Shown piece by piece: positions 1 to 64,000 of a stretch of 64,000 bases of DNA. Each line of letters opens with the position of its first letter. Position 1 is the stretch's first letter. Location: positions 434,001 through 498,000 of the forward strand of contig QAYY01000002.1 in the NCBI GenBank assembly GCA_003054665.1, read 5' to 3'. Under the pieces are notes generated by a model. That model searched no databases. It saw only the letters and a program-made list of their open reading frames with translations, and had not been told where the DNA came from. This stretch comes from Opitutaceae bacterium EW11 (GTDB taxonomy: Bacteria; Verrucomicrobiota; Verrucomicrobiia; Opitutales; Opitutaceae). Position numbers and translations under genes: made by a program.

Positions 1-274
1 CCTTTGGTTTTCCGCTCGGCGTCGAGGGTGCGGGCCTCCTCCAACGCGCCTGGGTTGAGGAAGAGGACGGATCTGATTCCGGGGCCCTTCTGATCGTACG
101 CGTCGATTCGCGCGAGATAGAGCTGGGTCAGTTTCTCCGAAGTCAGCGCGCCCTTGTCCATGGCGGCCTGGAGATCGGCGATGGTGGCGGTGCTCAGCTC
201 GAGGGAGGCAGACTCGGCGCGCGGGAGCAGGAGGAGACCGAAAGCGAGAAGGAGGGCGAGGCGGAAGCGTTTCA
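1..274 (-). CDS. Exported amidase-signature enzyme, N-terminal part only
   Basis: This is the first 91 codons of another amidase; the gene runs off the left edge, so its catalytic residues are not visible. It starts at the ATG at 274 with a Sec-type signal peptide (basic MKRFR followed by a leucine-rich stretch ending near residue 23). The following segment, with TIADLQAAM, LTSEKLTQLYLARIDAYDQK and LDAERK, aligns closely with the N-termini of the complete amidases at 2021-3649, 5332-6969 and 6976-8595. It lies 20 bases downstream of the stop of the 295-1890 gene and is therefore probably co-transcribed. Assignment rests on paralogy with its neighbours. Substrate unknown; a hydrolase of carboxamide bonds in the periplasm is the inferred role. 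Confidence 0.85.
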
Positions 275-294
275 TGATTCGGTGTAGGGGAGCG

Positions 295-1890
295 TCAATA
301 CGTGAAGGTTTCGCCGGGAAGGGCCGGAGTGGTCGCGGGCGAGACGCGGTGCGGGAACGCCTGCTCGTAGGCATACGCGTAGGCGAGGAGCCGGGGTTCG
401 CTGTACGCAGGGCCGAGGAACGAGATCGTCACGGGCAGCTTGTCGGTGGTCAGACCCGCCGGGACGATCACGTCCGGGAACTGGGTGACATTGGCGATAC
501 TGGTGAGCGTGCCGGAGAAAGGGGCCCGCGGTTTGCTGCGGAACTCGGGATCGATCCGGTCGGGGCGCTTGGCGAATGTCGGATACACGAGCGCGTCGAG
601 CTGGTGATCCTGGATCAGCCCGAGGACTGCGTCGCGCACCATCGCCATGCCGTGGACTCGGGCCGACTTGTAAACCAGGGAGGTGGAGGGCGGGCCGGCG
701 TTGTCGACCTTGAACCGGTTGTAGAGCGACGGATGCGGCAGCATTTTTCCGCGCGGCGTGGTGAACGCGTCGGCGCGCTCGATCATCTCCGAGAGGGTTT
801 TCGGATAGTCGCCCTTCAGCGTGGCGAGATAAATGGCGTACTGCTCTCGGATGTCCGCGCCGCGCACGACGTCCATCACGGCGGTGCGGCCTTCGAGTAC
901 GACTGCCGGATAGTGCAGCGGGTCGATCACGACGGCGCCGAGGGATTTCAGTTCGGCGACCGCGGCGTCGAAGACGCGGTCGACCTCCGGATCGGAGCCG
1001 TTGAGATCGCGGATGACTCCGATGCGCACGCCCTTCAACGCGTCCTTTCGGAGAAAGCCCGTGTAGTCCTTGAAAAACAGACCTGCGCTCGTGGCGGTAA
1101 GCGGATCGTTGGGATCGATGCCGGTCATGAAACCGAGGGAGAGCGCGACGTCATAGACCGTGCGCCCCATCGGCCCTCCGGTATCGAACGTGAGCACGCG
1201 CGGGATGATACCGGAGCGGGAGAGCAGCCCGTTGGTCGGCTTGATGCCCACGACGCCGTTTGCGGAGCAGGGGCCGCGGATGGAGCCGCCGGTGTCCGTG
1301 CCCAGGCCGAGCGGGGCAAACCACGCCGCGAGTCCCGCACCGGTGCCGCCGGAAGAGCCGGCCGGAACGCGGGTCAGATCGTGGGGGTTGTGAGTTTGTC
1401 CTCCGAGCGAACTGAAGCCGTGGCCACCGGCGGCAAACTCGTCGAGGTTGACCTTGGCGAGCATGATGGCGCCGGCGTCCCGCAACGCCCGGATCATCGG
1501 CGCATCCTGTGCGGGCATGTTTCCGGCGAGCAGGAACGAGCCGCCGGTGTTCGGCATGCCGACGACATCGTAGTTGTCCTTCACCAGGACCGGAATGCCG
1601 TGCAGCGGGGAGCGGCGGCCCTTGGCCTTGAACTCCGCATCGAGCGCGCGGGCCTCCGACAGGGCCTCGGGATTCAACGTGATGACGCTGTTGAGCGAGG
1701 GGCCCTTCTGGTCGTAGGCGTCAATGCGGGCCAAATACAGTTGGACGAGCTTTTCGTACGTGAGGGCGCCGGCGTCGACCGCGTCCTGGATGTCGCGGAT
1801 GCCGGCCGTTTCGAGCTGGAAGGTCTTCGCTCCGACGCGGGGTGCGAGCGCGCTGAGCAGGACGAGGAGGGCAAGGAGAGTCGTTTTCAC
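295..1890 (-). CDS. Exported amidase (amidase signature family)
   Basis: A 531-residue amidase-signature hydrolase expected to cleave a carboxamide (C-N) bond with a Ser-cisSer-Lys triad. The triad is visible as K104 in LVKDNYD, S179 in AGSSGGTG and S203 in TDTGGSIRGP. A short hydrophobic signal peptide (residues 1-21, MKTTLLALLV...) implies export, so it should act in the periplasm or outside. The length fits the family (about 450-550) plus a signal. It belongs to the same subgroup as the 3684-5282 gene: both share KTF.LETA near the N-terminus, EAVDAGALTYEKLV-like sequence, and a C-terminus ending TTPALPGE.F.Y. It lies in a minus-strand amidase array, 130 bases after the 2021-3649 gene, a gap holding a strong hairpin. 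Its natural substrate cannot be read from the sequence; annotation as a Glu-tRNA amidotransferase subunit is unlikely because it is exported and has no GatB/GatC partner. Confidence 0.93.
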   Translation of the reverse strand: MKTTLLALLVLLSALAPRVGAKTFQLETAGIRDIQDAVDAGALTYEKLVQLYLARIDAYDQKGPSLNSVITLNPEALSEARALDAEFKAKGRRSPLHGIPVLVKDNYDVVGMPNTGGSFLLAGNMPAQDAPMIRALRDAGAIMLAKVNLDEFAAGGHGFSSLGGQTHNPHDLTRVPAGSSGGTGAGLAAWFAPLGLGTDTGGSIRGPCSANGVVGIKPTNGLLSRSGIIPRVLTFDTGGPMGRTVYDVALSLGFMTGIDPNDPLTATSAGLFFKDYTGFLRKDALKGVRIGVIRDLNGSDPEVDRVFDAAVAELKSLGAVVIDPLHYPAVVLEGRTAVMDVVRGADIREQYAIYLATLKGDYPKTLSEMIERADAFTTPRGKMLPHPSLYNRFKVDNAGPPSTSLVYKSARVHGMAMVRDAVLGLIQDHQLDALVYPTFAKRPDRIDPEFRSKPRAPFSGTLTSIANVTQFPDVIVPAGLTTDKLPVTISFLGPAYSEPRLLAYAYAYEQAFPHRVSPATTPALPGETFTY

Positions 1891-1932
1891 CGGGGAGAAG
1901 GGGGAATTCTTCGACAGGATGGAGGGTTCAGG

Positions 1933-1962
1933 GCGGCGCGGCGGCCTGCACCGCCGCGCCGC
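1933..1962 (-). other. Strong intercistronic hairpin
   Basis: A perfect 12-bp inverted repeat (arms 1933-1944 and 1951-1962, 6-base loop), almost all G and C, lies between two amidase genes. No T-run follows on the minus strand, so it is not a typical intrinsic terminator. It may stabilise or process the polycistronic mRNA. Confidence 0.7.
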
Positions 1963-2020
1963 GGTTCGTTTTCGCCGCCAACCAAAACGGCGAAGAAGGA
2001 GGATATGACGGGGCGGGCGA

Positions 2021-3649
2021 TCAGAGCTGCTCGCCGGCCAGCATGGGCGTGGTTTTCGGGAGACGGCGCGCTTTCGTGACTTGCTCGAAGTCGTAGCCGT
2101 ACCCGAGCAGCTTCGGTTCGCTGAAGGCCGGACCGAAAAACGAGATCGTCACCGGAAGCCCGTCCTTCGTCATGCCGGCGGGGACGATCAGATCGGGAAA
2201 ACCGGTCTGGTTCGCGATGTTTGTCGGCGAGTCGGTTGGCGCCGGTGCGGACGGAGTGGCCGAGGGTTTGATCGGTACCGCTGGACGCGGCGAGGTGGGG
2301 TAGACGATTGCGTCGAGGCGGTATTTGTCGAAAAGCGCCAGGACGGTCGCCTTGGTCAGCGCAAGTCCCTGCGTGACCGCGGCGAGATAGATCGGGTCGT
2401 CCAGCGCGAGCGCCTTCGAGGCCGTGTATTTCAACGCATACGCCTTCTCGGGGCTGCGGTAGCCGGTCTTCGGGTCGTTCGCCAGGGCGACAAGATCGTC
2501 GAGAGTCTTTGGATACTGCGGCTGCGTCGTCCTCAGGTAGTCGGAGATCTGTGACTTGAATTCCGACGCCATGATGAGGGACGAAAGCGCCTGCTTCGAT
2601 TGGAGCAGGTATCCGGGATACCGCACGTCCACGACCGTGGCGCCCTGCGCCGTCAGCACGGCGACCGCCTCGTCGAAGATCCGATCGACCTCGGGATCCT
2701 TGCCCGTGAAGTCGCGCGCCACGCCGATGCGGGCGCCCCGCAGCGCGCCTTTCTTCAGGAACTGGGTGTAGTCCTTCTCGAATTTTCCGGCGCTCTTTTG
2801 CGTGGCCGGGTCCGCGGAATCGACGCCCGTCATCACGCCGAGGGCGACGGCGACGTCGTAGACGCTGCGGGCCATCGGTCCGCCGGTGTCGAAGGTGAGG
2901 GCCAGCGGCACGATGCCGTCGCGGCTGAGAAGACCGTGGGTCGGCTTGAGGCCGACGATGCCGTTGGACGACGACGGGCCGCGGATCGAGCCGCCCGTGT
3001 CCGTCCCAAGTCCGAACTGCGCGAAGCCCGCCGCGATCGACGCCCCGGTGCCGCCGGAGGACCCGGCGGGACCGCGCGAAAGGTCGTGCGGGTTGTGGGT
3101 TTGGAGCCCCATCGAGCTGAAGCCGTTCGGCACCGCGCCGGCTTTCAGAACCGCGGGATCGGTCGCGCCGCTCACGCTCCCTCCGCCTCCGGCGAACTCG
3201 CTCAGGTTGACCTTCGCGAGCACGATCGCCCCGGCGTCGCGGAGCGCCTTCACCACGAAGGCGTCGTCCGGGGGAAGAGAGCCCTCGAGCATCTGCGAGC
3301 CCGCCGTGGTGGGCAGGTCGGAGGTGTCGTAGTTGTCCTTCAATACGATCGGGATTCCGTGGAGCGGGCCGCGGACCTTGCCGGCGAAACGTTCGCCGTC
3401 GAGTGCGCGGGCCTGCTCGAGGGCCTTTTCGTTCAGGGTGATGACGGCGTTGATCGCCGGCCCCTGCTTGTCGTAGGCCCGGATCCGGGCGAGGTAGAGC
3501 TGGACGAGCTTTTCCGAGGTGAGCGAGCCGCTCCGGAAGGCGGCGTTGAGATCGGCCACGGTCGCGTCTTCGAGGGCGAGCCCGGCGGATCGGGCGAGCG
3601 GAGCGGCGAGAAGCGCGAGGGCGAGCAGGGCGGAGAGGCGGGCTTTCAT
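2021..3649 (-). CDS. Exported amidase (amidase signature family)
   Basis: A 542-residue amidase-signature enzyme with a Sec signal peptide (residues 1-22, ending PLARSAG). The predicted triad is K104 (VLKDNYD), S197 (AGSSGGTG) and S221 (TDTGGSIRGP). Compared with the 295-1890 protein it carries an extra loop of roughly 20 residues (about 158-178, rich in Gly, Ala and Pro) just before the SSMGLQTHNPHDL segment; the 5332-6969 paralogue has a shorter version of the same insertion. It belongs to the subgroup with VADLNAAF / IAELQAAM near the N-terminus. The stop of the upstream 3684-5282 gene is 34 bases away, consistent with one transcript. A periplasmic amide hydrolase is expected; the substrate is unknown. 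Confidence 0.93.
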   Translation of the reverse strand: MKARLSALLALALLAAPLARSAGLALEDATVADLNAAFRSGSLTSEKLVQLYLARIRAYDKQGPAINAVITLNEKALEQARALDGERFAGKVRGPLHGIPIVLKDNYDTSDLPTTAGSQMLEGSLPPDDAFVVKALRDAGAIVLAKVNLSEFAGGGGSVSGATDPAVLKAGAVPNGFSSMGLQTHNPHDLSRGPAGSSGGTGASIAAGFAQFGLGTDTGGSIRGPSSSNGIVGLKPTHGLLSRDGIVPLALTFDTGGPMARSVYDVAVALGVMTGVDSADPATQKSAGKFEKDYTQFLKKGALRGARIGVARDFTGKDPEVDRIFDEAVAVLTAQGATVVDVRYPGYLLQSKQALSSLIMASEFKSQISDYLRTTQPQYPKTLDDLVALANDPKTGYRSPEKAYALKYTASKALALDDPIYLAAVTQGLALTKATVLALFDKYRLDAIVYPTSPRPAVPIKPSATPSAPAPTDSPTNIANQTGFPDLIVPAGMTKDGLPVTISFFGPAFSEPKLLGYGYDFEQVTKARRLPKTTPMLAGEQL

Positions 3650-3683
3650 GGGCGGGAGGGAACGTGGTGGCGCATCCAGGGGT

Positions 3684-5282
3684 TCAATACTCGAACTTTT
3701 CCCCGGGCAGCGCGGGCGTGGTGGAAGGCGACACCCGGTGGTGCGTCGCCTGTTCGTAAGTGTAGGCGTAGGCCAGCAGCTTCGGCTCGCTGTACGCGGG
3801 TCCGAAGAACGAGATCGTGACGGGCATCTTCTCGGCCGTCAGGCCGGCGGGGACGATGACGTCGGGGAACTGGGTGACGTTGGCGATGCTCGTGAGCGAC
3901 GGCGGCGAGGGCCGGTCGATGATCTTGGGCGTCTCGGGATCGATGATCTCCGGCTGGCGGGACCGCGTCGGATACACGATCACGTCGAGCTTCTTGTCCT
4001 CAAAAAGGCCGAGGACGGCGCCGCGCACCGCGGCCATGCCGTGCTGCCGGGCGGCGGTGAACGTGGGCGAGGTGATCGGAGGACCCTCGCTCAGGCGCTT
4101 GAAACGGGTGAAGACGCTCGGGTGCGGGTGGAATTTTCCCGTCGGCTCGGTCAGCGCGATGCCTTTGTCGGCGAGCTCCGCGAGGCTCTTGGGAAAACCC
4201 GGGCGCAGTTCGGAGAGGTAGGCGGCGTAGTCCTCGCGCACCTCGGAGTTGCGGACCGGGTCCATGACCATCGTCCGGTTCTGGAGCGCGATGGGCGGGA
4301 AGTTGACGGGATCGACCAGCTCGGCTCCGAGCGCCTTCAGCTCCTGAAGCGCGGCGGCGTAGACCTTGTCGACTTCCGGATCGGTGCCGGCGTAGTCGCG
4401 GATGACGCCGACGCGCACCCCCTTGAGCGAATCCTTCTTCAGGAACTGCGTGTAGTCCTTGTAGAAAAGCCCGGCGCTCGTCTGCGTGAGCGGGTCCTTG
4501 GAGTCGATGCCGGTCATGAAACCGAGCGAGAGGGCGGCGTCGTAAACGGTGCGCGCCATGGGGCCGCCGGTGTCGAACGCGAGCACGCACGGCATGATGC
4601 CGGCGCGGGAGAGCAGGCCGTTGGTGGGCTTGATGCCGACGATGCCGTTGGCGGACGAAGGCCCTCGGATGGACCCGCCGGTGTCGCTGCCCAGGCCGAG
4701 CGGGGCGAACCACGCCGCGAGGCCCGCGCCGGTGCCGCCGGAGGAGCCGGCCGGGTGGCGCCGTGGGTCGTGCGGGTTGCGCGTCTGGCCGCCGCGCGAA
4801 CTGAAGCCGATGCCGCCGTGCGCAAACTCGTCCATGTTCACTTTGGCGAGGATGATCACGCCGGCCGCGCGAAGGTCCTTGATCATCTTCGCGTCCTCGT
4901 ACGGCAGCGAACCGTCGAGGAGAAACGTCCCGCCGGTGGTGGGCAGGTCGAAGGTGTTGTAGTTGTCCTTCACGAGAATCGGGATTCCGTGAAGCGGCCC
5001 GCGCGGCCCCTTCGACTTCCGCTCCGCGTCGAGCGCCCGGGCTTGCTCGAGCGCGTGGGGATTCAGCGTGATGACGGTGTTGAGCGCCGGACCTTTCTGG
5101 TCGTAGGCCTCGATGCGGGCGAGGTAGAGCGAGACGAGCTTTTCGTACGTGAGGGCGCCGGCGTCGACGGCCTCCTGGATGTCGCCGATCGAGGCGGTCT
5201 CGAGTTCGAAGGTCTTGGCGGGCAGCGGGCGGCTGCCTAGGAGGGCGGCCGCGAGGAGCAGGGCGATGGTTTTTGGGCGCAC
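3684..5282 (-). CDS. Exported amidase (amidase signature family)
   Basis: A 532-residue amidase-signature hydrolase. The GTG at 5282 is preferred as start over an ATG at 5384: from the GTG the protein opens directly with a signal peptide (RPKTIALLLAAALLGS, ending PLPAK), whereas the longer version adds an arginine- and cysteine-rich leader and would overlap the preceding gene. The triad is K105 (LVKDNYN), S180 (AGSSGGTG) and S204 (SDTGGSIRGP). It is a close paralogue of the 295-1890 enzyme, sharing KTFELETA, DAGALTYEKLV and the TTPALPGE C-terminus. It sits 49 bases downstream of the 5332-6969 stop. Predicted periplasmic amide hydrolase; substrate not evident. Confidence 0.92.
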   Translation of the reverse strand: MRPKTIALLLAAALLGSRPLPAKTFELETASIGDIQEAVDAGALTYEKLVSLYLARIEAYDQKGPALNTVITLNPHALEQARALDAERKSKGPRGPLHGIPILVKDNYNTFDLPTTGGTFLLDGSLPYEDAKMIKDLRAAGVIILAKVNMDEFAHGGIGFSSRGGQTRNPHDPRRHPAGSSGGTGAGLAAWFAPLGLGSDTGGSIRGPSSANGIVGIKPTNGLLSRAGIMPCVLAFDTGGPMARTVYDAALSLGFMTGIDSKDPLTQTSAGLFYKDYTQFLKKDSLKGVRVGVIRDYAGTDPEVDKVYAAALQELKALGAELVDPVNFPPIALQNRTMVMDPVRNSEVREDYAAYLSELRPGFPKSLAELADKGIALTEPTGKFHPHPSVFTRFKRLSEGPPITSPTFTAARQHGMAAVRGAVLGLFEDKKLDVIVYPTRSRQPEIIDPETPKIIDRPSPPSLTSIANVTQFPDVIVPAGLTAEKMPVTISFFGPAYSEPKLLAYAYTYEQATHHRVSPSTTPALPGEKFEY

Positions 5283-5331
5283 GGTGTGTTGTGTGTGGTG
5301 GAAACGGGAATACGGAAGGGCTTCGCAACCG

Positions 5332-6969
5332 TCAGAACGGCAGCGCGTCTTCGGGCAGGAGCGGCGTGGTCTTGGGCAGCGCAATGCCGTGGGTCGCCTG
5401 TTCGAAGTCGTAGGCGTAGCCGATCAGCTTCGCCTCGCTGTAGGCGGGGCCGAAGAACGAGAGGGACACGGGCAGACCGTCCTTCGTCATGCCCGCGGGA
5501 ACGATCAGGTCGGGAAAACCCGTCATGTTCGCGATGCTCGTGGCGGAGTCACCCATCGCACTGGGTGTGAGCGGCACGGTGCGCGCGATGAGGGCAGCCG
5601 GGCGGGGAGCCGTCGGATACACGATGGCGTCGAGTTTCTGGCCGTCGAAGAGCGCGAGCATCGCGGCGCGAATCATCGGCAGCCCCTGGTCGCGCGCGGC
5701 GAGGTAGATCGGATCGCTCTGCTCGAGCGCGATCTTGTCGGTGTATTTCAGGCCTGCGGCTTTCTCCGGACTACGATAGCCCTTCGCGGGATCGTTGGCC
5801 TGAGCGACCAGCTCCGCGAAATTCCTCGGATAACCGGGCTTTGTCGCCGCGACGTGCGCGAGATAGGCGCCGATCTGGGCCTTGAAGTCGGCGTTCAGGA
5901 CGGTGAGGAAAAGCGACATCCTGCTCTTGAGGAGGAACTCGGGGTAGGGCAGCGGATCGACGACGTCGGCTCCGAGCTCCTTCAACTTCGAGATCGCCGC
6001 CTCGGTCACGCGGTCCGTCTCCGGATCCTTGCCCATGAAATCGCGCGCCACGCCGATCCGGGCTCCCTTGAGCGAGCCTTTCCTGAGGAAACGCGTGTAG
6101 TCGCGCTCGAACTTTCCCCTGCTCGAGGCGCTGAGCGGATCGACCGGATCCACCCCCGTCATGATCCCGAGCGAGACCGCCAGGTCGGCGACGCTGCGCG
6201 CCATGGGCCCGCCGGTGTCGAACGTGAGCGCGAGCGGAACGATGCCGGTGCGGGAGAGCAGGCCGTTGGTCGGCTTGAGGCCGACGATTCCGTTGGCGGC
6301 GCACGGGCCGCGGATCGAGCCGCCCGTGTCGGACCCCATCCCGAACTGGGCGAAGACGGCGGCAATGGCGGCGCCGGTGCCCCCGCTGGAGCCGGCGGGG
6401 CCGCGTTCGAGATCGTGCGGATTGCGCGTCTGGCCCCCGGCCGAGCTGAAGCCGTTCGGGGGACTGCCGATTTCGGAGGGCACGCCCACGCTGCCGCCGG
6501 CGGCGAACTCGCTGAGGTTCACCTTGGCGAGAATCACCGCTCCGGCGTCGCGGAGCTTCTTCACGACGTAGGCGTCCTTTTCGGGGATCCAGCCTTCGAG
6601 CAGCTGGCAGCCGGCGGTCGTCTGAAGGTCGCAGGTGTCGTAGTTGTCCTTCAATACGACCGGGATCCCATGAATCGGGGAGCGCGGGCCTTTCGCCTTG
6701 CGTTCGGCGTCGAGGGCGCGGGCGGTCTCGAGCGCCTTCGGATTGAGCACGATGACGGCGTTGAGCGACGGCCCCTGCTTGTCGTAGGCGGCGATGCGGG
6801 CGAGGTAGAGCTCGGTGAGTTTTTCCGCTGTGATCGTGCCCTTGCCCATCGCCGCCTGGAGTTCGGCGATGGTGACGTGGGAGAGATCGGCGGCGGCGGC
6901 GCGGAGGCCGCCCAGCGCCACGGCGGCGGCCAGGAGGAGCGTGCGGGGGACGAGGGAGCGCGGGTGCAT
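5332..6969 (-). CDS. Exported amidase (amidase signature family)
   Basis: A 545-residue exported amidase. The signal peptide covers roughly residues 1-27 (ending GLRAAAA). The triad is K108 (VLKDNYD), S194 (AGSSGGTG) and S218 (SDTGGSIRGP). A 13-residue Gly/Pro-rich insertion (about 160-172) precedes NGFSSAGGQTRNPHDLERG, similar in place to the insertion in the 2021-3649 enzyme. It also has two nearby cysteines (C113 and C121) in the segment after the catalytic lysine, which most of its paralogues lack; a disulfide there is possible in the periplasm. The gene begins 6 bases after the 6976-8595 stop, so co-transcription is very likely. Substrate unknown. Confidence 0.93.
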   Translation of the reverse strand: MHPRSLVPRTLLLAAAVALGGLRAAAADLSHVTIAELQAAMGKGTITAEKLTELYLARIAAYDKQGPSLNAVIVLNPKALETARALDAERKAKGPRSPIHGIPVVLKDNYDTCDLQTTAGCQLLEGWIPEKDAYVVKKLRDAGAVILAKVNLSEFAAGGSVGVPSEIGSPPNGFSSAGGQTRNPHDLERGPAGSSGGTGAAIAAVFAQFGMGSDTGGSIRGPCAANGIVGLKPTNGLLSRTGIVPLALTFDTGGPMARSVADLAVSLGIMTGVDPVDPLSASSRGKFERDYTRFLRKGSLKGARIGVARDFMGKDPETDRVTEAAISKLKELGADVVDPLPYPEFLLKSRMSLFLTVLNADFKAQIGAYLAHVAATKPGYPRNFAELVAQANDPAKGYRSPEKAAGLKYTDKIALEQSDPIYLAARDQGLPMIRAAMLALFDGQKLDAIVYPTAPRPAALIARTVPLTPSAMGDSATSIANMTGFPDLIVPAGMTKDGLPVSLSFFGPAYSEAKLIGYAYDFEQATHGIALPKTTPLLPEDALPF

Positions 6970-6975
6970 GGCGGA

Positions 6976-8595
6976 TCAGTAGGTGATGGTTTCGCCGGGC
7001 AGCGCGGGCGCGTTCACCGGCGTGCGCAGGGCGTGGGTCGCCTGCTCGAAGGCGTAGCCGAGGGCGAGAAGCTTCGGTTCGGAGAATGCCGTACCGAAGA
7101 AGCTGATACCGACGGGCAGGCCGTTGGTGGTGAAGCCGGCCGGGACGATCAGGTCGGGAAACCCGGAGAGGTTGGCGAAATTCGTCGGCGAGGGCGGCGC
7201 GCCGGTGCCGCTCGCGAGCGCGGCGTTGGGCTCCTCGCCGATCTTCTGCGGGCGCTTCGGACTCGTCGGGTAGACGATCGCGTCGAGCTTGTTCGTGTCG
7301 AAGATCGCCTGCAGCGACTCGCGGACGTACGCCAGTCCGTGGTCCCTGGCCGCAAGGTAGGCCGGATCGGTGAGCGATCCGGTCCTGGCCTCGAGGCGGT
7401 ACAACGCGAGGCGTCCGTGGTTGGGCACAAAACCCTCGGCGGTGGGCGAGGCGACCTTCTCCGAGAGCGCGAGGATGTCGGCATGGGTTTTCGGATACCC
7501 CGGTTTCAGCGTGGCGAGGTAGTCCTGGATCTGGTTCTTGAACTCAGGGCGCCGGATCGCGTTGTAGAGCTCGGTGCGGACGGCGTGCAGCGCCGCCGGG
7601 TATTTGATGTCGACCAGCGTGGCGCCCTGCGCCTTCAGGGCGGACAGCGCCGACTCGATCACCGAGTCGACCTCCGGATCCTGGCCCATGAAATCTCTCG
7701 CGACGCCGATGCGCGCCCCCTTGAGCGCCCCGGCGTCGAGAAACCGGGTGTAGTCGCCGGCGACTTTGCCTTCGCTCTTTTTGGTCGCGTCGTCGCGCGG
7801 ATCCGCCGCGCCGGCGGTGACGTTGAGCGAGACCGCGATGTCGTAGACGCTGCGCGCCATCGGCCCGCCGGTGTCGAACGAGAGCGCGAGCGGAATGATG
7901 CCGGCGCGGGAGAGAAGCCCGTGGGTCGGCTTGAGCCCGACGATGCCGTTGCTCGTCGACGGGCCGCGGATGGAGCCTCCGGTGTCGGTGCCGTAACCGA
8001 GCGGCGCATACGCGGCGGCGATCGCCACGCCCGTGCCGCCGGAGGAGCCGGACGGCGTGCGGTCGAGGGCGTGGGGATTGTGCGACTGTCCGCCGAGGGA
8101 ACTCATCGCCCCGCCGGACGCGAATTCGGAGAGGTTCACCTTGGCGAGGATGATGGCGCCGGCGGCGCGCAGGCGCGCGACGACGGTCGCGTCCTGCGGA
8201 GGCAGGGAGCCCTTGAGGCCGAAGAACCCCCCCGTGGTAGGGAGATCGGCGGTGTCGAAGTTGTCCTTCAGGACGACGGGGATGCCATGCAACGGGGAAC
8301 GCGGGCCTTTGGCCTTGCGTTCGGCATCGAGCGCGCGCGCCTCCTCCAGCGCCTTGGGGTTGAGGGTGATGACGGCGTTGAGGCCCGGGCCTTTCTTGTC
8401 GAACGCCTCGATCCGCGCGAGGCACAGGCGGGTGAGCTGTTCCGAAGTGAGGGACCCGGCGGCGAACGCCTGGTCGAGGTCCGCGATCGTCGCGGTGGTG
8501 AAGGGGACTTCGGCGGCCGCGAGCCGGGCGGCCGACAAGAGGACGGCGGCGGCGGCCAGTCGGAGACCGCGCGAGAGTGTTCGGTGGATGAGCAT
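6976..8595 (-). CDS. Exported amidase (amidase signature family)
   Basis: A 539-residue exported amidase with a signal peptide (MLIHRTLSRGLRLAAAAVLL, ending near residue 28). The triad is K110 (VLKDNFD), S184 (SGSSGGTG) and S208 (TDTGGSIRGP). It belongs to the TIADLDQAF subgroup but has no insertion before SSLGGQSHNPHALDRTP. It is the first amidase after the TonB-dependent receptor in transcription order. Its ATG lies only 3 bases downstream of the T-tract of an intrinsic terminator (8599-8631), so no ribosome-binding site of normal form can precede it on a transcript reading through; translation may depend on readthrough with the hairpin melted, or on an internal promoter. It leads the run of six Sec-type amidases. 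Confidence 0.93.
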   Translation of the reverse strand: MLIHRTLSRGLRLAAAAVLLSAARLAAAEVPFTTATIADLDQAFAAGSLTSEQLTRLCLARIEAFDKKGPGLNAVITLNPKALEEARALDAERKAKGPRSPLHGIPVVLKDNFDTADLPTTGGFFGLKGSLPPQDATVVARLRAAGAIILAKVNLSEFASGGAMSSLGGQSHNPHALDRTPSGSSGGTGVAIAAAYAPLGYGTDTGGSIRGPSTSNGIVGLKPTHGLLSRAGIIPLALSFDTGGPMARSVYDIAVSLNVTAGAADPRDDATKKSEGKVAGDYTRFLDAGALKGARIGVARDFMGQDPEVDSVIESALSALKAQGATLVDIKYPAALHAVRTELYNAIRRPEFKNQIQDYLATLKPGYPKTHADILALSEKVASPTAEGFVPNHGRLALYRLEARTGSLTDPAYLAARDHGLAYVRESLQAIFDTNKLDAIVYPTSPKRPQKIGEEPNAALASGTGAPPSPTNFANLSGFPDLIVPAGFTTNGLPVGISFFGTAFSEPKLLALGYAFEQATHALRTPVNAPALPGETITY

Positions 8596-8598
8596 GGC

Positions 8599-8631
8599 AA
8601 AAAAAAAGCCCCGGTGCGGTGCAACCGGGGC
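8599..8631 (-). terminator. Intrinsic terminator/attenuator inside the amidase-receptor array
   Basis: On the minus strand a perfect 8-bp stem (arms 8624-8631 and 8608-8615, GCCCCGGT pairing with ACCGGGGC, 8-base loop) is followed at once by nine T residues (8607 down to 8599). It starts 7 bases after the receptor stop codon and ends 3 bases before the start codon of the next amidase. It should separate expression of the upstream asparaginase/Tat-amidase/receptor part from the six downstream amidases. Confidence 0.88.
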
Positions 8632-8637
8632 CGGGGG

Positions 8638-11520
8638 TTAGAATCGGCGGACGTACGAGACCTCGAAGCTCCGGATGAACTTCGGATCCAGCCAGTAGAA
8701 GGAACCGCGGTTCCAGATCTCCGTGTTGAAGATATTGGTGACGTTGACATTCACCTCCCACTTCTTGGTCCGATAGCCGACCAGCCCGTCGAGCGTCGTG
8801 GCGGCGTCGACGTGGATCGTGTGCAGGCGATCCGTCGCGAAGGTGCCCTGGTGATACACGGTGGTTTGGAAAACCCAGTGTGCGGTGGGCGTGTAGATGA
8901 CGGTGAGGTTCGCCACCCGGTCCGGGATGCCCTCGACCTCGCGGTAGTCCGTCTCGCTGTCGGGAATCGTGGTCTGGAGGCGGCCGCCCCAACCGAACGC
9001 CTCGGCCGGGATGACGACCTTGCCGGATGCGTCCACGACGTCGGGATAGCCGGCGGACCGTGCGTCGATCGAGATGGAGCCGCCCTGGAGGTATTCCGAG
9101 CGGGAGAACGTCACACCGGCGATGAACGTGAGTTTGTCGTTGAGCACGAAGCGCAGGTCGCTTTCCCAACCGCGGCTCAGCGTGCTCGAGGCGGCGCCGC
9201 CGACGGTCGACACCGGGTCGAAGGACGTGCGCGTCTGGTCATACCACGCGAGGGTGGCGAAGAGCCGGTTTTTCAGGAGCGAGAACTTCGAGCCGAACTC
9301 CGTCATCTTCGAGCGTCCGAGGAGCTGGCCGGTGAGCAGCGGACGCACCGAGAACTCCTGCGCGGAGGCGTTGTTCACGATGAGCGACTGCTGGGCGTAG
9401 GTCCCGTAGAGCGTAACTCCCTTGACCGGGTTGTACGTGAGACTGGAGGACCAGGAGAGGCCGTAATCGGAGTCCTTCGCCGAGATGTCGTAGGGAAGGA
9501 ACATGCCGGTGCTGGCGTAGTAGGAGTACGGCGCGCCGGGATTGGTGCTGCCGCCGCGCTCGTAGGTGCCCGCGGGCTCCGTGGTCTTGGCGCTGACGTA
9601 GTCGATGCGCCCGCCGAGGAGGAGGTTCACCTTCTCGAAGAACGTCGTGTTCGTCAGGAGGCCGAGACCGGAATCGACGTAGCTGGACTTGGCGACGAAG
9701 GACGGCGGGCTGCCGTCGTAGCCGCGCTTGAGGATCATGCTGTAGAACGTGTCGTTCGGCGTGAACGTGTCCTCGATCCGGGTGGCGTCGTTGTGGACCA
9801 GGCTGCGGCGGAAATCGATGTCGGTCGGGCTGGTGGCCACACGGTAGGTGTCCAGGTAATACACGTTCGCCGAGGCGAGGGCGTCGATCTTGAGCCAGCG
9901 CGCCAGCTCGAGCTTGTGTTCGTAGGTCGTCTTGTTTTCCGCGGTGAAGACGGCCTGGCGCTGCGAGAACGGATTCCGGCCGTCCTTGATCTGGTTGTGG
10001 CCGTCGACGAGCGTCTGGTTCTTGAACATGTAGCCGTCGTGATCGTCGCTGATGAAATCGAGGAAGAAGCAGCCGATGTTCGCGGTGTAGTAGTCCTCGC
10101 CGAAGGACATCGTCTTGTTCAGGGGCTTCTCGACCCAGGAAGTCGGATCCAGGTCGAAAGCCGGCGGCAGGAAGAACGCGCTCACCGCGCCCGTGGTGTT
10201 CGGCAGCTGGTCGACCTTACCGGTCGGCTGCGTGACGTTCATCGTCGGATACACCTTGAGCTGGTAACCCTGGCGCTGCACGGACGGGACGCCGGTGTAC
10301 GAGGCGATGGCGGAGCTGTAAGTCTGGGTGTAGCCCGCCAGAAACTGGTCCATCGTGATGGTGGCGGGGTTGAGCTTCCGCGCGAGCCCCAGGTCCAAGT
10401 TCCCCTGCCAGGGGATGTTGCGGTACAAGGGATCGTTGGCCTGGCCGTTGTAGTAGAGACTGGGCCCGAAGGAGCTCAGCAGCCGGGCCGGATCGTTGGT
10501 CGTGGTGCTGAGCTGCGGCAGCCCGTAGTAATACGAGTTGCGCACCTCGCGCTCCGAAATCATGCCGTCGCGGTTCTCGTCGAGCTGATAGCTGAATCCG
10601 CCGTCCCAATACGTCTGCCGGGAGATGGTGTCCCGGGTGGTGCGGTTGATGCCGCCGGGCAGGCCGCCGTTGGAGTGCTGCCAGACGCTCCCCGTTTCGA
10701 CCCGGAGGCCGTCGGTCACGTTGAACGACAGGGTGTCCTGGATGAGCTGCTGCTTGTCGAAATTGTTCACTTTGTACGAGCCGGAGTCCTCGTTGTAGAC
10801 GTAGACGTGGTAGCCGCCCTTCTTGTTGATGAAGGGGATCGTCACCGGGCCGCCCACCTCGGCCGTGGCGATCTTCTTGTCGTACGAGCCGATCGTGATG
10901 CGGAACTGGCCGGACGGCTCCTCGAGATACTGCCCCGTGGTCGCGAGGCGCGCCGTCTTCGGATTGAAGTTCACGTACCCGCCGATGCGGCCCAGGCCGA
11001 AGATCGGGGAGGACGGGCCGCGCACGATTTCCAGCGAGTCGTTGGCCGTCCACATCGTCCGAAAATTGCCCTGCGGATCGATGCGCCGCATGCCGCGGAA
11101 GTAGAAGTCCGAGGTCTGGTTCCGGATGGAGATGTTGCCCTGCAGGCCGAAACGAAAATTCGAATACGTGCTGGGCGAAATCTTGATCAGATCCTCGGAG
11201 TTCCGGATGCCGAGGTTGTCGAGCAGGTTGGCGTTCACCACCGTTGCGGACCGCGGCGTCTCGGCGAGGGACTGGCTCAGGCCGAAGACGGAGCGCGTCG
11301 GTTCGGTCGGGAGGACGAGGGCCTTGTCCTCGAAGCCCTCCTCGGTGACCAGTTTCTCGACCTTGACGATTTCATCCTTGGGTTCGGCGTCCTTGGCTTC
11401 CGGGGAGACCTGCGCCTGCGCCGCCTGCGCGAGCAGGAGCGCGGCGAGCGCGGAGCGGAGGGGCGGAGCGGTTCGACCGGCGGGTTTTTCAAGGATGGGT
11501 GTGCGTGACATTTGCTTCAT
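8638..11520 (-). CDS. TonB-dependent outer-membrane receptor
   Basis: A 960-residue TonB-dependent receptor. A signal peptide (about residues 1-36, ending AQAAQAQ) is followed by a plug domain: SLAETPRSATVVNANLLDNL, the RNQTSDFYFRGM segment and the LEIVRGPSSPIFGLGRIGG segment match the plug pattern. A long 22-strand barrel domain rich in aromatic and Gly residues follows, ending with an aromatic C-terminal residue (SYVRRF) as expected for Bam-dependent insertion. The start is the ATG at 11520; an internal Met three codons later is also possible. It lies inside an amidase/asparaginase array, with Tat-type amidases upstream and Sec-type amidases downstream, so the likely job is importing an amide-containing substrate or its fragments, powered by the ExbBD-TonB operon at 19906-22139. 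The plug is also reminiscent of siderophore receptors, so ferric-chelate uptake cannot be excluded. Confidence 0.93.
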   Translation of the reverse strand: MKQMSRTPILEKPAGRTAPPLRSALAALLLAQAAQAQVSPEAKDAEPKDEIVKVEKLVTEEGFEDKALVLPTEPTRSVFGLSQSLAETPRSATVVNANLLDNLGIRNSEDLIKISPSTYSNFRFGLQGNISIRNQTSDFYFRGMRRIDPQGNFRTMWTANDSLEIVRGPSSPIFGLGRIGGYVNFNPKTARLATTGQYLEEPSGQFRITIGSYDKKIATAEVGGPVTIPFINKKGGYHVYVYNEDSGSYKVNNFDKQQLIQDTLSFNVTDGLRVETGSVWQHSNGGLPGGINRTTRDTISRQTYWDGGFSYQLDENRDGMISEREVRNSYYYGLPQLSTTTNDPARLLSSFGPSLYYNGQANDPLYRNIPWQGNLDLGLARKLNPATITMDQFLAGYTQTYSSAIASYTGVPSVQRQGYQLKVYPTMNVTQPTGKVDQLPNTTGAVSAFFLPPAFDLDPTSWVEKPLNKTMSFGEDYYTANIGCFFLDFISDDHDGYMFKNQTLVDGHNQIKDGRNPFSQRQAVFTAENKTTYEHKLELARWLKIDALASANVYYLDTYRVATSPTDIDFRRSLVHNDATRIEDTFTPNDTFYSMILKRGYDGSPPSFVAKSSYVDSGLGLLTNTTFFEKVNLLLGGRIDYVSAKTTEPAGTYERGGSTNPGAPYSYYASTGMFLPYDISAKDSDYGLSWSSSLTYNPVKGVTLYGTYAQQSLIVNNASAQEFSVRPLLTGQLLGRSKMTEFGSKFSLLKNRLFATLAWYDQTRTSFDPVSTVGGAASSTLSRGWESDLRFVLNDKLTFIAGVTFSRSEYLQGGSISIDARSAGYPDVVDASGKVVIPAEAFGWGGRLQTTIPDSETDYREVEGIPDRVANLTVIYTPTAHWVFQTTVYHQGTFATDRLHTIHVDAATTLDGLVGYRTKKWEVNVNVTNIFNTEIWNRGSFYWLDPKFIRSFEVSYVRRF

Positions 11521-11548
11521 GATGCTTGGTGGAGAGGCGAAAAGGGTC

Positions 11549-11565
11549 GGGCCGCGGCGCGGCCC
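11549..11565 (-). other. Short GC hairpin upstream of receptor gene
   Basis: A 7-bp perfect inverted repeat (arms 11549-11555 and 11559-11565, 3-base loop) lies between the stop of the 11590-13146 amidase and the receptor start. On the minus strand it is followed within a few bases by a TTTT run, so it could be a weak terminator or an mRNA-stabilising stem in the 5' leader of the receptor gene. Confidence 0.5.
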
Positions 11566-11589
11566 GGGTGATGGGCGTGGACGGCAGGG

Positions 11590-13146
11590 TCAGAGCGGCG
11601 GCTTCCGCCAGCCGCCGCTGCGCGACTCGAGGTACGCGGCGACCGCGATGGTGATGTCCTCGCGCCAGGGCGCGGCGGCGACCTGGACGCCGATGGGGAG
11701 TTTCCCGTCGGCGGAGGTGCCGCAGCGCACCACGGTCACGGGCCAGCCGGTGCTGTTGAACGCGCCGGTGTAGCTCCACGCCATGGGATTGGGCGCCGTG
11801 CCGGGAGGACGGTCGATGACCTCGGCGGGTTTGCCCGCGACCGGGCAGAGCAGGACGTCGTAGCTCTTGAACCACTCGAGCATCCGGCTCTTGGAGAGGT
11901 CGGCCATCTCCCACGCCTCGATGTATTCGGCGGACGAGATCGGCGTCATCGTCTTCATCCGCTCGGCGACCGCGGGAGAGTAGTTCTGCGTGCCCCACTT
12001 GGCGGCCATGCGTTTGTAGAACGCCCAGCCGTCGCCGTTGGTGAGCTTCCGCCGCGCTTCGAAGAGGTCGACGAAGATGTCCTTCGGCAGGTCCTCGTTC
12101 ACGGAGGCAACGGCCTCGCCGAGCCAACTCGCGGCCTGGCGGACGGCGTTCTGCGTGTCGTCGTCCGTCTCGGTCATGCCGTTGGTCGGGAAGAAAACCG
12201 CGCGCAGCTTCTTGAGGTCCACCGCCGCGGGATCGGACCAGGGGACCGGCGCGCAGGCCGCATCGTGAAAGTCGGGGCCGGCGATGAGCGGCGTGATCAG
12301 GGCGATGTCCTCGACCCGGCGCGCCATCGGTCCCAGCTGCTGCCAGAGATCGAACACCCCGCCGAAGTCCACGATGTGTCCGGTGCGGGGGACGCGGACG
12401 CTCGTCGGTTTGATGCCGACGATGCCGTTGATGTGCGCGGGCCCGCGGATCGAGCCGCCCCAGTCGGAGCCGATGTCGAAGGCGCTCATCCCGGCCGCGA
12501 CCGAGGCGCCGGCGCCGCCCGAAGAACCGGACGTCGTGCGGGTGAGGTCATAGGGATTGTGCGACGAGCCGTAGAGGAGGTTCGACGCGGCGTTGAGGCC
12601 GGCCAGCCCGCCGAGGGTGAACTCCGGCGTGTTGGTCTTTCCGAGGAGTATGGCGCCGGCCTTGCGAACGCGGGCTACGACGGTGGCGTCTTTCTTCGGA
12701 ATGTATTGCTGCCGGCCGTACGTGGCCCCGGTGGAGATCACGCCCTCCGTGTCGAGGGAGTCCTTGATCGTCATCGGCACGCCGTGAAGCGCGCCCTTGA
12801 TGTCTCCGCGGGCGAGGGCCTCGTCCGCGGCCTTGGCTTCGGCGAGCGCGCGTTCGTGGCAGTTCATCACCACGGCGTTGAGCCGGTCGTTGATTGCGTC
12901 CTGGCGGGCGATGAACGCCTGGACCGCTTCCGTGGAGGAGATCTTCTTCTCGCGGATCAGCTGGGCGAGCCGCGTGGCCGACATGAAAAGCACGTCGTCG
13001 GTCTTGTCGCCGGACGAGACATACGGCGCGGCTTGGGAGCGGGTGGCGGCGAGCGACGAGGCGGCGAAGGCGGTGGCGAGCCAACCCGCGTTGCGCAGGA
13101 AGTCGCGGCGGCCGGAGGCGGCGAGGGAAAGGGTGGAGCGTTGCAT
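11590..13146 (-). CDS. Tat-exported amidase (amidase signature family)
   Basis: A 518-residue amidase whose N-terminus carries a twin-arginine signal (SGRRDFLRNAGW, R13-R14, then an alanine-rich hydrophobic stretch ending near SQAAPY), so it is probably folded before export. The triad is K128 (TIKDSLD), S208 (SGSSGGAG) and S232 (SDWGGSIRGP). It has the GAG and DWGGSIRG variants that distinguish this pair from the Sec-type amidases downstream. It is 22 bases downstream of the second Tat-type amidase and 69 bases upstream of the receptor gene. Both Tat enzymes end with a GGW.KPPL C-terminus. Predicted role: periplasmic amide hydrolysis; the family also includes aryl-acylamidases and peptide amidases, and the sequence does not decide between them. 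Confidence 0.92.
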   Translation of the reverse strand: MQRSTLSLAASGRRDFLRNAGWLATAFAASSLAATRSQAAPYVSSGDKTDDVLFMSATRLAQLIREKKISSTEAVQAFIARQDAINDRLNAVVMNCHERALAEAKAADEALARGDIKGALHGVPMTIKDSLDTEGVISTGATYGRQQYIPKKDATVVARVRKAGAILLGKTNTPEFTLGGLAGLNAASNLLYGSSHNPYDLTRTTSGSSGGAGASVAAGMSAFDIGSDWGGSIRGPAHINGIVGIKPTSVRVPRTGHIVDFGGVFDLWQQLGPMARRVEDIALITPLIAGPDFHDAACAPVPWSDPAAVDLKKLRAVFFPTNGMTETDDDTQNAVRQAASWLGEAVASVNEDLPKDIFVDLFEARRKLTNGDGWAFYKRMAAKWGTQNYSPAVAERMKTMTPISSAEYIEAWEMADLSKSRMLEWFKSYDVLLCPVAGKPAEVIDRPPGTAPNPMAWSYTGAFNSTGWPVTVVRCGTSADGKLPIGVQVAAAPWREDITIAVAAYLESRSGGWRKPPL

Positions 13147-13168
13147 GGTTCGATGAGGGCCGAGGATT

Positions 13169-14734
13169 TCAGAGGGGCGGCTTCTGCCAGCCGCCGGATT
13201 TGCCTTCGATGTGGGAGAGGGCGGCGATCACCACGTCGTCGCGCCAGGGCTGGGCGACGACCTGGATGCCGAGGGGGAGCGGGGCCTTTTCGGCCGTGCC
13301 GCAGCGGACCACGCCGGCCGGCCAGCCCGTGGTGTTGTATTCGCTGGTATAGGACGCCCCCATCCAGTTCTTGGGCCGCTCCGCGTCGAGCGGGATGGGC
13401 GCGCAGTTGCTCGCGGGGCAGACGATCAGGTCGTACTGCTCGAACCACGCGAGCTGCTCGCTGCGGATCGCGTCCATGTCCTCGCACAGCTTCGTGAAGC
13501 GCTCGGCGGGCACGACCTCGCCGTCGAGCCTGAGGCCCGGGGAAGCCTGCAACGTACCGTGTTTTTTGAGCAGCCGCCGGATGTGCTCGCGGCCGTCGGC
13601 GCCGTTGAAGGCGTTCCGCGTCTCGGCGAGTTCCTTCATCTTCGGGGGGCGGTCCTCGGCGATCTTGCAGCCGAGCTCGGAAAAGTAGGCGACGCATTGC
13701 TTCACGGTGGCCTGGATCTCCGGGGTCGGGTCGACCTGGCCGTTGGTCGTGTAGAACGCGATCCGCAGGCTGCCCAGGTTCACCGCGGCGGGATCGCCGA
13801 GCGGCACCGGGGCCATGGCGGCGTCCCACGAATCCGGCCCCTGCAGGATCGGCAGCAGGAGCGCGAGGTCCTCGACCCGCCGGGCGAGCGGGCCCGTTTC
13901 CTGGAAGGAGTCGAACGCGCCGCCGTAGCCGACGATGTGGCCCGTCCGCGGCACGCGCCCGAGGGTCGGCTTGATGCCGGCGATGCCGTTGGCGAACGCA
14001 GGGCCGCGGATCGAACCGCCGTAGTCGGAGCCGATGTCGAACGACGATCCTCCGCAGGCGACGATCGCGCCGGCGCCGCCGGAAGAGCCGGACGGCTGGT
14101 AGTCGAGATTGTACGGATTGCGGGTGACGCCGAAGACGAGGTTGATCGTTCCCTTGCCGCCGCCGCCGAGGGTGAACTCCGGCGTATTCGATTTCCCGAG
14201 AAGAATCGCACCGGCGGCGCGGGCTCGCGCGACCACGGTGGCGTCCTTGCCGGGGATGAAATCTTTCCGGCCCAGCGTGCCTCCGGTCGACAGGATGCCC
14301 GCGGTGTCGAAGGAGTCCTTGATGGTCATCGGCACGCCGTGGAGCGGCCCCTTCAGCTTGCCCTTCGCGAGCAGCGCGTCGGCTTCGGCGGCCTCCATGA
14401 GGGCGCGCTCGTAGCACTTCGTCACGATGGCGTTGATCTTCGGATTGACCTGCTCGATGCGGGCGATGTGGAGCTTCACCGCTTCCGTCGCGGAGATTTT
14501 TTTCGCGCGGATCAGCTCGGCGAGCTTGGTCGCCGACATGGCGAGCGGATCGTTGGACGGATCCTTGGAACGCAAGCCGCCCGAGAGCGCTTCGGCCGCT
14601 CCGAGGCGCGGGCGGAGGGTGGCGAGGGCGAGGGCGGCCGCCGTGCCGTAGCCGGCGGTGCGGAGGAACTGGCGGCGTCCGGTGGGCAGAGTCAGAGGGC
14701 GGTTTCCTGGCGGTGAAGAGCGATGGGAGGGCAT
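13169..14734 (-). CDS. Tat-exported amidase (amidase signature family)
   Basis: A 521-residue paralogue of the 11590-13146 enzyme. The N-terminus has a twin-arginine motif (TGRRQFLRTAGYG, R20-R21) and an alanine/leucine-rich core ending about residue 48. Catalytic residues are K139 (TIKDSFD), S217 (SGSSGGAG) and S241 (SDYGGSIRGP). The first 19 residues before the Tat motif are proline-rich; no nearer start keeps a normal n-region, so the ATG at 14734 is retained. It follows the asparaginase at 14769-15881 by 34 bases, consistent with an operon. Amide hydrolysis in the periplasm is inferred from the family and signal; the substrate is unknown. Confidence 0.92.
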   Translation of the reverse strand: MPSHRSSPPGNRPLTLPTGRRQFLRTAGYGTAAALALATLRPRLGAAEALSGGLRSKDPSNDPLAMSATKLAELIRAKKISATEAVKLHIARIEQVNPKINAIVTKCYERALMEAAEADALLAKGKLKGPLHGVPMTIKDSFDTAGILSTGGTLGRKDFIPGKDATVVARARAAGAILLGKSNTPEFTLGGGGKGTINLVFGVTRNPYNLDYQPSGSSGGAGAIVACGGSSFDIGSDYGGSIRGPAFANGIAGIKPTLGRVPRTGHIVGYGGAFDSFQETGPLARRVEDLALLLPILQGPDSWDAAMAPVPLGDPAAVNLGSLRIAFYTTNGQVDPTPEIQATVKQCVAYFSELGCKIAEDRPPKMKELAETRNAFNGADGREHIRRLLKKHGTLQASPGLRLDGEVVPAERFTKLCEDMDAIRSEQLAWFEQYDLIVCPASNCAPIPLDAERPKNWMGASYTSEYNTTGWPAGVVRCGTAEKAPLPLGIQVVAQPWRDDVVIAALSHIEGKSGGWQKPPL

Positions 14735-14768
14735 GGGAACGGTCGGTCCGGCAGTGGTATCTATCGGG

Positions 14769-15881
14769 TTAATACTCGTTGAAGATCCGGCGGATCTCCT
14801 CGAGGTCGGTGGTTTTGGTCAGGGCGAGCTGGAGAAGCGTGCGCGCCTTTTCGGGCGGAAGATTGTCGCCGGCGACGATGTTGGCCTCGCGGCGCCGGAT
14901 CGTGTCCTGGACGCGGCCGCCGCGGGTTCGGGCGGTGGCGACGACCACCACGCCCTTCGCCTGGGCGCGTTTGACGGCCTCGACCTGCGTGCCCCCGAGG
15001 GCGCCGGCGCCCGTGCCGTCGACGACGATTCCCTTCACCCCGTGGTCGACGAGCGCGTCGATGAGGTAGCCGGCGGGCTCGGTGTACGCGTAGACGATCT
15101 CGACGGGCGGGAGCTGCGCCGGAAGCGAGGCGATGTTGAACTCCGAGTTGAAGGTGTGACGGCGGACCGGCGAGCTGTAGAACTTGACGATGTCGGGATC
15201 GGCGACGCCGATCGCGCCGAGATCGACGCTCTTGAACGTCTCCACGCGGTAGGCGCTCGTCTTGGTCACGTCGCGCGCCGGATTCACAAACTGGTTCATC
15301 GCGTGCAACACGCCCTTGTCCGCCGCGTCCGGGCAGGCCGCGACGCGCACGGCGTTGAGAAGGTTGAGCGGTCCGTCGCCGCTGAGCCCGGTCCAGGGAC
15401 GCTGGGAGCCGACGAAGACGACCGGCTTATGGATGCTGACCACCAGGTCCATGAAGTACGCGGTCTCCGCCATCGTGTTGGTGCCGTGGGTCACGACGAT
15501 GCCGTCCACGGATTTGTCCTCCGCGAGTTCCTGCAGCCGGCGGGCGACCTTGTACCAGTGCTCGATCGTCATCCCGCCGGTGACGTCTTCCGGCTGGCGG
15601 AAATCCTCCGTCCGAACCTGGGCGTAGAGAGCGAGGTCGGGCAGGTCGTGCACCCAATCGTCCGGCGCGACGCGGAAGCCCTTGCCGCCGTAGTTGGAGA
15701 CATTGAGGCGCGTGTCGCCGCGGCTGGCGATCGTGCCTCCCATCGAGAGGATGACGACGCGGGGGAGCTGAACGCCCTTCGGCGCATAGGCGCTGGGAAT
15801 CTCCTGGGCAGGCGCCGTCGGGCAGACGGCGGGCGCCAGGAGAGAAACGAGAGCGAGGCAAAGTCGGGGAGGGAAGTGCAT
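14769..15881 (-). CDS. Exported type II-like asparaginase/glutaminase
   Basis: A 370-residue member of the bacterial asparaginase family, which hydrolyses asparagine (and often glutamine) to the acid and ammonia. A signal peptide (residues 1-26, ending PTAPAQ) puts it in the periplasm. The nucleophile region is SMGGTIASRG (T50), the second motif is THGTNTMAE (T134) and the lysine is K207 in RDVTKT. In the well-studied type II enzymes the second motif reads GTDT; here the Asp is Asn (N135), and the residue before GGT is Met rather than Thr. These changes could shift the substrate away from free asparagine. It is the second gene of the array in transcription order, 19 bases after the first asparaginase. 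Confidence 0.9.
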   Translation of the reverse strand: MHFPPRLCLALVSLLAPAVCPTAPAQEIPSAYAPKGVQLPRVVILSMGGTIASRGDTRLNVSNYGGKGFRVAPDDWVHDLPDLALYAQVRTEDFRQPEDVTGGMTIEHWYKVARRLQELAEDKSVDGIVVTHGTNTMAETAYFMDLVVSIHKPVVFVGSQRPWTGLSGDGPLNLLNAVRVAACPDAADKGVLHAMNQFVNPARDVTKTSAYRVETFKSVDLGAIGVADPDIVKFYSSPVRRHTFNSEFNIASLPAQLPPVEIVYAYTEPAGYLIDALVDHGVKGIVVDGTGAGALGGTQVEAVKRAQAKGVVVVATARTRGGRVQDTIRRREANIVAGDNLPPEKARTLLQLALTKTTDLEEIRRIFNEY

Positions 15882-15900
15882 GGCGTCGCGGAAAAATGCG

Positions 15901-16938
15901 TCAGTACGTGTTGAACATCCGTTGGAGCTCCCGCGGATCGGTCGTCTTCGTCAGCCCTAGCCGCAGGAGGACGCGGGCCTTCTGCGCGTTGAGGTTGTCG
16001 GAGGTGACGACTCCGCGGCCCTCGCTTTTTTCGCTGAGGACCACGCGGCCGGAGCCTTTGCGGTCGCTCTGCACGATGACCACGCCTGCGCCCAGCGCCT
16101 TGGCGGCGGCCTTGCGGAACGAAGCCGCGCCGTCGTTGAGCACGATCCCCTTGGCGCCCGCGGCGACCAGCGCCTCGATCGGCGCGGGGGAGGCCTCCTG
16201 GTAACCGTAGACGATGTCGACGACCGGAAGCGTCTCGAGTGCGGAGACGTCGAATTCGCTCTGAAAGGTGTGGCGCGTGAGCGGAGTGCGGTAGAACACG
16301 ACGCGGTCCGAGTCGGTGTAGCCGAGGGGGCCGATGTCGCGGTCGACAAACGTCTCGACGTGGTAGGTGTTCCCCTTGGTGACGAAACGCGCGGAGTGGA
16401 TCGTGTCGTTGAGAACGACCATGACGCCCTTGCCGACGGCGTCCGGGCAGACGGCGACGCGCACCGAATTGTAGAGATTGAACGGTCCGTCGCGGCTGAT
16501 CGCGGTGAAGGGGCGCATCGCTCCGACCACCACGACGGGCTTCTTCGATTTCACCGTGAGCTGGAGGAAGTACGCCGTCTCCTCGAGCGTGGACGTTCCG
16601 TGGGTGACGACGGCGCCGGCGATCTCCGGGCGGGCCAGCGCGGCGTTGATGCCCTTCCCGAGTTTGAGGAGCTGCGCGGCGCCGATCTCCCCGCTGCCGA
16701 CGTTCGATACCTCCTGTATTTCAACTTTGGCGACAGACTGGAGCTCCGGCAGGTCGTCGAGCAGCTCCTTCGGGGAGACGCGGCCGTCGCTGTACTCGTA
16801 GAGTTTGTCGCGATGGGCGCCTTTGCTCTGGATCGTGCCGCCGGTGGTGAAGAGGGCGACGGTCGGAAGGTCGGCCGCAAGGAGTCGCGGCGCGAGGGAC
16901 AGGAGGAGGACCAGGATCAGGTGGCGAATGGTTTTCAC
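15901..16938 (-). CDS. Exported type II-like asparaginase/glutaminase
   Basis: A 345-residue asparaginase-family protein when started at the GTG at 16938, which places a signal peptide directly at the N-terminus (KTIRHLILVLLLSLAPRLLA). An upstream ATG at 16983 would add 15 residues and has an AAAGGG sequence just before it, so the start is uncertain. The nucleophile motif is TTGGTIQSKG (T35), the second motif THGTSTLEE (T115) has Ser (S116) where type II enzymes have Asp, and K188 sits in FVTKGN. It is the first gene of the amidase-asparaginase array; its upstream region holds paired AT-rich dyads. Likely role: periplasmic release of ammonia from an amide side chain, possibly within peptides rather than free asparagine. 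Confidence 0.9.
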   Translation of the reverse strand: MKTIRHLILVLLLSLAPRLLAADLPTVALFTTGGTIQSKGAHRDKLYEYSDGRVSPKELLDDLPELQSVAKVEIQEVSNVGSGEIGAAQLLKLGKGINAALARPEIAGAVVTHGTSTLEETAYFLQLTVKSKKPVVVVGAMRPFTAISRDGPFNLYNSVRVAVCPDAVGKGVMVVLNDTIHSARFVTKGNTYHVETFVDRDIGPLGYTDSDRVVFYRTPLTRHTFQSEFDVSALETLPVVDIVYGYQEASPAPIEALVAAGAKGIVLNDGAASFRKAAAKALGAGVVIVQSDRKGSGRVVLSEKSEGRGVVTSDNLNAQKARVLLRLGLTKTTDPRELQRMFNTY

Positions 16939-17126
16939 GGCGTGCTTGGGCGCCGAACGAACGACGGGCGGGCGGGCCGTCATCGGCCCTTTTGCGAAGC
17001 CGCACCGGTGGGGGAACTTTCGGTGCGGCCCGCAGGTATTATCCGCGTCGGGTCGGCTTGCGGTGTGTTGGTCGAGCAGGCCACCGTCAGCACCGCCGGT
17101 GCCAGAAGCGCGCGCCGATCGATAGA

Positions 17127-17180
17127 TGAATTTTATTCGGCGACGCGCGCGGGAAAGGCTGACGCGCGGAATAAAATTCA
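17127..17180 (-). promoter_or_regulatory. Paired AT-rich operator-like dyads upstream of the asparaginase-amidase array
   Basis: In the 539-base gap between the TonB operon and the first asparaginase, two 12-base sequences (17127-17138 and 17169-17180) are perfect reverse complements. Each contains a GAAT-N3-ATTC palindrome (17128-17138 and 17169-17179), and their centres are 41 bases apart, near four helical turns. They stand out as AT-rich islands in very GC-rich DNA. A regulator binding two sites, perhaps by looping, is the inferred meaning. The rest of the gap holds the terminator at 17418-17445, a small GCACCG/CGGTGC hairpin near 17003-17028 and no supported gene. Confidence 0.5.
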
Positions 17181-17417
17181 ACCAAACGTCCTCGGACGGC
17201 AGCGCGAGCGGTCCCGTCGGTTCGCCATGCGCGCTTCCTCTTCGGCGAGATCGCAGGCTGAAAGAAAATGGACAGTTGCCGGCCGGTGAAAAGGAGGGCC
17301 GGGGAGAAAATTGACCACACGCCGCCGGAAAGACTCCAGGCCGGCCCGTGGCCTCCGAGCTCTTTCGGGATCGCCGAATCACGGAGGGCTCCGGAAACCG
17401 GCCGTGTTCCCGGAGAC

Positions 17418-17445
17418 AAAAAAGGCCGCCTCGGGGGAGGCGACC
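17418..17445 (-). terminator. Intrinsic terminator of the TonB operon
   Basis: On the minus strand a 9-bp stem (arms 17437-17445 and 17424-17432, one G-U pair, loop of four G/C bases) is followed by six T residues. It begins 33 bases after the stop codon of the last gene of the TonB operon and should end that transcript before the asparaginase array. Confidence 0.85.
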
Positions 17446-17477
17446 TGAAACCGGGGGAAGGAGTATCCGTGCCAGTG

Positions 17478-17984
17478 TTACTTGTTGACGAGCGACGTGC
17501 CGGCGACTTTGCGCGCGATCATTTCGGTCAAGCGCTGGATTTCCATCTCCGCGGAACGTTTTGTGATCGCGGCGAGTTCGGCCTCGCTGGCGGTCTCGAG
17601 GAACTCCCGCGTCCGCGCGTCCTTGGCGGTACGCAGCTGGGCGAGTTGCTTCTCGAGATCGGCGATCTCCTGGTTGAAGCGCTCGGCGGTCGAGACGTAC
17701 TGTTGGGTCTCGTCGAGGATCCGCTTCGAGTCGGCGTCCCACTTGGCGAGGCGCTCGTCGTCCTTGCGTTTTTCCTCGGCGAGACGCTCCGCGGTGCGTT
17801 TCGCGGAGTCCTCGCGGGACTTGGCCTCGGCCGACTTGCGTTTCTCCGCCTCCTCCTGCTTGGCCTGGGCGATCTTTGCCTCTCGCACGCGATCGGCCTC
17901 GTCCGAGGCCTTGCTGAACCGGCTGTAGAAGACGGAAAAGACGGCGAGGAGAACGACGGGAAAAATGAAGTAGAATCGTTTCAT
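17478..17984 (-). CDS. Single-TM coiled-coil protein, last gene of the TonB operon
   Basis: A 168-residue protein with an N-terminal membrane anchor (MKRFYFIFPVVLLAVFSVFY) and then an almost continuous charged alpha-helical, coiled-coil-like region rich in Lys, Glu, Ala and Arg, to the C-terminus. No enzyme motif is seen. It is a paralogue of the next gene (17993-18526): both begin MK.(L/F)YFI.P and have the same layout. It is co-directional with, and 8 bases after, that gene. Because it is in the exbB-exbD-exbD-tonB operon, a structural or periplasm-spanning role in TonB energy transfer is possible, but this is inference. I do not recognise a named family. Confidence 0.8.
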   Translation of the reverse strand: MKRFYFIFPVVLLAVFSVFYSRFSKASDEADRVREAKIAQAKQEEAEKRKSAEAKSREDSAKRTAERLAEEKRKDDERLAKWDADSKRILDETQQYVSTAERFNQEIADLEKQLAQLRTAKDARTREFLETASEAELAAITKRSAEMEIQRLTEMIARKVAGTSLVNK

Positions 17985-17992
17985 GAGGAGCT

Positions 17993-18526
17993 TCAGGAGT
18001 TTTTCTTCGAGGCCTCGGCGGCGGCGGCGAGCCGGGCGGCTTCGGCCGCGTCGATTTTCGTCAGCAGCTCGGTGTACGCGGCGGCGTTCTTCTGCGCCTT
18101 GGCAACGAATTCGTTGAAGAACGTCTTCTCGTCGCGGTTGTACTTGATCGAGGCTTCCAGCTTGGCGATGGCGTCCTGCTCGGTCTTCACGTCCTTCTTC
18201 AAGCGGTCGAGCTGTCGGGAGAGTCTCTCCTGCTCGCGAAGACTGCGGTCGCGGGCGTCGATGGCCGCCTGGCGCGATTCCTTCCGGCGCGTTTCCTCAG
18301 CCTCCTTGTCCGCGCGCTCCTTCTTGAGCTTTTGCTGGGAGGCGACGGCGTCCTCGAGCGCGCGTTTGCGGGCTTCCGCCTCGCTCTTCAGCTTGGCCTC
18401 TTTGGCGATGCGTGCCTCGGCGGCTTTCTGGGCCTCGCGGGCGTCGTAGGCTTTGTTGAACTGCAGGGTGTAGGCGGCGAACAGTCCCAGCGCGGCGATG
18501 GGACCGATGAAATAGAGTTTTTTCAT
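17993..18526 (-). CDS. Single-TM coiled-coil protein in the TonB operon
   Basis: A 177-residue protein made of an N-terminal TM segment (MKKLYFIGPIAALGLFAAYT) and a long heptad-rich charged helix (about residues 25-165), ending in a short Ala/Lys tail. It starts 4 bases after the stop of the TPR gene and is followed 8 bases later by a paralogue of the same architecture. No catalytic motif or cysteine is present. The position directly after a TonB-TPR gene pair suggests an accessory part of the energising complex; this is inferred from context only. The local composition (Lys/Glu/Ala-rich) makes homology searches prone to false coiled-coil matches. Confidence 0.8.
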   Translation of the reverse strand: MKKLYFIGPIAALGLFAAYTLQFNKAYDAREAQKAAEARIAKEAKLKSEAEARKRALEDAVASQQKLKKERADKEAEETRRKESRQAAIDARDRSLREQERLSRQLDRLKKDVKTEQDAIAKLEASIKYNRDEKTFFNEFVAKAQKNAAAYTELLTKIDAAEAARLAAAAEASKKNS

Positions 18527-18530
18527 GGTG

Positions 18531-19904
18531 CTAGATTTTGGTGTTTTTCAGGGCTTCGCGTTCCTTGATGGCGTCGAGCGCCGCGCGCTTCAGGCGTCGA
18601 GCGTCGTCGGCCTTCACGTCCGGCTGTTGCGCGGCGTTGTCCGCCCACTTGGCGGCCTCGTCGAAGTTCTGGGTTTCGTAGGCGGTGAAACCGAGGAAGA
18701 GGTACGCCGCTCCGGGTTTCTTCAGGTTGCCCTTGGCGGCGGCGCGCTGGAGGTGGAGATGGGCGTCTTTCACGCGCCCCGCTCCGTAGTGGAGCTGCGC
18801 GAGCGTGAGTTCGATCTGGCCCTCGGCGGGGAAGAGCGCGGCGGCCTTTTCGAGCGTGCCGATGGCGTCGGCTTCGCGGGCGTTCTGCTGGTAGGCGAGG
18901 GCAAGCATTTCCCAGTTCGCCTGGGTGTTTTCTACGGCCCCGCTCTTCAGCCCCTCGGCGAGCAGGTCCGCGGCGCGGCCGTACTGCTCGATGTTGAAGT
19001 AGAGGCCGATGACGGTGAGGTTGTCCTTCGGCGTAGTGAAATGGCCGTTACGCTGCGCGCGCTGCATGGTCAGGATCGTGCGGATCTGGTATCGGCGGAT
19101 CTCGCGGTCCTCCTTGGCTTCGTTGGCCAGCGCCATGTACGTGCCGGCGAGCTGCTGCCAGTACAGCGCGTTCCCCGGCTGTTTTTTCACCAGCATCTCG
19201 AGCATGTCGGCGGCGCCGAGGTGGTCGTTGAGCTGCTGCATCGAGGCGAGCAGCAGGACATAAAGCTGGTCCGGCGGCTTCAGCGCGCAGTAGAGGCCGT
19301 TGGTCGCCTCGGCGCGGGCCTTGCGGAGAAGCTCGGCGTCGGGCTTTCCCGCCTGGAGCGTGGCGTGACCGTAGAGGATCGAGGCGGCGAAGAGCTCGGC
19401 GTCGGGCGTGGGCTTGGGCGTGGCGTCGAGCCAGCGCCGGATGTAGCGGTAGGCCTGGTCGAAGAGTTCGGCCTGGCGCTCCGGTGATTTTGCCTCCGCG
19501 GCCAGCTGGTAGTGGAGCTGGCAGAGCAGGTAGAGCTGGTTCAACCGGACCGGTTTTTCGTAGAACTCGTACTCCTCGCCGAGCTGCTGCGCGGCGACGA
19601 GCGGCCCGACGGCCTCCTGGTATTTCCCCTCGGTGAGCAGGATCTGCCCCTTGAGCTGGGACACCATCGCCGTGTCGTAGGATTTGGGTTCGGCCTTGGC
19701 GAGGATGCCGTCCAGCAGTTTCACGGCGGCAGCGTAGTCCTTGGCGTCGACCTTCTCCTTGAGCTTGGTGAGCTCGGACGAGACCTCGTCGGAGATCTCC
19801 TTCTTGGGCCGCTGAGCGGTGGTGTCGGCGTGGAGCGAGACGGGAAGGAGGGCGAGCGCGGCGGCGAGGACGGGCGCGAGAAAGGGATGGCGGAGGGAGA
19901 TCAT
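18531..19904 (-). CDS. Exported tetratricopeptide-repeat protein of the TonB operon
   Basis: A 457-residue TPR protein. The ATG at 19904 is chosen because it gives a good signal peptide (MISLRHPFLAPVLAAALALL, cleavage near SLHA-D) and falls one base after the tonB stop; an upstream ATG at 19934 lies inside tonB. The mature protein is a series of helical repeats of TPR type (for example YAAAVKLLDGILAKAEP, ANWEMLALAYQQNAREADAI, AAYLFLGFTAYETQNFDEA). TPR proteins encoded next to tonB/exbD genes are a recurrent arrangement in Gram-negative bacteria; a periplasmic scaffold role for the TonB complex is the usual inference. It is 4 bases before the first coiled-coil gene. Confidence 0.88.
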   Translation of the reverse strand: MISLRHPFLAPVLAAALALLPVSLHADTTAQRPKKEISDEVSSELTKLKEKVDAKDYAAAVKLLDGILAKAEPKSYDTAMVSQLKGQILLTEGKYQEAVGPLVAAQQLGEEYEFYEKPVRLNQLYLLCQLHYQLAAEAKSPERQAELFDQAYRYIRRWLDATPKPTPDAELFAASILYGHATLQAGKPDAELLRKARAEATNGLYCALKPPDQLYVLLLASMQQLNDHLGAADMLEMLVKKQPGNALYWQQLAGTYMALANEAKEDREIRRYQIRTILTMQRAQRNGHFTTPKDNLTVIGLYFNIEQYGRAADLLAEGLKSGAVENTQANWEMLALAYQQNAREADAIGTLEKAAALFPAEGQIELTLAQLHYGAGRVKDAHLHLQRAAAKGNLKKPGAAYLFLGFTAYETQNFDEAAKWADNAAQQPDVKADDARRLKRAALDAIKEREALKNTKI

Positions 19905-19905
19905 G

Positions 19906-20568
19906 CTAACGTTCGGCGGACAGCTTGAATTCAATTTCCTGTTCCATGCGCGTGTTCACGGCGACGTTGCCCTTTTTTCCCGGCCGGAACTTCGACTTCA
20001 TCACTGTCTCGATCGACGGGTTTTCGAATTCCTTGTGGGTCGAGCGGACGACGGTCGCGTCGCGGACGTCGCCCGTCACGTCGACGATGAACTGCACGAC
20101 GGCGGAGCCCATGATTCCGGCGCGCTTCAGGCTCAGCGGATACTTCGGCCTGGGCTGGAAGCGCGGCTCGGGACGCTGGTCGAGGTTGGCGACGTCGAAG
20201 ACCTGGCTGACGCCCTTGCCGACGCTCGCGTTGCTCGGGCCGGTGGGAATCGCGATCACGCCGCCCTTGTTCATGCGCGGCGGAGGCGGCGGCTGGATCT
20301 GCTGGGAGAAGAACGAGTCGCTCGAGGTCGAAGGCAGGTCGGTCTGGCTCGGCGGGGCGAGGTCCGAAAGATCCGTTTCATGCGTGGCCTCGGGCGTCGC
20401 GTCCGGCGTCTCCGGCTCCTGCTGCGGCATCACCATCACCTCCATGGAGGCGGGCGGCTCTTCTTTCTTGAGCTGCTCCTTGGCCCGGTCGATCAGGCTT
20501 CCGCCCCAGACGAGGCCGAAGTGGAGGAGGGCGGAGCCGACGGCGCTGACGAGTATGTTTCGAAGCAT
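19906..20568 (-). CDS. tonB: Energy transducer TonB
   Basis: A 220-residue TonB-family protein. It has an N-terminal TM helix (ILVSAVGSALLHFGLVWGGS, residues 5-24), a Pro/Glu/Thr-rich periplasm-spanning linker (about 36-140, with IQPPPPPR) and a C-terminal TonB domain (PKYPLSLKRAGIMGSAVVQF followed by VDVTGDVRDATVVRSTH, residues 141-215). It couples proton flow through ExbBD to outer-membrane receptors. It starts 3 bases after the second exbD and ends one base before the TPR gene. Likely clients in the window are the receptors at 8638-11520 and 44754-47372; the co-directional neighbour makes the first the better candidate. Confidence 0.92.
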   Translation of the reverse strand: MLRNILVSAVGSALLHFGLVWGGSLIDRAKEQLKKEEPPASMEVMVMPQQEPETPDATPEATHETDLSDLAPPSQTDLPSTSSDSFFSQQIQPPPPPRMNKGGVIAIPTGPSNASVGKGVSQVFDVANLDQRPEPRFQPRPKYPLSLKRAGIMGSAVVQFIVDVTGDVRDATVVRSTHKEFENPSIETVMKSKFRPGKKGNVAVNTRMEQEIEFKLSAER

Positions 20569-20571
20569 GGG

Positions 20572-21009
20572 TCAGCGGCCGGAGGCGCGGTAGATCGTTT
20601 CGATGGACACTTGTTTGATGCCCGACTTCCGCACCTCGTCGAAGGCCTTGATCGTCGCGCCGACTTTGGCGCGGTCGTCGCCGGTGATGAGCACGTGCGG
20701 GTTGGGCGAGGTCGCCTTGTAGTTCTGGAGCCGCGGAGCGATTTCGCTGAACGGGATCAACTCGCGGTTCCAATACGCGGAGCCGGCCTCGGAGACCTGG
20801 AGGATGACGGTGTCGTCCTCGGGATTGGGCGCCGCATTGGCTTTCGCCGCGGGAAGATCGATCGGGAGCGACTGGATCTTGTTCAACGACAGGGTGAACA
20901 GGACGAAGGTCGCAAGCAGGAAGAAGATCACGTCGATCAGCGGGATGATCTCGATGCGCGCCTTCTTGGGTCCGTCGAGCGAGTGGGAGCCTCCGGATGA
21001 GCCGGCCAT
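20572..21009 (-). CDS. exbD: Biopolymer transport protein ExbD/TolR family
   Basis: A 145-residue ExbD/TolR protein: short cytoplasmic N-terminus, one TM helix (IIPLIDVIFFLLATFVLFTL) with the proton-path aspartate at D26, and a periplasmic domain of about 100 residues ending in IKQVSIETIYRASG. It is the second of two tandem exbD genes, 16 bases after the first; the two share the KKARIEIIPLIDVIFFLLAT core almost exactly. Two different ExbD subunits could form a heterodimer in the ExbB pentamer, or serve different TonB clients. Confidence 0.93.
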   Translation of the reverse strand: MAGSSGGSHSLDGPKKARIEIIPLIDVIFFLLATFVLFTLSLNKIQSLPIDLPAAKANAAPNPEDDTVILQVSEAGSAYWNRELIPFSEIAPRLQNYKATSPNPHVLITGDDRAKVGATIKAFDEVRKSGIKQVSIETIYRASGR

Positions 21010-21025
21010 GGTGGGATGGGTTGGA

Positions 21026-21466
21026 TTATTTCTGTTGGATGCGGGTCTCGATGTTCACCTTCGAGATCCCGGCCTTGCGGACTTCGTCGACCACGTAACG
21101 CATCTGCGAATACATCGCGTTCTCGTCGCCGTTCACCAGGACCTTGGGATTGGGTTCGATCTGCTTGTAGGCCTGGAGGCGGACGATGAAGTCATCGAGG
21201 GTGATGTGCTCCTTGTCCCAGGCGATCGTGCCCTCGTTGGTCACGGAGATCGTGACGGCGTTGTTGGCGTCGCGCGGCTCGCTCGTCTCGATCGCGGGGA
21301 GCGTCACGGGGATGCCGCCGGATTTGTTGAGCGAGAGCGTGAAGAGAACGAAGGTGGCGAGCAGGAAGAAGATCACGTCGATCAGCGGGATGATCTCGAT
21401 GCGCGCGCGCTTTCCGCCCCCCGCGGGAAGCTCCGCGGGGGCGTTGCTGGTGAACGGGTCCGACAT
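21026..21466 (-). CDS. exbD: Biopolymer transport protein ExbD/TolR family
   Basis: A 146-residue ExbD/TolR protein with the proton-path aspartate D30 in its only TM helix (residues 25-45, IIPLIDVIFFLLATFVLFTL) and a periplasmic C-terminal domain ending IETRIQQK. It starts 4 bases after the exbB stop and precedes a second exbD. The N-terminal 20 residues before the RARIE basic patch are Pro/Gly-rich. Part of the inner-membrane proton motor that drives TonB. Confidence 0.93.
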   Translation of the reverse strand: MSDPFTSNAPAELPAGGGKRARIEIIPLIDVIFFLLATFVLFTLSLNKSGGIPVTLPAIETSEPRDANNAVTISVTNEGTIAWDKEHITLDDFIVRLQAYKQIEPNPKVLVNGDENAMYSQMRYVVDEVRKAGISKVNIETRIQQK

Positions 21467-21470
21467 CGGT

Positions 21471-22139
21471 TCAGGTGGTTACGTCGGCCTCGGCCTTCTT
21501 GAGGATCACGTCGAGGGTGTACGACGCCTGGCTGATCTCTCGCTTGGTGGTCTCCACCCGCGTATTCAGAATGTTATACGGGATGAGTCCGATGATGGCT
21601 ATGACCAGGCCGCACGCCGTGGCGATGAGCGCCTCGCCGACGCCGCCGGTGATCTTGCTCGCGCTCGCGGCGATGTCGCCGTCGCCCAGCGCGCCGAACG
21701 TGTTCATCATGCCCGTCACCGTGCCGAGCAGTCCGAGCAGCGGGGCGGCGGTGACGCAGGTGTCGAGAACCGAGTGGCCCTGCTGGATGCGGGCGACCTC
21801 GGAGCTTGCGGCTCGCAGGAAGGCGCTGGAGAGCGAGTAATCCTTGTAGGTCAGCGCCTCGCCGAGGATGCGGGCGACGTAGTCCTTGGTGGTCTTGCTC
21901 AGCTTGATCGCGTCCTCGAAGGCGCCTTCCTCGATGCGGTCGAACATCTTGTTCACGATCTCCGGCTCCCGCGTGCGCTGATCCGTGACGAGGAAAAACA
22001 CGCGCTCGAGCACGATCGTGACCGCGACGAACGACACCAGGGCGATCGGCCACATGATGGGTCCCCCATGCTTGAAGAGTTCCATGGGGGATTGGCCCAT
22101 GATGAAGGCGACCGGGAGGGATTCTAGGGCTAGGCTCAT
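21471..22139 (-). CDS. exbB: MotA/TolQ/ExbB proton channel family protein
   Basis: A 222-residue ExbB/TolQ-type protein with three TM segments (about 28-50, 125-147 and 168-190). The family signature APLLGLLGTVTGMM lies at 132-145, before the third helix GEALIATACGLVIAIIG. It opens the operon exbB-exbD-exbD-tonB-TPR-coil-coil with spacings of 1-16 bases and is therefore certainly co-transcribed with them. The start is the ATG at 22139; the N-terminal 25 residues look amphipathic rather than a signal. The promoter must lie in the divergent gap 22140-22462. Confidence 0.93.
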   Translation of the reverse strand: MSLALESLPVAFIMGQSPMELFKHGGPIMWPIALVSFVAVTIVLERVFFLVTDQRTREPEIVNKMFDRIEEGAFEDAIKLSKTTKDYVARILGEALTYKDYSLSSAFLRAASSEVARIQQGHSVLDTCVTAAPLLGLLGTVTGMMNTFGALGDGDIAASASKITGGVGEALIATACGLVIAIIGLIPYNILNTRVETTKREISQASYTLDVILKKAEADVTT

Positions 22140-22462
22140 GACGATGTATCGTTTCTTGTATCTTGGTTTCGGTGGGAGAGGCGCGGTCCGGCGTGGAGTC
22201 GCCGGCGTCCGCGGAAGGTGTGAAACGTCTGCGGGTTCGAAGGTGGCTTCGGATCACGCAGCGCGCGGCGGTCGACCGCCCGCGGAAACACGCGACCGGT
22301 CTGCGTCGGAGTTCAGCACGTTACATGCCCCCAGCCTTCCGGGGCCGTGCCATGTATCCGCGGGGAAAAACATTCAACCGAAGAGCCTGCCACAGTTGAA
22401 AAATGTTGCTCGCGTCGGGGCGGCCGGCCCCGGGCGCAACGCCTGCTGGGCCGTGCGCACCT
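22140..22462. promoter_or_regulatory. Divergent intergenic region with an imperfect dyad
   Basis: This 323-base gap separates exbB (minus) from the efflux lipoprotein (plus), so it must contain both promoters. An imperfect inverted repeat, AACATTCAAC at 22369-22378 against GTTGAAAAATGTT at 22395-22407, is the only clear structure; it is nearer to the efflux gene. No gene or recognisable riboswitch was seen, and I cannot place promoters confidently. Confidence 0.35.
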
Positions 22463-23914
22463 ATGTCCTTCTTCCCGGCGCCTCGCCGAACCGCTGTGTT
22501 TCGCGGGGTACACCTGACGGCTCTCCTGCTCGCCGCCGCGGCGGGCGGTTGTGTGGTGCACGAGAGCCGGCGCGCACCGGAGCCGGGAGTGACGATTCCC
22601 GCGTACTCCGTCGGCTCCGGCGCCCCGGCCGCGGCGCCGGCGACGGCGGCATGGTGGCGGACGCTCGAGTCGCCGCTCCTGGACCGGCAGATGGAGCTGG
22701 CTTTGCGCAACAGCCACTCGGTCGAGGCGGCACGCGCCCGGCTCGCACAGGCCGACGCCTACTACCGGCGCGCCTCGGCGGTGCGCTGGCCGGAGATCGG
22801 CGCCAAGGCGCATCGCCAGCACGACCTCGCCGCGGACGTGCGCCGCGAGGACTACTCCGAATTCGGTCCTGTGCTCGCCTGGGAAGTGGACCTCTTCGGG
22901 CGGCTCGAAAACGCACGGAGAACGAGGGCGATGGAGCGCGCATCGCGTCTCGGTCAGCTCGACGGCGCGCGACTCGTGCTTTCGGCGAACGTCGCGGAGG
23001 CGTATCTCGGCGTGATCGAACAGAAGGAGCTGCTTCGCCTGCTCCAGAGTCAGATCGCGGCGTCGCAGGAGATGCTGAGCATCATCGAGGGCCGGTTCCG
23101 GCAGGGGCTGATTTCGAGGGTCGATCTGCTTCAACAGCAGGGCCAGCTGGCTGACATCCTCAGCCAGGTTCCCGATGCCGAGTCGAACCTTCAGGTTCAG
23201 CAGAAGATTCTGGATACGCTCGTGCACGGCCGTTCCGGAGACGTGCCGGCGGTCCGGGTCGACGAGTCGCTCCCCGCCGCGGGGCCGCTTCCCGCGATCG
23301 GCGATCCGAACGCGCTGCTGCTGGCCCGGCCGGACCTTCGTTCCGCGCGGGCGGACGTGAGCGCGGCGGACGCCGACATCGGCCGCGCGATCGCCGAGCG
23401 TCTGCCGCGCCTGACGTTTGCCGCGGACGCGCTGGAGGTCGCCGGGCGCGGCCGGAGCGGGCTGTTGTCCACGCTCGATGGAAGCGTGCTTCTGCCCCTG
23501 CTCGATTGGGGAAATCGCCGGGCGGAGGTGCGGCGCGCGCGGGCCGTGCACGAGGAACGGCTGGCGGTTTTCGCCCAGGCGTACGTCGATGCCGTGCTCG
23601 AAGTCGAGAACGGCGTGACCCGGGAGGTGAAACAACGCGAACTCATCGCGCGCCTCGAGGAGAGGAGGCAGTTGCTGCAGGCCGCGCTCGACCAGTCGAA
23701 GGAACGCTACACCGCCGGCATGACAGATTATCTTCCGGTCCTTACCAGCCTCCAGCAGCTGAACGCTCTTGAACAGCGCCTGATCCGGGAACGGCGAAAA
23801 TTGCTCAGCTTCCGCGTCACACTCCACCGCGCACTCGGCGGACCCATGCCCGACTTCCCGGACCCCGTCGCATCCGCCTCGCGCGTGCGACCGGATTCGC
23901 GCGCTACGCCGTGA
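22463..23914 (+). CDS. Outer-membrane efflux lipoprotein (TolC/NodT family)
   Basis: A 483-residue outer-membrane factor of the TolC/NodT type, which forms the exit duct of RND or ABC efflux systems. The ATG at 22463 is chosen because it gives a lipoprotein signal (LLLAAAAGGC, lipidation at C30); an ATG 20 codons upstream is less convincing. Two internally repeated OEP halves are visible: PLLDRQMELALRNSHSVEAA followed by the long helical hairpin, and the repeat near DPNALLLARPDLRSARADVS (the characteristic RPDL.SA motif). No inner-membrane pump or adaptor is adjacent; the MacA/MacB-like operon at 36833-43111 lacks its own outer-membrane factor and could use this one. The 3' end overlaps the convergent binding-protein gene by 11 bases. 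Confidence 0.9.
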   Translation: MSFFPAPRRTAVFRGVHLTALLLAAAAGGCVVHESRRAPEPGVTIPAYSVGSGAPAAAPATAAWWRTLESPLLDRQMELALRNSHSVEAARARLAQADAYYRRASAVRWPEIGAKAHRQHDLAADVRREDYSEFGPVLAWEVDLFGRLENARRTRAMERASRLGQLDGARLVLSANVAEAYLGVIEQKELLRLLQSQIAASQEMLSIIEGRFRQGLISRVDLLQQQGQLADILSQVPDAESNLQVQQKILDTLVHGRSGDVPAVRVDESLPAAGPLPAIGDPNALLLARPDLRSARADVSAADADIGRAIAERLPRLTFAADALEVAGRGRSGLLSTLDGSVLLPLLDWGNRRAEVRRARAVHEERLAVFAQAYVDAVLEVENGVTREVKQRELIARLEERRQLLQAALDQSKERYTAGMTDYLPVLTSLQQLNALEQRLIRERRKLLSFRVTLHRALGGPMPDFPDPVASASRVRPDSRATP

Positions 23915-24872
23915 CGGGCGGCTTCGTCCGGAGGGGGGCGAAGATCTTGCCGGCGGCCTGCCGGAGATCGGACTCCGAGACTCTCACGCCGGGGAGCGCG
24001 AGCGTGGCGGCGATCAGTGGCTCCACCGCTCCGAGCCCGGCGGCCGGCGCCGCCGGGGACGCTGCCTCGAAACGTATCAGGCGGGACAATTCGAGGTCGC
24101 CACCGAGCGCTCCGGGGACGGCGGACGACGAGGTGATGATCGCGCTCTTCTGCTCCAGGAAGATGCGGAGGGCCTCCGGCTGATTCTCCGGCCGCGCGCA
24201 GTATTGTCTCGCTGTTTCGATCGCGGCGGCGATCCGCCGTACGGCGGCTTCGTCGGTCGACAGGAAATTCTCGGTGCACGCCAGCAGCGATTCGAGATGG
24301 CCGGGAAAAAGTTCGGAGCTGCGCGTCAGCGTGATCGCCACGCCTTCGGTGGTCGCGACGCGGCAGACCGGTTCCGCGCAGCAGAGCCCATGGATGTGCC
24401 CGTCTTTCAGCAGGTCTATCGCCTGGCTCACCGCGATCGGCATGGTGGTGATGCGATCCGCCCAGGTCGGGTGGGAGCGTTTGATCCAGCTCTGAAGGAA
24501 GTACGTGGAAAACGCGTACGGAGACTCGACCCCGATCCGGACCGGGGTCGCGGGACGTGCGGCGTTCGAGAGCAGCGCGTGGGCGCGGGTCGAGAGGACG
24601 ATCGCCTGCCCCTGATACGACGTCGGAGCGATGGCGTGGAGCGGGAGTGCGCTTTTGCCCAGCCCCGCCGCAAGCGCCAACGGCATGAGCGCGGGAACGT
24701 TGGCGGCGGAGAGTTTGCCGGAGGAGAGCCGCGCCTCGACGCTGGCCCAGCCGAGCTCCGTCGACAGCGCGACCTCGATGCCCTGCTCGACAAACAGGCC
24801 CCGGGCGTGCGCGACGTACAGCGGAAGATCGCTCAGAAGCCCCACGCATCCAATACGACAAATTTTCTTCAT
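23904..24872 (-). CDS. NrtA/CmpA/NasS-like substrate-binding protein without signal peptide
   Basis: A 322-residue protein of the nitrate/bicarbonate (NrtA/CmpA) type periplasmic-binding fold. The opening KKICRIGCVGLLSDLPLYVA and the sequence VEQGIEVALSTELGWASVEARL match the start of this family, followed by NVPALMPLALA and an HIHGLCCAEP segment. The ATG at 24872 gives no signal peptide or lipobox, unlike transport-associated binding proteins, and there are no ABC permease or ATPase genes beside it. This is the layout of a cytoplasmic ligand sensor such as NasS. It is transcribed away from a LysR-type regulator 84 bases off, so control of one by the ligand of the other is plausible. The ligand is not evident. 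Confidence 0.82.
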   Translation of the reverse strand: MKKICRIGCVGLLSDLPLYVAHARGLFVEQGIEVALSTELGWASVEARLSSGKLSAANVPALMPLALAAGLGKSALPLHAIAPTSYQGQAIVLSTRAHALLSNAARPATPVRIGVESPYAFSTYFLQSWIKRSHPTWADRITTMPIAVSQAIDLLKDGHIHGLCCAEPVCRVATTEGVAITLTRSSELFPGHLESLLACTENFLSTDEAAVRRIAAAIETARQYCARPENQPEALRIFLEQKSAIITSSSAVPGALGGDLELSRLIRFEAASPAAPAAGLGAVEPLIAATLALPGVRVSESDLRQAAGKIFAPLRTKPPVTA

Positions 24873-24885
24873 GGGATTTCTGGAA

Positions 24886-24952
24886 CGAATAGGTGCTGGT
24901 GGTATTCGGCCTGCTAGCAGCGTCTGTACCAGAGTCGCTGGGCTGAATATTC
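24886..24952. promoter_or_regulatory. LysR-type operator candidate between divergent genes
   Basis: The 84-base gap between the NasS-like gene and the LysR gene contains a perfect dyad CGAATA-N11-TATTCG (24886-24908) and, 36 bases further on, the palindrome GAATATTC (24945-24952) made of the same half-sites, just before the regulator's GTG start. This layout (a long dyad plus a second site near the promoter) is typical of LysR recognition and activation sites; the assignment is inference. Confidence 0.55.
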
Positions 24953-24956
24953 CTGT

Positions 24957-25937
24957 GTGAAAGAGCCGATCGATAGTCGACAGCTGCACATTTTCGTCGT
25001 CCTCGCGAAACGGGGAAGCCTCCGGGCCGCCGCGGCGGAGCTGTTTCTCACGAATTCGGCGATCAGCCACTCCATCCGGAATCTCGAGTCGAACCTCGGG
25101 GCGAAGCTGTTCTACCGTCCCGGCAAGTTTCTCGCCCTGACGGACAAGGGTCAGGTCCTGCTGCGTGAAGCGTCGAGCATCCTCGCGTCGATGGAGCGCG
25201 TTCGCGAACACCTCGGGAGCGACGAGTCGATGGTCCGCGCGCCGGTGCGCGTCGCGGTGGGTTTCAATTTCCTCAGCCACCTCCTTCCCGAGGTGGTGCG
25301 CGAATGGCAGCAATGTTTTCCGCAGGGGAAACTGATCGCGCGGGCTTCCGAGCGCGACGCGTGCCTGAAGCTCGTGGCGGACGATTCGGTCGACGCCGCG
25401 ATCCTCGTCGATCCGCCCGACGATCCGGAGCTGGCGGTGCATCCACTTTTTGAAGACGAGCTCAAGGTCGTCGTCGCCCCCGGCCATCCCCTGGCCAGCT
25501 CCGAGACGGTCAGCCCGCGAAGCCTGCACGGGAAGACACTCCTCGTTTCCCGGATGCAGAGCCACACGACGCGGCTCGTGATCTCGGAAATGCGGCGCCA
25601 CGGCGTGAGTTTCCACGATTGCATCGAGGTCGGCGGGCCCGCCGCCATCCAGGAGATGGTGAGAGCCGGCCTCGGCATCGCGATGCAGCCGGATTGGGTG
25701 CTCGACCGGCAGCCGGGCTGCGGCCTCGAGGCGCGTCCGCTCAGCCAGGTGCGGATCATCCGCCGCTGGGCCCACGTCCGTCGAGCGGACCGGGAAACCA
25801 ACATCATGGAGCGGACGTTCCTGCGTCTTTGCCAGCGCGTGTCCGAGAATATCTGCGGCTACGCGTCCTGCGTCGTGGCGCTGCTTTGTTTCGACAGCTG
25901 CAGCGTGGATACGGTGACCGCGACGCTGCTGGGCTGA
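24957..25937 (+). CDS. LysR-family transcriptional regulator
   Basis: A 326-residue LysR-type regulator starting at a GTG (24957). Residues 5-64 form the winged helix-turn-helix (LHIFVVLAKRGSLRAAAAEL, then TNSAISHSIRNLE), and residues about 90-300 form the effector-binding domain (VRVAVGFNFLSHLLPEVVRE onward). The divergent position relative to the NasS-like gene and the dyad in between support regulation of that gene and itself. The C-terminal 30 residues after the LysR substrate domain contain three cysteines (CGYASCVVALLCFDSCSVDT), unusual for the family and possibly a small extension. Confidence 0.92.
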   Translation: MKEPIDSRQLHIFVVLAKRGSLRAAAAELFLTNSAISHSIRNLESNLGAKLFYRPGKFLALTDKGQVLLREASSILASMERVREHLGSDESMVRAPVRVAVGFNFLSHLLPEVVREWQQCFPQGKLIARASERDACLKLVADDSVDAAILVDPPDDPELAVHPLFEDELKVVVAPGHPLASSETVSPRSLHGKTLLVSRMQSHTTRLVISEMRRHGVSFHDCIEVGGPAAIQEMVRAGLGIAMQPDWVLDRQPGCGLEARPLSQVRIIRRWAHVRRADRETNIMERTFLRLCQRVSENICGYASCVVALLCFDSCSVDTVTATLLG

Positions 25938-26170
25938 GAAACCGGGCGGACTCCGCGGGCCGCAACAGGCGGCGGAAAACTCGGCTTCGTCGACGGCGGG
26001 AGCGCGTTGTGCGTTGAGGATCAGAGGGATTGGCCCGGTCGCGGTGCGGCGGTTCGGACAGAACGAAAACATCCCGTTTTGTTTCGGAAATGGCCGGGAG
26101 CAGCATGCGCGCACACCCCTGCATCCGGCGCGCACCGCGCGCGGCTCCCCCTCTTCGGCCCCTTTCCCCT

Positions 26171-29100
26171 ATGAGCACGCCTGTCTCGTTACCCGTCTCG
26201 CGTTGCCTGTCCGCAGCGCTGTGTCTGCTCCTCGTCGTCTGCGTTCGCGGCTTCGCCCTGCCGGCGTTTCCCGGGGCCGAAGGTTTCGGGGCGAACGCGA
26301 CGGGAGGTCGCGGAGGTAGTGTCTATGTGGTTACAACGCTCGCCGACTCCGGCCCGGGATCGTTCCGCGACGCCGTGAGCCAGCCCAATCGCTACGTCGT
26401 TTTCGCCGTCGGCGGCGTGATCAAGATCTCCAGCCGGATCGTGGTGAAGAACAACCTCACCATCGCCGGGCAGACCGCGCCCGGGGAGGGCATCACGATC
26501 TACGGCAACGGGCTTTCGTTCTCCGGAGCGAGCAACACCGTCACGCGCTACATCCGCTTCCGCATGGGCGTTGGCGGCGACAGCGGCAAGGACGCGCTTG
26601 GAATCGCGAACGGCAACAACCTCCTTTTCGACCACGTCACGGTGTCGTGGGGCCGTGACGAGACGTTTTCCATCAACGCCGACGATCCGGCCAATCCGCC
26701 GTCGAACATCACGCTCCAGGACTGCATGATCGAGATGGGGCTGCAGACCCACTCGGCCGGGGGACTGATGCAGACCGACGGAGGCGTGAGCATCATCCGC
26801 TGCCTCTACATCGACAACCACACCCGGAATCCGAAGGTCAAAGGCGTCAACGAATTCATCAACTGCGTCGTCTACAACTGGGGCGGAGGCGGCGCCTACA
26901 TCCTCGGCGGCGATTCCGTCGGCCAGTCGTACTGCAACGTGGTGAACAACTATTTCATCTCCGGACCGAACACAACCGTCGCGCCGTTCACCCGTGGCAA
27001 CCTGAACTTCCATCTGTATGCGGCGGAGAACTACGAGGACCTGAATCGGAACGGCAGCCTCGACGGCGCCCCGATTCCTCCGGCCGGCTACACGACGGTC
27101 GATTTCCAGGCCGCGCGCTATCCGTACCCGACGGTCGCCAGGCTGCTCACCCCGTCCGAGGCGTATGCGCACGTGCTCGCTTCGGCGGGCGCTTCGAAGG
27201 TCCGGGACCGGGTGGACCGGCGTTACCTCGCCGAACTCACTTCGCTCGGCACCCTCGGCCAGATTCCGACCAACGAGAACGATCCGCCGATCGGCGGCCC
27301 GGGGCCGGTTGCGGGTGGCGCTGCACCGGTCGACTCCGACGGCGACGGCATGCCCGACGTTTGGGAGCTCGCGGTCGGCACGAATCCCGCGGTGCAGGAC
27401 CACAACGGCGACGCCAATGGCGACGGCTACACGAACCTCGAGGAGTACCTGAACGGCTTGGCCCCGGCGGCGGTGCAGGGGGTTGCGATCACGGGCATCG
27501 CGGACGACACCGGCGGTTCGGCCAGCGACGCGATCACGTCGGACGGCACGCTTGTGTTTCAAGGTACCGCGGAAGGCGGGAGCACGGTCACCCTCACACG
27601 GATCGGCTCCGGGATCATCGGCACGGCGACAGCTTCTCCTTCGGGAAGCTGGAGTTTCGATTATTCGGCGGCCGCGCTGCCGGAAGGCGTTTATGCTTTC
27701 GCGGCGACGGCGGCGACGCCGAGCGGCGGATCGACGCCTCCGACTCCCGCGTTTCTGGTGCGCGTCGACCGTACTGCGCCGGCCGCGGCGGATATCACCA
27801 GCGTGACGCTGGACTCCGGCTCCTTGGTCTTCAACGGAGCCTCCGAGCCGATGGCCTCGGTCTCGGTCGTGCAGGCGGGGCAGGTGGTCGGCGCCGCCGT
27901 GGCCGATCGAGACGGTCTCTGGTCGGCATCGTATTCGGGACCCGCGTTGGCTCCGGGCGTGTACGATTTCAGCGCGGCCTGCAGCGACGCGGCGGGAAAC
28001 GCCGGCCCCATTTCCGCGAGTTACCGCGTGGATACGGCGCAGCCGCCGCCGACGCTCTCGACGATTTCGTCCGATACGGGCGTGAGTGCGGTGGACAGGA
28101 TCACCAGCGACCCAACGCTGGTCTTCTCCGGCTCGGCCGCGGCCGGTTCGACCGTCACCCTCTCTCGCGTCGGGACCGGTGTGCTGGGAACCGCGATTGC
28201 CGGAATCGATGGCTCCTGGTCGTTCGACTACACGGCAACGGCCCTGCCCGCTGGAACACACGTCTTTTTCGCGACGGCGAGCGCGGCCGGTGTCTCGAGC
28301 CCGGCATCCGCTCCGGCGGCGGTGACGGTCGACGGCACGGCGCCGACCCTGTCGTCGATCCTGCGGCAGGATCCGCTCGTTTCGGCGGTCGTGGCGACTC
28401 AGGTGGTCTTCCGGGCGACGTTCTCCGAGCCGGTGGGAAGCGTGAGCGCCTCGGCGTTTCAGCTCACCACGACGGGTACAGCGGCGGGCACCGTCTCGGG
28501 AGTGACGTTCGTCGACCCCGCCACGTACGATGTAACCGTGTCGGGAATCGGAGGCGAAGGCACGCTGCGGCTCGATCTCAAGGCCGCTGCTCCGGGCCTC
28601 ACGGATGTTGCGGGTAATGCAATCGTCGCCGGCTACACGGCAGGCCAGAGCTACACGCTCCGGGCGCCGGGTAGTGGTTTATGGAATACGTCCGAAAGCG
28701 GCGAGGTCTGGAGCGATCCCTTCAACTGGGAGGGCGGCGCGATCGCGAATGGCGTGAGCGCGACAGCCGATTTTTCAACCCTCGATGTCGACGCAACGAC
28801 GACGGTGGTGCTGGATTCGCCCCGCACCCTGGGGCACTTGGTTTTCGGCGACACCGACACGGCGAGCGCGGCGGGCTGGACACTCTCGGACGGCGGTTCG
28901 GCGTCGAACACCCTCACGTTGAGCGTCAACACCGGCATACCCTCGATCACGGTCAACGCCCTCGGATCGGGCGCGGCCGCGAACGTGGATGTCGGGCTCT
29001 CCTCGGCTTCGGGGCTGGAGAAAAACGGCGCCGGAATCGCGGTGCTGACTAAACCCAACGATATCGCTGCCGTCGCGGTGAACCGCGGCACGCTGCGGCT

Positions 29101-31669
29101 TGCGTCGGGCGGCGGCTTGGCGGTGACGGCGGGCACGATCGGATCGTCGGGCGCGAGCGGGACAAAGCTCGAAGTGGCGCAGGGCGGTACATTCTCCGCC
29201 AGCGGTCCGGTGCAAGTCGTCCGGCCTTCAGGCGGCTCCGGGGTCTATGTGACCGGTGGGGCGGCCGTGTTCGACGGCGGGCTCGCGTTTGCGAACGTGC
29301 GCGACGGACGGGTTCAGGTGTCCGCAGGCACTCTGACGGCGATCAGCATCGATTTCCCGCGTTCGAACGACAATTCGCAGGCCTACTCGAACGGAATGTT
29401 CATCCAGGGTGGAGAAACCACCGTCGGCAGCCTGAGCCTCGGATCGGCCGATTCCTATGCGACGCTCTCGATCGAGGGCGGACGCCTCGTGGTCACGGGG
29501 CCGCTTTCGGTCGGGTTCCAGAAAGCGGCCGGCGCGCGGGGCGGGCTGATGCGGGTCACCGGCGGCACGTTCGTCTCTGCGAACTCCATCGACGGCCTGA
29601 TCCTGAGCCGGCGCAACGCGGGAGACCCCGGTACGTCGAATGGCGTGGCCACCTTCTCCGGCGGAACGAGTTTCGTCGAAAAGCTGAGTCTCGGAAGTGC
29701 GGATACGACGGGCGGAACGGCCAGACTGGAGGTGAGCGGCGGCGCGCTCTATCTCGGCTCCGGCGGCATCGAGCGAAGCGGCTCCGGGAAGTTTTCCACT
29801 CAGGTGACGCTGAATAGCGGCGTCCTCGGTGCGACGGCGGACTGGAGTAGTTCCGTCCCGATGAGCCTGGGCGGCGCCATTGTTGTGAAGGCGGCAGATG
29901 CGGACGGCACTCCGCGTTCCATTCTCTTGAGCGGTCCCCTGTCGGGGTCCGGCGGGCTGACGAAAACCGGCGCTGGAATGCTTACGCTCGCGGGGACGAC
30001 GACGTTCACCGGCCCTGTCACCGTATCCGAAGGAGCCCTTCGCGTCGGCGGCGCGCTGGCCGGCCCGGTGGTGCTTTCCGGCGGCGTGCTCGACACCGAA
30101 GGCACGGGGACCCTCACAGTCGACAACACGGTGACGTTCAACGGCGGCGGTTCGCTGGCTTTCACTCTCGCGGAGAGCGGCGATTCCAGCCGTCTGGCGA
30201 TCGCGGGTGCCTTCACGAAAGGCGCATCCGGAGTTCACACGATCGTGCTCCGCGTCGGACCCGGTCTGGCCGCCGGCAACACGTACACATTGGCGACATT
30301 TGGATCGACGGACTTTGCCTCGAGCGACTTCACGGTGACGGGTCTGCCCGATGGATTCGGCGCGGCGATCACGATCACGGGTACGTCGTTGCAGATCACG
30401 ATCGTCGCCCGTCCGTCGATCGACAGCCCCTCCACCGCGACGGGCACGTATGGCGCGGCCTTCCACTACACGATAACCGCGACGAACGGTCCCACGAGCT
30501 TCGGCGCTTCGGGACTGCCTGCCGGACTGACGGTGGATACGGCGACGGGCGCAATCGGCGGCCTGCCTCAGGCGGCGGGCACCTTCTCCGCCACGATCTC
30601 GGCGAGCAACCTTGGCGGGACCGCCACGGCGCCGCTGCAGATCGAGATCGCGAAAGCCGTCGCGCCGGTGACGTTAACGGGTCTCCGGCAGTCCTACGAC
30701 GGCACCGCGCGCCTCGCCGCCGCGACGACCATACCGGCGGGCCTGACGGTGACGTTTGCCTATGACGGCGGGGTCACCGCGCCCGTTTATCCGGGCCAGT
30801 ACGCGGTCGTGGCCACGATCCAGGATGCAAACCACAGCGGTTCGGCCTCGGGCACGCTCGAGATCACGACGACCCTCCTGGTCCGCCATGCCCCGTCGCT
30901 GAACGGCGATGTGGAGGGCTCGGTGCAGCTCGCGCGTCCCGAGAGCGTTTCGCTGAACGGCGGCGCGGGAATCTCGACGGATCTGCTCGTGCCCGGAACC
31001 CCGGTGGTGAACCTCAACGGCCAGCCGAGCTACGGAGGTACGCTCGATGCGGCCGGTTCGGCGGTGCCGTCGAACACCACCGTCACGATCAATCGCGGCT
31101 CCGTGCTGCGCCACGTCGTGCGGAGAGTGGACGCGGTGCCATTCCCGACCGTTTCGGCGCCGCAGGCGCCTGTGGGCACGCGCGATCTCACGGTGAACCA
31201 GCCGGGCCAGGATCTGGGCGATCTCGCGACGCTGCGGAATCTCACGCTCAATCGCGATGCAGGCCCGGTTGTTCTTCCGCCGGGGGCCTATGGTAACGTA
31301 ACGCTGAATACAGGGACGACCCTGGTGATCGGGCAGTCCGGAGGGACAGAGCCCGCGGTCTACCAATTCTCGCGCCTGACGCTGAACGGGAACTCCAGCG
31401 TCCAGGTGGTCGGGCCGGCGACGGTGAGGTTGGGCGAATCGCTGCAGGTGAACGGTGGGACGATCGGCGCCGCGGAGCACCCGGCGTGGCTGCGTTTGGA
31501 GCTCGCGACCTCGGGCGTCACGCTCAACAGCGGATCCGCGCTCCACGGCGAAGTGCTCGCGCCCGCGGGAGCGGTCTCCGTGAACCGCGGCGCCGTGCTC
31601 CGCGGCCGGGCAACCTGCGATTCGTTCACCGTCAACGGCGGGGGACTTCTCGATACGGCGATTCCCTGA
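26171..31669 (+). CDS. Giant exported pectate-lyase-like protein with autotransporter-type repeats
   Basis: A 1832-residue secreted protein. The ATG at 26171 gives a signal peptide (SRCLSAALCLLLVVCVRG, cleavage near FA-LPAFPG). Residues about 32-385 are a right-handed beta-helix of pectate-lyase (PL1-like) type: FPGAEGFGANATGGRGG, LTIAGQTAPGEGITIYG and LLFDHVTVSWG are typical. A Ca-binding DSDGDGMPD/NGDANGDGYT segment (about 387-430) follows, then Ig-like domains (about 436-835), beta-strand repeats of the autotransporter-associated type (about 836-1420, e.g. KTGAGMLTLAGTTTFTGPVT), a putative-Ig domain (LPAGLTVDTATGAIGGLPQA), an MBG-like domain and a C-terminal Asn/Gly beta-solenoid rich in LNG and VTLN. 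No translocator barrel is seen. Likely a cell-surface or released enzyme that cuts an acidic plant polysaccharide; the polysaccharide is not certain. Confidence 0.88.
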   Translation: MSTPVSLPVSRCLSAALCLLLVVCVRGFALPAFPGAEGFGANATGGRGGSVYVVTTLADSGPGSFRDAVSQPNRYVVFAVGGVIKISSRIVVKNNLTIAGQTAPGEGITIYGNGLSFSGASNTVTRYIRFRMGVGGDSGKDALGIANGNNLLFDHVTVSWGRDETFSINADDPANPPSNITLQDCMIEMGLQTHSAGGLMQTDGGVSIIRCLYIDNHTRNPKVKGVNEFINCVVYNWGGGGAYILGGDSVGQSYCNVVNNYFISGPNTTVAPFTRGNLNFHLYAAENYEDLNRNGSLDGAPIPPAGYTTVDFQAARYPYPTVARLLTPSEAYAHVLASAGASKVRDRVDRRYLAELTSLGTLGQIPTNENDPPIGGPGPVAGGAAPVDSDGDGMPDVWELAVGTNPAVQDHNGDANGDGYTNLEEYLNGLAPAAVQGVAITGIADDTGGSASDAITSDGTLVFQGTAEGGSTVTLTRIGSGIIGTATASPSGSWSFDYSAAALPEGVYAFAATAATPSGGSTPPTPAFLVRVDRTAPAAADITSVTLDSGSLVFNGASEPMASVSVVQAGQVVGAAVADRDGLWSASYSGPALAPGVYDFSAACSDAAGNAGPISASYRVDTAQPPPTLSTISSDTGVSAVDRITSDPTLVFSGSAAAGSTVTLSRVGTGVLGTAIAGIDGSWSFDYTATALPAGTHVFFATASAAGVSSPASAPAAVTVDGTAPTLSSILRQDPLVSAVVATQVVFRATFSEPVGSVSASAFQLTTTGTAAGTVSGVTFVDPATYDVTVSGIGGEGTLRLDLKAAAPGLTDVAGNAIVAGYTAGQSYTLRAPGSGLWNTSESGEVWSDPFNWEGGAIANGVSATADFSTLDVDATTTVVLDSPRTLGHLVFGDTDTASAAGWTLSDGGSASNTLTLSVNTGIPSITVNALGSGAAANVDVGLSSASGLEKNGAGIAVLTKPNDIAAVAVNRGTLRLASGGGLAVTAGTIGSSGASGTKLEVAQGGTFSASGPVQVVRPSGGSGVYVTGGAAVFDGGLAFANVRDGRVQVSAGTLTAISIDFPRSNDNSQAYSNGMFIQGGETTVGSLSLGSADSYATLSIEGGRLVVTGPLSVGFQKAAGARGGLMRVTGGTFVSANSIDGLILSRRNAGDPGTSNGVATFSGGTSFVEKLSLGSADTTGGTARLEVSGGALYLGSGGIERSGSGKFSTQVTLNSGVLGATADWSSSVPMSLGGAIVVKAADADGTPRSILLSGPLSGSGGLTKTGAGMLTLAGTTTFTGPVTVSEGALRVGGALAGPVVLSGGVLDTEGTGTLTVDNTVTFNGGGSLAFTLAESGDSSRLAIAGAFTKGASGVHTIVLRVGPGLAAGNTYTLATFGSTDFASSDFTVTGLPDGFGAAITITGTSLQITIVARPSIDSPSTATGTYGAAFHYTITATNGPTSFGASGLPAGLTVDTATGAIGGLPQAAGTFSATISASNLGGTATAPLQIEIAKAVAPVTLTGLRQSYDGTARLAAATTIPAGLTVTFAYDGGVTAPVYPGQYAVVATIQDANHSGSASGTLEITTTLLVRHAPSLNGDVEGSVQLARPESVSLNGGAGISTDLLVPGTPVVNLNGQPSYGGTLDAAGSAVPSNTTVTINRGSVLRHVVRRVDAVPFPTVSAPQAPVGTRDLTVNQPGQDLGDLATLRNLTLNRDAGPVVLPPGAYGNVTLNTGTTLVIGQSGGTEPAVYQFSRLTLNGNSSVQVVGPATVRLGESLQVNGGTIGAAEHPAWLRLELATSGVTLNSGSALHGEVLAPAGAVSVNRGAVLRGRATCDSFTVNGGGLLDTAIP

Positions 31670-31705
31670 CCGACGAACCCTTGGGTGGCTGGGGGCCTTG
31701 CTGCG

Positions 31706-31740
31706 GCCGGGTGCGCGACGAGTACAGTTGCGCACCCGGC
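31706..31740 (+). other. Strong hairpin downstream of the lyase gene
   Basis: A perfect 11-bp inverted repeat (arms 31706-31716 and 31730-31740, 13-base loop) starts 36 bases after the lyase stop codon. The following bases are TCTTCGGCTC, so it lacks a proper T-tract; it may still terminate or protect the mRNA 3' end. Confidence 0.6.
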
Positions 31741-31801
31741 TCTTCGGCTCAGCGGGTTTGGCTCTTGGCGCGGGGCTTGGCCGGCCGGTGAATTCGCGCC
31801 G

Positions 31802-32131
31802 ATGAAACTGTCCGCGATACCGTTTGGAGTTACCGATTGGAGCGCGGTCCCGCCGGAGCGAAAGCTGGGCGAGACGGGCTGGGCCGACTGGCGCGTGTGC
31901 CAGTTTGGAGAAATCCGAGTGCGGCTGCTGGAGTACTCGCCTGGATACAAGGCGGATCACTGGTGTTCGAAGGGCCACATTCTCCTCTGCCTCGAAGGCG
32001 AACTCGTGACGGAGCTGAAGGACGGCCGGACGTTCGTGATGAAGCCCGGAATGAGTTATCAGGTCGCCGACGGCGCGGAGCCGCATCGCTCCTACACGCC
32101 AGGCGGAGCGAAATTATTCGTCGTGGACTGA
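31802..32131 (+). CDS. DHCW-motif cupin protein
   Basis: A 109-residue single-domain cupin. It begins at the ATG at 31802 (MKLSAIPFGVTDWSAVPPER) and contains the DHCWSKGH sequence that names the DHCW cupin group, followed by the second cupin stretch (GMSYQVADGAEPH). An upstream in-frame ATG would add 39 residues of unrelated composition and overlap the hairpin, so the short form is preferred. No signal peptide. Function of this group is not established; metal binding through the His residues is likely. It stands alone between the lyase and an acetyltransferase. Confidence 0.85.
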   Translation: MKLSAIPFGVTDWSAVPPERKLGETGWADWRVCQFGEIRVRLLEYSPGYKADHWCSKGHILLCLEGELVTELKDGRTFVMKPGMSYQVADGAEPHRSYTPGGAKLFVVD

Positions 32132-32136
32132 ACGGA

Positions 32137-32269
32137 GGCGCGTCCCTGCGACGACACCTTCGCTCGGTCCGCGCTCCATCTCGATATCACGCCCAACTCA
32201 GGCACGCGTTTTTCCGCGCCGCGGGGACTCTTTGGACCGGAGACAAGGGACTCGCGCCACCCGCAAGCG
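32137..32269 (-). repeat. Interspersed intergenic repeat, module B (reverse orientation)
   Basis: This is a reversed copy of the B module found at 43245, 49599 and 52865. It starts 6 bases after the cupin stop with GGCGCGTCCCTGCGACGAC and ends with CGCGCCACCCGCAAGCG. Its two ends form the terminal inverted repeat of the family. A short stretch near 32229-32250 (TTTGGACCGGAGAC) is not shared with the other copies. It fills most of the gap before the acetyltransferase gene. Confidence 0.75.
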
Positions 32270-32341
32270 GGTCACGTCGCTGCGGGGAGTGACCAGGGCA
32301 AAGCGAGTTGCCGAACGTCGCGAGCGAAGTATCTGTGCGCC

Positions 32342-32797
32342 ATGGACGTCGCTTACCGCCGTGCGGCTCCCGGAGACCGGGACGCTTGGATTGGACTTCG
32401 GTATGAGCTTTGGCCGGATTGTCCGGTCGAGCGGCACCGCCTGGAGCTCGAGCAGATGCTTCGGGCGGACGGCATCATTGTTTTCGCGGAGGTGGATCGA
32501 ATGCTGGTGGGATTTGCGGAGGTTTCCATCCGCCACGATCACGTTGAAGGAACGCGGAGCGCACCCGTTCCGTATCTGGAAGGTTGGTACGTGCGGTCCG
32601 GCTATCGCGGACGGGGAATCGGCTCGGGCATCCTCGGGTACGTGGAAGAATGGGCAATCGGGCGCGGTTTTTCCGAATTGGCGAGCGACACCGACCCGGA
32701 CAACGCGGTGAGTATCCGGCTGCACGCTCAGCTCGGATTCCGCGAAGTCGGACGATCGATCCATTTCGTGAAGCCGTTGAACCGGCATCGCGCGTAA
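32342..32797 (+). CDS. GNAT acetyltransferase, AAC(6')-like
   Basis: A 151-residue GNAT-fold N-acetyltransferase resembling the aminoglycoside 6'-N-acetyltransferases of the chromosomal AAC(6')-Iz/Iaa type: WIGLRYELWPD near the N-terminus, VGFAEVSIRHDHVEGT, PVPYLEGWYVRSGYRGRGIG (the acetyl-CoA-binding motif A) and ELASDT. Those features recur in that group. Whether it acetylates aminoglycosides here is not shown by the sequence; a native metabolic substrate is possible. It is a single-gene unit behind a repeat element. Confidence 0.82.
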   Translation: MDVAYRRAAPGDRDAWIGLRYELWPDCPVERHRLELEQMLRADGIIVFAEVDRMLVGFAEVSIRHDHVEGTRSAPVPYLEGWYVRSGYRGRGIGSGILGYVEEWAIGRGFSELASDTDPDNAVSIRLHAQLGFREVGRSIHFVKPLNRHRA

Positions 32798-33130
32798 CGG
32801 ACGGGGGACCTCACCTCCTCGCCGGGACGAAGTTGCCTCGCGCGACAGCGGAACCGAATCGAGCGCGCGCAGGAGATCCGTGTCGTCGCGGGGATGCGCC
32901 GACCCACGCTGCAGGCGTGCTTTGCGAAGAGGAGCGTAATCATCCGGCTTCGCGCGCTACCGGCGGGAGGGTAGGCGGGCCGGTTGACAGGGCGGACGGC
33001 GCCAACACGGTGAGCGCACGGACGCGCCGGGAGAGGCGTTCCTACCCCGATTTCGTCATCGCCCAGAGTGATCACGACCCTTCACGCCCCGCGCGTGGAG
33101 AGATATCCAACAACCCAGAATGTACCTCAA
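32798..33130. other. Intergenic region with a degenerate repeat fragment
   Basis: No gene is supported in these 333 bases. Around 32880-32920 the sequence matches the right end of the B module (GTGTCGTCGC then GATGCGCCGACCCAC) with a few changes, so it appears to be a decayed partial copy. The segment just before the next gene must hold that gene's promoter, which I cannot place. Confidence 0.5.
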
Positions 33131-33445
33131 ATGAAGAAACTATGCCTCGCCTTCGGACTCCTCCTCGCAGCCGTTGGCGCTTCTTGGGCTGATGTGTTCA
33201 GCCACACGACGGACCAGAACTCGGGAGCGTTCAGCACGACGGTCGTCGTTCCGTCCGCCGGCATGTGCTACCAATACGGCGCAGCCTACGGCACCGGATT
33301 CATCGACAACTGGGGCCCGCTCGGCACGTTCCGGAAGTATCCGGGAGACGCGCTGAGCATCTCCGGTCCGGTCGCTCCCGGAAGCTATCAGGTCGTCCAA
33401 TTCGTCTACTACTCCGGCTATTCCGGCACCGTGATCGCCTGGTGA
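33131..33445 (+). CDS. Small secreted protein of unknown function
   Basis: A 104-residue protein with a clear signal peptide (MKKLCLAFGLLLAAVGASWA, cleavage before DVFSH). The mature 84 residues are rich in Gly, Ser, Tyr and Val with a predicted all-beta character (FSTTVVVPSAGMCYQYG, GSYQVVQFVYYSGYSGTV) and a single cysteine. No family was recognised. The gene has its own terminator (33486-33513) and stands alone, so it is a separate transcription unit. A small structural or surface-associated protein is the only safe guess. Confidence 0.75.
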   Translation: MKKLCLAFGLLLAAVGASWADVFSHTTDQNSGAFSTTVVVPSAGMCYQYGAAYGTGFIDNWGPLGTFRKYPGDALSISGPVAPGSYQVVQFVYYSGYSGTVIAW

Positions 33446-33485
33446 GGAGAGGTCCGCCGCGCGTTGCGCGGTTTCGACCTTCTGC

Positions 33486-33513
33486 GACGCGCCGGTTCTC
33501 CGGCGCGTCTTTT
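33486..33513 (+). terminator. Intrinsic terminator of the small secreted protein gene
   Basis: A perfect 10-bp stem (arms 33486-33495 and 33500-33509, GACGCGCCGG with CCGGCGCGTC, TTCT loop) followed by TTTTCGTTT on the plus strand, 41 bases after the stop codon. Confidence 0.88.
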
Positions 33514-33572
33514 CGTTTCGCAGCCGACGTTGTAACCGGAAAGCCGTTACGGATCGGTTTGCGGCCTGCCGG

Positions 33573-35246
33573 CTACCGGGGATTGGGACTCCAGGGAGCC
33601 GCGCTCGCGTCGCTCAATCCGAGCTTCCGGTAATCGATTTTGTCGATGATCGGATACCGCCTGGAAAGTTCGACGGCCAGTTCGCGTTCCTTTTCGTCCA
33701 GACGCTGACGTTGCAGCTTGGCCGCGATTTGGCGCGCGACGTTGGCCAACGGCGTCGTCCCGGTGGCGAGGTTCTTTTCTTTCCGAATGCGCACCATCCC
33801 GTGCGCCGTCGGGAGAGGACCGAGCGACTGGTGTTCAGGCAGGGCGAAGATCACCTCGTGGAGATTCTCCAGTCCGGGCATCGGCTGGTCGCGTTCGATC
33901 TCCATCAGTGAGCCGGCGGCCTCGGGCGGAGGTGGTTCATTGCCGGAGGAACGAGCCAGGCGCACCTGGACGCGCGTGACGCGGGCAAATTCGGCCGGAT
34001 GCTCGCGGTAATAGCGTTCGATCTCGGCTTCCGCGACCGGGAGCGTCGGGAGGAGTTTTTCCTTCTCGTACGAGTCGAGCACCTGGAAATGGGTGAATCC
34101 TTCGCGGTCCTGGAGAAACTGCTGCGTTTGGTCGATTCCGGCACGGTGCGCCTCCTTCAGATCGAATTCCGCCACGACCTGATCTTTCACCAGCTCGATC
34201 AGGTCTTGGGGGGAGCCTGGGAGCGGACGCAGGTATTGGTCGTTGAAATACGCGGCGAAGCCGGCCGCCGTGACTTCGCGGAGAACGTCTCCGTCCCGAT
34301 ACCGGGCGAGCGGGGCGTCGACACCGGCCGCGACTTCGCTCGAGATGCGCGCGTCGGAGGCGGGATGCTTTTTGACTCCTTCCAGCAGCTTCGCGGCGGC
34401 CGCGGGATCGGCAGTGAACTGCGCCGCCTGCAGAACCTGGCCTCGGCGGCGAAGGACCGCGCGGCGTTCCTCGTAACGCTGCGCGTAGCTCGCAAAGCCC
34501 GGCGCCGGCTGCGGCGAGGGGAGCGTGCGCCGCTGCGCGCTGCGGACGTGGATCGCGTACACCCCCTGATCCGCGGGAAGGGGGCCGAGCGTTTCGGAGG
34601 ACTTCGCGCCGGCGAGCACGTCGGCCAGCTCGGGAAACGGTTCGAACGGCCAGCCGAGCGGCCCGTCGCGCGCAACGACGTCGGCGGCCGTTGCGCTTCG
34701 GACGAGCCTCAGGCGCTTTTCCTCCGCCGATTGAGCGGCGAAATCGGCGCCGAGGGCGGCCTCCGCGGCACCGCGGTTCGGAAACCGGACGATCAAGGCA
34801 TTCACAACCGCACCGCTCTGCGCGTAGAGGTTCTCGACGCGCTGCGAAGTCAGGGGACTTTGGGCGTAGAGACTCTGGTAATACGGACCGTGCGACATCG
34901 TCAGCATGTGCCGCTCCATCGTTTCGACGGTCCGGCGGACATCGGCGCGCTCTCCGAAACCGAGAGCATAGGCGTCGGCGATCACGACGTGCTGGCTGAG
35001 GAACAGGTTGAGCCAGGTTTGGAGCCGTTCAGGGGAAGGCGCCGCGCCGTTCTGGCGGGTTTCGGCTTCGGTGAACCGCCGGAAGTATTTCTCGAGTTGA
35101 TACGGAGAGACCCGGTGGTTGCCGACTTGAAACGCCAGCGCGACCGCGGCGTCGTCGGCCGAAAGGGCGGACGTGGCGGCGCAGAGCAGCAGGCAAGCCA
35201 GGCGAAAGAAGACCGACGGCGGACGAAGACGGGATAGGGAACGCAT
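33573..35246 (-). CDS. Exported parvulin-like peptidylprolyl isomerase
   Basis: A 557-residue exported protein resembling SurA/PpiC-type folding factors. The ATG at 35246 gives a signal peptide (SVFFRLACLLLCAATSALSA). The N-terminal part (about 30-130) is helical and SurA-N-like, with PERLQTWLNLFLSQHVVIAD. Two segments look like parvulin domains: residues about 150-240 (VVNALIVRFPNRGAAEAALG, DGPLGWPFEPFPE, LGPLPADQGVYAIHV) and about 435-535 (VTRVQVRLARSS, EVIFALPEHQSLGPLPTAHG). Both are degenerate, so it may be a chaperone rather than an active isomerase. It is monocistronic, facing a small-gene terminator on one side and purT on the other. Confidence 0.75.
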   Translation of the reverse strand: MRSLSRLRPPSVFFRLACLLLCAATSALSADDAAVALAFQVGNHRVSPYQLEKYFRRFTEAETRQNGAAPSPERLQTWLNLFLSQHVVIADAYALGFGERADVRRTVETMERHMLTMSHGPYYQSLYAQSPLTSQRVENLYAQSGAVVNALIVRFPNRGAAEAALGADFAAQSAEEKRLRLVRSATAADVVARDGPLGWPFEPFPELADVLAGAKSSETLGPLPADQGVYAIHVRSAQRRTLPSPQPAPGFASYAQRYEERRAVLRRRGQVLQAAQFTADPAAAAKLLEGVKKHPASDARISSEVAAGVDAPLARYRDGDVLREVTAAGFAAYFNDQYLRPLPGSPQDLIELVKDQVVAEFDLKEAHRAGIDQTQQFLQDREGFTHFQVLDSYEKEKLLPTLPVAEAEIERYYREHPAEFARVTRVQVRLARSSGNEPPPPEAAGSLMEIERDQPMPGLENLHEVIFALPEHQSLGPLPTAHGMVRIRKEKNLATGTTPLANVARQIAAKLQRQRLDEKERELAVELSRRYPIIDKIDYRKLGLSDASAAPWSPNPR

Positions 35247-35446
35247 GCGGGGTAGGCGCCCCGACAATGCGCGGCGGAGCACGTAACGCCTGACGGGCGA
35301 CAAGTCGGTTCGTCAAGGGCGCTCTCTGCCGCCGACAGGGTAGGCGGGCGGTGCGGCCGGATGCGTCTGCCGCCGCACGCTGGGCGTTCATGCGGACGGC
35401 GAAATCGAGTTTGCCGTGACTTCGGCCGGGCGGGAAAATCGCGGGC

Positions 35447-36637
35447 ATGTTCACTCCCGGAATCCTCGGCTCTCCCTCGACTTCGCGTGCCACCCGCGTG
35501 CTTCTGCTCGGCTCAGGCGAGCTCGGCAAGGAAGTGGTGATCGAGCTTCAGCGGCTCGGCTGCGAAGTGATTGCCTGCGACCGCTATCAAGGCGCGCCGG
35601 CGATGCAGGTCGCGCACCGGTATCATGTGTTCGCGATGCTGGACGCTCGCTCGCTGCGGCGGGTGATCGAGCTGGAGAAGCCGGACCTGATCGTGCCGGA
35701 GATCGAGGCGATCGCGACGGACGTGCTGGTTGAACTCGAGAAGGCAGGGCAGCGCGTGGTTCCCACAGCCCGCGCGGCGAAGTTGACCATGAACCGCGAA
35801 GGCATCCGACGCTTGGCGGCGGAAGAACTGAAACTCCCCACGTCGCCGTACCGATTTGTCGCCACCGAGGCGGAGGCGCTCGACGCGGCGCAGACGCTCG
35901 GCTTCCCGTGCGTGCTGAAGCCGTTGATGTCGTCCAGCGGGCACGGACAGAGCGTGGTGAAAACCGCGGCCGATATGCCCAGGGCGTGGAGGTACTCCCA
36001 GGAAGGAGCACGCTCCGGCAGCGGCCGGTGCATCGTCGAGGGATTCATCCGCTTCGATTACGAGATCACGATGCTCACGGTATCGGCGAGCAACGGCATC
36101 CAGTGCTGCCCACCGGTGGGTCACGTTCAGATCGACGGAGATTACCGCGAGAGCTGGCAGCCCTGCCCGATGTCGGAGAAGGCGCTGGCCGAAGCGCAGC
36201 GCATCGCAAAGACGGTGGTCGGCGCGCTCGGCGGCTGGGGCATCTTCGGCGTGGAATGTTTTGTCCGCGGCGAGGAGGTCATCTTCAGCGAAGTCAGCCC
36301 ACGCCCACACGACACCGGCCTGGTAACGATAGGAAGCCAGGCGTGGTCGGAGTTCGCGCTGCACGCCCGCGCGATCCTCGGTCTGCCGATTCCACCGATC
36401 GAGGTGCGGCGTCCGTCCTTCAGCGTCGCCCTGCTCGGCTTCGGCGATGGCGTCCCGTTCTTTTCCGGCTTGGACAAAGCGCTCGCCGTTCCCGAGACGC
36501 ACCTCCGGCTTTTCGGAAAACCCGAGTGCCGCGGGCACCGACGCCTCGGAGTGATGGTCGCGAGCGGCGAAACGGTGGACGAGGCGCGGAGCCGCGCCCG
36601 CGAAGCCGCCGCCGCGATCAAGATCGAGCTGCAGTAG
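35447..36637 (+). CDS. purT: Formate-dependent phosphoribosylglycinamide formyltransferase (PurT)
   Basis: A 396-residue ATP-grasp enzyme that formylates glycinamide ribonucleotide using formate and ATP in purine synthesis, a folate-independent alternative to PurN. Identifying features: the N-terminal Rossmann part [35 protein letters not shown], the PEIEAIAT segment, the ATP-grasp lysine region [17 protein letters not shown], and [20 protein letters not shown] followed by PRPHDTG. The length matches the family. It is a single gene, convergent with the sensor kinase and separated from it by a repeat element. Confidence 0.95.
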
Positions 36638-36662
36638 CGCGAGGGCGAACGAAGCCGCCCCG

Positions 36663-36838
36663 CTCCTTCGCTTGCGGGTGGCGCGACGCGTCCCGGCGGC
36701 GCGGGAAAGCGCGAGCCCCACGTACAGCGTTCATTTACTGCGCAGCCGTGTTTTTCCGATGTGGGTGCGGTGCCCCCACCGCGCAGAGCGACGACGAAAC
36801 TCGCCGGGTGGGGGCACCCGGCCCACAACGGATCAAGG
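36663..36838 (+). repeat. Interspersed intergenic repeat (B left end + A module)
   Basis: The element starts with the B-module left end (CTTGCGGGTGGCGCGACGCG, from about 36670) and continues directly into the A module. The A module has an 11-bp perfect inverted repeat (36770-36780 GTGCCCCCACC with 36807-36817 GGTGGGGGCAC). It lies between convergent purT and the sensor kinase gene and overlaps the last codons and stop of the latter (36833-36838). It may act as a bidirectional terminator. Confidence 0.75.
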
Positions 36839-38185
36839 CGCGCCCGGCGCGCCCTCTAGTGGAAACGTGAGAATAAACGACGCTCCGGACCGGCGGTTTC
36901 GTTCGAGCGAAATGTCCCCGCCGTGCGCCTGCATGATGCGTTTGCAGATGCTCAGGCCCAAACCGTAGCCGCCGGTGTTTTTCGACCGGGAACGATCCAC
37001 GCGGAAGAACGGCTCGAAGACGCTTTCGATTTCGCTTTCCGGGATTCCCGGTCCGTCGTCCGTCACTCGGATCACGGCCGTGTTGTCCTCCTGGCGGACG
37101 GAGATCTCCACCGGCCTGCTCTCCGGACGCGCGTATTTTGCGGCGTTCTCGAGGAGATTTCGGAAGACGGTGCGCACTTTCTCCGCGTCGATGGCGGCGA
37201 AGATCTCGGTCTTCGCTGCGACGATGCGAACGCCGGGGGCGGTCGATTCGAAGGTCGCGACCACGTCGCGCAGAATCGGCATCAGGTCCTGCCGCACGAT
37301 CTCCAGGCCCCGGCCGCTTCGCAGTCGCTCCAGTTCGAGGAGCTCCGCGATCATGCGCTCCATTTCCGTCACATCGGCGGCCATGCCGTCGCGCCGCGGG
37401 TTGGCGGGCATGAGCTCCAGCGCGACTTTCATGCGCGTCAGCGGCGAACGAAGCTCGTGGCTCACATCGAGCAGGAGCTGATCCCGGGCTGCGATCATGC
37501 CTTGGACGCGTCCGACCATCCGGTTGAACGCCTCCGTGAGCCGGCCGAATTCGTCGTGGGTCGACTCCGCGACCACCACATCGAGTTCCCCGGCGCTCAG
37601 GCGATCTACGCCTTCGTTCAGCCGCTTCAAGGGCTGCAGGAGCTGCCGCAGGGTGAAATACGTGATCACGATCACGGCGATCATCACTCCGAGCAGGAGC
37701 GCGACCAGGGCCGTGTGAATCTGGTTCATGCGGTTCCCAAGGCTCCAGCCGAAGAGGTAGGTCCCTCCGTCGGGTCCAGGCACGAGGTAATAATTGCGAT
37801 TCAGGAGGACTGCGCTCCTTTGCGCGACGGCGCCTCGTCGAATCTCGTCGATCGTCGGCATGTCGGGGGCGGTGGACCACGCCCCCGCGGGGCCCTCGTA
37901 GCGCACGTGCAGATTGACGCGCGCCGCCCGTTCTTTCGCCGTCGCCAGGTCCGGCGCGGTGGCGGCCAGGTGCCTCGTGTAGTCGCGGAGCAGCTCGTCG
38001 ATCGAGCTATGCAGGTTGGGGCCGACGATGAAGGCGAAAAACCCGGCGACGAGGAGCAGAAGGCCCGCCGCCATCGCAACCATGATGGCGACCAATTTCG
38101 TGAAGACGGAACGGAGGGCGCGCGGTTTCCTGGCCGAAGCCGGCGCTCGCACCGATGCGCCGAGGCATCCGTCTCGGTTATTCAT
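36833..38185 (-). CDS. Two-component sensor histidine kinase
   Basis: A 450-residue membrane kinase. TM1 covers about 27-55, a periplasmic sensor domain about 56-155, TM2 about 157-178 (HTALVALLLGVMIAVIVITY), HAMP about 180-232, the dimerisation/phosphoacceptor domain with H243 (VSHELRSPLTRMKVAL), and the ATP-binding domain with N347 (LLENAAKYA), DDGPGIPESE and GGYGLGLSICKRI. It overlaps the response-regulator gene by 8 bases, the last gene of a six-gene operon that includes a MacAB-like exporter. Its likely role is sensing envelope stress or an exported molecule and adjusting exporter expression. Its C-terminal codons lie in a repeat element. Confidence 0.93.
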   Translation of the reverse strand: MNNRDGCLGASVRAPASARKPRALRSVFTKLVAIMVAMAAGLLLLVAGFFAFIVGPNLHSSIDELLRDYTRHLAATAPDLATAKERAARVNLHVRYEGPAGAWSTAPDMPTIDEIRRGAVAQRSAVLLNRNYYLVPGPDGGTYLFGWSLGNRMNQIHTALVALLLGVMIAVIVITYFTLRQLLQPLKRLNEGVDRLSAGELDVVVAESTHDEFGRLTEAFNRMVGRVQGMIAARDQLLLDVSHELRSPLTRMKVALELMPANPRRDGMAADVTEMERMIAELLELERLRSGRGLEIVRQDLMPILRDVVATFESTAPGVRIVAAKTEIFAAIDAEKVRTVFRNLLENAAKYARPESRPVEISVRQEDNTAVIRVTDDGPGIPESEIESVFEPFFRVDRSRSKNTGGYGLGLSICKRIMQAHGGDISLERNRRSGASFILTFPLEGAPGAP

Positions 38186-38906
38186 GCTCGCCTCCGATGA
38201 AACTGTAGCCGACTCCGCGCACGGTCCGGATGTAGCGCGGCTGTTTGGGATCGTCCCCGAGTTTCTGACGGAGGCGGCTGACGAGAATGTCGATCGACCG
38301 ATCGAAGGCCTCCCAATCGATGCCGCGCGTGCCGTCCATGATTCGATCGCGGCTCATCACCCGTCCGCGATTCCGGGCGAGGTAACCGAGAAGCTCGAAT
38401 TCCGCGGTCGTGAGTTCGAGCGTTCGGCCCTCGAGGCGGGCGGCGCGGGCGGTCCAGTTCACTTCCACGGGTCCCGCACGGAGGATGTCCTGATCCTCGC
38501 GCGTGCCCCGTCGCAGGACCGCCTGGATACGCGCGACGAGCTCGCGCGGCTCGAAGGGCTTCGGGAGGTAGTCGTCGGCCCCGATCTCCAGTCCGACGAT
38601 CCGGTCCGTCACGTCGCCGCGCGCGGTCAGCATGATGATCGGCAGGCGGCTCGTCGCGCGCACCTCGCGACAGACGGCGAGCCCGTCGGTATCCGGCAAC
38701 ATGATATCGAGGATGAGAATATCCGGCGGCTCGGCCTTGAGCTCGCGAAGGCCTTCGCGCGGATGCGCAGCGGTGCGAACGGCGTATCCGAAGTTTCCCA
38801 GGTATTCGGTCAGGAGCGCGTTCAACCGCTCGTCGTCGTCGACGATCAGCACGCGCGTGGCCGCGGACGGGCGCTTGGGGATTCCGGCATGGGGGTTCTC
38901 TGTCAT
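38178..38906 (-). CDS. OmpR-family response regulator
   Basis: A 242-residue response regulator. The receiver domain has the acidic pocket D23-D25 (IVDDDERL), the phospho-acceptor D67 (ILDIMLPDTDG), T94 (MLTARGD) and K116 (LPKPFEP). The C-terminal winged helix DNA-binding domain of OmpR/PhoB type runs from about 145 to 238, with LTTAEFELLGYLARNRGRVM and RYIRTVRGVGYSF. It overlaps both neighbours (4 bases with the permease gene, 8 with the kinase gene). It is most likely an activator of its own operon; a dyad at 43217-43237 ahead of the operon is a candidate target. Confidence 0.94.
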   Translation of the reverse strand: MTENPHAGIPKRPSAATRVLIVDDDERLNALLTEYLGNFGYAVRTAAHPREGLRELKAEPPDILILDIMLPDTDGLAVCREVRATSRLPIIMLTARGDVTDRIVGLEIGADDYLPKPFEPRELVARIQAVLRRGTREDQDILRAGPVEVNWTARAARLEGRTLELTTAEFELLGYLARNRGRVMSRDRIMDGTRGIDWEAFDRSIDILVSRLRQKLGDDPKQPRYIRTVRGVGYSFIGGEHE

Positions 38907-40123
38907 CGCATCAACAGGGCTTCAATGGGGGGAACCCGTGCCGCGTTTCGCGCCGGCAGGGCCCCGAAGGCGATCCCGATGATCGCGGCCATCGCGAACG
39001 ATGTCACGACCGCTGTCGTGGGGACCGCCATCGGCCAGTCCGTGCCGAACGCCAGCGCGAGCGCGGCCAGCCCGCCGGTCGCGGCGCCGGCGATCCACCC
39101 GAGGATCGCGAGCACCGCGGCCTCGATGAGGAACTGAATGAGGACGTCGCGCGGCAGCGCCCCGACCGCCATGCGCAGTCCGATCTCGCCGGTGCGTTCG
39201 CGAACGGAAAGCAGCATCAGGGCGAGAATGCCGATCCCGCCGAGGACCAATGCGATCGCAGCCAGACCGGCGGCGTAGCGGCTGAGCGACTCGATCATCT
39301 CCTGCTGAAACGCCCGGGTCTTTGTCGTGTTCTGAACGGCGAAGTCGTCGATCCTTTGATCCACTCCGCGCCGGTGGCGGTCGCGGAGAAGCAGCTGAAG
39401 CTCCGTCTCCACCGTGTCCATGCGGTCCGGATCAGCGACGCCCGCATAGATCGTCGTCAGCCAGGTGGTGTTGAAAACCCTGCGCAGCGCGGTCCGCAGG
39501 GGAATGAGGATCTGGTTGTCCTGGTCGGCGCCTTCGGCCGTGGTGCCTTTGGCCGCGAGGATGCCGATCACGTCGAACGGAATGCCTCCGATCCGGATCT
39601 CTTTTCCGACGAGAGGACCGTCCTTTCCCAACTCCGTCTGCACTTGTGCGCCGAGCACGGCGACCCGTCGGCCCTGCCGTTCGTCGTCGCCGTCGAAAAA
39701 ACGTCCGGCGGCCACTTCGAAACGTCTGAGGGTGAGATAGGCCGCCGTTGTGCCGCGCACCGTGGTCCGCATCGCGATCCTTCCGACCTTGACCCGATCA
39801 AGCCGGTCGACGCACGGGGCCGCTTCGTCGACCAGCGGCATTCGCGACACCGCCTCCCAGTCGCCCGGCCGGAGGCTCGTGGCCAAGCCGCTCACCTGCG
39901 GGCGGGCGACGGAGCGGAGGACGGGAAGCGGTTTCACGAGGAGCAGATTCGTCCCCATGCTTTCCACCGCACGCGTCATCTCCTGCTGGGCTCCCGCCCC
40001 GAGCGAGCGGGAAACGATCACGGCGGCGACGCCGACCGCCACGCCCGAGAGCGCGAGAAACGCGCGGGTCTTGTGGACGAGCAGCGGGCGCAGCGACGAG
40101 GAGAAGCGCCGGCGCAGTTTCAT
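38903..40123 (-). CDS. MacB-type ABC transporter permease (second of two)
   Basis: A 406-residue permease of the MacB/FtsX type, without the fused ATPase of canonical MacB. One N-terminal TM (about 18-40, TRAFLALSGVAVGVAAVIVS), a large periplasmic MacB-PCD domain (about 41-280) and three C-terminal TMs (about 284-306, 333-360, 370-392), ending RVPPIEALLM.. as is typical. The ATG at 40123 overlaps the upstream permease stop by 4 bases. It should pair with the 40120-41328 protein as a heterodimer, driven by the ATPase at 41325-42029. Confidence 0.93.
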   Translation of the reverse strand: MKLRRRFSSSLRPLLVHKTRAFLALSGVAVGVAAVIVSRSLGAGAQQEMTRAVESMGTNLLLVKPLPVLRSVARPQVSGLATSLRPGDWEAVSRMPLVDEAAPCVDRLDRVKVGRIAMRTTVRGTTAAYLTLRRFEVAAGRFFDGDDERQGRRVAVLGAQVQTELGKDGPLVGKEIRIGGIPFDVIGILAAKGTTAEGADQDNQILIPLRTALRRVFNTTWLTTIYAGVADPDRMDTVETELQLLLRDRHRRGVDQRIDDFAVQNTTKTRAFQQEMIESLSRYAAGLAAIALVLGGIGILALMLLSVRERTGEIGLRMAVGALPRDVLIQFLIEAAVLAILGWIAGAATGGLAALALAFGTDWPMAVPTTAVVTSFAMAAIIGIAFGALPARNAARVPPIEALLMR

Positions 40124-41328
40124 CGCAACGCCTCGGCGGGGAGCAGGCGCGCCGCTCGCCGCGCCGGAATCACGCCGGAGAGCAGGGCGGTCGCGGCGGA
40201 CATTAGCAGCGCCAGCGCGACCGCGTTCCAGGAGAAGGCGCCCGTCAATTGAAGGCGGCTCGCCACCAGCTGGCCGGCGAGGAGACCGCCCACGATGCCC
40301 GCGACGCCGCCGCCAAACACGCTGACGGAGGTCTCGACGAGGAACTGAAACGCGATGTCCTTCGGCTGCGCGCCGACGGCGCGACGCAGTCCGATCTCGC
40401 GAATGCGCGCGCTCACCGCACCCAGCATCAGGGTCGCCGCCACGATGCCGCCGACGACCAAGGCCACGGCGGCGGCCAGCGGCAGGTAGAGCGAGAGGAC
40501 GCTGCGGGCCTTGCCCATCATCCGCTGGACCTCGACCGGGGTGAGCAGGCGAAAGTCGTCGGACTGTCCGGACGTCAACGCGTGGCGGCTGCGCAACCGC
40601 CGCCGGAATTCGGCGGCGGTCTGCTCTCCCTGACGTGCGTCGCGGAGCAGCAGCTTGGCCGCGGCGATCGTATCCACATTGGCCAGACGCCGCATCAGCG
40701 TGGAGATCGGCACCACGATCTCGTTGTCGCGATCCATCCCGTGAATGTCCGTGCCGAAACGCTCCAGAACGCCGACGACGGTGAACGGCACGGCTTCGAT
40801 CTGGATTTCTCCTCCGATGGGATCCCCGGTGCCGAACAGACTGCGGGCGGCGGTTTCTCCGATCAGCGCGACCCGGTCCAGGCGTTTGACCGCCATGGCG
40901 TCGAAATAAGCGCCGCGTGAGACGCTCCTCGACCACACCCGTTCGGAGCGTTCGGACTGACCCAGGAGCCGCACGGTCGCGGCCGCGTTCCCGTGTTTGG
41001 CCGCCACGGTCATGGTCTGCTGCGGGTCCCAGAGTTCGATTTCGGGCATGCCCCGCACGGTGTCCTCGATGTCGTCGAGCGTGAGGCGGGCCGCGTCCGG
41101 ACGAGGCCCGCCCATCAGCTGGTTGCCTCCCGCGACGACCACGATCGCCGAGTCGCCGAAAATCTGCCGCACCGTGACGAGCATTTTCCGACGGGCGCCT
41201 TCTCCCACGCAGAGGACAAAGGTCAGGGCTGCGGCCCCGACAAAACTCGACAGCATGATGAACGCGGTCCGCAGGCGATGGCGGGGCAGGGTGCGCAGGC
41301 TGTGCGTGATCAATTGTGGTGTGTTCAT
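40120..41328 (-). CDS. MacB-type ABC transporter permease (first of two)
   Basis: A 402-residue FtsX/MacB-type permease. An N-terminal TM (about 20-42, LRTAFIMLSSFVGAAALTFV), a periplasmic domain (about 43-275) and three C-terminal TMs with the conserved IREIGLRRAVGAQPKDI stretch and ending IPARRAARLLPAEALR. It overlaps the ATPase gene and the second permease gene by 4 bases each. Having two non-identical permeases next to one separate ATPase suggests a heteromeric exporter rather than a MacB homodimer. Confidence 0.93.
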   Translation of the reverse strand: MNTPQLITHSLRTLPRHRLRTAFIMLSSFVGAAALTFVLCVGEGARRKMLVTVRQIFGDSAIVVVAGGNQLMGGPRPDAARLTLDDIEDTVRGMPEIELWDPQQTMTVAAKHGNAAATVRLLGQSERSERVWSRSVSRGAYFDAMAVKRLDRVALIGETAARSLFGTGDPIGGEIQIEAVPFTVVGVLERFGTDIHGMDRDNEIVVPISTLMRRLANVDTIAAAKLLLRDARQGEQTAAEFRRRLRSRHALTSGQSDDFRLLTPVEVQRMMGKARSVLSLYLPLAAAVALVVGGIVAATLMLGAVSARIREIGLRRAVGAQPKDIAFQFLVETSVSVFGGGVAGIVGGLLAGQLVASRLQLTGAFSWNAVALALLMSAATALLSGVIPARRAARLLPAEALR

Positions 41329-42029
41329 CGATGAGTCCTCCCGGTGGCTGCCGCGGATTCGCGCGAGTCGTCCGCGACCAGGCGGCCCCGCTCGATGCGA
41401 ATCACCCGGTGCGCGCGCGCTGCGATTGCGACATCGTGCGTGACGAGCACGACCGTCTTCCCCTCCCGGTTGAGTGCGGCGAAGATGTCCAGAATCTCGC
41501 CGGCGGACGTCGGATCGAGATTGCCCGTCGGCTCGTCGGCCAGCAGCAGCTCGGGTTCGTTCACCAGTGCGCGGGCGATCGCAACGCGCTGCTGTTGTCC
41601 GCCGGAGAGCTCGGACGGCGTGTGTTGCATCCGATCCCCGAGGCCGACGGCTTCCAGGGCTTTCCGCCCCAGACCGGCGACGGGGGAGCGGTCGGAGTAG
41701 AGGAGCGGCAGCTCGACGTTCTCGAGCGCGCTCGTTTTCGGGAGCAGGTGAAACGCCTGGAAAACGAAACCGACGTGGCGATTTCGAAAGCGCGCCTGCC
41801 CGGCGACGTCGAGAGTCGCCACGTCATCGCCGTGGAAGCGATAGCTCCCGGAGTCGGGACGATCCAGCAGGCCGAGGATGTTCATCAAGGTCGACTTCCC
41901 CGAGCCGGAGGCGCCGACGATGGCGACGAGTTCGCCGCGTCCGATATGGAGCGAGAAGCCGGTCAACGCCTGGACGGATTCGCCCGAGGGGCGGGTGTAC
42001 GTTCTGCCTATTTCATTCAGTTCGATCAT
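41325..42029 (-). CDS. ABC transporter ATPase (MacB/LolD type)
   Basis: A 234-residue ABC ATPase. Walker [10 protein letters not shown] (residues 39-47), Q-loop [11 protein letters not shown], signature [15 protein letters not shown], Walker [13 protein letters not shown] and the H-switch [14 protein letters not shown] are all present. The type (LolD/MacB-like, with the N-terminal IGRTY) fits mechanotransmission complexes with FtsX-type permeases and a MacA-like adaptor. It overlaps its neighbours by 4 bases on each side, so translation is coupled through the whole operon. Confidence 0.95.
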
Positions 42030-43111
42030 GGTTCGCTTTCTCCTTTCGAAGTTGTCTGGCCGAGCAACACCTCGTCGCCTTCCCGGAGTCCCCCGGTGAT
42101 CTCCCGGAAAGCCTGATCCCGGGCGCCGGTGGCGACCGGCCGCCGCTCGAGCGCGCCGTCGCGGCGCGAAACGACATAGGTCCCGGCGCCGTCGGACCGG
42201 ACGGCGGCCGTCGGCAGCGTCAGGACGTTCTCTCGGACGTCGATCGCGATGCGGACCGTCGTGGTCATATCCGGGCGCAGGATACGTTCTGGCGGCGGCT
42301 CGAATCTCACGACCGTGATGTAGTTGACCACGTTGTCCCGGATTTCGGGCTTGGGATAGATCGCGGTGACCTTCCCCTCGAATTCCTCCTCACCGTAGGT
42401 GTCGACGGTGAACCGGGCCGGCTGGCCGATCCGGATCCGCCCGATATCCGTCTCATCGACGTACGCCCACACTTCCAGTCGGGCGAGGTCGATGAGCGTG
42501 ACGAACGTCGGGGCGGAAAAGCTCGCGGCGACCGTCTCGCCTTCCTGGGTGGCGACGGAAGCGACCACGCCGGAGATCGGCGCGGTGATGCGGCTGTAGT
42601 CCAGCTGGATGACGGCGTACCCGAGGTTCGCCCGGGCGACCTCCAGTTGTTGCGCGGCCACGGCGCCGGCGCGCTCCGCCAGATCGAGTTCGCTCGGCGG
42701 GATGATGGCGGCGCCGGCGAGCTCGCGTTTGCGCTTCAGGTCGACCTCGGCGTAGCGCATCTCCGCAAGGCATCGGCGCATCTCGGCCTCCGCCTGTTCC
42801 CGGCGGGCGATGAGGTCGCGGGCGTCGAGCTCGGCCAGCGGCTGCCCCGCCTCGACGCGGTCTCCGACCATGACGTACAGGCGGCTCACGACGCCGGAGA
42901 GCCGCGAGCCGACCCGCACCTCGGCGCCGACGCGCGGCTTGATTACGCCGGTCGCCTTCACGGTCGAACCGAGGGTTCGGCGAACGACGCGCACCGTCTC
43001 AGCCGCGGCCGTGCCCGGATCGGACGCGGAGGCGGATCCGCGCGCGAGCAGGACGACGATGGCGGCAACCGCCGCGCTCAACAGGACAACGATGGCGACG
43101 ATCATCTTCAT
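42026..43111 (-). CDS. MacA/HlyD-type periplasmic adaptor protein
   Basis: A 361-residue periplasmic adaptor. The ATG at 43111 opens with a membrane anchor (MIVAIVVLLSAAVAAIVVLL). A biotinyl-lipoyl-like part (VKATGVIKPRVGAEVRVGSR) flanks an alpha-hairpin of about 95-165 (REQAEAEMRRCLAEM to AQQLEVARANLGY), then the second lipoyl half (ITAPISGVVASVATQEGETV) and a beta-barrel (RLEVWAYVDETDIGRIRIGQ). Such adaptors link a MacB exporter to an outer-membrane TolC factor; none is in this operon, so it may borrow the 22463-23914 protein. It is the first gene of the operon and overlaps the ATPase gene by 4 bases. Confidence 0.93.
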   Translation of the reverse strand: MKMIVAIVVLLSAAVAAIVVLLARGSASASDPGTAAAETVRVVRRTLGSTVKATGVIKPRVGAEVRVGSRLSGVVSRLYVMVGDRVEAGQPLAELDARDLIARREQAEAEMRRCLAEMRYAEVDLKRKRELAGAAIIPPSELDLAERAGAVAAQQLEVARANLGYAVIQLDYSRITAPISGVVASVATQEGETVAASFSAPTFVTLIDLARLEVWAYVDETDIGRIRIGQPARFTVDTYGEEEFEGKVTAIYPKPEIRDNVVNYITVVRFEPPPERILRPDMTTTVRIAIDVRENVLTLPTAAVRSDGAGTYVVSRRDGALERRPVATGARDQAFREITGGLREGDEVLLGQTTSKGESEP

Positions 43112-43203
43112 CGACGCCCTGCCTCCGCGGTGTTTGACGGTTTGAAATCCATCCCGGGAGTCTCGCTTGCGAACGTCTCGGGAATGCGTCGCCCGTGTAA
43201 CGA

Positions 43204-43237
43204 ATTGTATCTGGAGCAACCGGTCCTTCTCCGGTTG
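43204..43237 (-). promoter_or_regulatory. Promoter/operator candidate of the MacAB-two-component operon
   Basis: About 95-125 bases upstream of the adaptor gene, on the minus strand, a TACAAT (43204-43209) resembles a -10 box. Immediately upstream of it is the perfect dyad CAACCGG-N7-CCGGTTG (43217-43237), placed where a -35 region would be. A regulator, possibly the response regulator encoded in the operon, could act here. No good -35 hexamer is seen, which fits an activator-dependent promoter. This is inference. Confidence 0.4.
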
Positions 43238-43244
43238 TGGGGAA

Positions 43245-43465
43245 CCAGACTCGTTCCTTCGGCGCGGAAAAACGCGAGACTGAGTTGGGCGCGAAATCGA
43301 GGTTGAGCGCGGGCCGGGCGAAGGTGTCGTTGCAGGGACGCGCCGACTCACCCGCAAGCGTGTTTCGGCGAAGCACGTCTTGCTTGTGAACGTGCGGCCT
43401 TCGCGCGGCGCCCCCAACCGCGCGGAGCGGCGTCGCAACCCTGCCGGGTGGGGGCACCGGCCCGA
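43245..43465 (+). repeat. Interspersed intergenic repeat (B module then A module)
   Basis: The B module (about 43245-43362) lacks its left inverted end but keeps the central GAAATCGAGG and the right end CAGGGACGCGCCGACTCACC. It is followed by an A module (about 43407-43460) with GGCGCCCCCAACCGCGCGGA and GCCGGGTGGGGGCACCGG. It lies in the divergent gap between the exporter operon and the beta-lactamase gene. Confidence 0.75.
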
Positions 43466-43486
43466 ATCAAAACAAGGTACGCGGGA

Positions 43487-43498
43487 GGCTTCGAAGCC
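43487..43498. promoter_or_regulatory. Perfect 12-bp palindrome upstream of beta-lactamase gene
   Basis: GGCTTCGAAGCC is a perfect palindrome 45 bases before the beta-lactamase start codon. It could be an operator of a dimeric regulator; there is no AmpR-type regulator next to it. Chance occurrence in GC-rich DNA is possible. Confidence 0.3.
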
Positions 43499-43542
43499 GG
43501 ATTATCTTCTTCTTGCTCCAGCCGGCGCGAATTCCGACATGC

Positions 43543-44436
43543 ATGAGCATGCACACTCGCCGCCGCTTCCTTGCTCACTCCGCTGCAGCGCTCGCCGCCG
43601 CATTTTTGTCGAGGAAACTTCGGGCCGGGACGGAGGTTTCGGGCTCGGCGTTGTCCTCGTTGTTGTCGGCTCTCGAGGAGCGCTGTGCCGGGCGACTTGG
43701 CGTCGCCGTGCTCGACCCGCAAACCGGCGAGTGGCTCGGCTGGCGCGAGGATGAACGGTTTGCGATGTGCAGCACGTTCAAGCTGCTACTCGCGGCTTCG
43801 ATTTTGCAGCGGGTGGATAGGGGTCTGGAGAGAACGGACCGCTCGATCCTGGTGCCACCGAAGCCGCTGCTGGTCACTTCGCCTGTCACCGAGCAACACG
43901 CGGGCGAGCGGATGCCGGTGGGCGCGCTGTGCGAGGCGATCGTGACGCGCAGCGACAACACCGCGGCCAACCTCCTGTTGGAGACCGTCGGCGGGCCGGA
44001 CGCGGTAACTCGGTTTGCGCGCAGCATCGGCGACGAGGTCACCCGGCTGGACCGCCCGGAGCTTGCGCTCAACGAAGCGACGCCGGGCGACCCGCGCGAT
44101 ACGACCACGCCCCGCGCGATGGCGCGCAATCTCGAGACTCTTCTCGTCAAGGATCTGCTGGCGCCGGCATCGCGCGAGCAGCTCATTGCTTGGATGGTGG
44201 AAAGTCGAAGCGGGATCGCGAAACTGCGCTCCGCGCTTCCTGCCGGCTGGAGAGCGGGGGACAAAACCGGCGCAAACGGATCCACCACTTCGAACGACAT
44301 CGCGATCGCCTGGCGGCCGGATGGGCGCCCGCTTCTGATTGCCGCGTATCTGACGGAATGCCCTGGTCCGGAGGCGAAGCGGGCCTCCGTGCTGGCGGAA
44401 ACGGGACGGCTCGTGTTTTCGGCCAAACGCGCCTGA
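43543..44436 (+). CDS. Class A beta-lactamase, Tat-exported
   Basis: A 297-residue class A serine beta-lactamase when started at the ATG at 43543 (a Met two codons on is equally possible). The N-terminus has a twin-arginine signal (HTRRRFLAHSAAALAAAFL). Active-site motifs are complete: S77-T-F-K80 (CSTFK), SDN at 137-139, the omega-loop general base E173 in PELALNEATPGDPRDTTTP, and KTG at 241-243. A Cys (C76) precedes the active serine, as in several extended-spectrum enzymes, but no partner cysteine follows the KTG motif, so the disulfide of class A carbapenemases is not expected. It should hydrolyse beta-lactams in the periplasm. It stands alone, downstream of a palindrome and a repeat. Confidence 0.93.
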   Translation: MSMHTRRRFLAHSAAALAAAFLSRKLRAGTEVSGSALSSLLSALEERCAGRLGVAVLDPQTGEWLGWREDERFAMCSTFKLLLAASILQRVDRGLERTDRSILVPPKPLLVTSPVTEQHAGERMPVGALCEAIVTRSDNTAANLLLETVGGPDAVTRFARSIGDEVTRLDRPELALNEATPGDPRDTTTPRAMARNLETLLVKDLLAPASREQLIAWMVESRSGIAKLRSALPAGWRAGDKTGANGSTTSNDIAIAWRPDGRPLLIAAYLTECPGPEAKRASVLAETGRLVFSAKRA

Positions 44437-44753
44437 CGCGCGACGGCGCTTCGGCGCGGAGCGCTGGGTTCCGGAGCTGACGCTGCGGCACGCGGCTCTT
44501 GCGTTTCAGAGCGGCGGAGCGATGCGCCGCCCGTGCCTGGGCATCGAAAGCAAAGCGTTCCTGGGGCGTTTCTCCGAGCGCGCGTTCGGCAAAGCTCCCA
44601 TCGTTCCAAGCGGAGGGAAAACAGCTGTCGCCTGCTGGTGAATACAGGGCGACGGCGTTCATTCGCCGGGCGGCGGCCCCGACCGAGGGGCCTGCCGCGC
44701 GGATGCAGCACGCCAGCTTGCGCCGGCTCCGCGTCACCTCCCCCAAGCTGCCC
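44437..44753 (+). other. Leader region of second TonB-dependent receptor
   Basis: No gene is supported in these 317 bases. An in-frame ATG at 44499 extends the receptor frame but codes an unlikely Arg/Ala-rich leader. One hairpin is visible (GTCGCCTG at 44627-44634 with CAGGGCGAC at 44645-44653, one bulge). I looked for a cobalamin-riboswitch-like box and did not find one. Confidence 0.4.
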
Positions 44754-47372
44754 ATGAATACCCAGTCCCTCCGGCGCGCCTGCCCGGCCTTTCGCTGCCT
44801 TTCCGCGCGCCTTCGTTTCGCCGCCGTCTCAGGTCTCGCATTTGTCTCCGCCGCTACGCTTGCCGTCGCCCAGTCGGCCAATCCCGAAGCGGGTTCGACC
44901 TCGCCGGAGACCACGTCGACCGGCGGCGGTACGGCGCCGGCGCCGCAACGCAAACAACCGGCCGAGGATTCGGTCGTGAAGCTCGATCAGTTCGTCGTCG
45001 TCGGCTCGGTGATCGACAAGACGGAGATGGAGACGGCCAACTCGGTCGCGACGATCGATCGCAGTCAGATCCAGCGCATCGCGCCGCGGAGCACGGCCGA
45101 TCTGCTCACCCAGATTCCGGGCCTGTACGTCGAGCCGACTGCGGGCCAGATCTCCAATAACTACTACATCCGCGGACTGCCGAGCGGCGGCGGCACGCGC
45201 TTCCTCGGACTCATCGAGGACGGCCTGCCGATCGTGATCGGAAACTCCGACTTCACCTTCCGCGGCGACGCCCTGACGACGGATCGGGTCGAGGTGCTGC
45301 GCGGCGGCGCGTCGAGCATTCTCACGTCGTATGCGATGGGCGGCACGGTCAACTTCCTGAACCGGGAGGGCAGCTCCGTGCCGGAGGGTGGGGCGCGGTT
45401 CACCTTTTCCGACTACAGCCAGCTGCGAGGCGATGCCTATTACTCGGGACCGCTTGGCAAAAACGCCACGTACCTGTTCGGCGGATACTACAATGCCGAC
45501 AGCAGCCAGCGCGACACGGGCTGGGGCAGGATGGAGCGCGGCGGCCAGGTGCTCGGCAACGTGAAGTACAATTTCCCGAACGGACGCGGTTATGTGAAGT
45601 TTTCCTTCCGTCACCTCGACGACCAGTCGGCGTATTTCGCGACGGAGCTTTATCAAAACCAGAAGAATCCCCAGTCGGTTCCCAACGGCCCCGACATCCG
45701 CCGCGGGACGTATTACGGACCGGAGCTGGCGCAGATGACGATCTGGACGGGTGACGGACCGATCGTGAACGACTTCTCGGAGGGCGTTCCCGTGCGCATG
45801 ACCTACGGTGGGACGGAGCTGAAGTACCAGTTCGACGGAGGGTGGACGGTCTTCAACCGCAACCGCGTCACGCGGTATTACCACAAGTTCAACGGCCTCT
45901 TCGGCGGCAATACGGTCGACAGCACGGGCAACGCGCTCGCGAGCTACGGCATTCCCGTGCTGATTCGCGCCGCGGCCGCAAAGCCGGGCTTCGGCGACCT
46001 CGCGAACTTTGCGTCCTACCGCGTGACCGATGCCGTCACCGGCGAACTGATCTCCGATCCGGCCGCGATGAACGGCAACGGAGCCATCCAGCTGATCTAT
46101 CCGATGGACGAGTTCGGGCTGGAGAGGAACATCCAGAACGACCTGCAAGTGCAGAAGGAGGCCGGACCGTGGGTGACCACCGCGGGATTCTACTACTCCT
46201 GGTACGACCGGGACTTCACGCAGTTCGGCAACCAGGCTCTCACGGACGTCGTGAACCACGCGCACTTGCTCGACATCGAGGCGTTCGATCCGGCGGGAAA
46301 CTCCCTCGGGTTCATCACCGACCGCGGATTCACCCAGTACGGTTCGTGGTATACGAGAAACAAATACCGGCAGATCAACACCGCCCCGTACATCACGGAG
46401 GAGGTCAAGCTGGGGCGGTGGCGGCTTGACGCCGGCTGGCGCCACGAGCGGGCGCGCCAGACCTTCAATCAAGGTCCGCAGACCGGCGGCACCGGCTTCA
46501 TTGCCCGGCCGGCCGATCAGCACAACCCGGCGCTCTACGGCGGAAACACTGTGGCGCCCGGCGACTGGACGGAGACGAAGACGGCGAGCACGACCGATTG
46601 CTTCAGCGCCGGCGTGAACTACCTCATCAGCGACGCTTCGGCGGTTTACGGGCGTTATTCCGTCGGCGAGTTCCTCAGCCAGGACCCGCAATCGACGACG
46701 CCGACGCCCCAGCCGCGGATCACCCAGGCGGAGCTGGGCTATCGCGGGCGTTTCCGATCGCTGATCTGGAGCGCGACGCTCTTCGACAGCGAGGCCACGA
46801 ACAACAGCGTGAACGTCGGCATCCCGGTGAACGGCACGCTCGTGTTCAGCAACGAGTACCTGAAGACGCGCAACTACGGCGTCGAACTGCTCGCCACCTG
46901 GAAGATCACGCGGGATCTGGCGCTCGATTTCCAGGGCACGTTCTCGAAATCCGGATACCAGGGTGAAGGCGTTGTCCAGGCGCCCGACGGCACCAATATC
47001 CCGATCGACAAAAAACGCCCCGTCCGTCAGCCCGACGCGATCTTCTCCGCCACGGCGCGCTACGCTTTTCGCGCCTTCGGGTTGCAGCGCTCCGAGGTTT
47101 TCGTGAACGACTCGTTCACCGGCCGGAGGGCCTCGGACATCGCGAATATGGTCTGGCTGCCCAGCTACAACGTCGTGAACGCCGGCCTCAACGTGAGGGC
47201 GACGGACAAGCTGAACGTGCGGGTGCAGGTCTCGAATCTCTTCAACGAGATCGGACTGACGGAGGGCAACCCGCGGCAGACGCAGGTGGTGGGCACGGCC
47301 AACGCGGTCTACTACGGAGCGCGCGCCATTTTTGGACGCTCCGTGCAGGCGGCGATCGAGTACCACTTCTGA
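44754..47372 (+). CDS. TonB-dependent outer-membrane receptor
   Basis: An 872-residue TonB-dependent receptor. The ATG at 44754 gives a signal peptide (LRFAAVSGLAFVSAATLAVA, cleavage near VAQ-SAN). The plug domain includes QRIAPRSTADLLTQIPGLYV, NNYYIRGLPSGGGTRF and TTDRVEVLRGGASSILTSYA; the barrel ends with QAAIEYHF (C-terminal Phe). It has the outline of oligosaccharide- or hydrophobic-ligand receptors rather than a classical siderophore receptor, but this is uncertain. It is followed after 39 bases by a secreted six-hairpin-type hydrolase, so the two probably form a substrate-capture and cleavage pair. Confidence 0.92.
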   Translation: MNTQSLRRACPAFRCLSARLRFAAVSGLAFVSAATLAVAQSANPEAGSTSPETTSTGGGTAPAPQRKQPAEDSVVKLDQFVVVGSVIDKTEMETANSVATIDRSQIQRIAPRSTADLLTQIPGLYVEPTAGQISNNYYIRGLPSGGGTRFLGLIEDGLPIVIGNSDFTFRGDALTTDRVEVLRGGASSILTSYAMGGTVNFLNREGSSVPEGGARFTFSDYSQLRGDAYYSGPLGKNATYLFGGYYNADSSQRDTGWGRMERGGQVLGNVKYNFPNGRGYVKFSFRHLDDQSAYFATELYQNQKNPQSVPNGPDIRRGTYYGPELAQMTIWTGDGPIVNDFSEGVPVRMTYGGTELKYQFDGGWTVFNRNRVTRYYHKFNGLFGGNTVDSTGNALASYGIPVLIRAAAAKPGFGDLANFASYRVTDAVTGELISDPAAMNGNGAIQLIYPMDEFGLERNIQNDLQVQKEAGPWVTTAGFYYSWYDRDFTQFGNQALTDVVNHAHLLDIEAFDPAGNSLGFITDRGFTQYGSWYTRNKYRQINTAPYITEEVKLGRWRLDAGWRHERARQTFNQGPQTGGTGFIARPADQHNPALYGGNTVAPGDWTETKTASTTDCFSAGVNYLISDASAVYGRYSVGEFLSQDPQSTTPTPQPRITQAELGYRGRFRSLIWSATLFDSEATNNSVNVGIPVNGTLVFSNEYLKTRNYGVELLATWKITRDLALDFQGTFSKSGYQGEGVVQAPDGTNIPIDKKRPVRQPDAIFSATARYAFRAFGLQRSEVFVNDSFTGRRASDIANMVWLPSYNVVNAGLNVRATDKLNVRVQVSNLFNEIGLTEGNPRQTQVVGTANAVYYGARAIFGRSVQAAIEYHF

Positions 47373-47411
47373 CCGCGGGGACTGAGGGACAGAAATCGAC
47401 TTCGCTTTCCC

Positions 47412-49523
47412 GTGAAGCCACCGCTCGCTGAATATTGGAAATCGCTCGTGCGGCAAACCGTCGCCTTCGTCGGTCTGCCCGCCGCCTTTGCCGCGGGGCT
47501 GGCGTCTCCGGCCCGTTCGCAACCGCCCGACAGTCCGACAACCCCCGGCGCTCCCATGCCGACGCCGGGCGGCGCCCTTCGGTTCACCATCGTCGAAGGC
47601 GAAATCGAAAACCGCTTCTTTCGCGAAGGCTCGGTCGCGGCACACCTGCTCGCGAGTTCGGGGACCGCACCGCGACTGATCGTCGCGTTTCCGGCGGGAA
47701 ACACCGGGATCGGGCTCTGGTTCGAACACCTGGAACGTCCGGTGCAGTTCGGTGTGCAACCCGGAACCCAGCTCGAAGGGGTGAATGAATCCAGCGGGCT
47801 GCGCGGCGTCACGGCGCAGCTCCGATCCGACGGTTCCTCGCTTGTGATCCGCGCCGCGCTCCTGGCGAACGTCCGCACCCTGCGCGACTACATCGCGAGA
47901 GGACAGAAGACGATTCCGCGGGAGTACACGAGCGAGGTGCGGCGCGATTCGTCGCTCGTGTTTCATCGTGCGGCCCTCGACGGGAAGACGCACATGGAGC
48001 TTCGGATCGTGCCTGAGCGCGGCACGCGGCTGGAGACCAAGGGCGACAGGATGGAACTGCGCGGAGCGGCGGGGGAGGGCGTTGCGATCCAGATTACGGC
48101 GCTAGCCGACGACGAGCCGTTGACGCCGTTTGCCGCCGACGGACTTTTCACTCCGGCGGCCGACCCGGAAAGGCGCCGGGCTCGCGAGGTGTTCGCCTTT
48201 CTCGTCTCGCGGGAAAAGTTCACCGCGGGATCCTGGCGTTTTCTCACCTATTTCGGCCGGGACACGCTCCTTTCCGAACAATTGCTCCTGCCGGCGCTGC
48301 AACCCGGGGTCGTCGAGGCCGCCCTGGGTTCCGTGCTGGAGCGCCTCGGCCCGGGAGGCGAAGTCGCACACGAGGAGGGCATCGGCGAATTCGCGGCGCA
48401 GGAGAACTTGAAGCGCAGCCCGCGACCGGCGGACCTGCGAACGCCCGTTCTCGACTACAAGATGATCGACGGGGAGTTCCTCCTCGCCCCCGCGCTGGCG
48501 TCTTACCTTCTGGATACGCCGGGAGGACGAAACCGCGCGTCGGCGTTTCTCGCGCGTCGAGCGCAGGACGGAGAGACCTACGCCGCCCGGATCCGAAAGA
48601 ACGTCGATCTCGTGCTGGAGCGGACGCGCGCCTTCGCCGCTCAGCCGGCGGCCGCGAATCTGTTGTCGCTCAAGCCGGGCGTGCCGGTGGGTAACTGGCG
48701 CGACTCCGAAAACGGCCTCGGCGGCGGACGTTATCCCTTCGACGTGAATGTCGCCCTCGCTCCCGCGGCTCTCGAGGCGATTGTGCGTCTGGAGCGAAGC
48801 GGTCTGCTCGGGCGCGATGCGGTTCTCGAAACGGAAGCGGCGCAGGCGGAGCGTGCGGCGAACGTGTGGCGCTCCTCCGGAAAGCTCTTCCGACTCAGCG
48901 TGCCGGAAGCGGAGGCGAGGGAACGCGTCGCCCGCTATGCACGTTCGCTGCAACTCGACCCAGGACCGGCCCTGGCATCGATTCACGGGCCGATCGCGTA
49001 CGATGCGCTTTCGCTGAACGCCGACGGCAGTCCGGTGCCGGTGATGCAGTCCGATTCCGGCTTCGTCCTGTTTTTCACGCGGCCCGACGCGGCATATCTC
49101 GAGGCGGTGGCGCAGCAGCTTCTGCGTCCTTTCCCGGCAGGACTCGCGACCAATGTGGGGCTGGTGGTGGCGAATCCGGTTTTTGGAGACGACGGCACGC
49201 GGCGCCTGTTCACGACGGCGGACTACCACGGCACGGTGGTTTGGTCGTGGCAGCAGGCGTTGATGGCCGCCGGCCTCGAACGCCAGTTGGCGCGGCACGA
49301 CCTGCCGTCCGGGACCCGGTCGGCGCTCGAAGCGGCCCAGCGCAGACTCTGGGAGCTGATACGAGCGCTGCAGAGGCAGAGCGCGGGCGAACTCTGGAGC
49401 TGGAAAGCGGAGGATGGCCGTGAGGCGCTGGTGCCGTACGGTCAGGGCGCCGCGCACGCCGACGAGTCCAATGCCGCGCAGCTCTGGAGCACGGTGTACC
49501 TCGCCGTGCGCCCACCGCGGTGA
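47412..49523 (+). CDS. Exported putative six-hairpin glycosidase
   Basis: A 703-residue exported protein starting at a GTG (47412), 39 bases after the receptor stop. A signal-like hydrophobic stretch (TVAFVGLPAAFAAGLASP) precedes a Pro-rich linker and an N-terminal beta domain (about 50-230). The large C-terminal domain looks like an (alpha/alpha)6 barrel as found in glycogen-debranching-type and related glycosidases: WRFLTYFGRDTLLSEQLLLP, EVAHEEGIGEFAAQENL, DYKMIDGEFLLAPALASYLL and TTADYHGTVVWSWQQALMAA. The Asp and Glu residues in these stretches are the likely catalytic acids. Exact family and sugar are not known to me. Its last codons and stop are inside a repeat element. Confidence 0.7.
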   Translation: MKPPLAEYWKSLVRQTVAFVGLPAAFAAGLASPARSQPPDSPTTPGAPMPTPGGALRFTIVEGEIENRFFREGSVAAHLLASSGTAPRLIVAFPAGNTGIGLWFEHLERPVQFGVQPGTQLEGVNESSGLRGVTAQLRSDGSSLVIRAALLANVRTLRDYIARGQKTIPREYTSEVRRDSSLVFHRAALDGKTHMELRIVPERGTRLETKGDRMELRGAAGEGVAIQITALADDEPLTPFAADGLFTPAADPERRRAREVFAFLVSREKFTAGSWRFLTYFGRDTLLSEQLLLPALQPGVVEAALGSVLERLGPGGEVAHEEGIGEFAAQENLKRSPRPADLRTPVLDYKMIDGEFLLAPALASYLLDTPGGRNRASAFLARRAQDGETYAARIRKNVDLVLERTRAFAAQPAAANLLSLKPGVPVGNWRDSENGLGGGRYPFDVNVALAPAALEAIVRLERSGLLGRDAVLETEAAQAERAANVWRSSGKLFRLSVPEAEARERVARYARSLQLDPGPALASIHGPIAYDALSLNADGSPVPVMQSDSGFVLFFTRPDAAYLEAVAQQLLRPFPAGLATNVGLVVANPVFGDDGTRRLFTTADYHGTVVWSWQQALMAAGLERQLARHDLPSGTRSALEAAQRRLWELIRALQRQSAGELWSWKAEDGREALVPYGQGAAHADESNAAQLWSTVYLAVRPPR

Positions 49524-49727
49524 AAGGACAGGCGATGCTGCGCTGCAATCCTGCCGGGTGGGGGCACCAGGCCCAAAACGGATCCTGACTCGTTCCTTCG
49601 CTTACGGGTGGCGCGACGCGTACGTGCGGCGCGGACAGACGCGAGCCTGCGTTGGGCGAGAAATCGAGGATGAGCGCGGGCGATGCGAAGGTGTCGTCGC
49701 AGGGACGCGCCGACCCACCCGCAAGCG
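49505..49727 (+). repeat. Interspersed intergenic repeat (partial A + complete B)
   Basis: A partial A module (49505-49575, with CTGCCGGGTGGGGGCACC) is followed by a complete B module (49599-49727) bounded by inverted ends: CGCTTACGGGTGGCGCGACG at the left and GCGCCGACCCACCCGCAAGC at the right. The A part begins within the last codons of the preceding gene. It lies between that gene and the convergent serine hydrolase gene. Confidence 0.8.
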
Positions 49728-49823
49728 TCATAGCGGCTCGAGATTCTCACGATTGCTACGAGCCCACGATGGAGGGCGCGGCACTGTCCGCGCCTTGGAA
49801 TCGGAATCTTTCCCCATCCCCGG

Positions 49824-51215
49824 CTACTCGCGCGTGGCACGCATTTGACGCCCGCCTTGTTTGAGGACGAGCGCTGTCGCCGGCGCTCCATCGCTCGGCA
49901 GGTCGAAGACAATCTCCACCGGCGCGCGACGGGAAAAAAAGGTGCCGGGCCCCGCCGCGTAGAGACGATCGCTCGGCTGACCCTTCGGCGTGACGTAGAG
50001 CGCGAGATTGCGACGTTCACAGACAATCGTGGCGTTCCCGTTTAGGCGGAACGTGCCAATGCAGCGGTCGATTTGCTCGGCCGTAAGGGCGACCTCGGCT
50101 CGGTCGCCGTTCGGTATCGGGCGCTCCGGAAATCCGACCGCGCGGCGAAAGAGGCTGTCTGCGATCTGAGTGCCTACGGGCGTGGAGCGGTTGGAAAGGA
50201 GAACCACGGCGAGGCCGAATTCACGGTTGACGAAGATTGCGGCGTGGAACCCACCGGTCATGCCGTTGTGCCAGCGGGTCCGGCCATCGCCGGCCAGCAT
50301 CCAACCGAGCGCCTGCCCTCCCGGTGCGAGCGAGGCGAGGCTCGCGGCGACATTTTGCCGCGTCCAGGCAAGTTCGATAGCTTTCTGCAACGGCGTATCG
50401 GCGGGCTTCAGCATTGCGGAGGCGAAGCGCATCATGTCGGCGAGCGTCGAGCGAATGCCGCCGGCCCCCGCGAGCGCTTTGAACTCCCAGTAGCTCCACG
50501 GTTTTCCGCCCGAGGTGAAGGGCGGCGCAAAACGCATGCGGAGCGCTTCGCTCGGCGCGATCACGGTATCTTTCATCCCAAGCGGCCGCGTGATGCGCGC
50601 AGCGAGAAGCTCCTCATAGGTCGTACCCGCATTGCGGGCCAGCAAGGTGCCAAGCAATCCCACGGCGAGATTGCTGTAACCCGCTTTGGTGCCGGGTTCG
50701 AAATCGAGTTTTACTCGCCGCAAAGTCGTCCACAAATCGGCCTCGGTGTAGGCTCCGTAGGGATTGGCGTAATTGTCTGCGGGGATTTCAACGGGGATGG
50801 CTGGCAAACCCGAAGTGTGCGTGGCGAGCATTCGCAGAGTGATGCGTTCGCCGGCGTTGTCCGGCAGGGACACACCGTCCGGGAGCAACCGCGCGACGGG
50901 TGTGTCGAGGGTCACCTCGCCCCGTACGACCGCGTCAGCAAGCAGCAGACCCGTGAAGACTTTGCTGATCGATCCGATTTCGTAGAGCGTGTGGTCGTCG
51001 GGCGAGGTCGCGTTGTCAGGCGCCAACCCGCCGGCATGGGCGGTCATGGAGCCATTGGGCTGAATCACGCCAACGGAAATGGCCTGCAGCGTTCTGTTTT
51101 GGATCAGCGAATCGAAATCGTGGGTGAGATCGGCTTTCGTGAGCGGAGTGCCTTTCGCGGAAAGCAGGCAGGCCGCAAAGGCCGGCAGGATTGTGAAGCT
51201 GCGGAGAAATTTCAT
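49824..51215 (-). CDS. Exported serine hydrolase (class C beta-lactamase/PBP-like)
   Basis: A 463-residue exported serine hydrolase of the beta-lactamase class C / penicillin-binding-protein-like fold. Signal peptide residues 1-21 (SFTILPAFAACLLSAKG). Motifs: S82-x-x-K85 in GSISK, Y180-S-N182 in GYSNLA, and the third motif H316-N-G318 in WHNGMTGG. HNG in place of KTG suggests an esterase or peptidase/amidase function at least as much as beta-lactam hydrolysis. A C-terminal lipocalin-like extra domain follows (about 365-463, with AEQIDRCIGTFRL). It lies 42 bases after the four-TM protein gene and is probably under the ECF sigma factor encoded first in the unit. Confidence 0.9.
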   Translation of the reverse strand: MKFLRSFTILPAFAACLLSAKGTPLTKADLTHDFDSLIQNRTLQAISVGVIQPNGSMTAHAGGLAPDNATSPDDHTLYEIGSISKVFTGLLLADAVVRGEVTLDTPVARLLPDGVSLPDNAGERITLRMLATHTSGLPAIPVEIPADNYANPYGAYTEADLWTTLRRVKLDFEPGTKAGYSNLAVGLLGTLLARNAGTTYEELLAARITRPLGMKDTVIAPSEALRMRFAPPFTSGGKPWSYWEFKALAGAGGIRSTLADMMRFASAMLKPADTPLQKAIELAWTRQNVAASLASLAPGGQALGWMLAGDGRTRWHNGMTGGFHAAIFVNREFGLAVVLLSNRSTPVGTQIADSLFRRAVGFPERPIPNGDRAEVALTAEQIDRCIGTFRLNGNATIVCERRNLALYVTPKGQPSDRLYAAGPGTFFSRRAPVEIVFDLPSDGAPATALVLKQGGRQMRATRE

Positions 51216-51257
51216 GGCGGGTGAGGAGAGCAGGAAAACGACGGTGCGTTTGGCTGA

Positions 51258-51863
51258 TTATGAATGGTCGAGCTCACGCAGCCGTGCCTCGATCGTGAGC
51301 TGCTCAGGCAAGAGCTGACGGCGATGCCGCGCCCGCAGGCCAAGCGCGCCCATGATGAAGATCACCCCGAAGGCAACTGCCATCGACCAGACCTGATTGC
51401 CCGGTGTTTTCCCCGCCGCATGCAGCTGCCAGATCGCCAGCGCCGTGAAGGGCACCATCGCGGCAAACAACCAGCCGACGAGGCGTAGATGATGCCGTTC
51501 GGCGGTGTTGGCCGTCTGTGCGGCGACGAGCGCAGCACGCAATGGCAGCGCGGATGCTCCAGAAACGGCGCCGTGACGGAGGAAGGCTCGCCAGAAATAC
51601 GCCAGCGTTATCCAAGGAAGCGCCATAAGAGGGAAAAGGGCCCATTGGGCATCCATTTTTTCGAGCCCATTTCGCACCAGATGGGTAACCGCCAGGATGC
51701 TTGCGCCCGTCAGGAGAAAAGAAGTCCAAGCGAGCCAGAAGGCTCGAAAACGGCGGCGTCGCCGAAGGCTGGATACAAAATGCGAGGCCATCCGCTGTCC
51801 GGCGTCCGGCGCAGGCCGATTTGCTGAAGAGTTCCAGAGTTCATTGAGCGATTCGATGTTCAT
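51258..51863 (-). CDS. Four-TM membrane protein, probable anti-sigma partner
   Basis: A 201-residue protein with a cytoplasmic N-terminus (NIESLNELWNSSANR) and four TM helices (about 41-62, 74-94, 128-148, 157-178). A basic patch (RRRRRFR) precedes the first TM. It overlaps the ECF sigma gene by 4 bases and is followed 42 bases later by the exported hydrolase. Position and the short cytoplasmic N-terminal part suggest that it binds and regulates the sigma factor, but no known anti-sigma domain is seen. I do not recognise the family. Confidence 0.75.
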   Translation of the reverse strand: MNIESLNELWNSSANRPAPDAGQRMASHFVSSLRRRRRFRAFWLAWTSFLLTGASILAVTHLVRNGLEKMDAQWALFPLMALPWITLAYFWRAFLRHGAVSGASALPLRAALVAAQTANTAERHHLRLVGWLFAAMVPFTALAIWQLHAAGKTPGNQVWSMAVAFGVIFIMGALGLRARHRRQLLPEQLTIEARLRELDHS

Positions 51864-52375
51864 GATGTTTCTCCTGAGTTCATGAGTTCGGCGAGCTGCT
51901 GGCGGGCGCGGGTCAGGCGGGCGCCGACGTTCGATTCAGAAAGGCCGTGGATCGCCGCAATCTCGCGATAGCTGAGACCGTCAAGGGAAAGGATGAGCAG
52001 CGATCGGTCGATGGGCCGGAGCGAGCGAATGGCGACATAAACAGCGTCGAGCCGTGACGGCGTATCGCTGCGGCTGCGGCCGGCGTCCGGGCGGGCCATC
52101 CAGTCAATGTCGCCGGCGATGGCCACATGACGACGGTGTTTGCGTTCGGTGCGATGCCAGACGAGCGCCGCGTTGTGCGCGACCCGATAGACAAAGGTGG
52201 ATGACTGGCTGTCGCCGTGAAAAGCGGGCACCGCACGCCACAACCCGATCATGACTTCTTGCATGAGATCATTGCGGTCGTCGCCGACGGCGAAGGCATT
52301 CACCACATGGTGCAGGATCGCGATGTGCTCGCGCATCCAACTCTTGAACAGTTCGTCGTGGGCAGCGGCGTTCAT
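51860..52375 (-). CDS. ECF-type RNA polymerase sigma factor
   Basis: A 171-residue sigma-70 family factor of the ECF group. Region 2 covers about 10-80 (DDRNDLMQEVMIGLWRAVPA, TFVYRVAHNAALVWHRTERK) and region 4 about 110-165 (LDGLSYREIAAIHGLSESNV, the helix-turn-helix). Region 3 is missing, as in ECF factors. It heads a three-gene unit with a membrane protein and an exported hydrolase, which it probably transcribes. Upstream on the minus strand an AAGGAAAT ... TATCTA arrangement lies 25-45 bases ahead of the ATG and could be its own promoter, though the spacing is not the usual ECF one. Confidence 0.93.
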   Translation of the reverse strand: MNAAAHDELFKSWMREHIAILHHVVNAFAVGDDRNDLMQEVMIGLWRAVPAFHGDSQSSTFVYRVAHNAALVWHRTERKHRRHVAIAGDIDWMARPDAGRSRSDTPSRLDAVYVAIRSLRPIDRSLLILSLDGLSYREIAAIHGLSESNVGARLTRARQQLAELMNSGETS

Positions 52376-52710
52376 GGAGCGAATCGTGCAGAGTTAGATA
52401 CCGTTCGCCCCATTTCCTTACACGCGTGCCCGGCTCATCAGCTTCCTCGTGAGTTTGCAGCGATCACTCCGGGCAAAGGCGCTTGCGCTGACTGCGACGT
52501 GCAGGCGCTTCGGGCCTCGCCTGATCAAGGCGGCGTCATACCGCCGCATTCCAGGACCGAGGTTCGAGCGACGGAACGGGTACCCTCGCTCCGCTTCCGC
52601 TCGGGGGCGCGTGCGTCCCGCCCGCACCCAAACTCAATCGCCGGCCAGCGGCCGGCGCTCCTCGGACGAGAAGCGTGCACATTCATCCTCAGCGTAGGTT
52701 GACGATCACC
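52376..52710. other. Upstream region of the sigma gene, two small hairpins
   Basis: No gene is supported in this stretch. Two hairpins are visible: CAGGCG/CGCCTG (52502-52523) and GGCGG/CCGCC (52529-52545), followed by dense GC-rich sequence with a GCCGGCCAGCGGCCGGC inverted repeat near 52632-52650. It looks like another intergenic repeat type seen here only once. Confidence 0.4.
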
Positions 52711-52999
52711 GCGCCGACTTTTTCGTTTTGTCCGCGTAGAGCGTTCGTTTGCTGCGCAGGCTGGCCGATCCGATGTGCGCGCGGTGCCCCCAACCGCGTA
52801 GAGCGGCGTCGCAACCCCGCCGGGTGAGGCTACCCGGCCCACAACGGCTCCAGACTCGTTCGTTCGCTTGCGGGTGGCGCGACGCGTCCCCGCGGCGTGG
52901 AAAAACACGAGCCTGCGTTGGGCGAGAAATCGAGGATGAGCGCGGGCGATGCGAAGGTGTCGTCGCAGGGACGCGCCGCGCCACCCGCCCGCAGGCGTG
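52711..52999 (+). repeat. Interspersed intergenic repeat, fullest copy (A then B)
   Basis: The longest copy in the window. The A module (about 52711-52845) contains CCGCGTAGAGCGTTCGTTTG, GCGGTGCCCCCAACCGCG and CCGCCGGGTGAGGCTACCCG (the right arm of its hairpin is altered). The B module (52865-52999) is bounded by CGCTTGCGGGTGGCGCGACG and the inverse end near 52966-52999. It lies between the sigma gene start and the VOC gene stop. Confidence 0.8.
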
Positions 53000-53081
53000 C
53001 ATCAGCGAAACACGAGTTGCTTGTGCACGTGCTCCCTTCGGCATCCGCGGCCGGTCAAGCCGGCCGCGAGGAAACCGTCCT

Positions 53082-53579
53082 TCAGCACTCCATCGAGGAG
53101 GCGAATTTCTGAATCTCTTCGGGAGCTACGTCGCGCACGTGGGTCGCCATCGACCACCGGTGACCGAACGGATCTTCGACGATGCCGTAGCGGTCGCCCC
53201 AGAACGCTTCGTCGACGGGCAGGATGACTTTCGCGCCGGCGTCGGCGGCTCGCTTCTGCAGCGCATCCGCGTCTTCGACCTGAAGGTGGATGGTCACCGA
53301 CGATCCCTTCAACGTCTTCGGGCCGAAGGCGCCCATGCCGGGGAGTTCGTCCACCAGCATTACGATACTGTCGCCGATGCGAATGCTGGCGTGGATCAGT
53401 TTTCCGTCGGGACCGGGCAGACGCATGAATTCTTCGGCGCCGAAGGCCTTTTTGTAGAACTCGATCGCGTCAGCCGCGCCGGCGCAGACGAGGTGCGGCG
53501 TGACGGTGTGCATCTCCTTGGTCTTGTATTCGGTCTTCGCTTTTTGCGTGGAGGGGGAGGAGGCAGTGGCTGTGCTCAT
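53082..53579 (-). CDS. VOC-family (glyoxalase/PhnB-like) protein
   Basis: A 165-residue vicinal-oxygen-chelate protein. After a hydrophilic 22-residue N-terminus it has the two beta-alpha-beta-beta-beta halves of the fold: VTPHLVCAGAADAIEFYKKA with FGAEEFMRLPGPDGKLIHAS, and SVTIHLQVEDADALQKRAAD with DRYGIVEDPFGHRWSMATH. Residues H, E and H in these segments are the usual metal-site positions, resembling the PhnB-like group. No signal peptide. It may act on a small hydrophobic or antibiotic-like compound; the actual substrate is unknown. It is monocistronic and preceded by a repeat. Confidence 0.88.
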   Translation of the reverse strand: MSTATASSPSTQKAKTEYKTKEMHTVTPHLVCAGAADAIEFYKKAFGAEEFMRLPGPDGKLIHASIRIGDSIVMLVDELPGMGAFGPKTLKGSSVTIHLQVEDADALQKRAADAGAKVILPVDEAFWGDRYGIVEDPFGHRWSMATHVRDVAPEEIQKFASSMEC

Positions 53580-53772
53580 TTGAGGATGTGTTTGTTGTGG
53601 TTTTCGCCACTACAACGAACGACCCCGCGCGATCCGGACAACGGCCCGCGCGATTTTCTCTCCGGCAGGCGGCCGAGATGGCCGCTTGCTGTCGGCAGGG
53701 CCAGAATACCGCTCAGGCGCGGACGACAATGGTCCGCGAGAATGCACAGCCCGCGGCGCGGCTCCGGGAACC

Positions 53773-55188
53773 TTACGGCGTGACGGTCACGATCACCCGG
53801 CGATAGCGGGTGAGAGGCGGATTGCCGTTGTCCGTCACCGCGAGGATGACATGCAGCGTGCCGTCTCGGAGAACGTTCCCGGTCGGAACGCGAAAGGAGG
53901 CGTGCGGCTGGTCGGCGTTGTCGATCGGGATCGGATCGCCCGTCGTTCCGCTCGCGACGGCGAAGGTTCCCGCCTCTCCGTAGTAGAACCACCGGTACGA
54001 CAGCGCGTTTCCGTCCGGGTCGCTCGAGCCGTCCGCGCTGAGCTGGACGCGTTCGCCGCGTTTTGCGCTCAGCGCCGCCGGATGCCCCAGTTTCACCGAC
54101 GGCGGATGGTTCGCGTCGGCGGGGGCCTTGATCGTCCAATCCATGCGGGCGGCGAAGTCGTTTTGAAACGCGGAGCGCCAGCGCCAGATCGTCTCGTGGT
54201 TGCCGGTATGCCACTGCCCGTCGACGCCGAGCACTTCGTCCACGGCATCGGTCCAGAACGGGCGCGTTTCGGGCGCGGTAAACCATTTCTGCGTGCGCGG
54301 GGTGTAGAACTCGTAGCGCCCGCCCCAGCTGCCCCACTCGGGGTGTTCCGGACTGCCCAGACCGTTGTCGATCAGAAAAAGGAACGTCGGGGTGTCTCCC
54401 TCCATCAAGTATTGCCATTTCGGGTACTCGGCGCCGAGCGGGCCTTTGGAGCGAACATTCCGGTCGAGCCACTCGTTCGTCACCAGCGAGAAGTCGGCGC
54501 CGACGAAGCGCCCGTGAAAACGGTCCCCGCTGATGCCGCTCCAGGTCGCAAAGTGATAGGCGCCGCCGGAATGCACCCCCGGACTCGCGATGTAGAAGAG
54601 GGAGGGAAACTCCCGGCGCAGCCAGGGTCCGCTGTCATCCTGATCGGAGATCGTGTACACGCGCAGCCGGGAGACGAATCGCTCCACTTCGGATGCCGAA
54701 CGGGTGGCGCGCACTTTCCAGAGGGCCTGGGCCAGCACGTTCGGCCCGCCCCAGACCGCCACCCAGACCGGGCGCGGGTCATCCCGATCGACCGTTTTCA
54801 CCAGCAGCTCGGAGCCCGGCGAGTCCTTGTCCTCCCCGACGGCGTTCATCCCGTAGAGCGGCAGCCCCTGCGCGACGCGGGAGAGGAGATACTCCGCGGT
54901 GGAAAAACCGGGTTCGTGTTTCTCCAGGTTGTCGCGAACTTTTCCGTACGCTCCGACGATCCGTCGAATGCGCTCGGGCGCGACGCGGTTGGGTTGATGG
55001 ACCGACGTCGTTGCCACCAGCCCCTCGACGTCCCACTGGTTCGAATACGTCAGGAACCTCACCAGCGACATCGCGTCGTCCGGCTCGTTTTCGATGTCGG
55101 TGAGGACAAACACGCGCGGTTTCTCCGCCGACGCGGCGGAGAGCGCCGTGAGGGCAAGCCCGAGCAGGAACGCGAATCGCAGTTTCAT
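53773..55188 (-). CDS. Exported DUF1593 (nucleoside-hydrolase-like/Sde182) protein
   Basis: A 471-residue exported protein with a signal peptide ([18 protein letters not shown]). The N-terminal domain begins [20 protein letters not shown]: the D31 and D37-D38 cluster is that of nucleoside-hydrolase-like metal sites, and the DUF1593 signature continues with [20 protein letters not shown] and [15 protein letters not shown]. The C-terminal part (about 350-471) is a beta-sandwich domain as in Sde182-type proteins, with [20 protein letters not shown]. Related proteins are found in polysaccharide-degrading bacteria; the enzymatic activity is not settled. It follows the zinc-ribbon gene by 30 bases. 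Confidence 0.87.
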
Positions 55189-55218
55189 CAGGGGAAGGTT
55201 TTGGGAGACGGACCGCCT

Positions 55219-55461
55219 CTAGGTCCGCTCGGGTGCCGCGGCGAAGCGGTTTTGCCGTCCGCACCACGGACAATACCAAACGTTTCGGGCCGGAGCGTCG
55301 CCGATGGACCACCACTTCCGGCAGTCGCCGCATTGGAAATGGACCAGCGTTTCCACGGATCGCAGTCCGGTGACTCTCTCGGCCCGCGGCTTCCGCTTCA
55401 CGGGCGTTTCGGCGGAGGGCAACGTCGGCTTGCGTCGCGAGGCGTGGGTTTGGCGCGGCAT
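55219..55461 (-). CDS. Small zinc-ribbon protein
   Basis: An 80-residue protein starting at the ATG at 55461. After a basic, Lys/Arg-rich N-terminus (about 40 residues) comes a zinc ribbon with two Cys pairs: C44-x-x-C47 (FQCGDCRKWW) and C64-x-x-C67 (WYCPWCGRQN). The upstream in-frame extension to 55803 would be Arg/Pro-rich and overlap the BLUF gene, so it is not used. Such ribbons bind Zn and often nucleic acid or protein; no function can be assigned. It lies just upstream of the DUF1593 gene on the same strand. Confidence 0.65.
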   Translation of the reverse strand: MPRQTHASRRKPTLPSAETPVKRKPRAERVTGLRSVETLVHFQCGDCRKWWSIGDAPARNVWYCPWCGRQNRFAAAPERT

Positions 55462-55601
55462 GACGAGGCGATGCTCGACCTTTGCTCGCCGTGGGGCAAC
55501 TCGCGATCCCGCGGCTACGGCGTAGGCGGATCGGCAGCGCCGGGGGTCGGGATTCTGTTGCGCGGTGGGCCACGCCCGGCGCTTCCGCCCGACCGCCGAA
55601 G

Positions 55602-56045
55602 TTATTGGTCGATTCCGCTCACCCGGCGAAAGGTGCGGATGAACTCCGCCACCGGCGTGGGCTTTTCTGAAGTACGCGGAGAGGATGGCCGCTCGTTGAG
55701 CAAGGTGCTGAACCCCGGTAGTCCGAGAAGCGTCGGGTCGCTTTCGTCGCGGAAGGCCATGGCGTAACCGGGAAACTCGCGCGTGGGCACGTGCCCTTCC
55801 CACACTCGCGTGATGGCGAAATGCCGCGGATCTTTCTCAATCTTGGCGTAGAGACCCCGGACGGTCTCTTCTCGCCCTTCGACCACCTGCATGAATTGGG
55901 AATCGTGATACAGAAGGATGCCCGTGACTCCCGCGGCTTCGTTGCGCACGCGGCTCCCGGCGAGGAGAGCCTTCAACTCGACCGTGTTGAGCGGAAGTCG
56001 GGCGGTGCTGACGTAGATGAGCTGGAAAACGTCGCTGGGCTTCAC
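55602..56045 (-). CDS. BLUF-domain blue-light photoreceptor
   Basis: A 147-residue stand-alone BLUF (FAD-binding blue-light) domain, starting at a GTG (56045). The residues of the flavin switch are present: Y11 (LIYVSTA), N35 (RVRNEAAGVTG) and Q53 (SQFMQVVEG). The remainder (about 95-147) has a short C-terminal extension without an output domain, so signalling would be by interaction with a partner. It lies alone between a zinc-ribbon gene and a repeat; no GGDEF/EAL or regulator partner is adjacent. Confidence 0.9.
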   Translation of the reverse strand: MKPSDVFQLIYVSTARLPLNTVELKALLAGSRVRNEAAGVTGILLYHDSQFMQVVEGREETVRGLYAKIEKDPRHFAITRVWEGHVPTREFPGYAMAFRDESDPTLLGLPGFSTLLNERPSSPRTSEKPTPVAEFIRTFRRVSGIDQ

Positions 56046-56480
56046 GGGCAGTCTGCAGAAGGAGGAGGGGGTCGCTGGCGCCGCGGTGGGACGAGCCCGC
56101 GCCAGGAAACGGACTCGCGGGAGGTTGCCCGCCGCGCGGTCTGAGGCAAGCGGAGAGAGTACCTAAGAACCAATTTGTGAATACGCTCGCCTCCCCTGAA
56201 TTTCCCTCGGGCGGAGGGGCTTTCTAGAAAAGCTAACTCGACGCGGACGGTGGGGTATTAGGCCGGGTCGGGCCTGCCTGCCTCCTCCAAAGAGGCCCAC
56301 CGCGAAGCGTATCACCCAAGCTGATGCCACGGCGACAATCCGGAGCCCGCAGGATGCTCTCTGTCCTCGGTGGAGTTGCCTCAAGAAGCGAGCGGCCGAT
56401 TTGGATACACGCCTTCCCGCTCACCCGGTTGGGTGAACCGTATCCGGCCTGGACGGTTTCTGAGGCGCAGGAGAGCGTTG
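56046..56480. other. Intergenic region without gene
   Basis: These 435 bases hold no supported gene. The BLUF gene promoter must be here. A small GCCTC/GAGGC hairpin is near 56280-56297. The base composition drops near 56160-56240 (AATTTGTGAATACG, TTTCTAGAAAAGCTAA), which is a possible promoter area. Confidence 0.35.
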
Positions 56481-56742
56481 CGCTTGCGGGTGGGGCGGCG
56501 CGTCCCTGCGACGCCTTTTTCGCATTGTCCGCGTGAAGCGTTCGTTTGCCGTGCAGGCGTTTTTTTTCCGATGTGGGCGCGGCGCCCTCACCGCGCGGAA
56601 CGACGTAGCAACCCGCCGGGTGGGGGCACCCGGCCCACAACAAATCAGGGCGCGCCTCACGAGAGGCCCTGTATTGATTTCAGGGAGGAGCGCCGGCGAG
56701 AGCCCATGTCGTCGCAGGGACGCGCCGACCCACCTGCAAGCG
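56481..56742 (+). repeat. Interspersed repeat with 32-bp terminal inverted repeats
   Basis: A 262-bp copy in which an A module is enclosed by the two B-module ends. The ends (56481-56512 and 56711-56742) are inverted copies matching at 30 of 32 positions. No open reading frame of note, no transposase and no obvious target-site duplication are seen. The structure resembles a MITE or a large REP-type palindrome. Confidence 0.8.
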
Positions 56743-56755
56743 TGACTAACCGCGG

Positions 56756-58714
56756 CTATTGCTGGGGAGGTCGGGCTCCGAAGACTTCGGAAACCATCCG
56801 GTCGATCACGCCCTGCGGCACCGAGGCCAGAGGCTTTTCTTTGTTCAGCAGCGCGACCTTGTCCTGGAACTCCGGAACGATGTGGGGCCGGATCTTGTGC
56901 ATGCGTTTCAACAGTTCCATGAGGAGCACGCGCGGGACGAGATTGGCGGGATTGCGAAGGCAGAGCTGGATCGTTCCGTCGAGGATCTCCCGTTCTCCGC
57001 TGAGACTCTGCGGCGCCGTGTCGCTGGTTGCGGCGCAGCGGACGGTGAGCAGTTGTTCGAGCCGCAAAAGGTAATCGCCAAAATCGTTTCCCGTGGGCAC
57101 GGAGTAGGCGTCGGGGCAGGTGGAATGCCCGATTTCCGCGTGCTGGGCCAGCAGACCGAGCAGTGTTTCTGCGAGCGCTCGGATTTCCGCTTCGGGCGCT
57201 TTGGAGTTGAGGGACGTGGAGGTCGACGCGAGGCAAACGGCGTCGATGGTACGGATGAGGCGCAGATCGATCGACCACGGCTCGGCTGCGGTTCGCAGGT
57301 GCGTGACGACGATGTAGTCGGAGGGTCCGTCTCCGGCGCGGGCGTGCTGAGCGGCGTCCGCGTCGGACCAGGGCACCCCGGAGAGGACGAACGACGGGGA
57401 CGGTTTTGTCATCCACGGCACGATCGTGCGAGCGCGGGCGTGAAGGTTGAAGCGAACCTGTTCCGCGAGGAAAACGGGGAGCGCGCGGCTCATCCGGCCC
57501 TGCGCGTTGCTCCTCTGAACCGCGGGCTGCGAGGTGTCGGCGAGCTCCGCGCTGGATCCGAGGAACGCGACGCGTGTCAGCGGCTGCTCGCTCGCCGGAA
57601 AGAGCTCGTTCGCCGGCGAGGATTCCGGAAGCCAGACGGGGTCGTCGCCGGTGAGCATCGCCACGGCGATTTCGTCCCTCGCGGGAGGGACGGTTGCGGC
57701 GACGTGAGCCTGCGCGAGTTCGTTGTCCCAAAAGGAAAGGTTCTGCTGCCAGTCGGGACGTTTCAGGGCGTAGAGTTGATCGAGCAGCGCCCGCGCGGCA
57801 TCGAGCTGACCGAGATCGACGTTGGCTTTGATCAGATTGTTTCCCACCCGGATGCCGTGCTGCACCGGATCGAAGAGCGGACTTGCCAGCTGAAGAATCT
57901 CCGGAAGATGGCCGTGATTTCCCAGGTCTCCGCTCAACTGCATGAGGAGATCCGCGGGCACGGGTTTCGGAGCGAGGGCGAGCGCTTCCCGGTAAAGCGC
58001 GAGGGCCTCGTCGAGGGCTTTCCGCCCGAGCGCGTCGCGGGCCAGCCAGAGCCGTGCGCGCCAACTTCCCGGGAGCGCCGCGATTCTTCGGAGCGCCGCC
58101 AGGCCCGCCTCGGGGCCGTGGTTCTCGCGGTGGATCGCCTCGTACCAGCCGAGCCCGTTGTCCTGGTTGGGATCGAGCTCCAAGCCGTGCCAGAGCGTTT
58201 CGAGCGTGAGCGCCGGTTGTCCGCGCTCCGAGTGGATCTTGGCCAGGTTGGTCAGCGCCACACCCGACTCGCCGTGCTTGAGGATGAACGTCCGCAGCAC
58301 ACGCTCCGAATCGTCGAGCCGTTTCTGGTCGCGGTAGACGATGGCGAGCACGACAGCGCCGCGCTCGGCATTCGGGTCGATCTCGGCGAGGTGTTCGGCG
58401 GGCTTGAGCAAGTCGGCACCGAAGCCGTCCTGCAGCGACTGAATGATCGTGCCCGAAAGCTCGTCCGGCCGATCCCAGACTTTTTTCAGATGGCCGAGCA
58501 AGACCGAATCTCGCCACGCCTGCTTGGTGATGAAGAGCTCGCGTCCGTACGCGTCGAATACGCGGATCATGTTGGGATCCTTCGACGGATCCCCGGCCGG
58601 GACGGCCGGAGCCGCCGGCGACGCGCCCGCCGGCGCGGGTGCGGCAGGAGGCGCGGAAGGCGGTGCGGGCGGAGTTTTGGGAGTGCGGCGGAAAAGCTTG
58701 TCGAAAAAGCCCAT
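56756..58714 (-). CDS. Large TPR-like protein of unknown function
   Basis: A 652-residue cytoplasmic protein. It begins MGFFDKLFRR and then a Pro/Ala-rich linker (about 11-45). Residues about 50-330 contain TPR-like helical repeats (AVVLAIVYRDQKRLDDSERV, ALTNLAKIHSERGQPALTLE, EALALYREALALAPKPVPAD). The part from about 360 to 640 has no recognised domain but is not low-complexity (VAMLTGDDPVWLPESS, EQLLTVRCAATSDTAPQS, GVIDRMVSEVFGARPPQQ). No signal peptide or TM. A scaffold or peptide-binding role is possible; function unknown. Confidence 0.8.
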   Translation of the reverse strand: MGFFDKLFRRTPKTPPAPPSAPPAAPAPAGASPAAPAVPAGDPSKDPNMIRVFDAYGRELFITKQAWRDSVLLGHLKKVWDRPDELSGTIIQSLQDGFGADLLKPAEHLAEIDPNAERGAVVLAIVYRDQKRLDDSERVLRTFILKHGESGVALTNLAKIHSERGQPALTLETLWHGLELDPNQDNGLGWYEAIHRENHGPEAGLAALRRIAALPGSWRARLWLARDALGRKALDEALALYREALALAPKPVPADLLMQLSGDLGNHGHLPEILQLASPLFDPVQHGIRVGNNLIKANVDLGQLDAARALLDQLYALKRPDWQQNLSFWDNELAQAHVAATVPPARDEIAVAMLTGDDPVWLPESSPANELFPASEQPLTRVAFLGSSAELADTSQPAVQRSNAQGRMSRALPVFLAEQVRFNLHARARTIVPWMTKPSPSFVLSGVPWSDADAAQHARAGDGPSDYIVVTHLRTAAEPWSIDLRLIRTIDAVCLASTSTSLNSKAPEAEIRALAETLLGLLAQHAEIGHSTCPDAYSVPTGNDFGDYLLRLEQLLTVRCAATSDTAPQSLSGEREILDGTIQLCLRNPANLVPRVLLMELLKRMHKIRPHIVPEFQDKVALLNKEKPLASVPQGVIDRMVSEVFGARPPQQ

Positions 58715-59016
58715 GAGGGAACGGAGAGTTGAAAACGGTCAGCGCGAGCCTGTCGCGCCGGAAAACGAGTCGCGGCTCGCCGGAGTTCTCGCGCACCTCG
58801 AAAGCCGTGGCCCGCAAAAACCGGCGATGCGCTACGATTCAGGTCAACGGGCGGCGGGACCGCAACTTCAGGAAACGCGGGCGAGCGCCGCCGCTGGCAC
58901 AACCCACGTGGATAAAACGCTGCACCGTCGCGCCCGGCGCCGTCCGCCGGTCGTGCAACCGGTGTGACCGGGTTGTGTGTGCGGACGTCTTCAGCAGGAT
59001 GTTGCCACCCCCTCCG
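58715..59016. promoter_or_regulatory. Divergent gap with an imperfect CAACCGG dyad
   Basis: This 302-base gap separates the TPR gene (minus) from the lyase gene (plus). An imperfect dyad (CAACCGG at 58956-58962, spacer TGTGA, CCGGGTTG at 58968-58975) lies 41 bases ahead of the lyase start, and resembles the CAACCGG dyad at 43217-43237. A GTGGATAAAA stretch further upstream could be a -10 region. No gene was found. Confidence 0.4.
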
Positions 59017-60231
59017 ATGAAACTGGCTCTTCTGCTTTGCCTGGCGCTTGCGCCCGTTCTTTCCGCCGCCGACCTCGCTCCTCCGCGTGTATTCAGTTTC
59101 TCGGGGCAGTCGCTGGCGGCGGCGAAGGCCTCGTTGCAGCGCGGCGAAACCGCCCTGGTCCCGGCGCGCGACGAGTTGCTGAAAGAGGCGGACCGGCTGC
59201 TCGCGCATAGGCCCGCGTCGGTGATGGATAAAACCAAGGTGGGCGTCAGCGGCGACATGCACGACTATTACTCCCAGGCGCCGTACTGGTGGCCGGATCC
59301 TTCCAAGCCGGACGGGAAACCGTTTCTCCGCCGGGATGGAGCGGTTTATCCCGACAGCAAGATCGGGACGGATTCCGTCGCCTTCGCTCGAACGTGCAAT
59401 GCCGTCGAGACGCTCGGACTGGCCTACTATTTCAGCGGAAAAGAGGTGTACGCCGAAAAGGCGGCGCTGCTGGCGCGTGTTTGGTTCCTGAATCCGGAGA
59501 CGCGGATGAATCCGCATCTCAACTACGGACAGGCGGTGCCCGGCCGAAGCAGCGGCCGGGAGGAGGGCGTGCTCGAGGCGCGCCACCTGGCGGGACTGAC
59601 GGACGGGTTGACCTTGTTGTCCGGCGCGAACGCCTGGACGGCGGACGACGCGGCGCGGCTCACCGACTGGCTGAGTCGCTACTACGAATGGCTGACGCAC
59701 GCCCCCGTGGCCCTGAAGGAGCGTGCGGCGAAGAACAATCACGGCTCCTGGTACGACGCGCAGACGGCGCATCTGGCCCTGTTCCTCGGCCGAACGGACG
59801 ACGCGCGCCGGATCGTCGAGGAAGCGCGCACCGTGCGGGTGGCGCGCCAGATCGAGCCGGACGGAACGCAGCCGCTGGAGTTCGCGCGCACCAAGTCGCT
59901 CGACTACTGCGTCTTCAACCTCAGCGCGCTTCTCCGGTTGTGCACGGTTGCCCGGAATGCCGGCGTGGACCTGTATCCATTCCGCACCTCGGACGGTCGG
60001 AGCATCCGCGAAGCCCTGCTCCGCGTGGCTCCCTATGCGGACCCGGAAAAAGTCTGGCCGAAAAAGGACCTCGTCCAGGAGGAGCGCGCGCACCTTCCGG
60101 CTCTGATGGCGCAGGCGCTCACGTTCGGGACGGATTCGGATCTCGAGTCGCAGCTGCAACGCCGTCTCGCGGCGCGGCCGGACGCGAGTGCTCGCTGGCG
60201 GCTGCTCTGGGCTCCGGAACCGTCGCCCTGA
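59017..60231 (+). CDS. Exported alginate-lyase-family enzyme
   Basis: A 404-residue exported enzyme of the alginate-lyase (PF05426-like, (alpha/alpha) toroid) family. The ATG at 59017 gives a signal peptide (KLALLLCLALAPVLSAA); an ATG at 58999 would add MLPPPP and is less likely. Family features: YYSQAPYWWPDPSKPDG, RTCNAVETLGLAYYFSGKEV, the catalytic NNHGSWYD segment (N240-N241-H242, Y246) and FARTKSLDYCVFNLSALLRL. It would cut an acidic polysaccharide by beta-elimination in the periplasm; the precise sugar (alginate or another uronate) is not determined. It faces the hybrid kinase, which may regulate it. Confidence 0.88.
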   Translation: MKLALLLCLALAPVLSAADLAPPRVFSFSGQSLAAAKASLQRGETALVPARDELLKEADRLLAHRPASVMDKTKVGVSGDMHDYYSQAPYWWPDPSKPDGKPFLRRDGAVYPDSKIGTDSVAFARTCNAVETLGLAYYFSGKEVYAEKAALLARVWFLNPETRMNPHLNYGQAVPGRSSGREEGVLEARHLAGLTDGLTLLSGANAWTADDAARLTDWLSRYYEWLTHAPVALKERAAKNNHGSWYDAQTAHLALFLGRTDDARRIVEEARTVRVARQIEPDGTQPLEFARTKSLDYCVFNLSALLRLCTVARNAGVDLYPFRTSDGRSIREALLRVAPYADPEKVWPKKDLVQEERAHLPALMAQALTFGTDSDLESQLQRRLAARPDASARWRLLWAPEPSP

Positions 60232-60248
60232 AACCGAGCGGTGCGTTG

Positions 60249-63200
60249 CTACACGCCGGCGGTTGCCGGGCGCAGCTCGAGCTGTCGGTGCAGGGCCGAC
60301 CGGAGTTCGCCCACGACCACGGGCTTCGAAACGTAGTCGTTCATCCCGGCGGCGAGACATTTCTCGCGATCGCCGCTCATCGCGTCGGCCGTCATCGCGA
60401 TGATGGGCAAGGATCGTTGGTGCGGGTCCGGCGAGGCACGCAGGCGCCGCGCGACCTCGTAGCCGTCGAGCTCCGGCATGTGGATGTCGAGGAGCAGCGC
60501 ATCGTAAGCGTGCCGTTCCAGGATCTGCAGCGCCTCGGTGCCGCTCGTGGCGAGGTCCGCGGATACGCCCAGGCATTTCAGCAGGGTGAGGGCGACCTTC
60601 TGGTTGACCGCATTGTCCTCGGCCAGCAGGACGTGCCAGCCGCGCCCCGCAAAGACCGGTTCGATCTCCGGAACCGCCCGATTCGCTCCGCCCTTGCCGG
60701 CGTCACGGGCATTGAGCAGCGCGTTGAGCAACACGGCCTGCCTGACCGGTTTCAAGAGACACGCGGAGACGCCGAACATCGAAAGCTGGTCTGGCGTCGG
60801 ACGCTGGGTGGTGCAGGCGAGCAGGATGACTTTCGCACCGGCGAAGAGGGCAGGCTCCGCCGAGGAGCGCGCTGTCGTGAGTTCCGCCGCCCCTGAAACG
60901 TTCCCGTCGAGAAGCACATACCGGAAAGGGCGCCCGCTCGCGGCGGCGCTGCGCAGACGTTCGACCGCCTCGGCACCGCTGGCCGCGGCCTGATGCGGGG
61001 CGCGCAGACCGTCGAGCGCGAGGCCCAGCGCCCGACGTTGTGAAGCGCTGCCGTCGACGATGAGCACGGGCGAGTCGCCCAGGTTCGGCGCGGACTGCCG
61101 GGTGTTGGGACTGCCGATCGACGTTTCGCCGCAGGTCACCGGCTCCAGGACGAGGGAAAACCAGAAGGTCGAGCCGGCACCGGGCGTGCTTTCGACCCCG
61201 ATCTTTCCTCCCATCAGCTCGACCAGCCTGCGGGAGATCGCCAGCCCCAGCCCCGTTCCTCCGAAACGCCGGGTCGTGGACGAATCGGCTTGGGTGAACG
61301 GCTGAAACAGGCGCCGCCGCACGTCCTCCGACATGCCGACGCCGGTATCGCGCACTTCAATACGGAGTTCCGTCCGGCCGTCCGTCCGGCGCTCGCCGCG
61401 TGCGGAAACCGCCACCTCGCCGCGGGCGGTGAATTTCACCGCGTTGCCCACGAGGTTCAGGATGATCTGCTGCAGACGGACGGGGTCGCCCCGCACGGCC
61501 GACGGCAGATCCGGCTCCGGCAGGAAGCAAAGATCGAGGTGTTTCTCGCGGGCGCGATGCGCCACGACCTGCAGCGTGTCCTCGATCAGATCCGGCAGGC
61601 AGAAGTCGATGGACTCCAGCGCGAGCATCCCGGCTTCGATTTTGGAGAAGTCGAGAATGTCGTTGATGATCGCGAGCATGGAATCGCCGCTGTACTGGAT
61701 CAGCTCCACGTACTCGCGCTGCTCGGAGTCGAGCTGCGTGTTTCGCAAGATCTGGCAGAGCCCCAGCACCCCGTTCATCGGCGTGCGAATCTCGTGGCTC
61801 ATCGTCGCGAGAAACTCGCTCTTCGCGCGGCTGGCGGCGTCGGCGTTTTGCCGAGCTACGACGAGTTCGTCGTTCAGTTCGCCGAGCGCGCGGTGAGCCC
61901 GGCGCAGGCGAAGCAGGAGCCAGCTTGCGACGGCTGCGGCCAACAGAGAAAGTCCGAGCAGGACCAGAAGGAAACGCTGGATGAGTCCCCGGTGTTCGAG
62001 CGCGGCGGATTGGGCCGTGGCGCGTTTTTCGAGGTCGGCAATTTCCCGCTGGCGGTGCTCGGCGGCGTAATGCTGTTCGAGTTCCGCCACCCGTTTGTTG
62101 ACGTTTTCGCGCGAGGCGGTGTCGAGGCGTTCCGCCGCCTCGCGTTGGGCCTCGTAAGCACGGCGATAGTCGCCGGCCGCGGCGGCGGTCTCGGCGACGG
62201 TTTCGGCGGCGCCGGCGATTTCGGTCGCGACGCCGATCTTTTTTGAAAGGACGAGCGCCGTCTCGGCGTCCTGGAGGGCGCCCTGCAGATCGCCCAACTG
62301 GACGCGGACTTCGCTTCGCGTGAGCAGCGTGCCCCGGCGGCCCTGTTCGACGCCGCTTTGGACGTGGAGCTGGATCGCTTCGTCGAGCAACGGGAGCGCC
62401 TCCTTGGGCCGCTTCTGGTTTTTCAGGTTGGTCGCGAGATTGCTGAGCGTGGCGGCGAGGGCCGGGACTTCGCCCACCTCCCGGCGCAGCGCGAGCGCCC
62501 GACGAAAATAGCCTTCGGCTCGGGGGCGGTCGCCTCGCAGCCCGATGGTCATCCCGAGTTGTTCGAGCGCGTTTGCCCGGGCGTATTTCGCGCCGTTTTC
62601 TCCGAGCAGCTCGAGCATGGTGTTGAAGTGCGCCGCCGCTTCCCCGTAGCGCTTGCTCCGCAGCAAGGCGTTTCCCAGCGCGTCGTGGGCGAAGACCGCC
62701 AGGTGCGGATCTCGCATCTGTTCCGAGAGGGCGATCAAGCGAGCTGCCACCGACGCCACCGCGTCGAGCTCGTCCCGGTCCCCATGCACCTGAGACTTGG
62801 TCACGAGGCAGCTGGCAAGGGCCTGCTGGTCGCCGGCTTTCTCCAGGAGCTCGAGGCTGCGGTCGATCGTCTCGAGGGCTTCATCCAGCCGACCAAGATC
62901 CGAGAGCGCCATGGCGCGGCGGCACTCGGCCACGCCTTCGTCCCTCGAGTTGTGAACCGAGCGGGCGAGTTGGAGCGCCTGGTCGGCGACCTGCAGGGCC
63001 TCGTCGGAATGTCCCGCCAGGACCGCGCTGTAGCTCCAGGTTTGAAGCAGGTAAAACCGGTCTTCGGAACTCGCGTCGGGCGGCAGCTGGTCGCGCAGCT
63101 TCAGCGTCTGCGCATAGCCGGCGCCGGCGTTCCGGTCGGCGAGTTCCCCGGCGGCGTGGATTTCGGCATGCCAATCCCGCGCCGGCGGAGGCGTCCCAAA

Positions 63201-63335
63201 AAGGGGCAGCGCAAGCGCGGCCACGCAGACGAGGGCGCCTCGCCGTCGCAAACTTCCGGCCGCGGCCGAAACGCGCAGAAACAGTCCGCGCAATCGGGCA
63301 GTTTTGGACGGCTCGGGGGTGAGGGCGAAGTCCAT
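60249..63335 (-). CDS. TPR-sensing hybrid histidine kinase
   Basis: A 1028-residue hybrid kinase starting at the ATG at 63335 (an upstream Met 7 codons away is less likely). A signal-anchor (about 35-47) is followed by a periplasmic TPR region (about 60-405, repeats such as YSAVLAGHSDEALQVADQAL) and a TM (about 454-475, FLLVLLGLSLLAAAVASWLL). Then come the phosphoacceptor with H514 (MSHEIRTPMNGVLGL), the ATPase domain (LVGNAVKFTARGE and GTGLGLAISRRLVELMGG) and two receivers. The first receiver (PVLIVDGSASQRRALGLALD ... VLLDGNVSGA) keeps the Asp but is otherwise poorly conserved; the second (LLAEDNAVNQKVALTLLK ... LLLDIHMPELDGYEV) is canonical. No DNA-binding domain. It lies just downstream of a chemoreceptor gene. 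Confidence 0.92.
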   Translation of the reverse strand: MDFALTPEPSKTARLRGLFLRVSAAAGSLRRRGALVCVAALALPLFGTPPPARDWHAEIHAAGELADRNAGAGYAQTLKLRDQLPPDASSEDRFYLLQTWSYSAVLAGHSDEALQVADQALQLARSVHNSRDEGVAECRRAMALSDLGRLDEALETIDRSLELLEKAGDQQALASCLVTKSQVHGDRDELDAVASVAARLIALSEQMRDPHLAVFAHDALGNALLRSKRYGEAAAHFNTMLELLGENGAKYARANALEQLGMTIGLRGDRPRAEGYFRRALALRREVGEVPALAATLSNLATNLKNQKRPKEALPLLDEAIQLHVQSGVEQGRRGTLLTRSEVRVQLGDLQGALQDAETALVLSKKIGVATEIAGAAETVAETAAAAGDYRRAYEAQREAAERLDTASRENVNKRVAELEQHYAAEHRQREIADLEKRATAQSAALEHRGLIQRFLLVLLGLSLLAAAVASWLLLRLRRAHRALGELNDELVVARQNADAASRAKSEFLATMSHEIRTPMNGVLGLCQILRNTQLDSEQREYVELIQYSGDSMLAIINDILDFSKIEAGMLALESIDFCLPDLIEDTLQVVAHRAREKHLDLCFLPEPDLPSAVRGDPVRLQQIILNLVGNAVKFTARGEVAVSARGERRTDGRTELRIEVRDTGVGMSEDVRRRLFQPFTQADSSTTRRFGGTGLGLAISRRLVELMGGKIGVESTPGAGSTFWFSLVLEPVTCGETSIGSPNTRQSAPNLGDSPVLIVDGSASQRRALGLALDGLRAPHQAAASGAEAVERLRSAAASGRPFRYVLLDGNVSGAAELTTARSSAEPALFAGAKVILLACTTQRPTPDQLSMFGVSACLLKPVRQAVLLNALLNARDAGKGGANRAVPEIEPVFAGRGWHVLLAEDNAVNQKVALTLLKCLGVSADLATSGTEALQILERHAYDALLLDIHMPELDGYEVARRLRASPDPHQRSLPIIAMTADAMSGDREKCLAAGMNDYVSKPVVVGELRSALHRQLELRPATAGV

Positions 63336-63389
63336 CAAATCGTGGTATCGGCACAAACGAGCCGAAGCTCCACGACTACCTGACAGCCT

Positions 63390-64000
63390 CTACCGCCCTG
63401 TCGCCTTCGGGTTGCCCGGGCTCCGTTCCTCCGATCCGGGCGGCGTTGCGGCCGATGGCTCGTCGGAAGAGGACCCGACGAGGTCGACGAGATCCTGCAC
63501 CGCGCGGTCCATTTCCATCGCCTGGGCGCTCAATTCCTCCGAAGCGCTGGCGGTTTCTTCGGAATGGGCGGCGTTGCGCTGCGTGACCTGGTCGAGCTGC
63601 GTCATCGCGGTGTTCACCTGGCCGACGTTTTGGCTCTGTTCGATCGAGGCGTTCGCGATTTCGCCGACCAGTTCGTCCATCCGGCGAACCTTCGCCAGAA
63701 TGTCGCCGAGGCTCTTCTCCACGCGTCCGCAAATGGCGGCGCCGTGGGCGCTTTTCTGGATCGAGTCTTCGATCTTTCCTGCCGTTTCGCGCGCGGCCGT
63801 GGCGCTTCGTTGCGCGAGTGCCCGGACTTCTTCGGCCACGACGGCAAAACCTGCGCCTGCTTCGCCGGCGCGGGCCGCCTCCACCGCGGCGTTCAGCGCG
63901 AGAATGTTCGTTTGAAACGCGATCGCGTCGATGGTCTTCACGATCTGCGCGATGCTTCCGCTGGCGGAGTCGATGTCGGCCATCGCACGATTCATCTGTT
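63390..64000 (-). CDS. Methyl-accepting chemotaxis protein, C-terminal part
   Basis: This is the signalling tip and C-terminal end of a chemoreceptor whose N-terminal sensor lies beyond the right edge; the visible part is about 200 residues. The tip hairpin is recognisable from [40 protein letters not shown] and QRSATAARE. The C-terminus is a Ser/Pro/Glu-rich tail ending PGNPKATGR, without a CheR-docking pentapeptide. It lies 54 bases upstream of the hybrid kinase gene on the same strand, so the two may be co-transcribed. Confidence 0.9.

Follow-up and report, generated by a model that had tools for sequence, protein, structure and literature searches.

We analyzed a window of 64,000 nucleotides from Opitutaceae bacterium EW11. 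Positions 1-16938 of the minus strand hold a cluster of eight amidase-signature enzymes (six Pam-type, two Tat-type), two homologues of type II asparaginase, and a TonB-dependent receptor (Table 1). ORFs were called mechanically, and their start positions are rough. In Pfam, seven genes of the window match the amidase signature PF01425 with E-values of 1e-90 to 1e-102, and both asparaginase-family genes match PF00710 and PF17763. The enzymes carry Sec-like N-termini or twin-arginine motifs (RRDFL/RRQFL). Eight of the 11 amidase-signature genes in the 6.4 Mb genome (12 matches, two being pieces of one gene), together with both of its asparaginase-family genes, lie within ~18 kb, which rules out chance clustering. 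The initial annotation had described ten amide hydrolases (six Sec amidases, two Tat amidases, and two asparaginases) and a receptor on one strand beside a complete ExbBD-TonB operon. These genes are real and supported by Pfam, and the ExbB, two ExbD, and TonB genes of the operon were all located. No Rfam match and no tRNA was found anywhere in the 64-kb window.

Table 1 Features of the amidase cluster and its surroundings (positions in the window)
Feature	Position	Strand	Family or remark
Sixth Pam-type amidase, at the end of the cluster	1..374	-	Cut by the window edge; complete at G000:C21:432695-434374
Pam-type amidase-signature enzyme, Sec-like N-terminus	295..1890	-	PF01425
Pam-type amidase (Pam2)	2021..3649	-	PF01425
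Pam-type amidase	3684..5384	-	PF01425; ORF start probably lies upstream of the true start
Pam-type amidase	5332..6969	-	PF01425
Pam-type amidase	6976..8595	-	PF01425
Intrinsic-terminator-like hairpin, 9 pairs and a T tract	8607..8632	-	Pattern scan; between the receptor gene, which it directly follows, and the Pam block
TonB-dependent receptor, 960 aa	8638..11520	-	Plug domain
Tat-type amidase 1, RRDFL motif	11590..13146	-	PF01425
Tat-type amidase 2, RRQFL motif	13169..14734	-	PF01425
Asn1, asparaginase-like, Asn in place of Asp90	14769..15881	-	PF00710, PF17763
Asn2, asparaginase-like, Ser in place of Asp90	15901..16938	-	PF00710, PF17763; leads the cluster, with Asn1 next
Sigma-54-type -24/-12 element, TGGCAY-N5-TTGCW, 1 mismatch	17089..17104	-	166 bases upstream of Asn2
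16-nt inverted repeat, two GAATNNNATTC sites, arms 22 nt apart	17127..17180	.	Upstream of Asn2
Intrinsic-terminator-like hairpin	17423..17446	-	Pattern scan; between TonB operon and cluster
Two small proteins, 168 and 177 aa	17478..18526	-	Also in G004, G005
TPR protein	18531..19934	-	
TonB	19906..20568	-	
ExbD	20572..21009	-	
ExbD	21026..21466	-	
ExbB	21471..22139	-	
31% relative of the NMT1_2-like protein beside the G004 island	23904..24870	-	No Pfam match of its own
LysR-type regulator	24957..25937	+	Adjoins the NMT1_2-like gene

Comparison of gene order across relatives, which the initial annotation had suggested as a check, bore out the combination of amidases with an Asn2-type gene. Among 200 family genomes searched, 11 contain a full-length Asn2 at no less than 50% identity, and in ten of these the Asn2-Asn1 pair is accompanied by amidases (a contig-end Asn2 fragment in G170, also at 50%, lies outside this set). 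In a scan of 84,980 species genomes, amidases accompany the pair in all eight top loci, and any amidase-signature ORF occurs in 2 of the 72 lower-ranked loci of the best 80, within the stretch covered around each. Related genomes harbor larger islands of this kind, with up to 24 amidase ORFs, and further islands are found in Solimonas flava and other Pseudomonadota; a reduced form with one amidase per locus is present in Acidobacteriota, so that recurrence spans three phyla including Verrucomicrobiota. S. flava DSM 18980 has 17 amidase-signature genes at 10-47 kb of one contig, with two receptor genes just before them. G025 has the pair with no amidase within 20 kb, and G005 has a receptor, a TonB operon, and amidases with no match to Asn2. 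Pam2 is 71% identical to its copy in the gammaproteobacterial genome PMG_192 and the Tat amidases are 71-72% identical to those of S. flava, compared to 49-50% for the main piece of RpoB, a contrast that favors transfer. Since PMG_192 is a metagenome-assembled genome, its apparent transfer could be a binning error, whereas the S. flava case comes from a strain. A plasmid search returned 93 records, all below 60% identity.

The peptide amidase Pam (1m21/1m22) is the closest solved relative of both Pam-type window enzymes that we compared, with an E-value of 1.3e-93 for Pam2 and, against 1m21, of 6.6e-91 for the product of 6976..8595. The catalytic Lys and Ser of Pam are kept. Unlike Pam, the island contains many side-by-side paralogues, GGSIRGP surrounds the nucleophile in place of DGSIVCP, and the five complete Pam-type genes score 403, 462, 398, 442, and 460 bits, below the PRK08137 equivalog cut-off of 534. 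The Ser-cisSer-Lys triad of the amidase signature is found in the amidase ORFs (n = 103): the nucleophile Ser is kept in all 103, the catalytic Lys in 102 (the single miss is an ORF cut by the end of its stretch), and the first Ser of the GSS motif, which we take to be the cis-Ser, in 101, with the second Ser replaced by Thr in six. Amidase-signature enzymes also hydrolyze esters, ureas, and urethanes, so the term amide for the presumed island substrates draws on knowledge of the family. The product of 3684..5384 is 84% identical to its copy in the relative G004. Tat-type genes adjoin another Tat-type gene in 33 of 38 cases examined; the five lone genes include one that lies where its examined stretch ends and the distant copies (30%) of L070 and L071. 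A further amide-splitting family, FmdA_AmdA, is present in three islands.

Type II L-asparaginase is reported to be a homotetramer with the catalytic residues Thr12, Tyr25, Thr89, Asp90, and Lys162 (PMC8256714). Asn1 and Asn2 resemble E. coli AnsB in family, in their Sec-like N-termini, and in Thr12, Tyr25, Thr89, and Lys162, which are kept in all 26 island asparaginase-like proteins of eight genomes. In contrast to AnsB, Asp90 is absent from all 26, and counterparts of Gln59 and Glu283 are also missing, with the alignment register near Glu283 uncertain by 1-2 residues and a Glu placed there by neither MAFFT nor HMMER. Outside this set, the Asp90 position holds Asp in the Asn2 of G025 and in the catalytically dead Asn1 of L070 and L071. 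Asn1 scores 320.8 bits against the type II L-asparaginase profile TIGR00520 (cut-off 314.3), but Asp90 is missing from its five catalytic residues. For comparison, 13 single asparaginases of the family were chosen by hand from among the matches at 45-49%; all are canonical, and none has an amidase beside it within the 6-20 kb examined. The initial label of asparaginase thus holds for family membership (PF00710/PF17763), whereas true L-asparaginase identity is rejected by the loss of the defining Asp90 and of the Gln59- and Glu283-aligned residues. Because of the same missing residues, Asn or Gln as the substrate, as first proposed, is unsupported.

The two genes behave as a pair. Asn1 lies directly after Asn2 in 23 of 24 cases, the Asn2-labeled gene without a partner being L072 2020-3285 (37%); two Asn1-type genes of G004 have no upstream Asn2 of their own. 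Distances among Asn1 and among Asn2 proteins correlate at 0.85 over 22 pairs, as high as in none of 5000 permutations (the Asn1 of L067, split into two ORFs, was omitted), and this parallel divergence may come from shared inheritance alone. In three loci (L070, L071, and G025), catalytic residues are gone from Asn1, yet its frame is open, and dN/dS between the dead Asn1 of L070 and L071 is ~0.26. Also unlike AnsB, these are tandem paralogues of which one is sometimes catalytically dead, and we predict from their sequences that Asn2 and Asn1 form a two-component, probably hetero-oligomeric amidohydrolase.

The receptor matches only the Plug domain in Pfam. Its five full-length relatives at 44% identity or higher (G004, G013, G053, G128, and G139; two candidate scans of family genomes scored 14 and 7 candidates per genome) all lie beside amidases. 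Receptors adjoin amidases in 7 of the 10 family genomes that combine amidases with Asn2; the receptor of G128 is on another contig than its pair, and no receptor is present in the stretches examined of G143, G177, and G185. Receptors are also next to the islands in KLAP45, S. flava, PMG_192, RYN_537, and NP1444, and none is among those listed on the L070 contig. Receptor matches also occur in G023 and G029, which lie outside the neighborhood comparison. A low-confidence model of the receptor (8 sequences, mean pLDDT 54) has as its best solved matches the siderophore receptors PiuA, Fiu, FhuA, FoxA, and FhuE, and the 50 listed matches include no SusC-type structure; at this pLDDT, the model is too weak to name a ligand. 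ExbB, ExbD, and TonB stand beside the receptor locus in the window, and the clusters of G004 and G005 also have a related operon next to them. Weakly similar operons were found in G013 and G047, and no BLAST relative in the examined stretches of G053, G139, G143, and G177. The LysR and NMT1_2-like gene pair on the far side of the operon is also found beside the G047 island and likely in L073; a search on NMT1_2-like proteins gave no tie to any ligand.

We looked for signals that could control the islands. The element upstream of Asn2 is the only one-mismatch sigma-54-type site of the window, where the pattern overall occurs about as often as chance predicts (19 matches against 17 expected). 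Sigma-54-type elements with at most one mismatch are over-represented before island heads, which we picked by hand and whose ORF starts are rough: they precede 6 of 11, with 0.15 expected, under a pattern partly adjusted post hoc (TGGCAC was widened to TGGCAY after a first look, and with TGGCAC the heads at this threshold are G000, G047, and G139). An earlier scan allowing two mismatches found sites before 3 of 6 heads versus none of 13 island-internal genes. All six heads with an element belong to Verrucomicrobiota; the heads of S. flava and PMG_192 lack one. A sigma-54 gene is present in the genome, and the neighboring ORFs scanned contain no nitrogen gene. Sigma-54 also serves other uses. 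Since these elements precede island heads, nitrogen control is plausible, and nitrogen scavenging is a possible role of the islands. The GAATNNNATTC inverted repeat is the only such site in the genome and a candidate operator; as a pair, it is absent near other islands. Because terminator-like hairpins flank the cluster upstream and separate the receptor gene from the Pam block, we do not assume the locus to be one transcription unit, although the 19 sites of the terminator scan do not exceed what shuffled sequence gives (mean 14.7, sd 3.9).

Together, we consider it moderately probable that the locus is an amide-utilization island, in which a carboxamide-rich compound fed through TonB is hydrolyzed in the periplasm with the participation of a two-component asparaginase-like amidohydrolase. 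The receptor would import the compound, for which a small peptide-like molecule is a likelier candidate than a polysaccharide. Several amidase-signature enzymes of differing specificity, presumably exported to the periplasm, would cut its amide bonds there, perhaps in sequential steps, and the asparaginase-like enzyme would act alongside them, with Asn2 as the catalytic subunit and Asn1 as its partner, the pair being predicted to be inactive on free L-Asn or L-Gln. The gain would be ammonia, carbon, or both. In Verrucomicrobiota, the island may be switched on from a sigma-54-type promoter and so possibly by nitrogen status.

Four other explanations were weighed. The receptor could import hydroxamate or peptide siderophores whose backbone the amidases break for carbon, nitrogen, or iron, as the receptor model's matches would suggest. 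Breakdown of desferrioxamines by bacterial amidases, with the siderophore serving as a carbon and nitrogen source, has been reported (PMC11800396), and by that description the islands would likewise pair amidases with siderophore use; the passages covered mention no island or asparaginase-like pair. We regard such xenosiderophore catabolism as unlikely, since the receptor model is weak, two dozen amidases seem beyond the needs of a trihydroxamate, and the window has no match at up to three mismatches to the E. coli Fur consensus. Deamidation of an Asn/Gln-rich peptide or polymer for ammonia scavenging would fit the kinship with peptide amidases, the M20 peptidase beside the G177 island, and the elements before island heads, which agree with nitrogen control. 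The residues missing from the asparaginase-like proteins argue against it, as does the fact that the window cluster encodes no SusD, CAZyme, or protease, and we hold it to be quite improbable.

Detoxification, in which the amidases would disarm amide-containing antimicrobials within the periplasm, seems very unlikely: efflux genes do lie near some islands (AcrB in G139, HlyD in L066, and, in both the window and G004, an outer-membrane efflux protein), but these parts vary from island to island, and active import through a TonB receptor argues for use rather than defense. We give equally little weight to the ordinary expansion of a family of broad-specificity amidases that share no pathway. The islands differ widely in copy number, and Pam1 to Pam5 have own-genome paralogues at 58-69% identity, as such an expansion would produce. 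However, the sixth amidase is 44% identical to its best own-genome paralogue versus 64-76% to seven other islands, and in the 19 other genomes or loci compared Asn1 and Asn2 are reciprocal best matches in 17 and 18, respectively (the sixth amidase in 11).

Polysaccharide-utilization loci and sulfatase-rich islands combine a TonB receptor with many exported hydrolases of one chemistry in a block, and their repertoire depends on the genome. The window locus resembles them in its receptor and its block of one-chemistry hydrolases. Unlike polysaccharide-utilization loci, its hydrolases are amidases, and the window cluster contains neither a SusC/SusD pair nor a CAZyme. Of the initial interpretation, a locus devoted to amide hydrolysis and linked to import through the outer membrane is supported, given its recurrence and adjoining receptors; the Asn/Gln substrate is unsupported, as are the polymer and the build of a polysaccharide locus, since there is no SusD and the low-confidence receptor model resembles siderophore receptors. 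We found no published description of such an amidase island in the literature covered, which misses most subscription papers. Tentatively, and with rather less than even confidence, we suggest that the islands are a new class of TonB-coupled amide-utilization locus that has moved between Verrucomicrobiota, Pseudomonadota, and Acidobacteriota and is under sigma-54 (nitrogen-type) control in Verrucomicrobiota. Its core would be a hetero-oligomeric, Asp90-less asparaginase-like amidohydrolase in which one subunit is catalytic and the other a partner that is pseudo-catalytic in places, and it would give bacteria access to amide-rich natural compounds, perhaps organic nitrogen that is otherwise refractory. 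If so, a whole amide-bond catabolic system laid out like polysaccharide and sulfatase islands is hidden in annotation under "amidase" and "type II asparaginase". The asparaginase label on the pair would mislead annotation of the nitrogen cycle, and the islands are a source of dozens of amidases and of a putative, unusual two-component asparaginase-like enzyme. Because the named strain S. flava DSM 18980 carries an island, the question is open to experiment.

The cluster is read from the minus strand starting at position 16938, in the order Asn2, Asn1 (the paired asparaginase-like genes), Tat amidases 2 and 1 (twin-arginine type), a TonB-dependent receptor and six Pam-type amidases (Sec-like, akin to peptide amidase), the sixth and last of which extends past the window edge. 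Intergenic gaps are below 70 bases, or the roughly delimited ORFs overlap, with a single exception of 130 bases. The genes upstream encode ExbB-ExbD-ExbD-TonB-TPR and a pair of small proteins. The cluster holds 8 of the 11 amidase-signature genes and both asparaginase-family genes of the 6.4 Mb genome, in which the window covers bases 434001-498000 of contig C21. An RpoB segment was compared with nine records, two of which gave no match; it shares 75% and 73% identity with two Verrucomicrobiota records, 49-55% with the main matched pieces of Acidobacteriota and Pseudomonadota records and 62% with two shorter Bacillus pieces. Since identity is highest to the Verrucomicrobiota records, the source organism very probably belongs to this phylum.

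Features of the window and of related loci (plain coordinates are window positions)
Feature	Coordinates	Remarks
Two small proteins, function not assigned	17478-18526	between TPR/TonB operon and amidase cluster; conserved in G004 and G005
Terminator-like hairpin	17446-17423	directly after TonB operon
16-nt inverted repeat, two GAATNNNATTC palindromes	17127-17180	GC-rich intergenic region upstream of Asn2; adjoins the window's sigma-54-type element
Terminator-like hairpin	8632-8607	directly after receptor gene
NMT1_2-like gene divergent from LysR gene	23904-25937	similar gene pair at the G047 island, probably also L073
Longer divergent asparaginase-like ORFs	L044:16661-18448; L066:18153-20165; L068:5701-7452	weak PF00710

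Comparable islands of amidase-signature genes recur within the family, where 70 of 200 genomes match one Pam-type amidase at E 1e-70 or better, some many times. The G004 island, about 54 kb long and situated behind two receptors, comprises six Asn-type genes besides its 22 amidase-signature ORFs; the islands of G013 and G143 have 24 and 15 such ORFs. Full-length Asn2-type genes with at least 50% identity occur in 11 of the 200 genomes, and among 387 genomes drawn from across the phylum this identity is reached only within the family. Amidases adjoin the Asn2-type gene in ten of the 11 (the exception is G025), and a receptor adjoins the amidases in seven of these ten; none was seen in the examined stretches of G143, G177 and G185.

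We also scanned 84,980 species genomes with an Asn2 alignment and kept the best 80 loci. Of the top eight, two come from Verrucomicrobiota, three from Gammaproteobacteria (Solimonas flava DSM 18980 and two metagenome-assembled genomes), two from Acidobacteriota and one from an alphaproteobacterium. Each of them contains the Asn2-Asn1 pair (Asn1 is split in L067) and one to nine amidase-signature ORFs per fetched stretch; such an ORF is present in 2 of the other 72. Whole-genome searches, with split matches joined and contigs assigned by coordinates, show 17 amidase-signature genes in one block directly preceded by two receptors in S. flava, 15 spanning 79 kb with two tandem receptors within in PMG_192, and 11 with a receptor at one end in KLAP45. 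A receptor likewise adjoins island genes in RYN_537 and NP1444; none was found on the L070 contig. The RYN_537 receptor matches the full Plug and barrel whereas the window receptor matches Plug only, so not every receptor is closely related to the others. Pam2 shares 71% identity with its PMG_192 copy and the Tat amidases share 71-72% with their S. flava copies, while the main RpoB pieces share 49% and 50%, respectively. This excess of amidase over RpoB identity points to transfer of island genes between lineages.

Gln59, Asp90 and Glu283 (numbering of E. coli AnsB, to which the proteins were aligned) hold the amino group of the asparaginase substrate. In the 26 Asn-type proteins of eight genomes, Asp90 is always absent, being replaced by Asn (13) or Ser (1) in Asn1 and by Gly (7), Ser (2), Thr (2) or Ala (1) in Asn2, and the columns of Gln59 and Glu283 contain neither Gln nor Glu. 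Thr12, Tyr25, Thr89, Arg116 and Lys162 are kept in all 26. Section 3.5 of PMC8256714 names Thr12, Tyr25, Thr89, Asp90 and Lys162 as crucial for L-asparaginase catalysis. As a control, a hand-picked sample of 13 single asparaginases from the same family (45-49% identity) has all of the residues named here, Gln59 and Glu283 included, in every member, and none of the 13 examined stretches contains an amidase. Judged by their residues, the island asparaginase-like genes are predicted not to encode L-asparaginases. Genes lacking Asp90 also occur in 26 of the 72 lower-ranked loci, and therefore its loss is not by itself peculiar to islands; single genes of this kind outside islands include L074, L075, L076, L083, L085 and L090. 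Several islands additionally contain a longer divergent asparaginase-like family (580-670 aa ORFs) with weak PF00710 matches.

In 23 of 24 cases the gene immediately downstream of Asn2 is Asn1; G004 has two further Asn1 genes without their own upstream Asn2. A branch with support 87 separates Asn2 from the rest of the tree, and Asn1 comes close to being set apart in this way. Over 22 pairs, the correlation between the Asn1 and Asn2 distance matrices is 0.85 (none of 5000 permutations as high, best 0.53), a correlation that would equally arise from shared inheritance of the pair. The strongest hint of a two-component enzyme comes from three loci in which Asn1 is predicted to be catalytically dead, though its ORF is open and linked to Asn2. 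Asn1 carries Thr12Glu, Tyr25Cys, Thr89Ala and Lys162Arg, with Asp at 90, in L070 and L071, and Thr12Ala, Tyr25Phe and Lys162Glu in G025; the partner Asn2 keeps Thr12, Thr89 and Lys162 in all three. L070 and L071 are closely related, so at most two independent losses are represented. Between them, dN and dS are 0.052 and 0.203 for Asn1, 0.024 and 0.147 for Asn2, and 0.011 and 0.147 for the amidase. Dead Asn1 thus changes faster than Asn2, yet remains constrained.

Mapping of nine family genomes gave 103 amidase-signature ORFs; all of them keep the nucleophile Ser and 102 the catalytic Lys, the remaining ORF being truncated by the end of its fetched stretch. Peptide amidase is the closest solved relative of both Pam-type window enzymes compared, and none of the five complete Pam-type genes reaches the PRK08137 equivalog cut-off. 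For the one Tat-type enzyme compared, none of the solved structures is a close relative. The G004, L066 and L068 islands also carry a gene of the acetamidase/formamidase family (FmdA_AmdA).

The source genome contains a sigma-54 gene. Using a pattern widened once after a first look at the data (TGGCAY-N5-TTGCW, at most one mismatch), we found that an element precedes 6 of the 11 island heads (G000, the source genome; G005, G047, G053, G139 and KLAP45), against 0.15 expected from same-genome stretches, a difference that favours sigma-54 control of the island. At this threshold no element precedes the head of S. flava or that of PMG_192. The G047 element is perfect; the other five consist of TGGCAY, a five-base spacer and (A/G)TGCT or similar, with the mismatch at the leading T of the -12 part. 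The 16-nt inverted repeat occurs once in the genome and is a candidate operator. Sigma-54 control often, though not always, reflects a nitrogen signal; the neighbouring ORFs that were scanned include no recognisable nitrogen gene. Relatives of the NMT1_2-like gene also lie near the G004 and G005 loci. Directly past the last amidase, L001:13062-16231 reads as histidine kinase-like and response-regulator-like genes, for which BLAST finds no relative in the G004, G013, G047 and G053 stretches and weak ones in G005.

We infer that a compound would be imported and then hydrolysed in the periplasm by the amidase-signature and asparaginase-like enzymes, much as in a TonB-coupled utilisation locus. 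The cluster has neither SusD nor a CAZyme and is therefore not a polysaccharide-utilisation locus. In a fold search with a weak receptor model, siderophore receptors rank first, weakly suggesting a small, peptide-like ligand. The components belong to known families, and the papers listed by our literature searches include none on such a locus. Farther along the window, at 49824-51215, lies a beta-lactamase-family (PF00144) protein.
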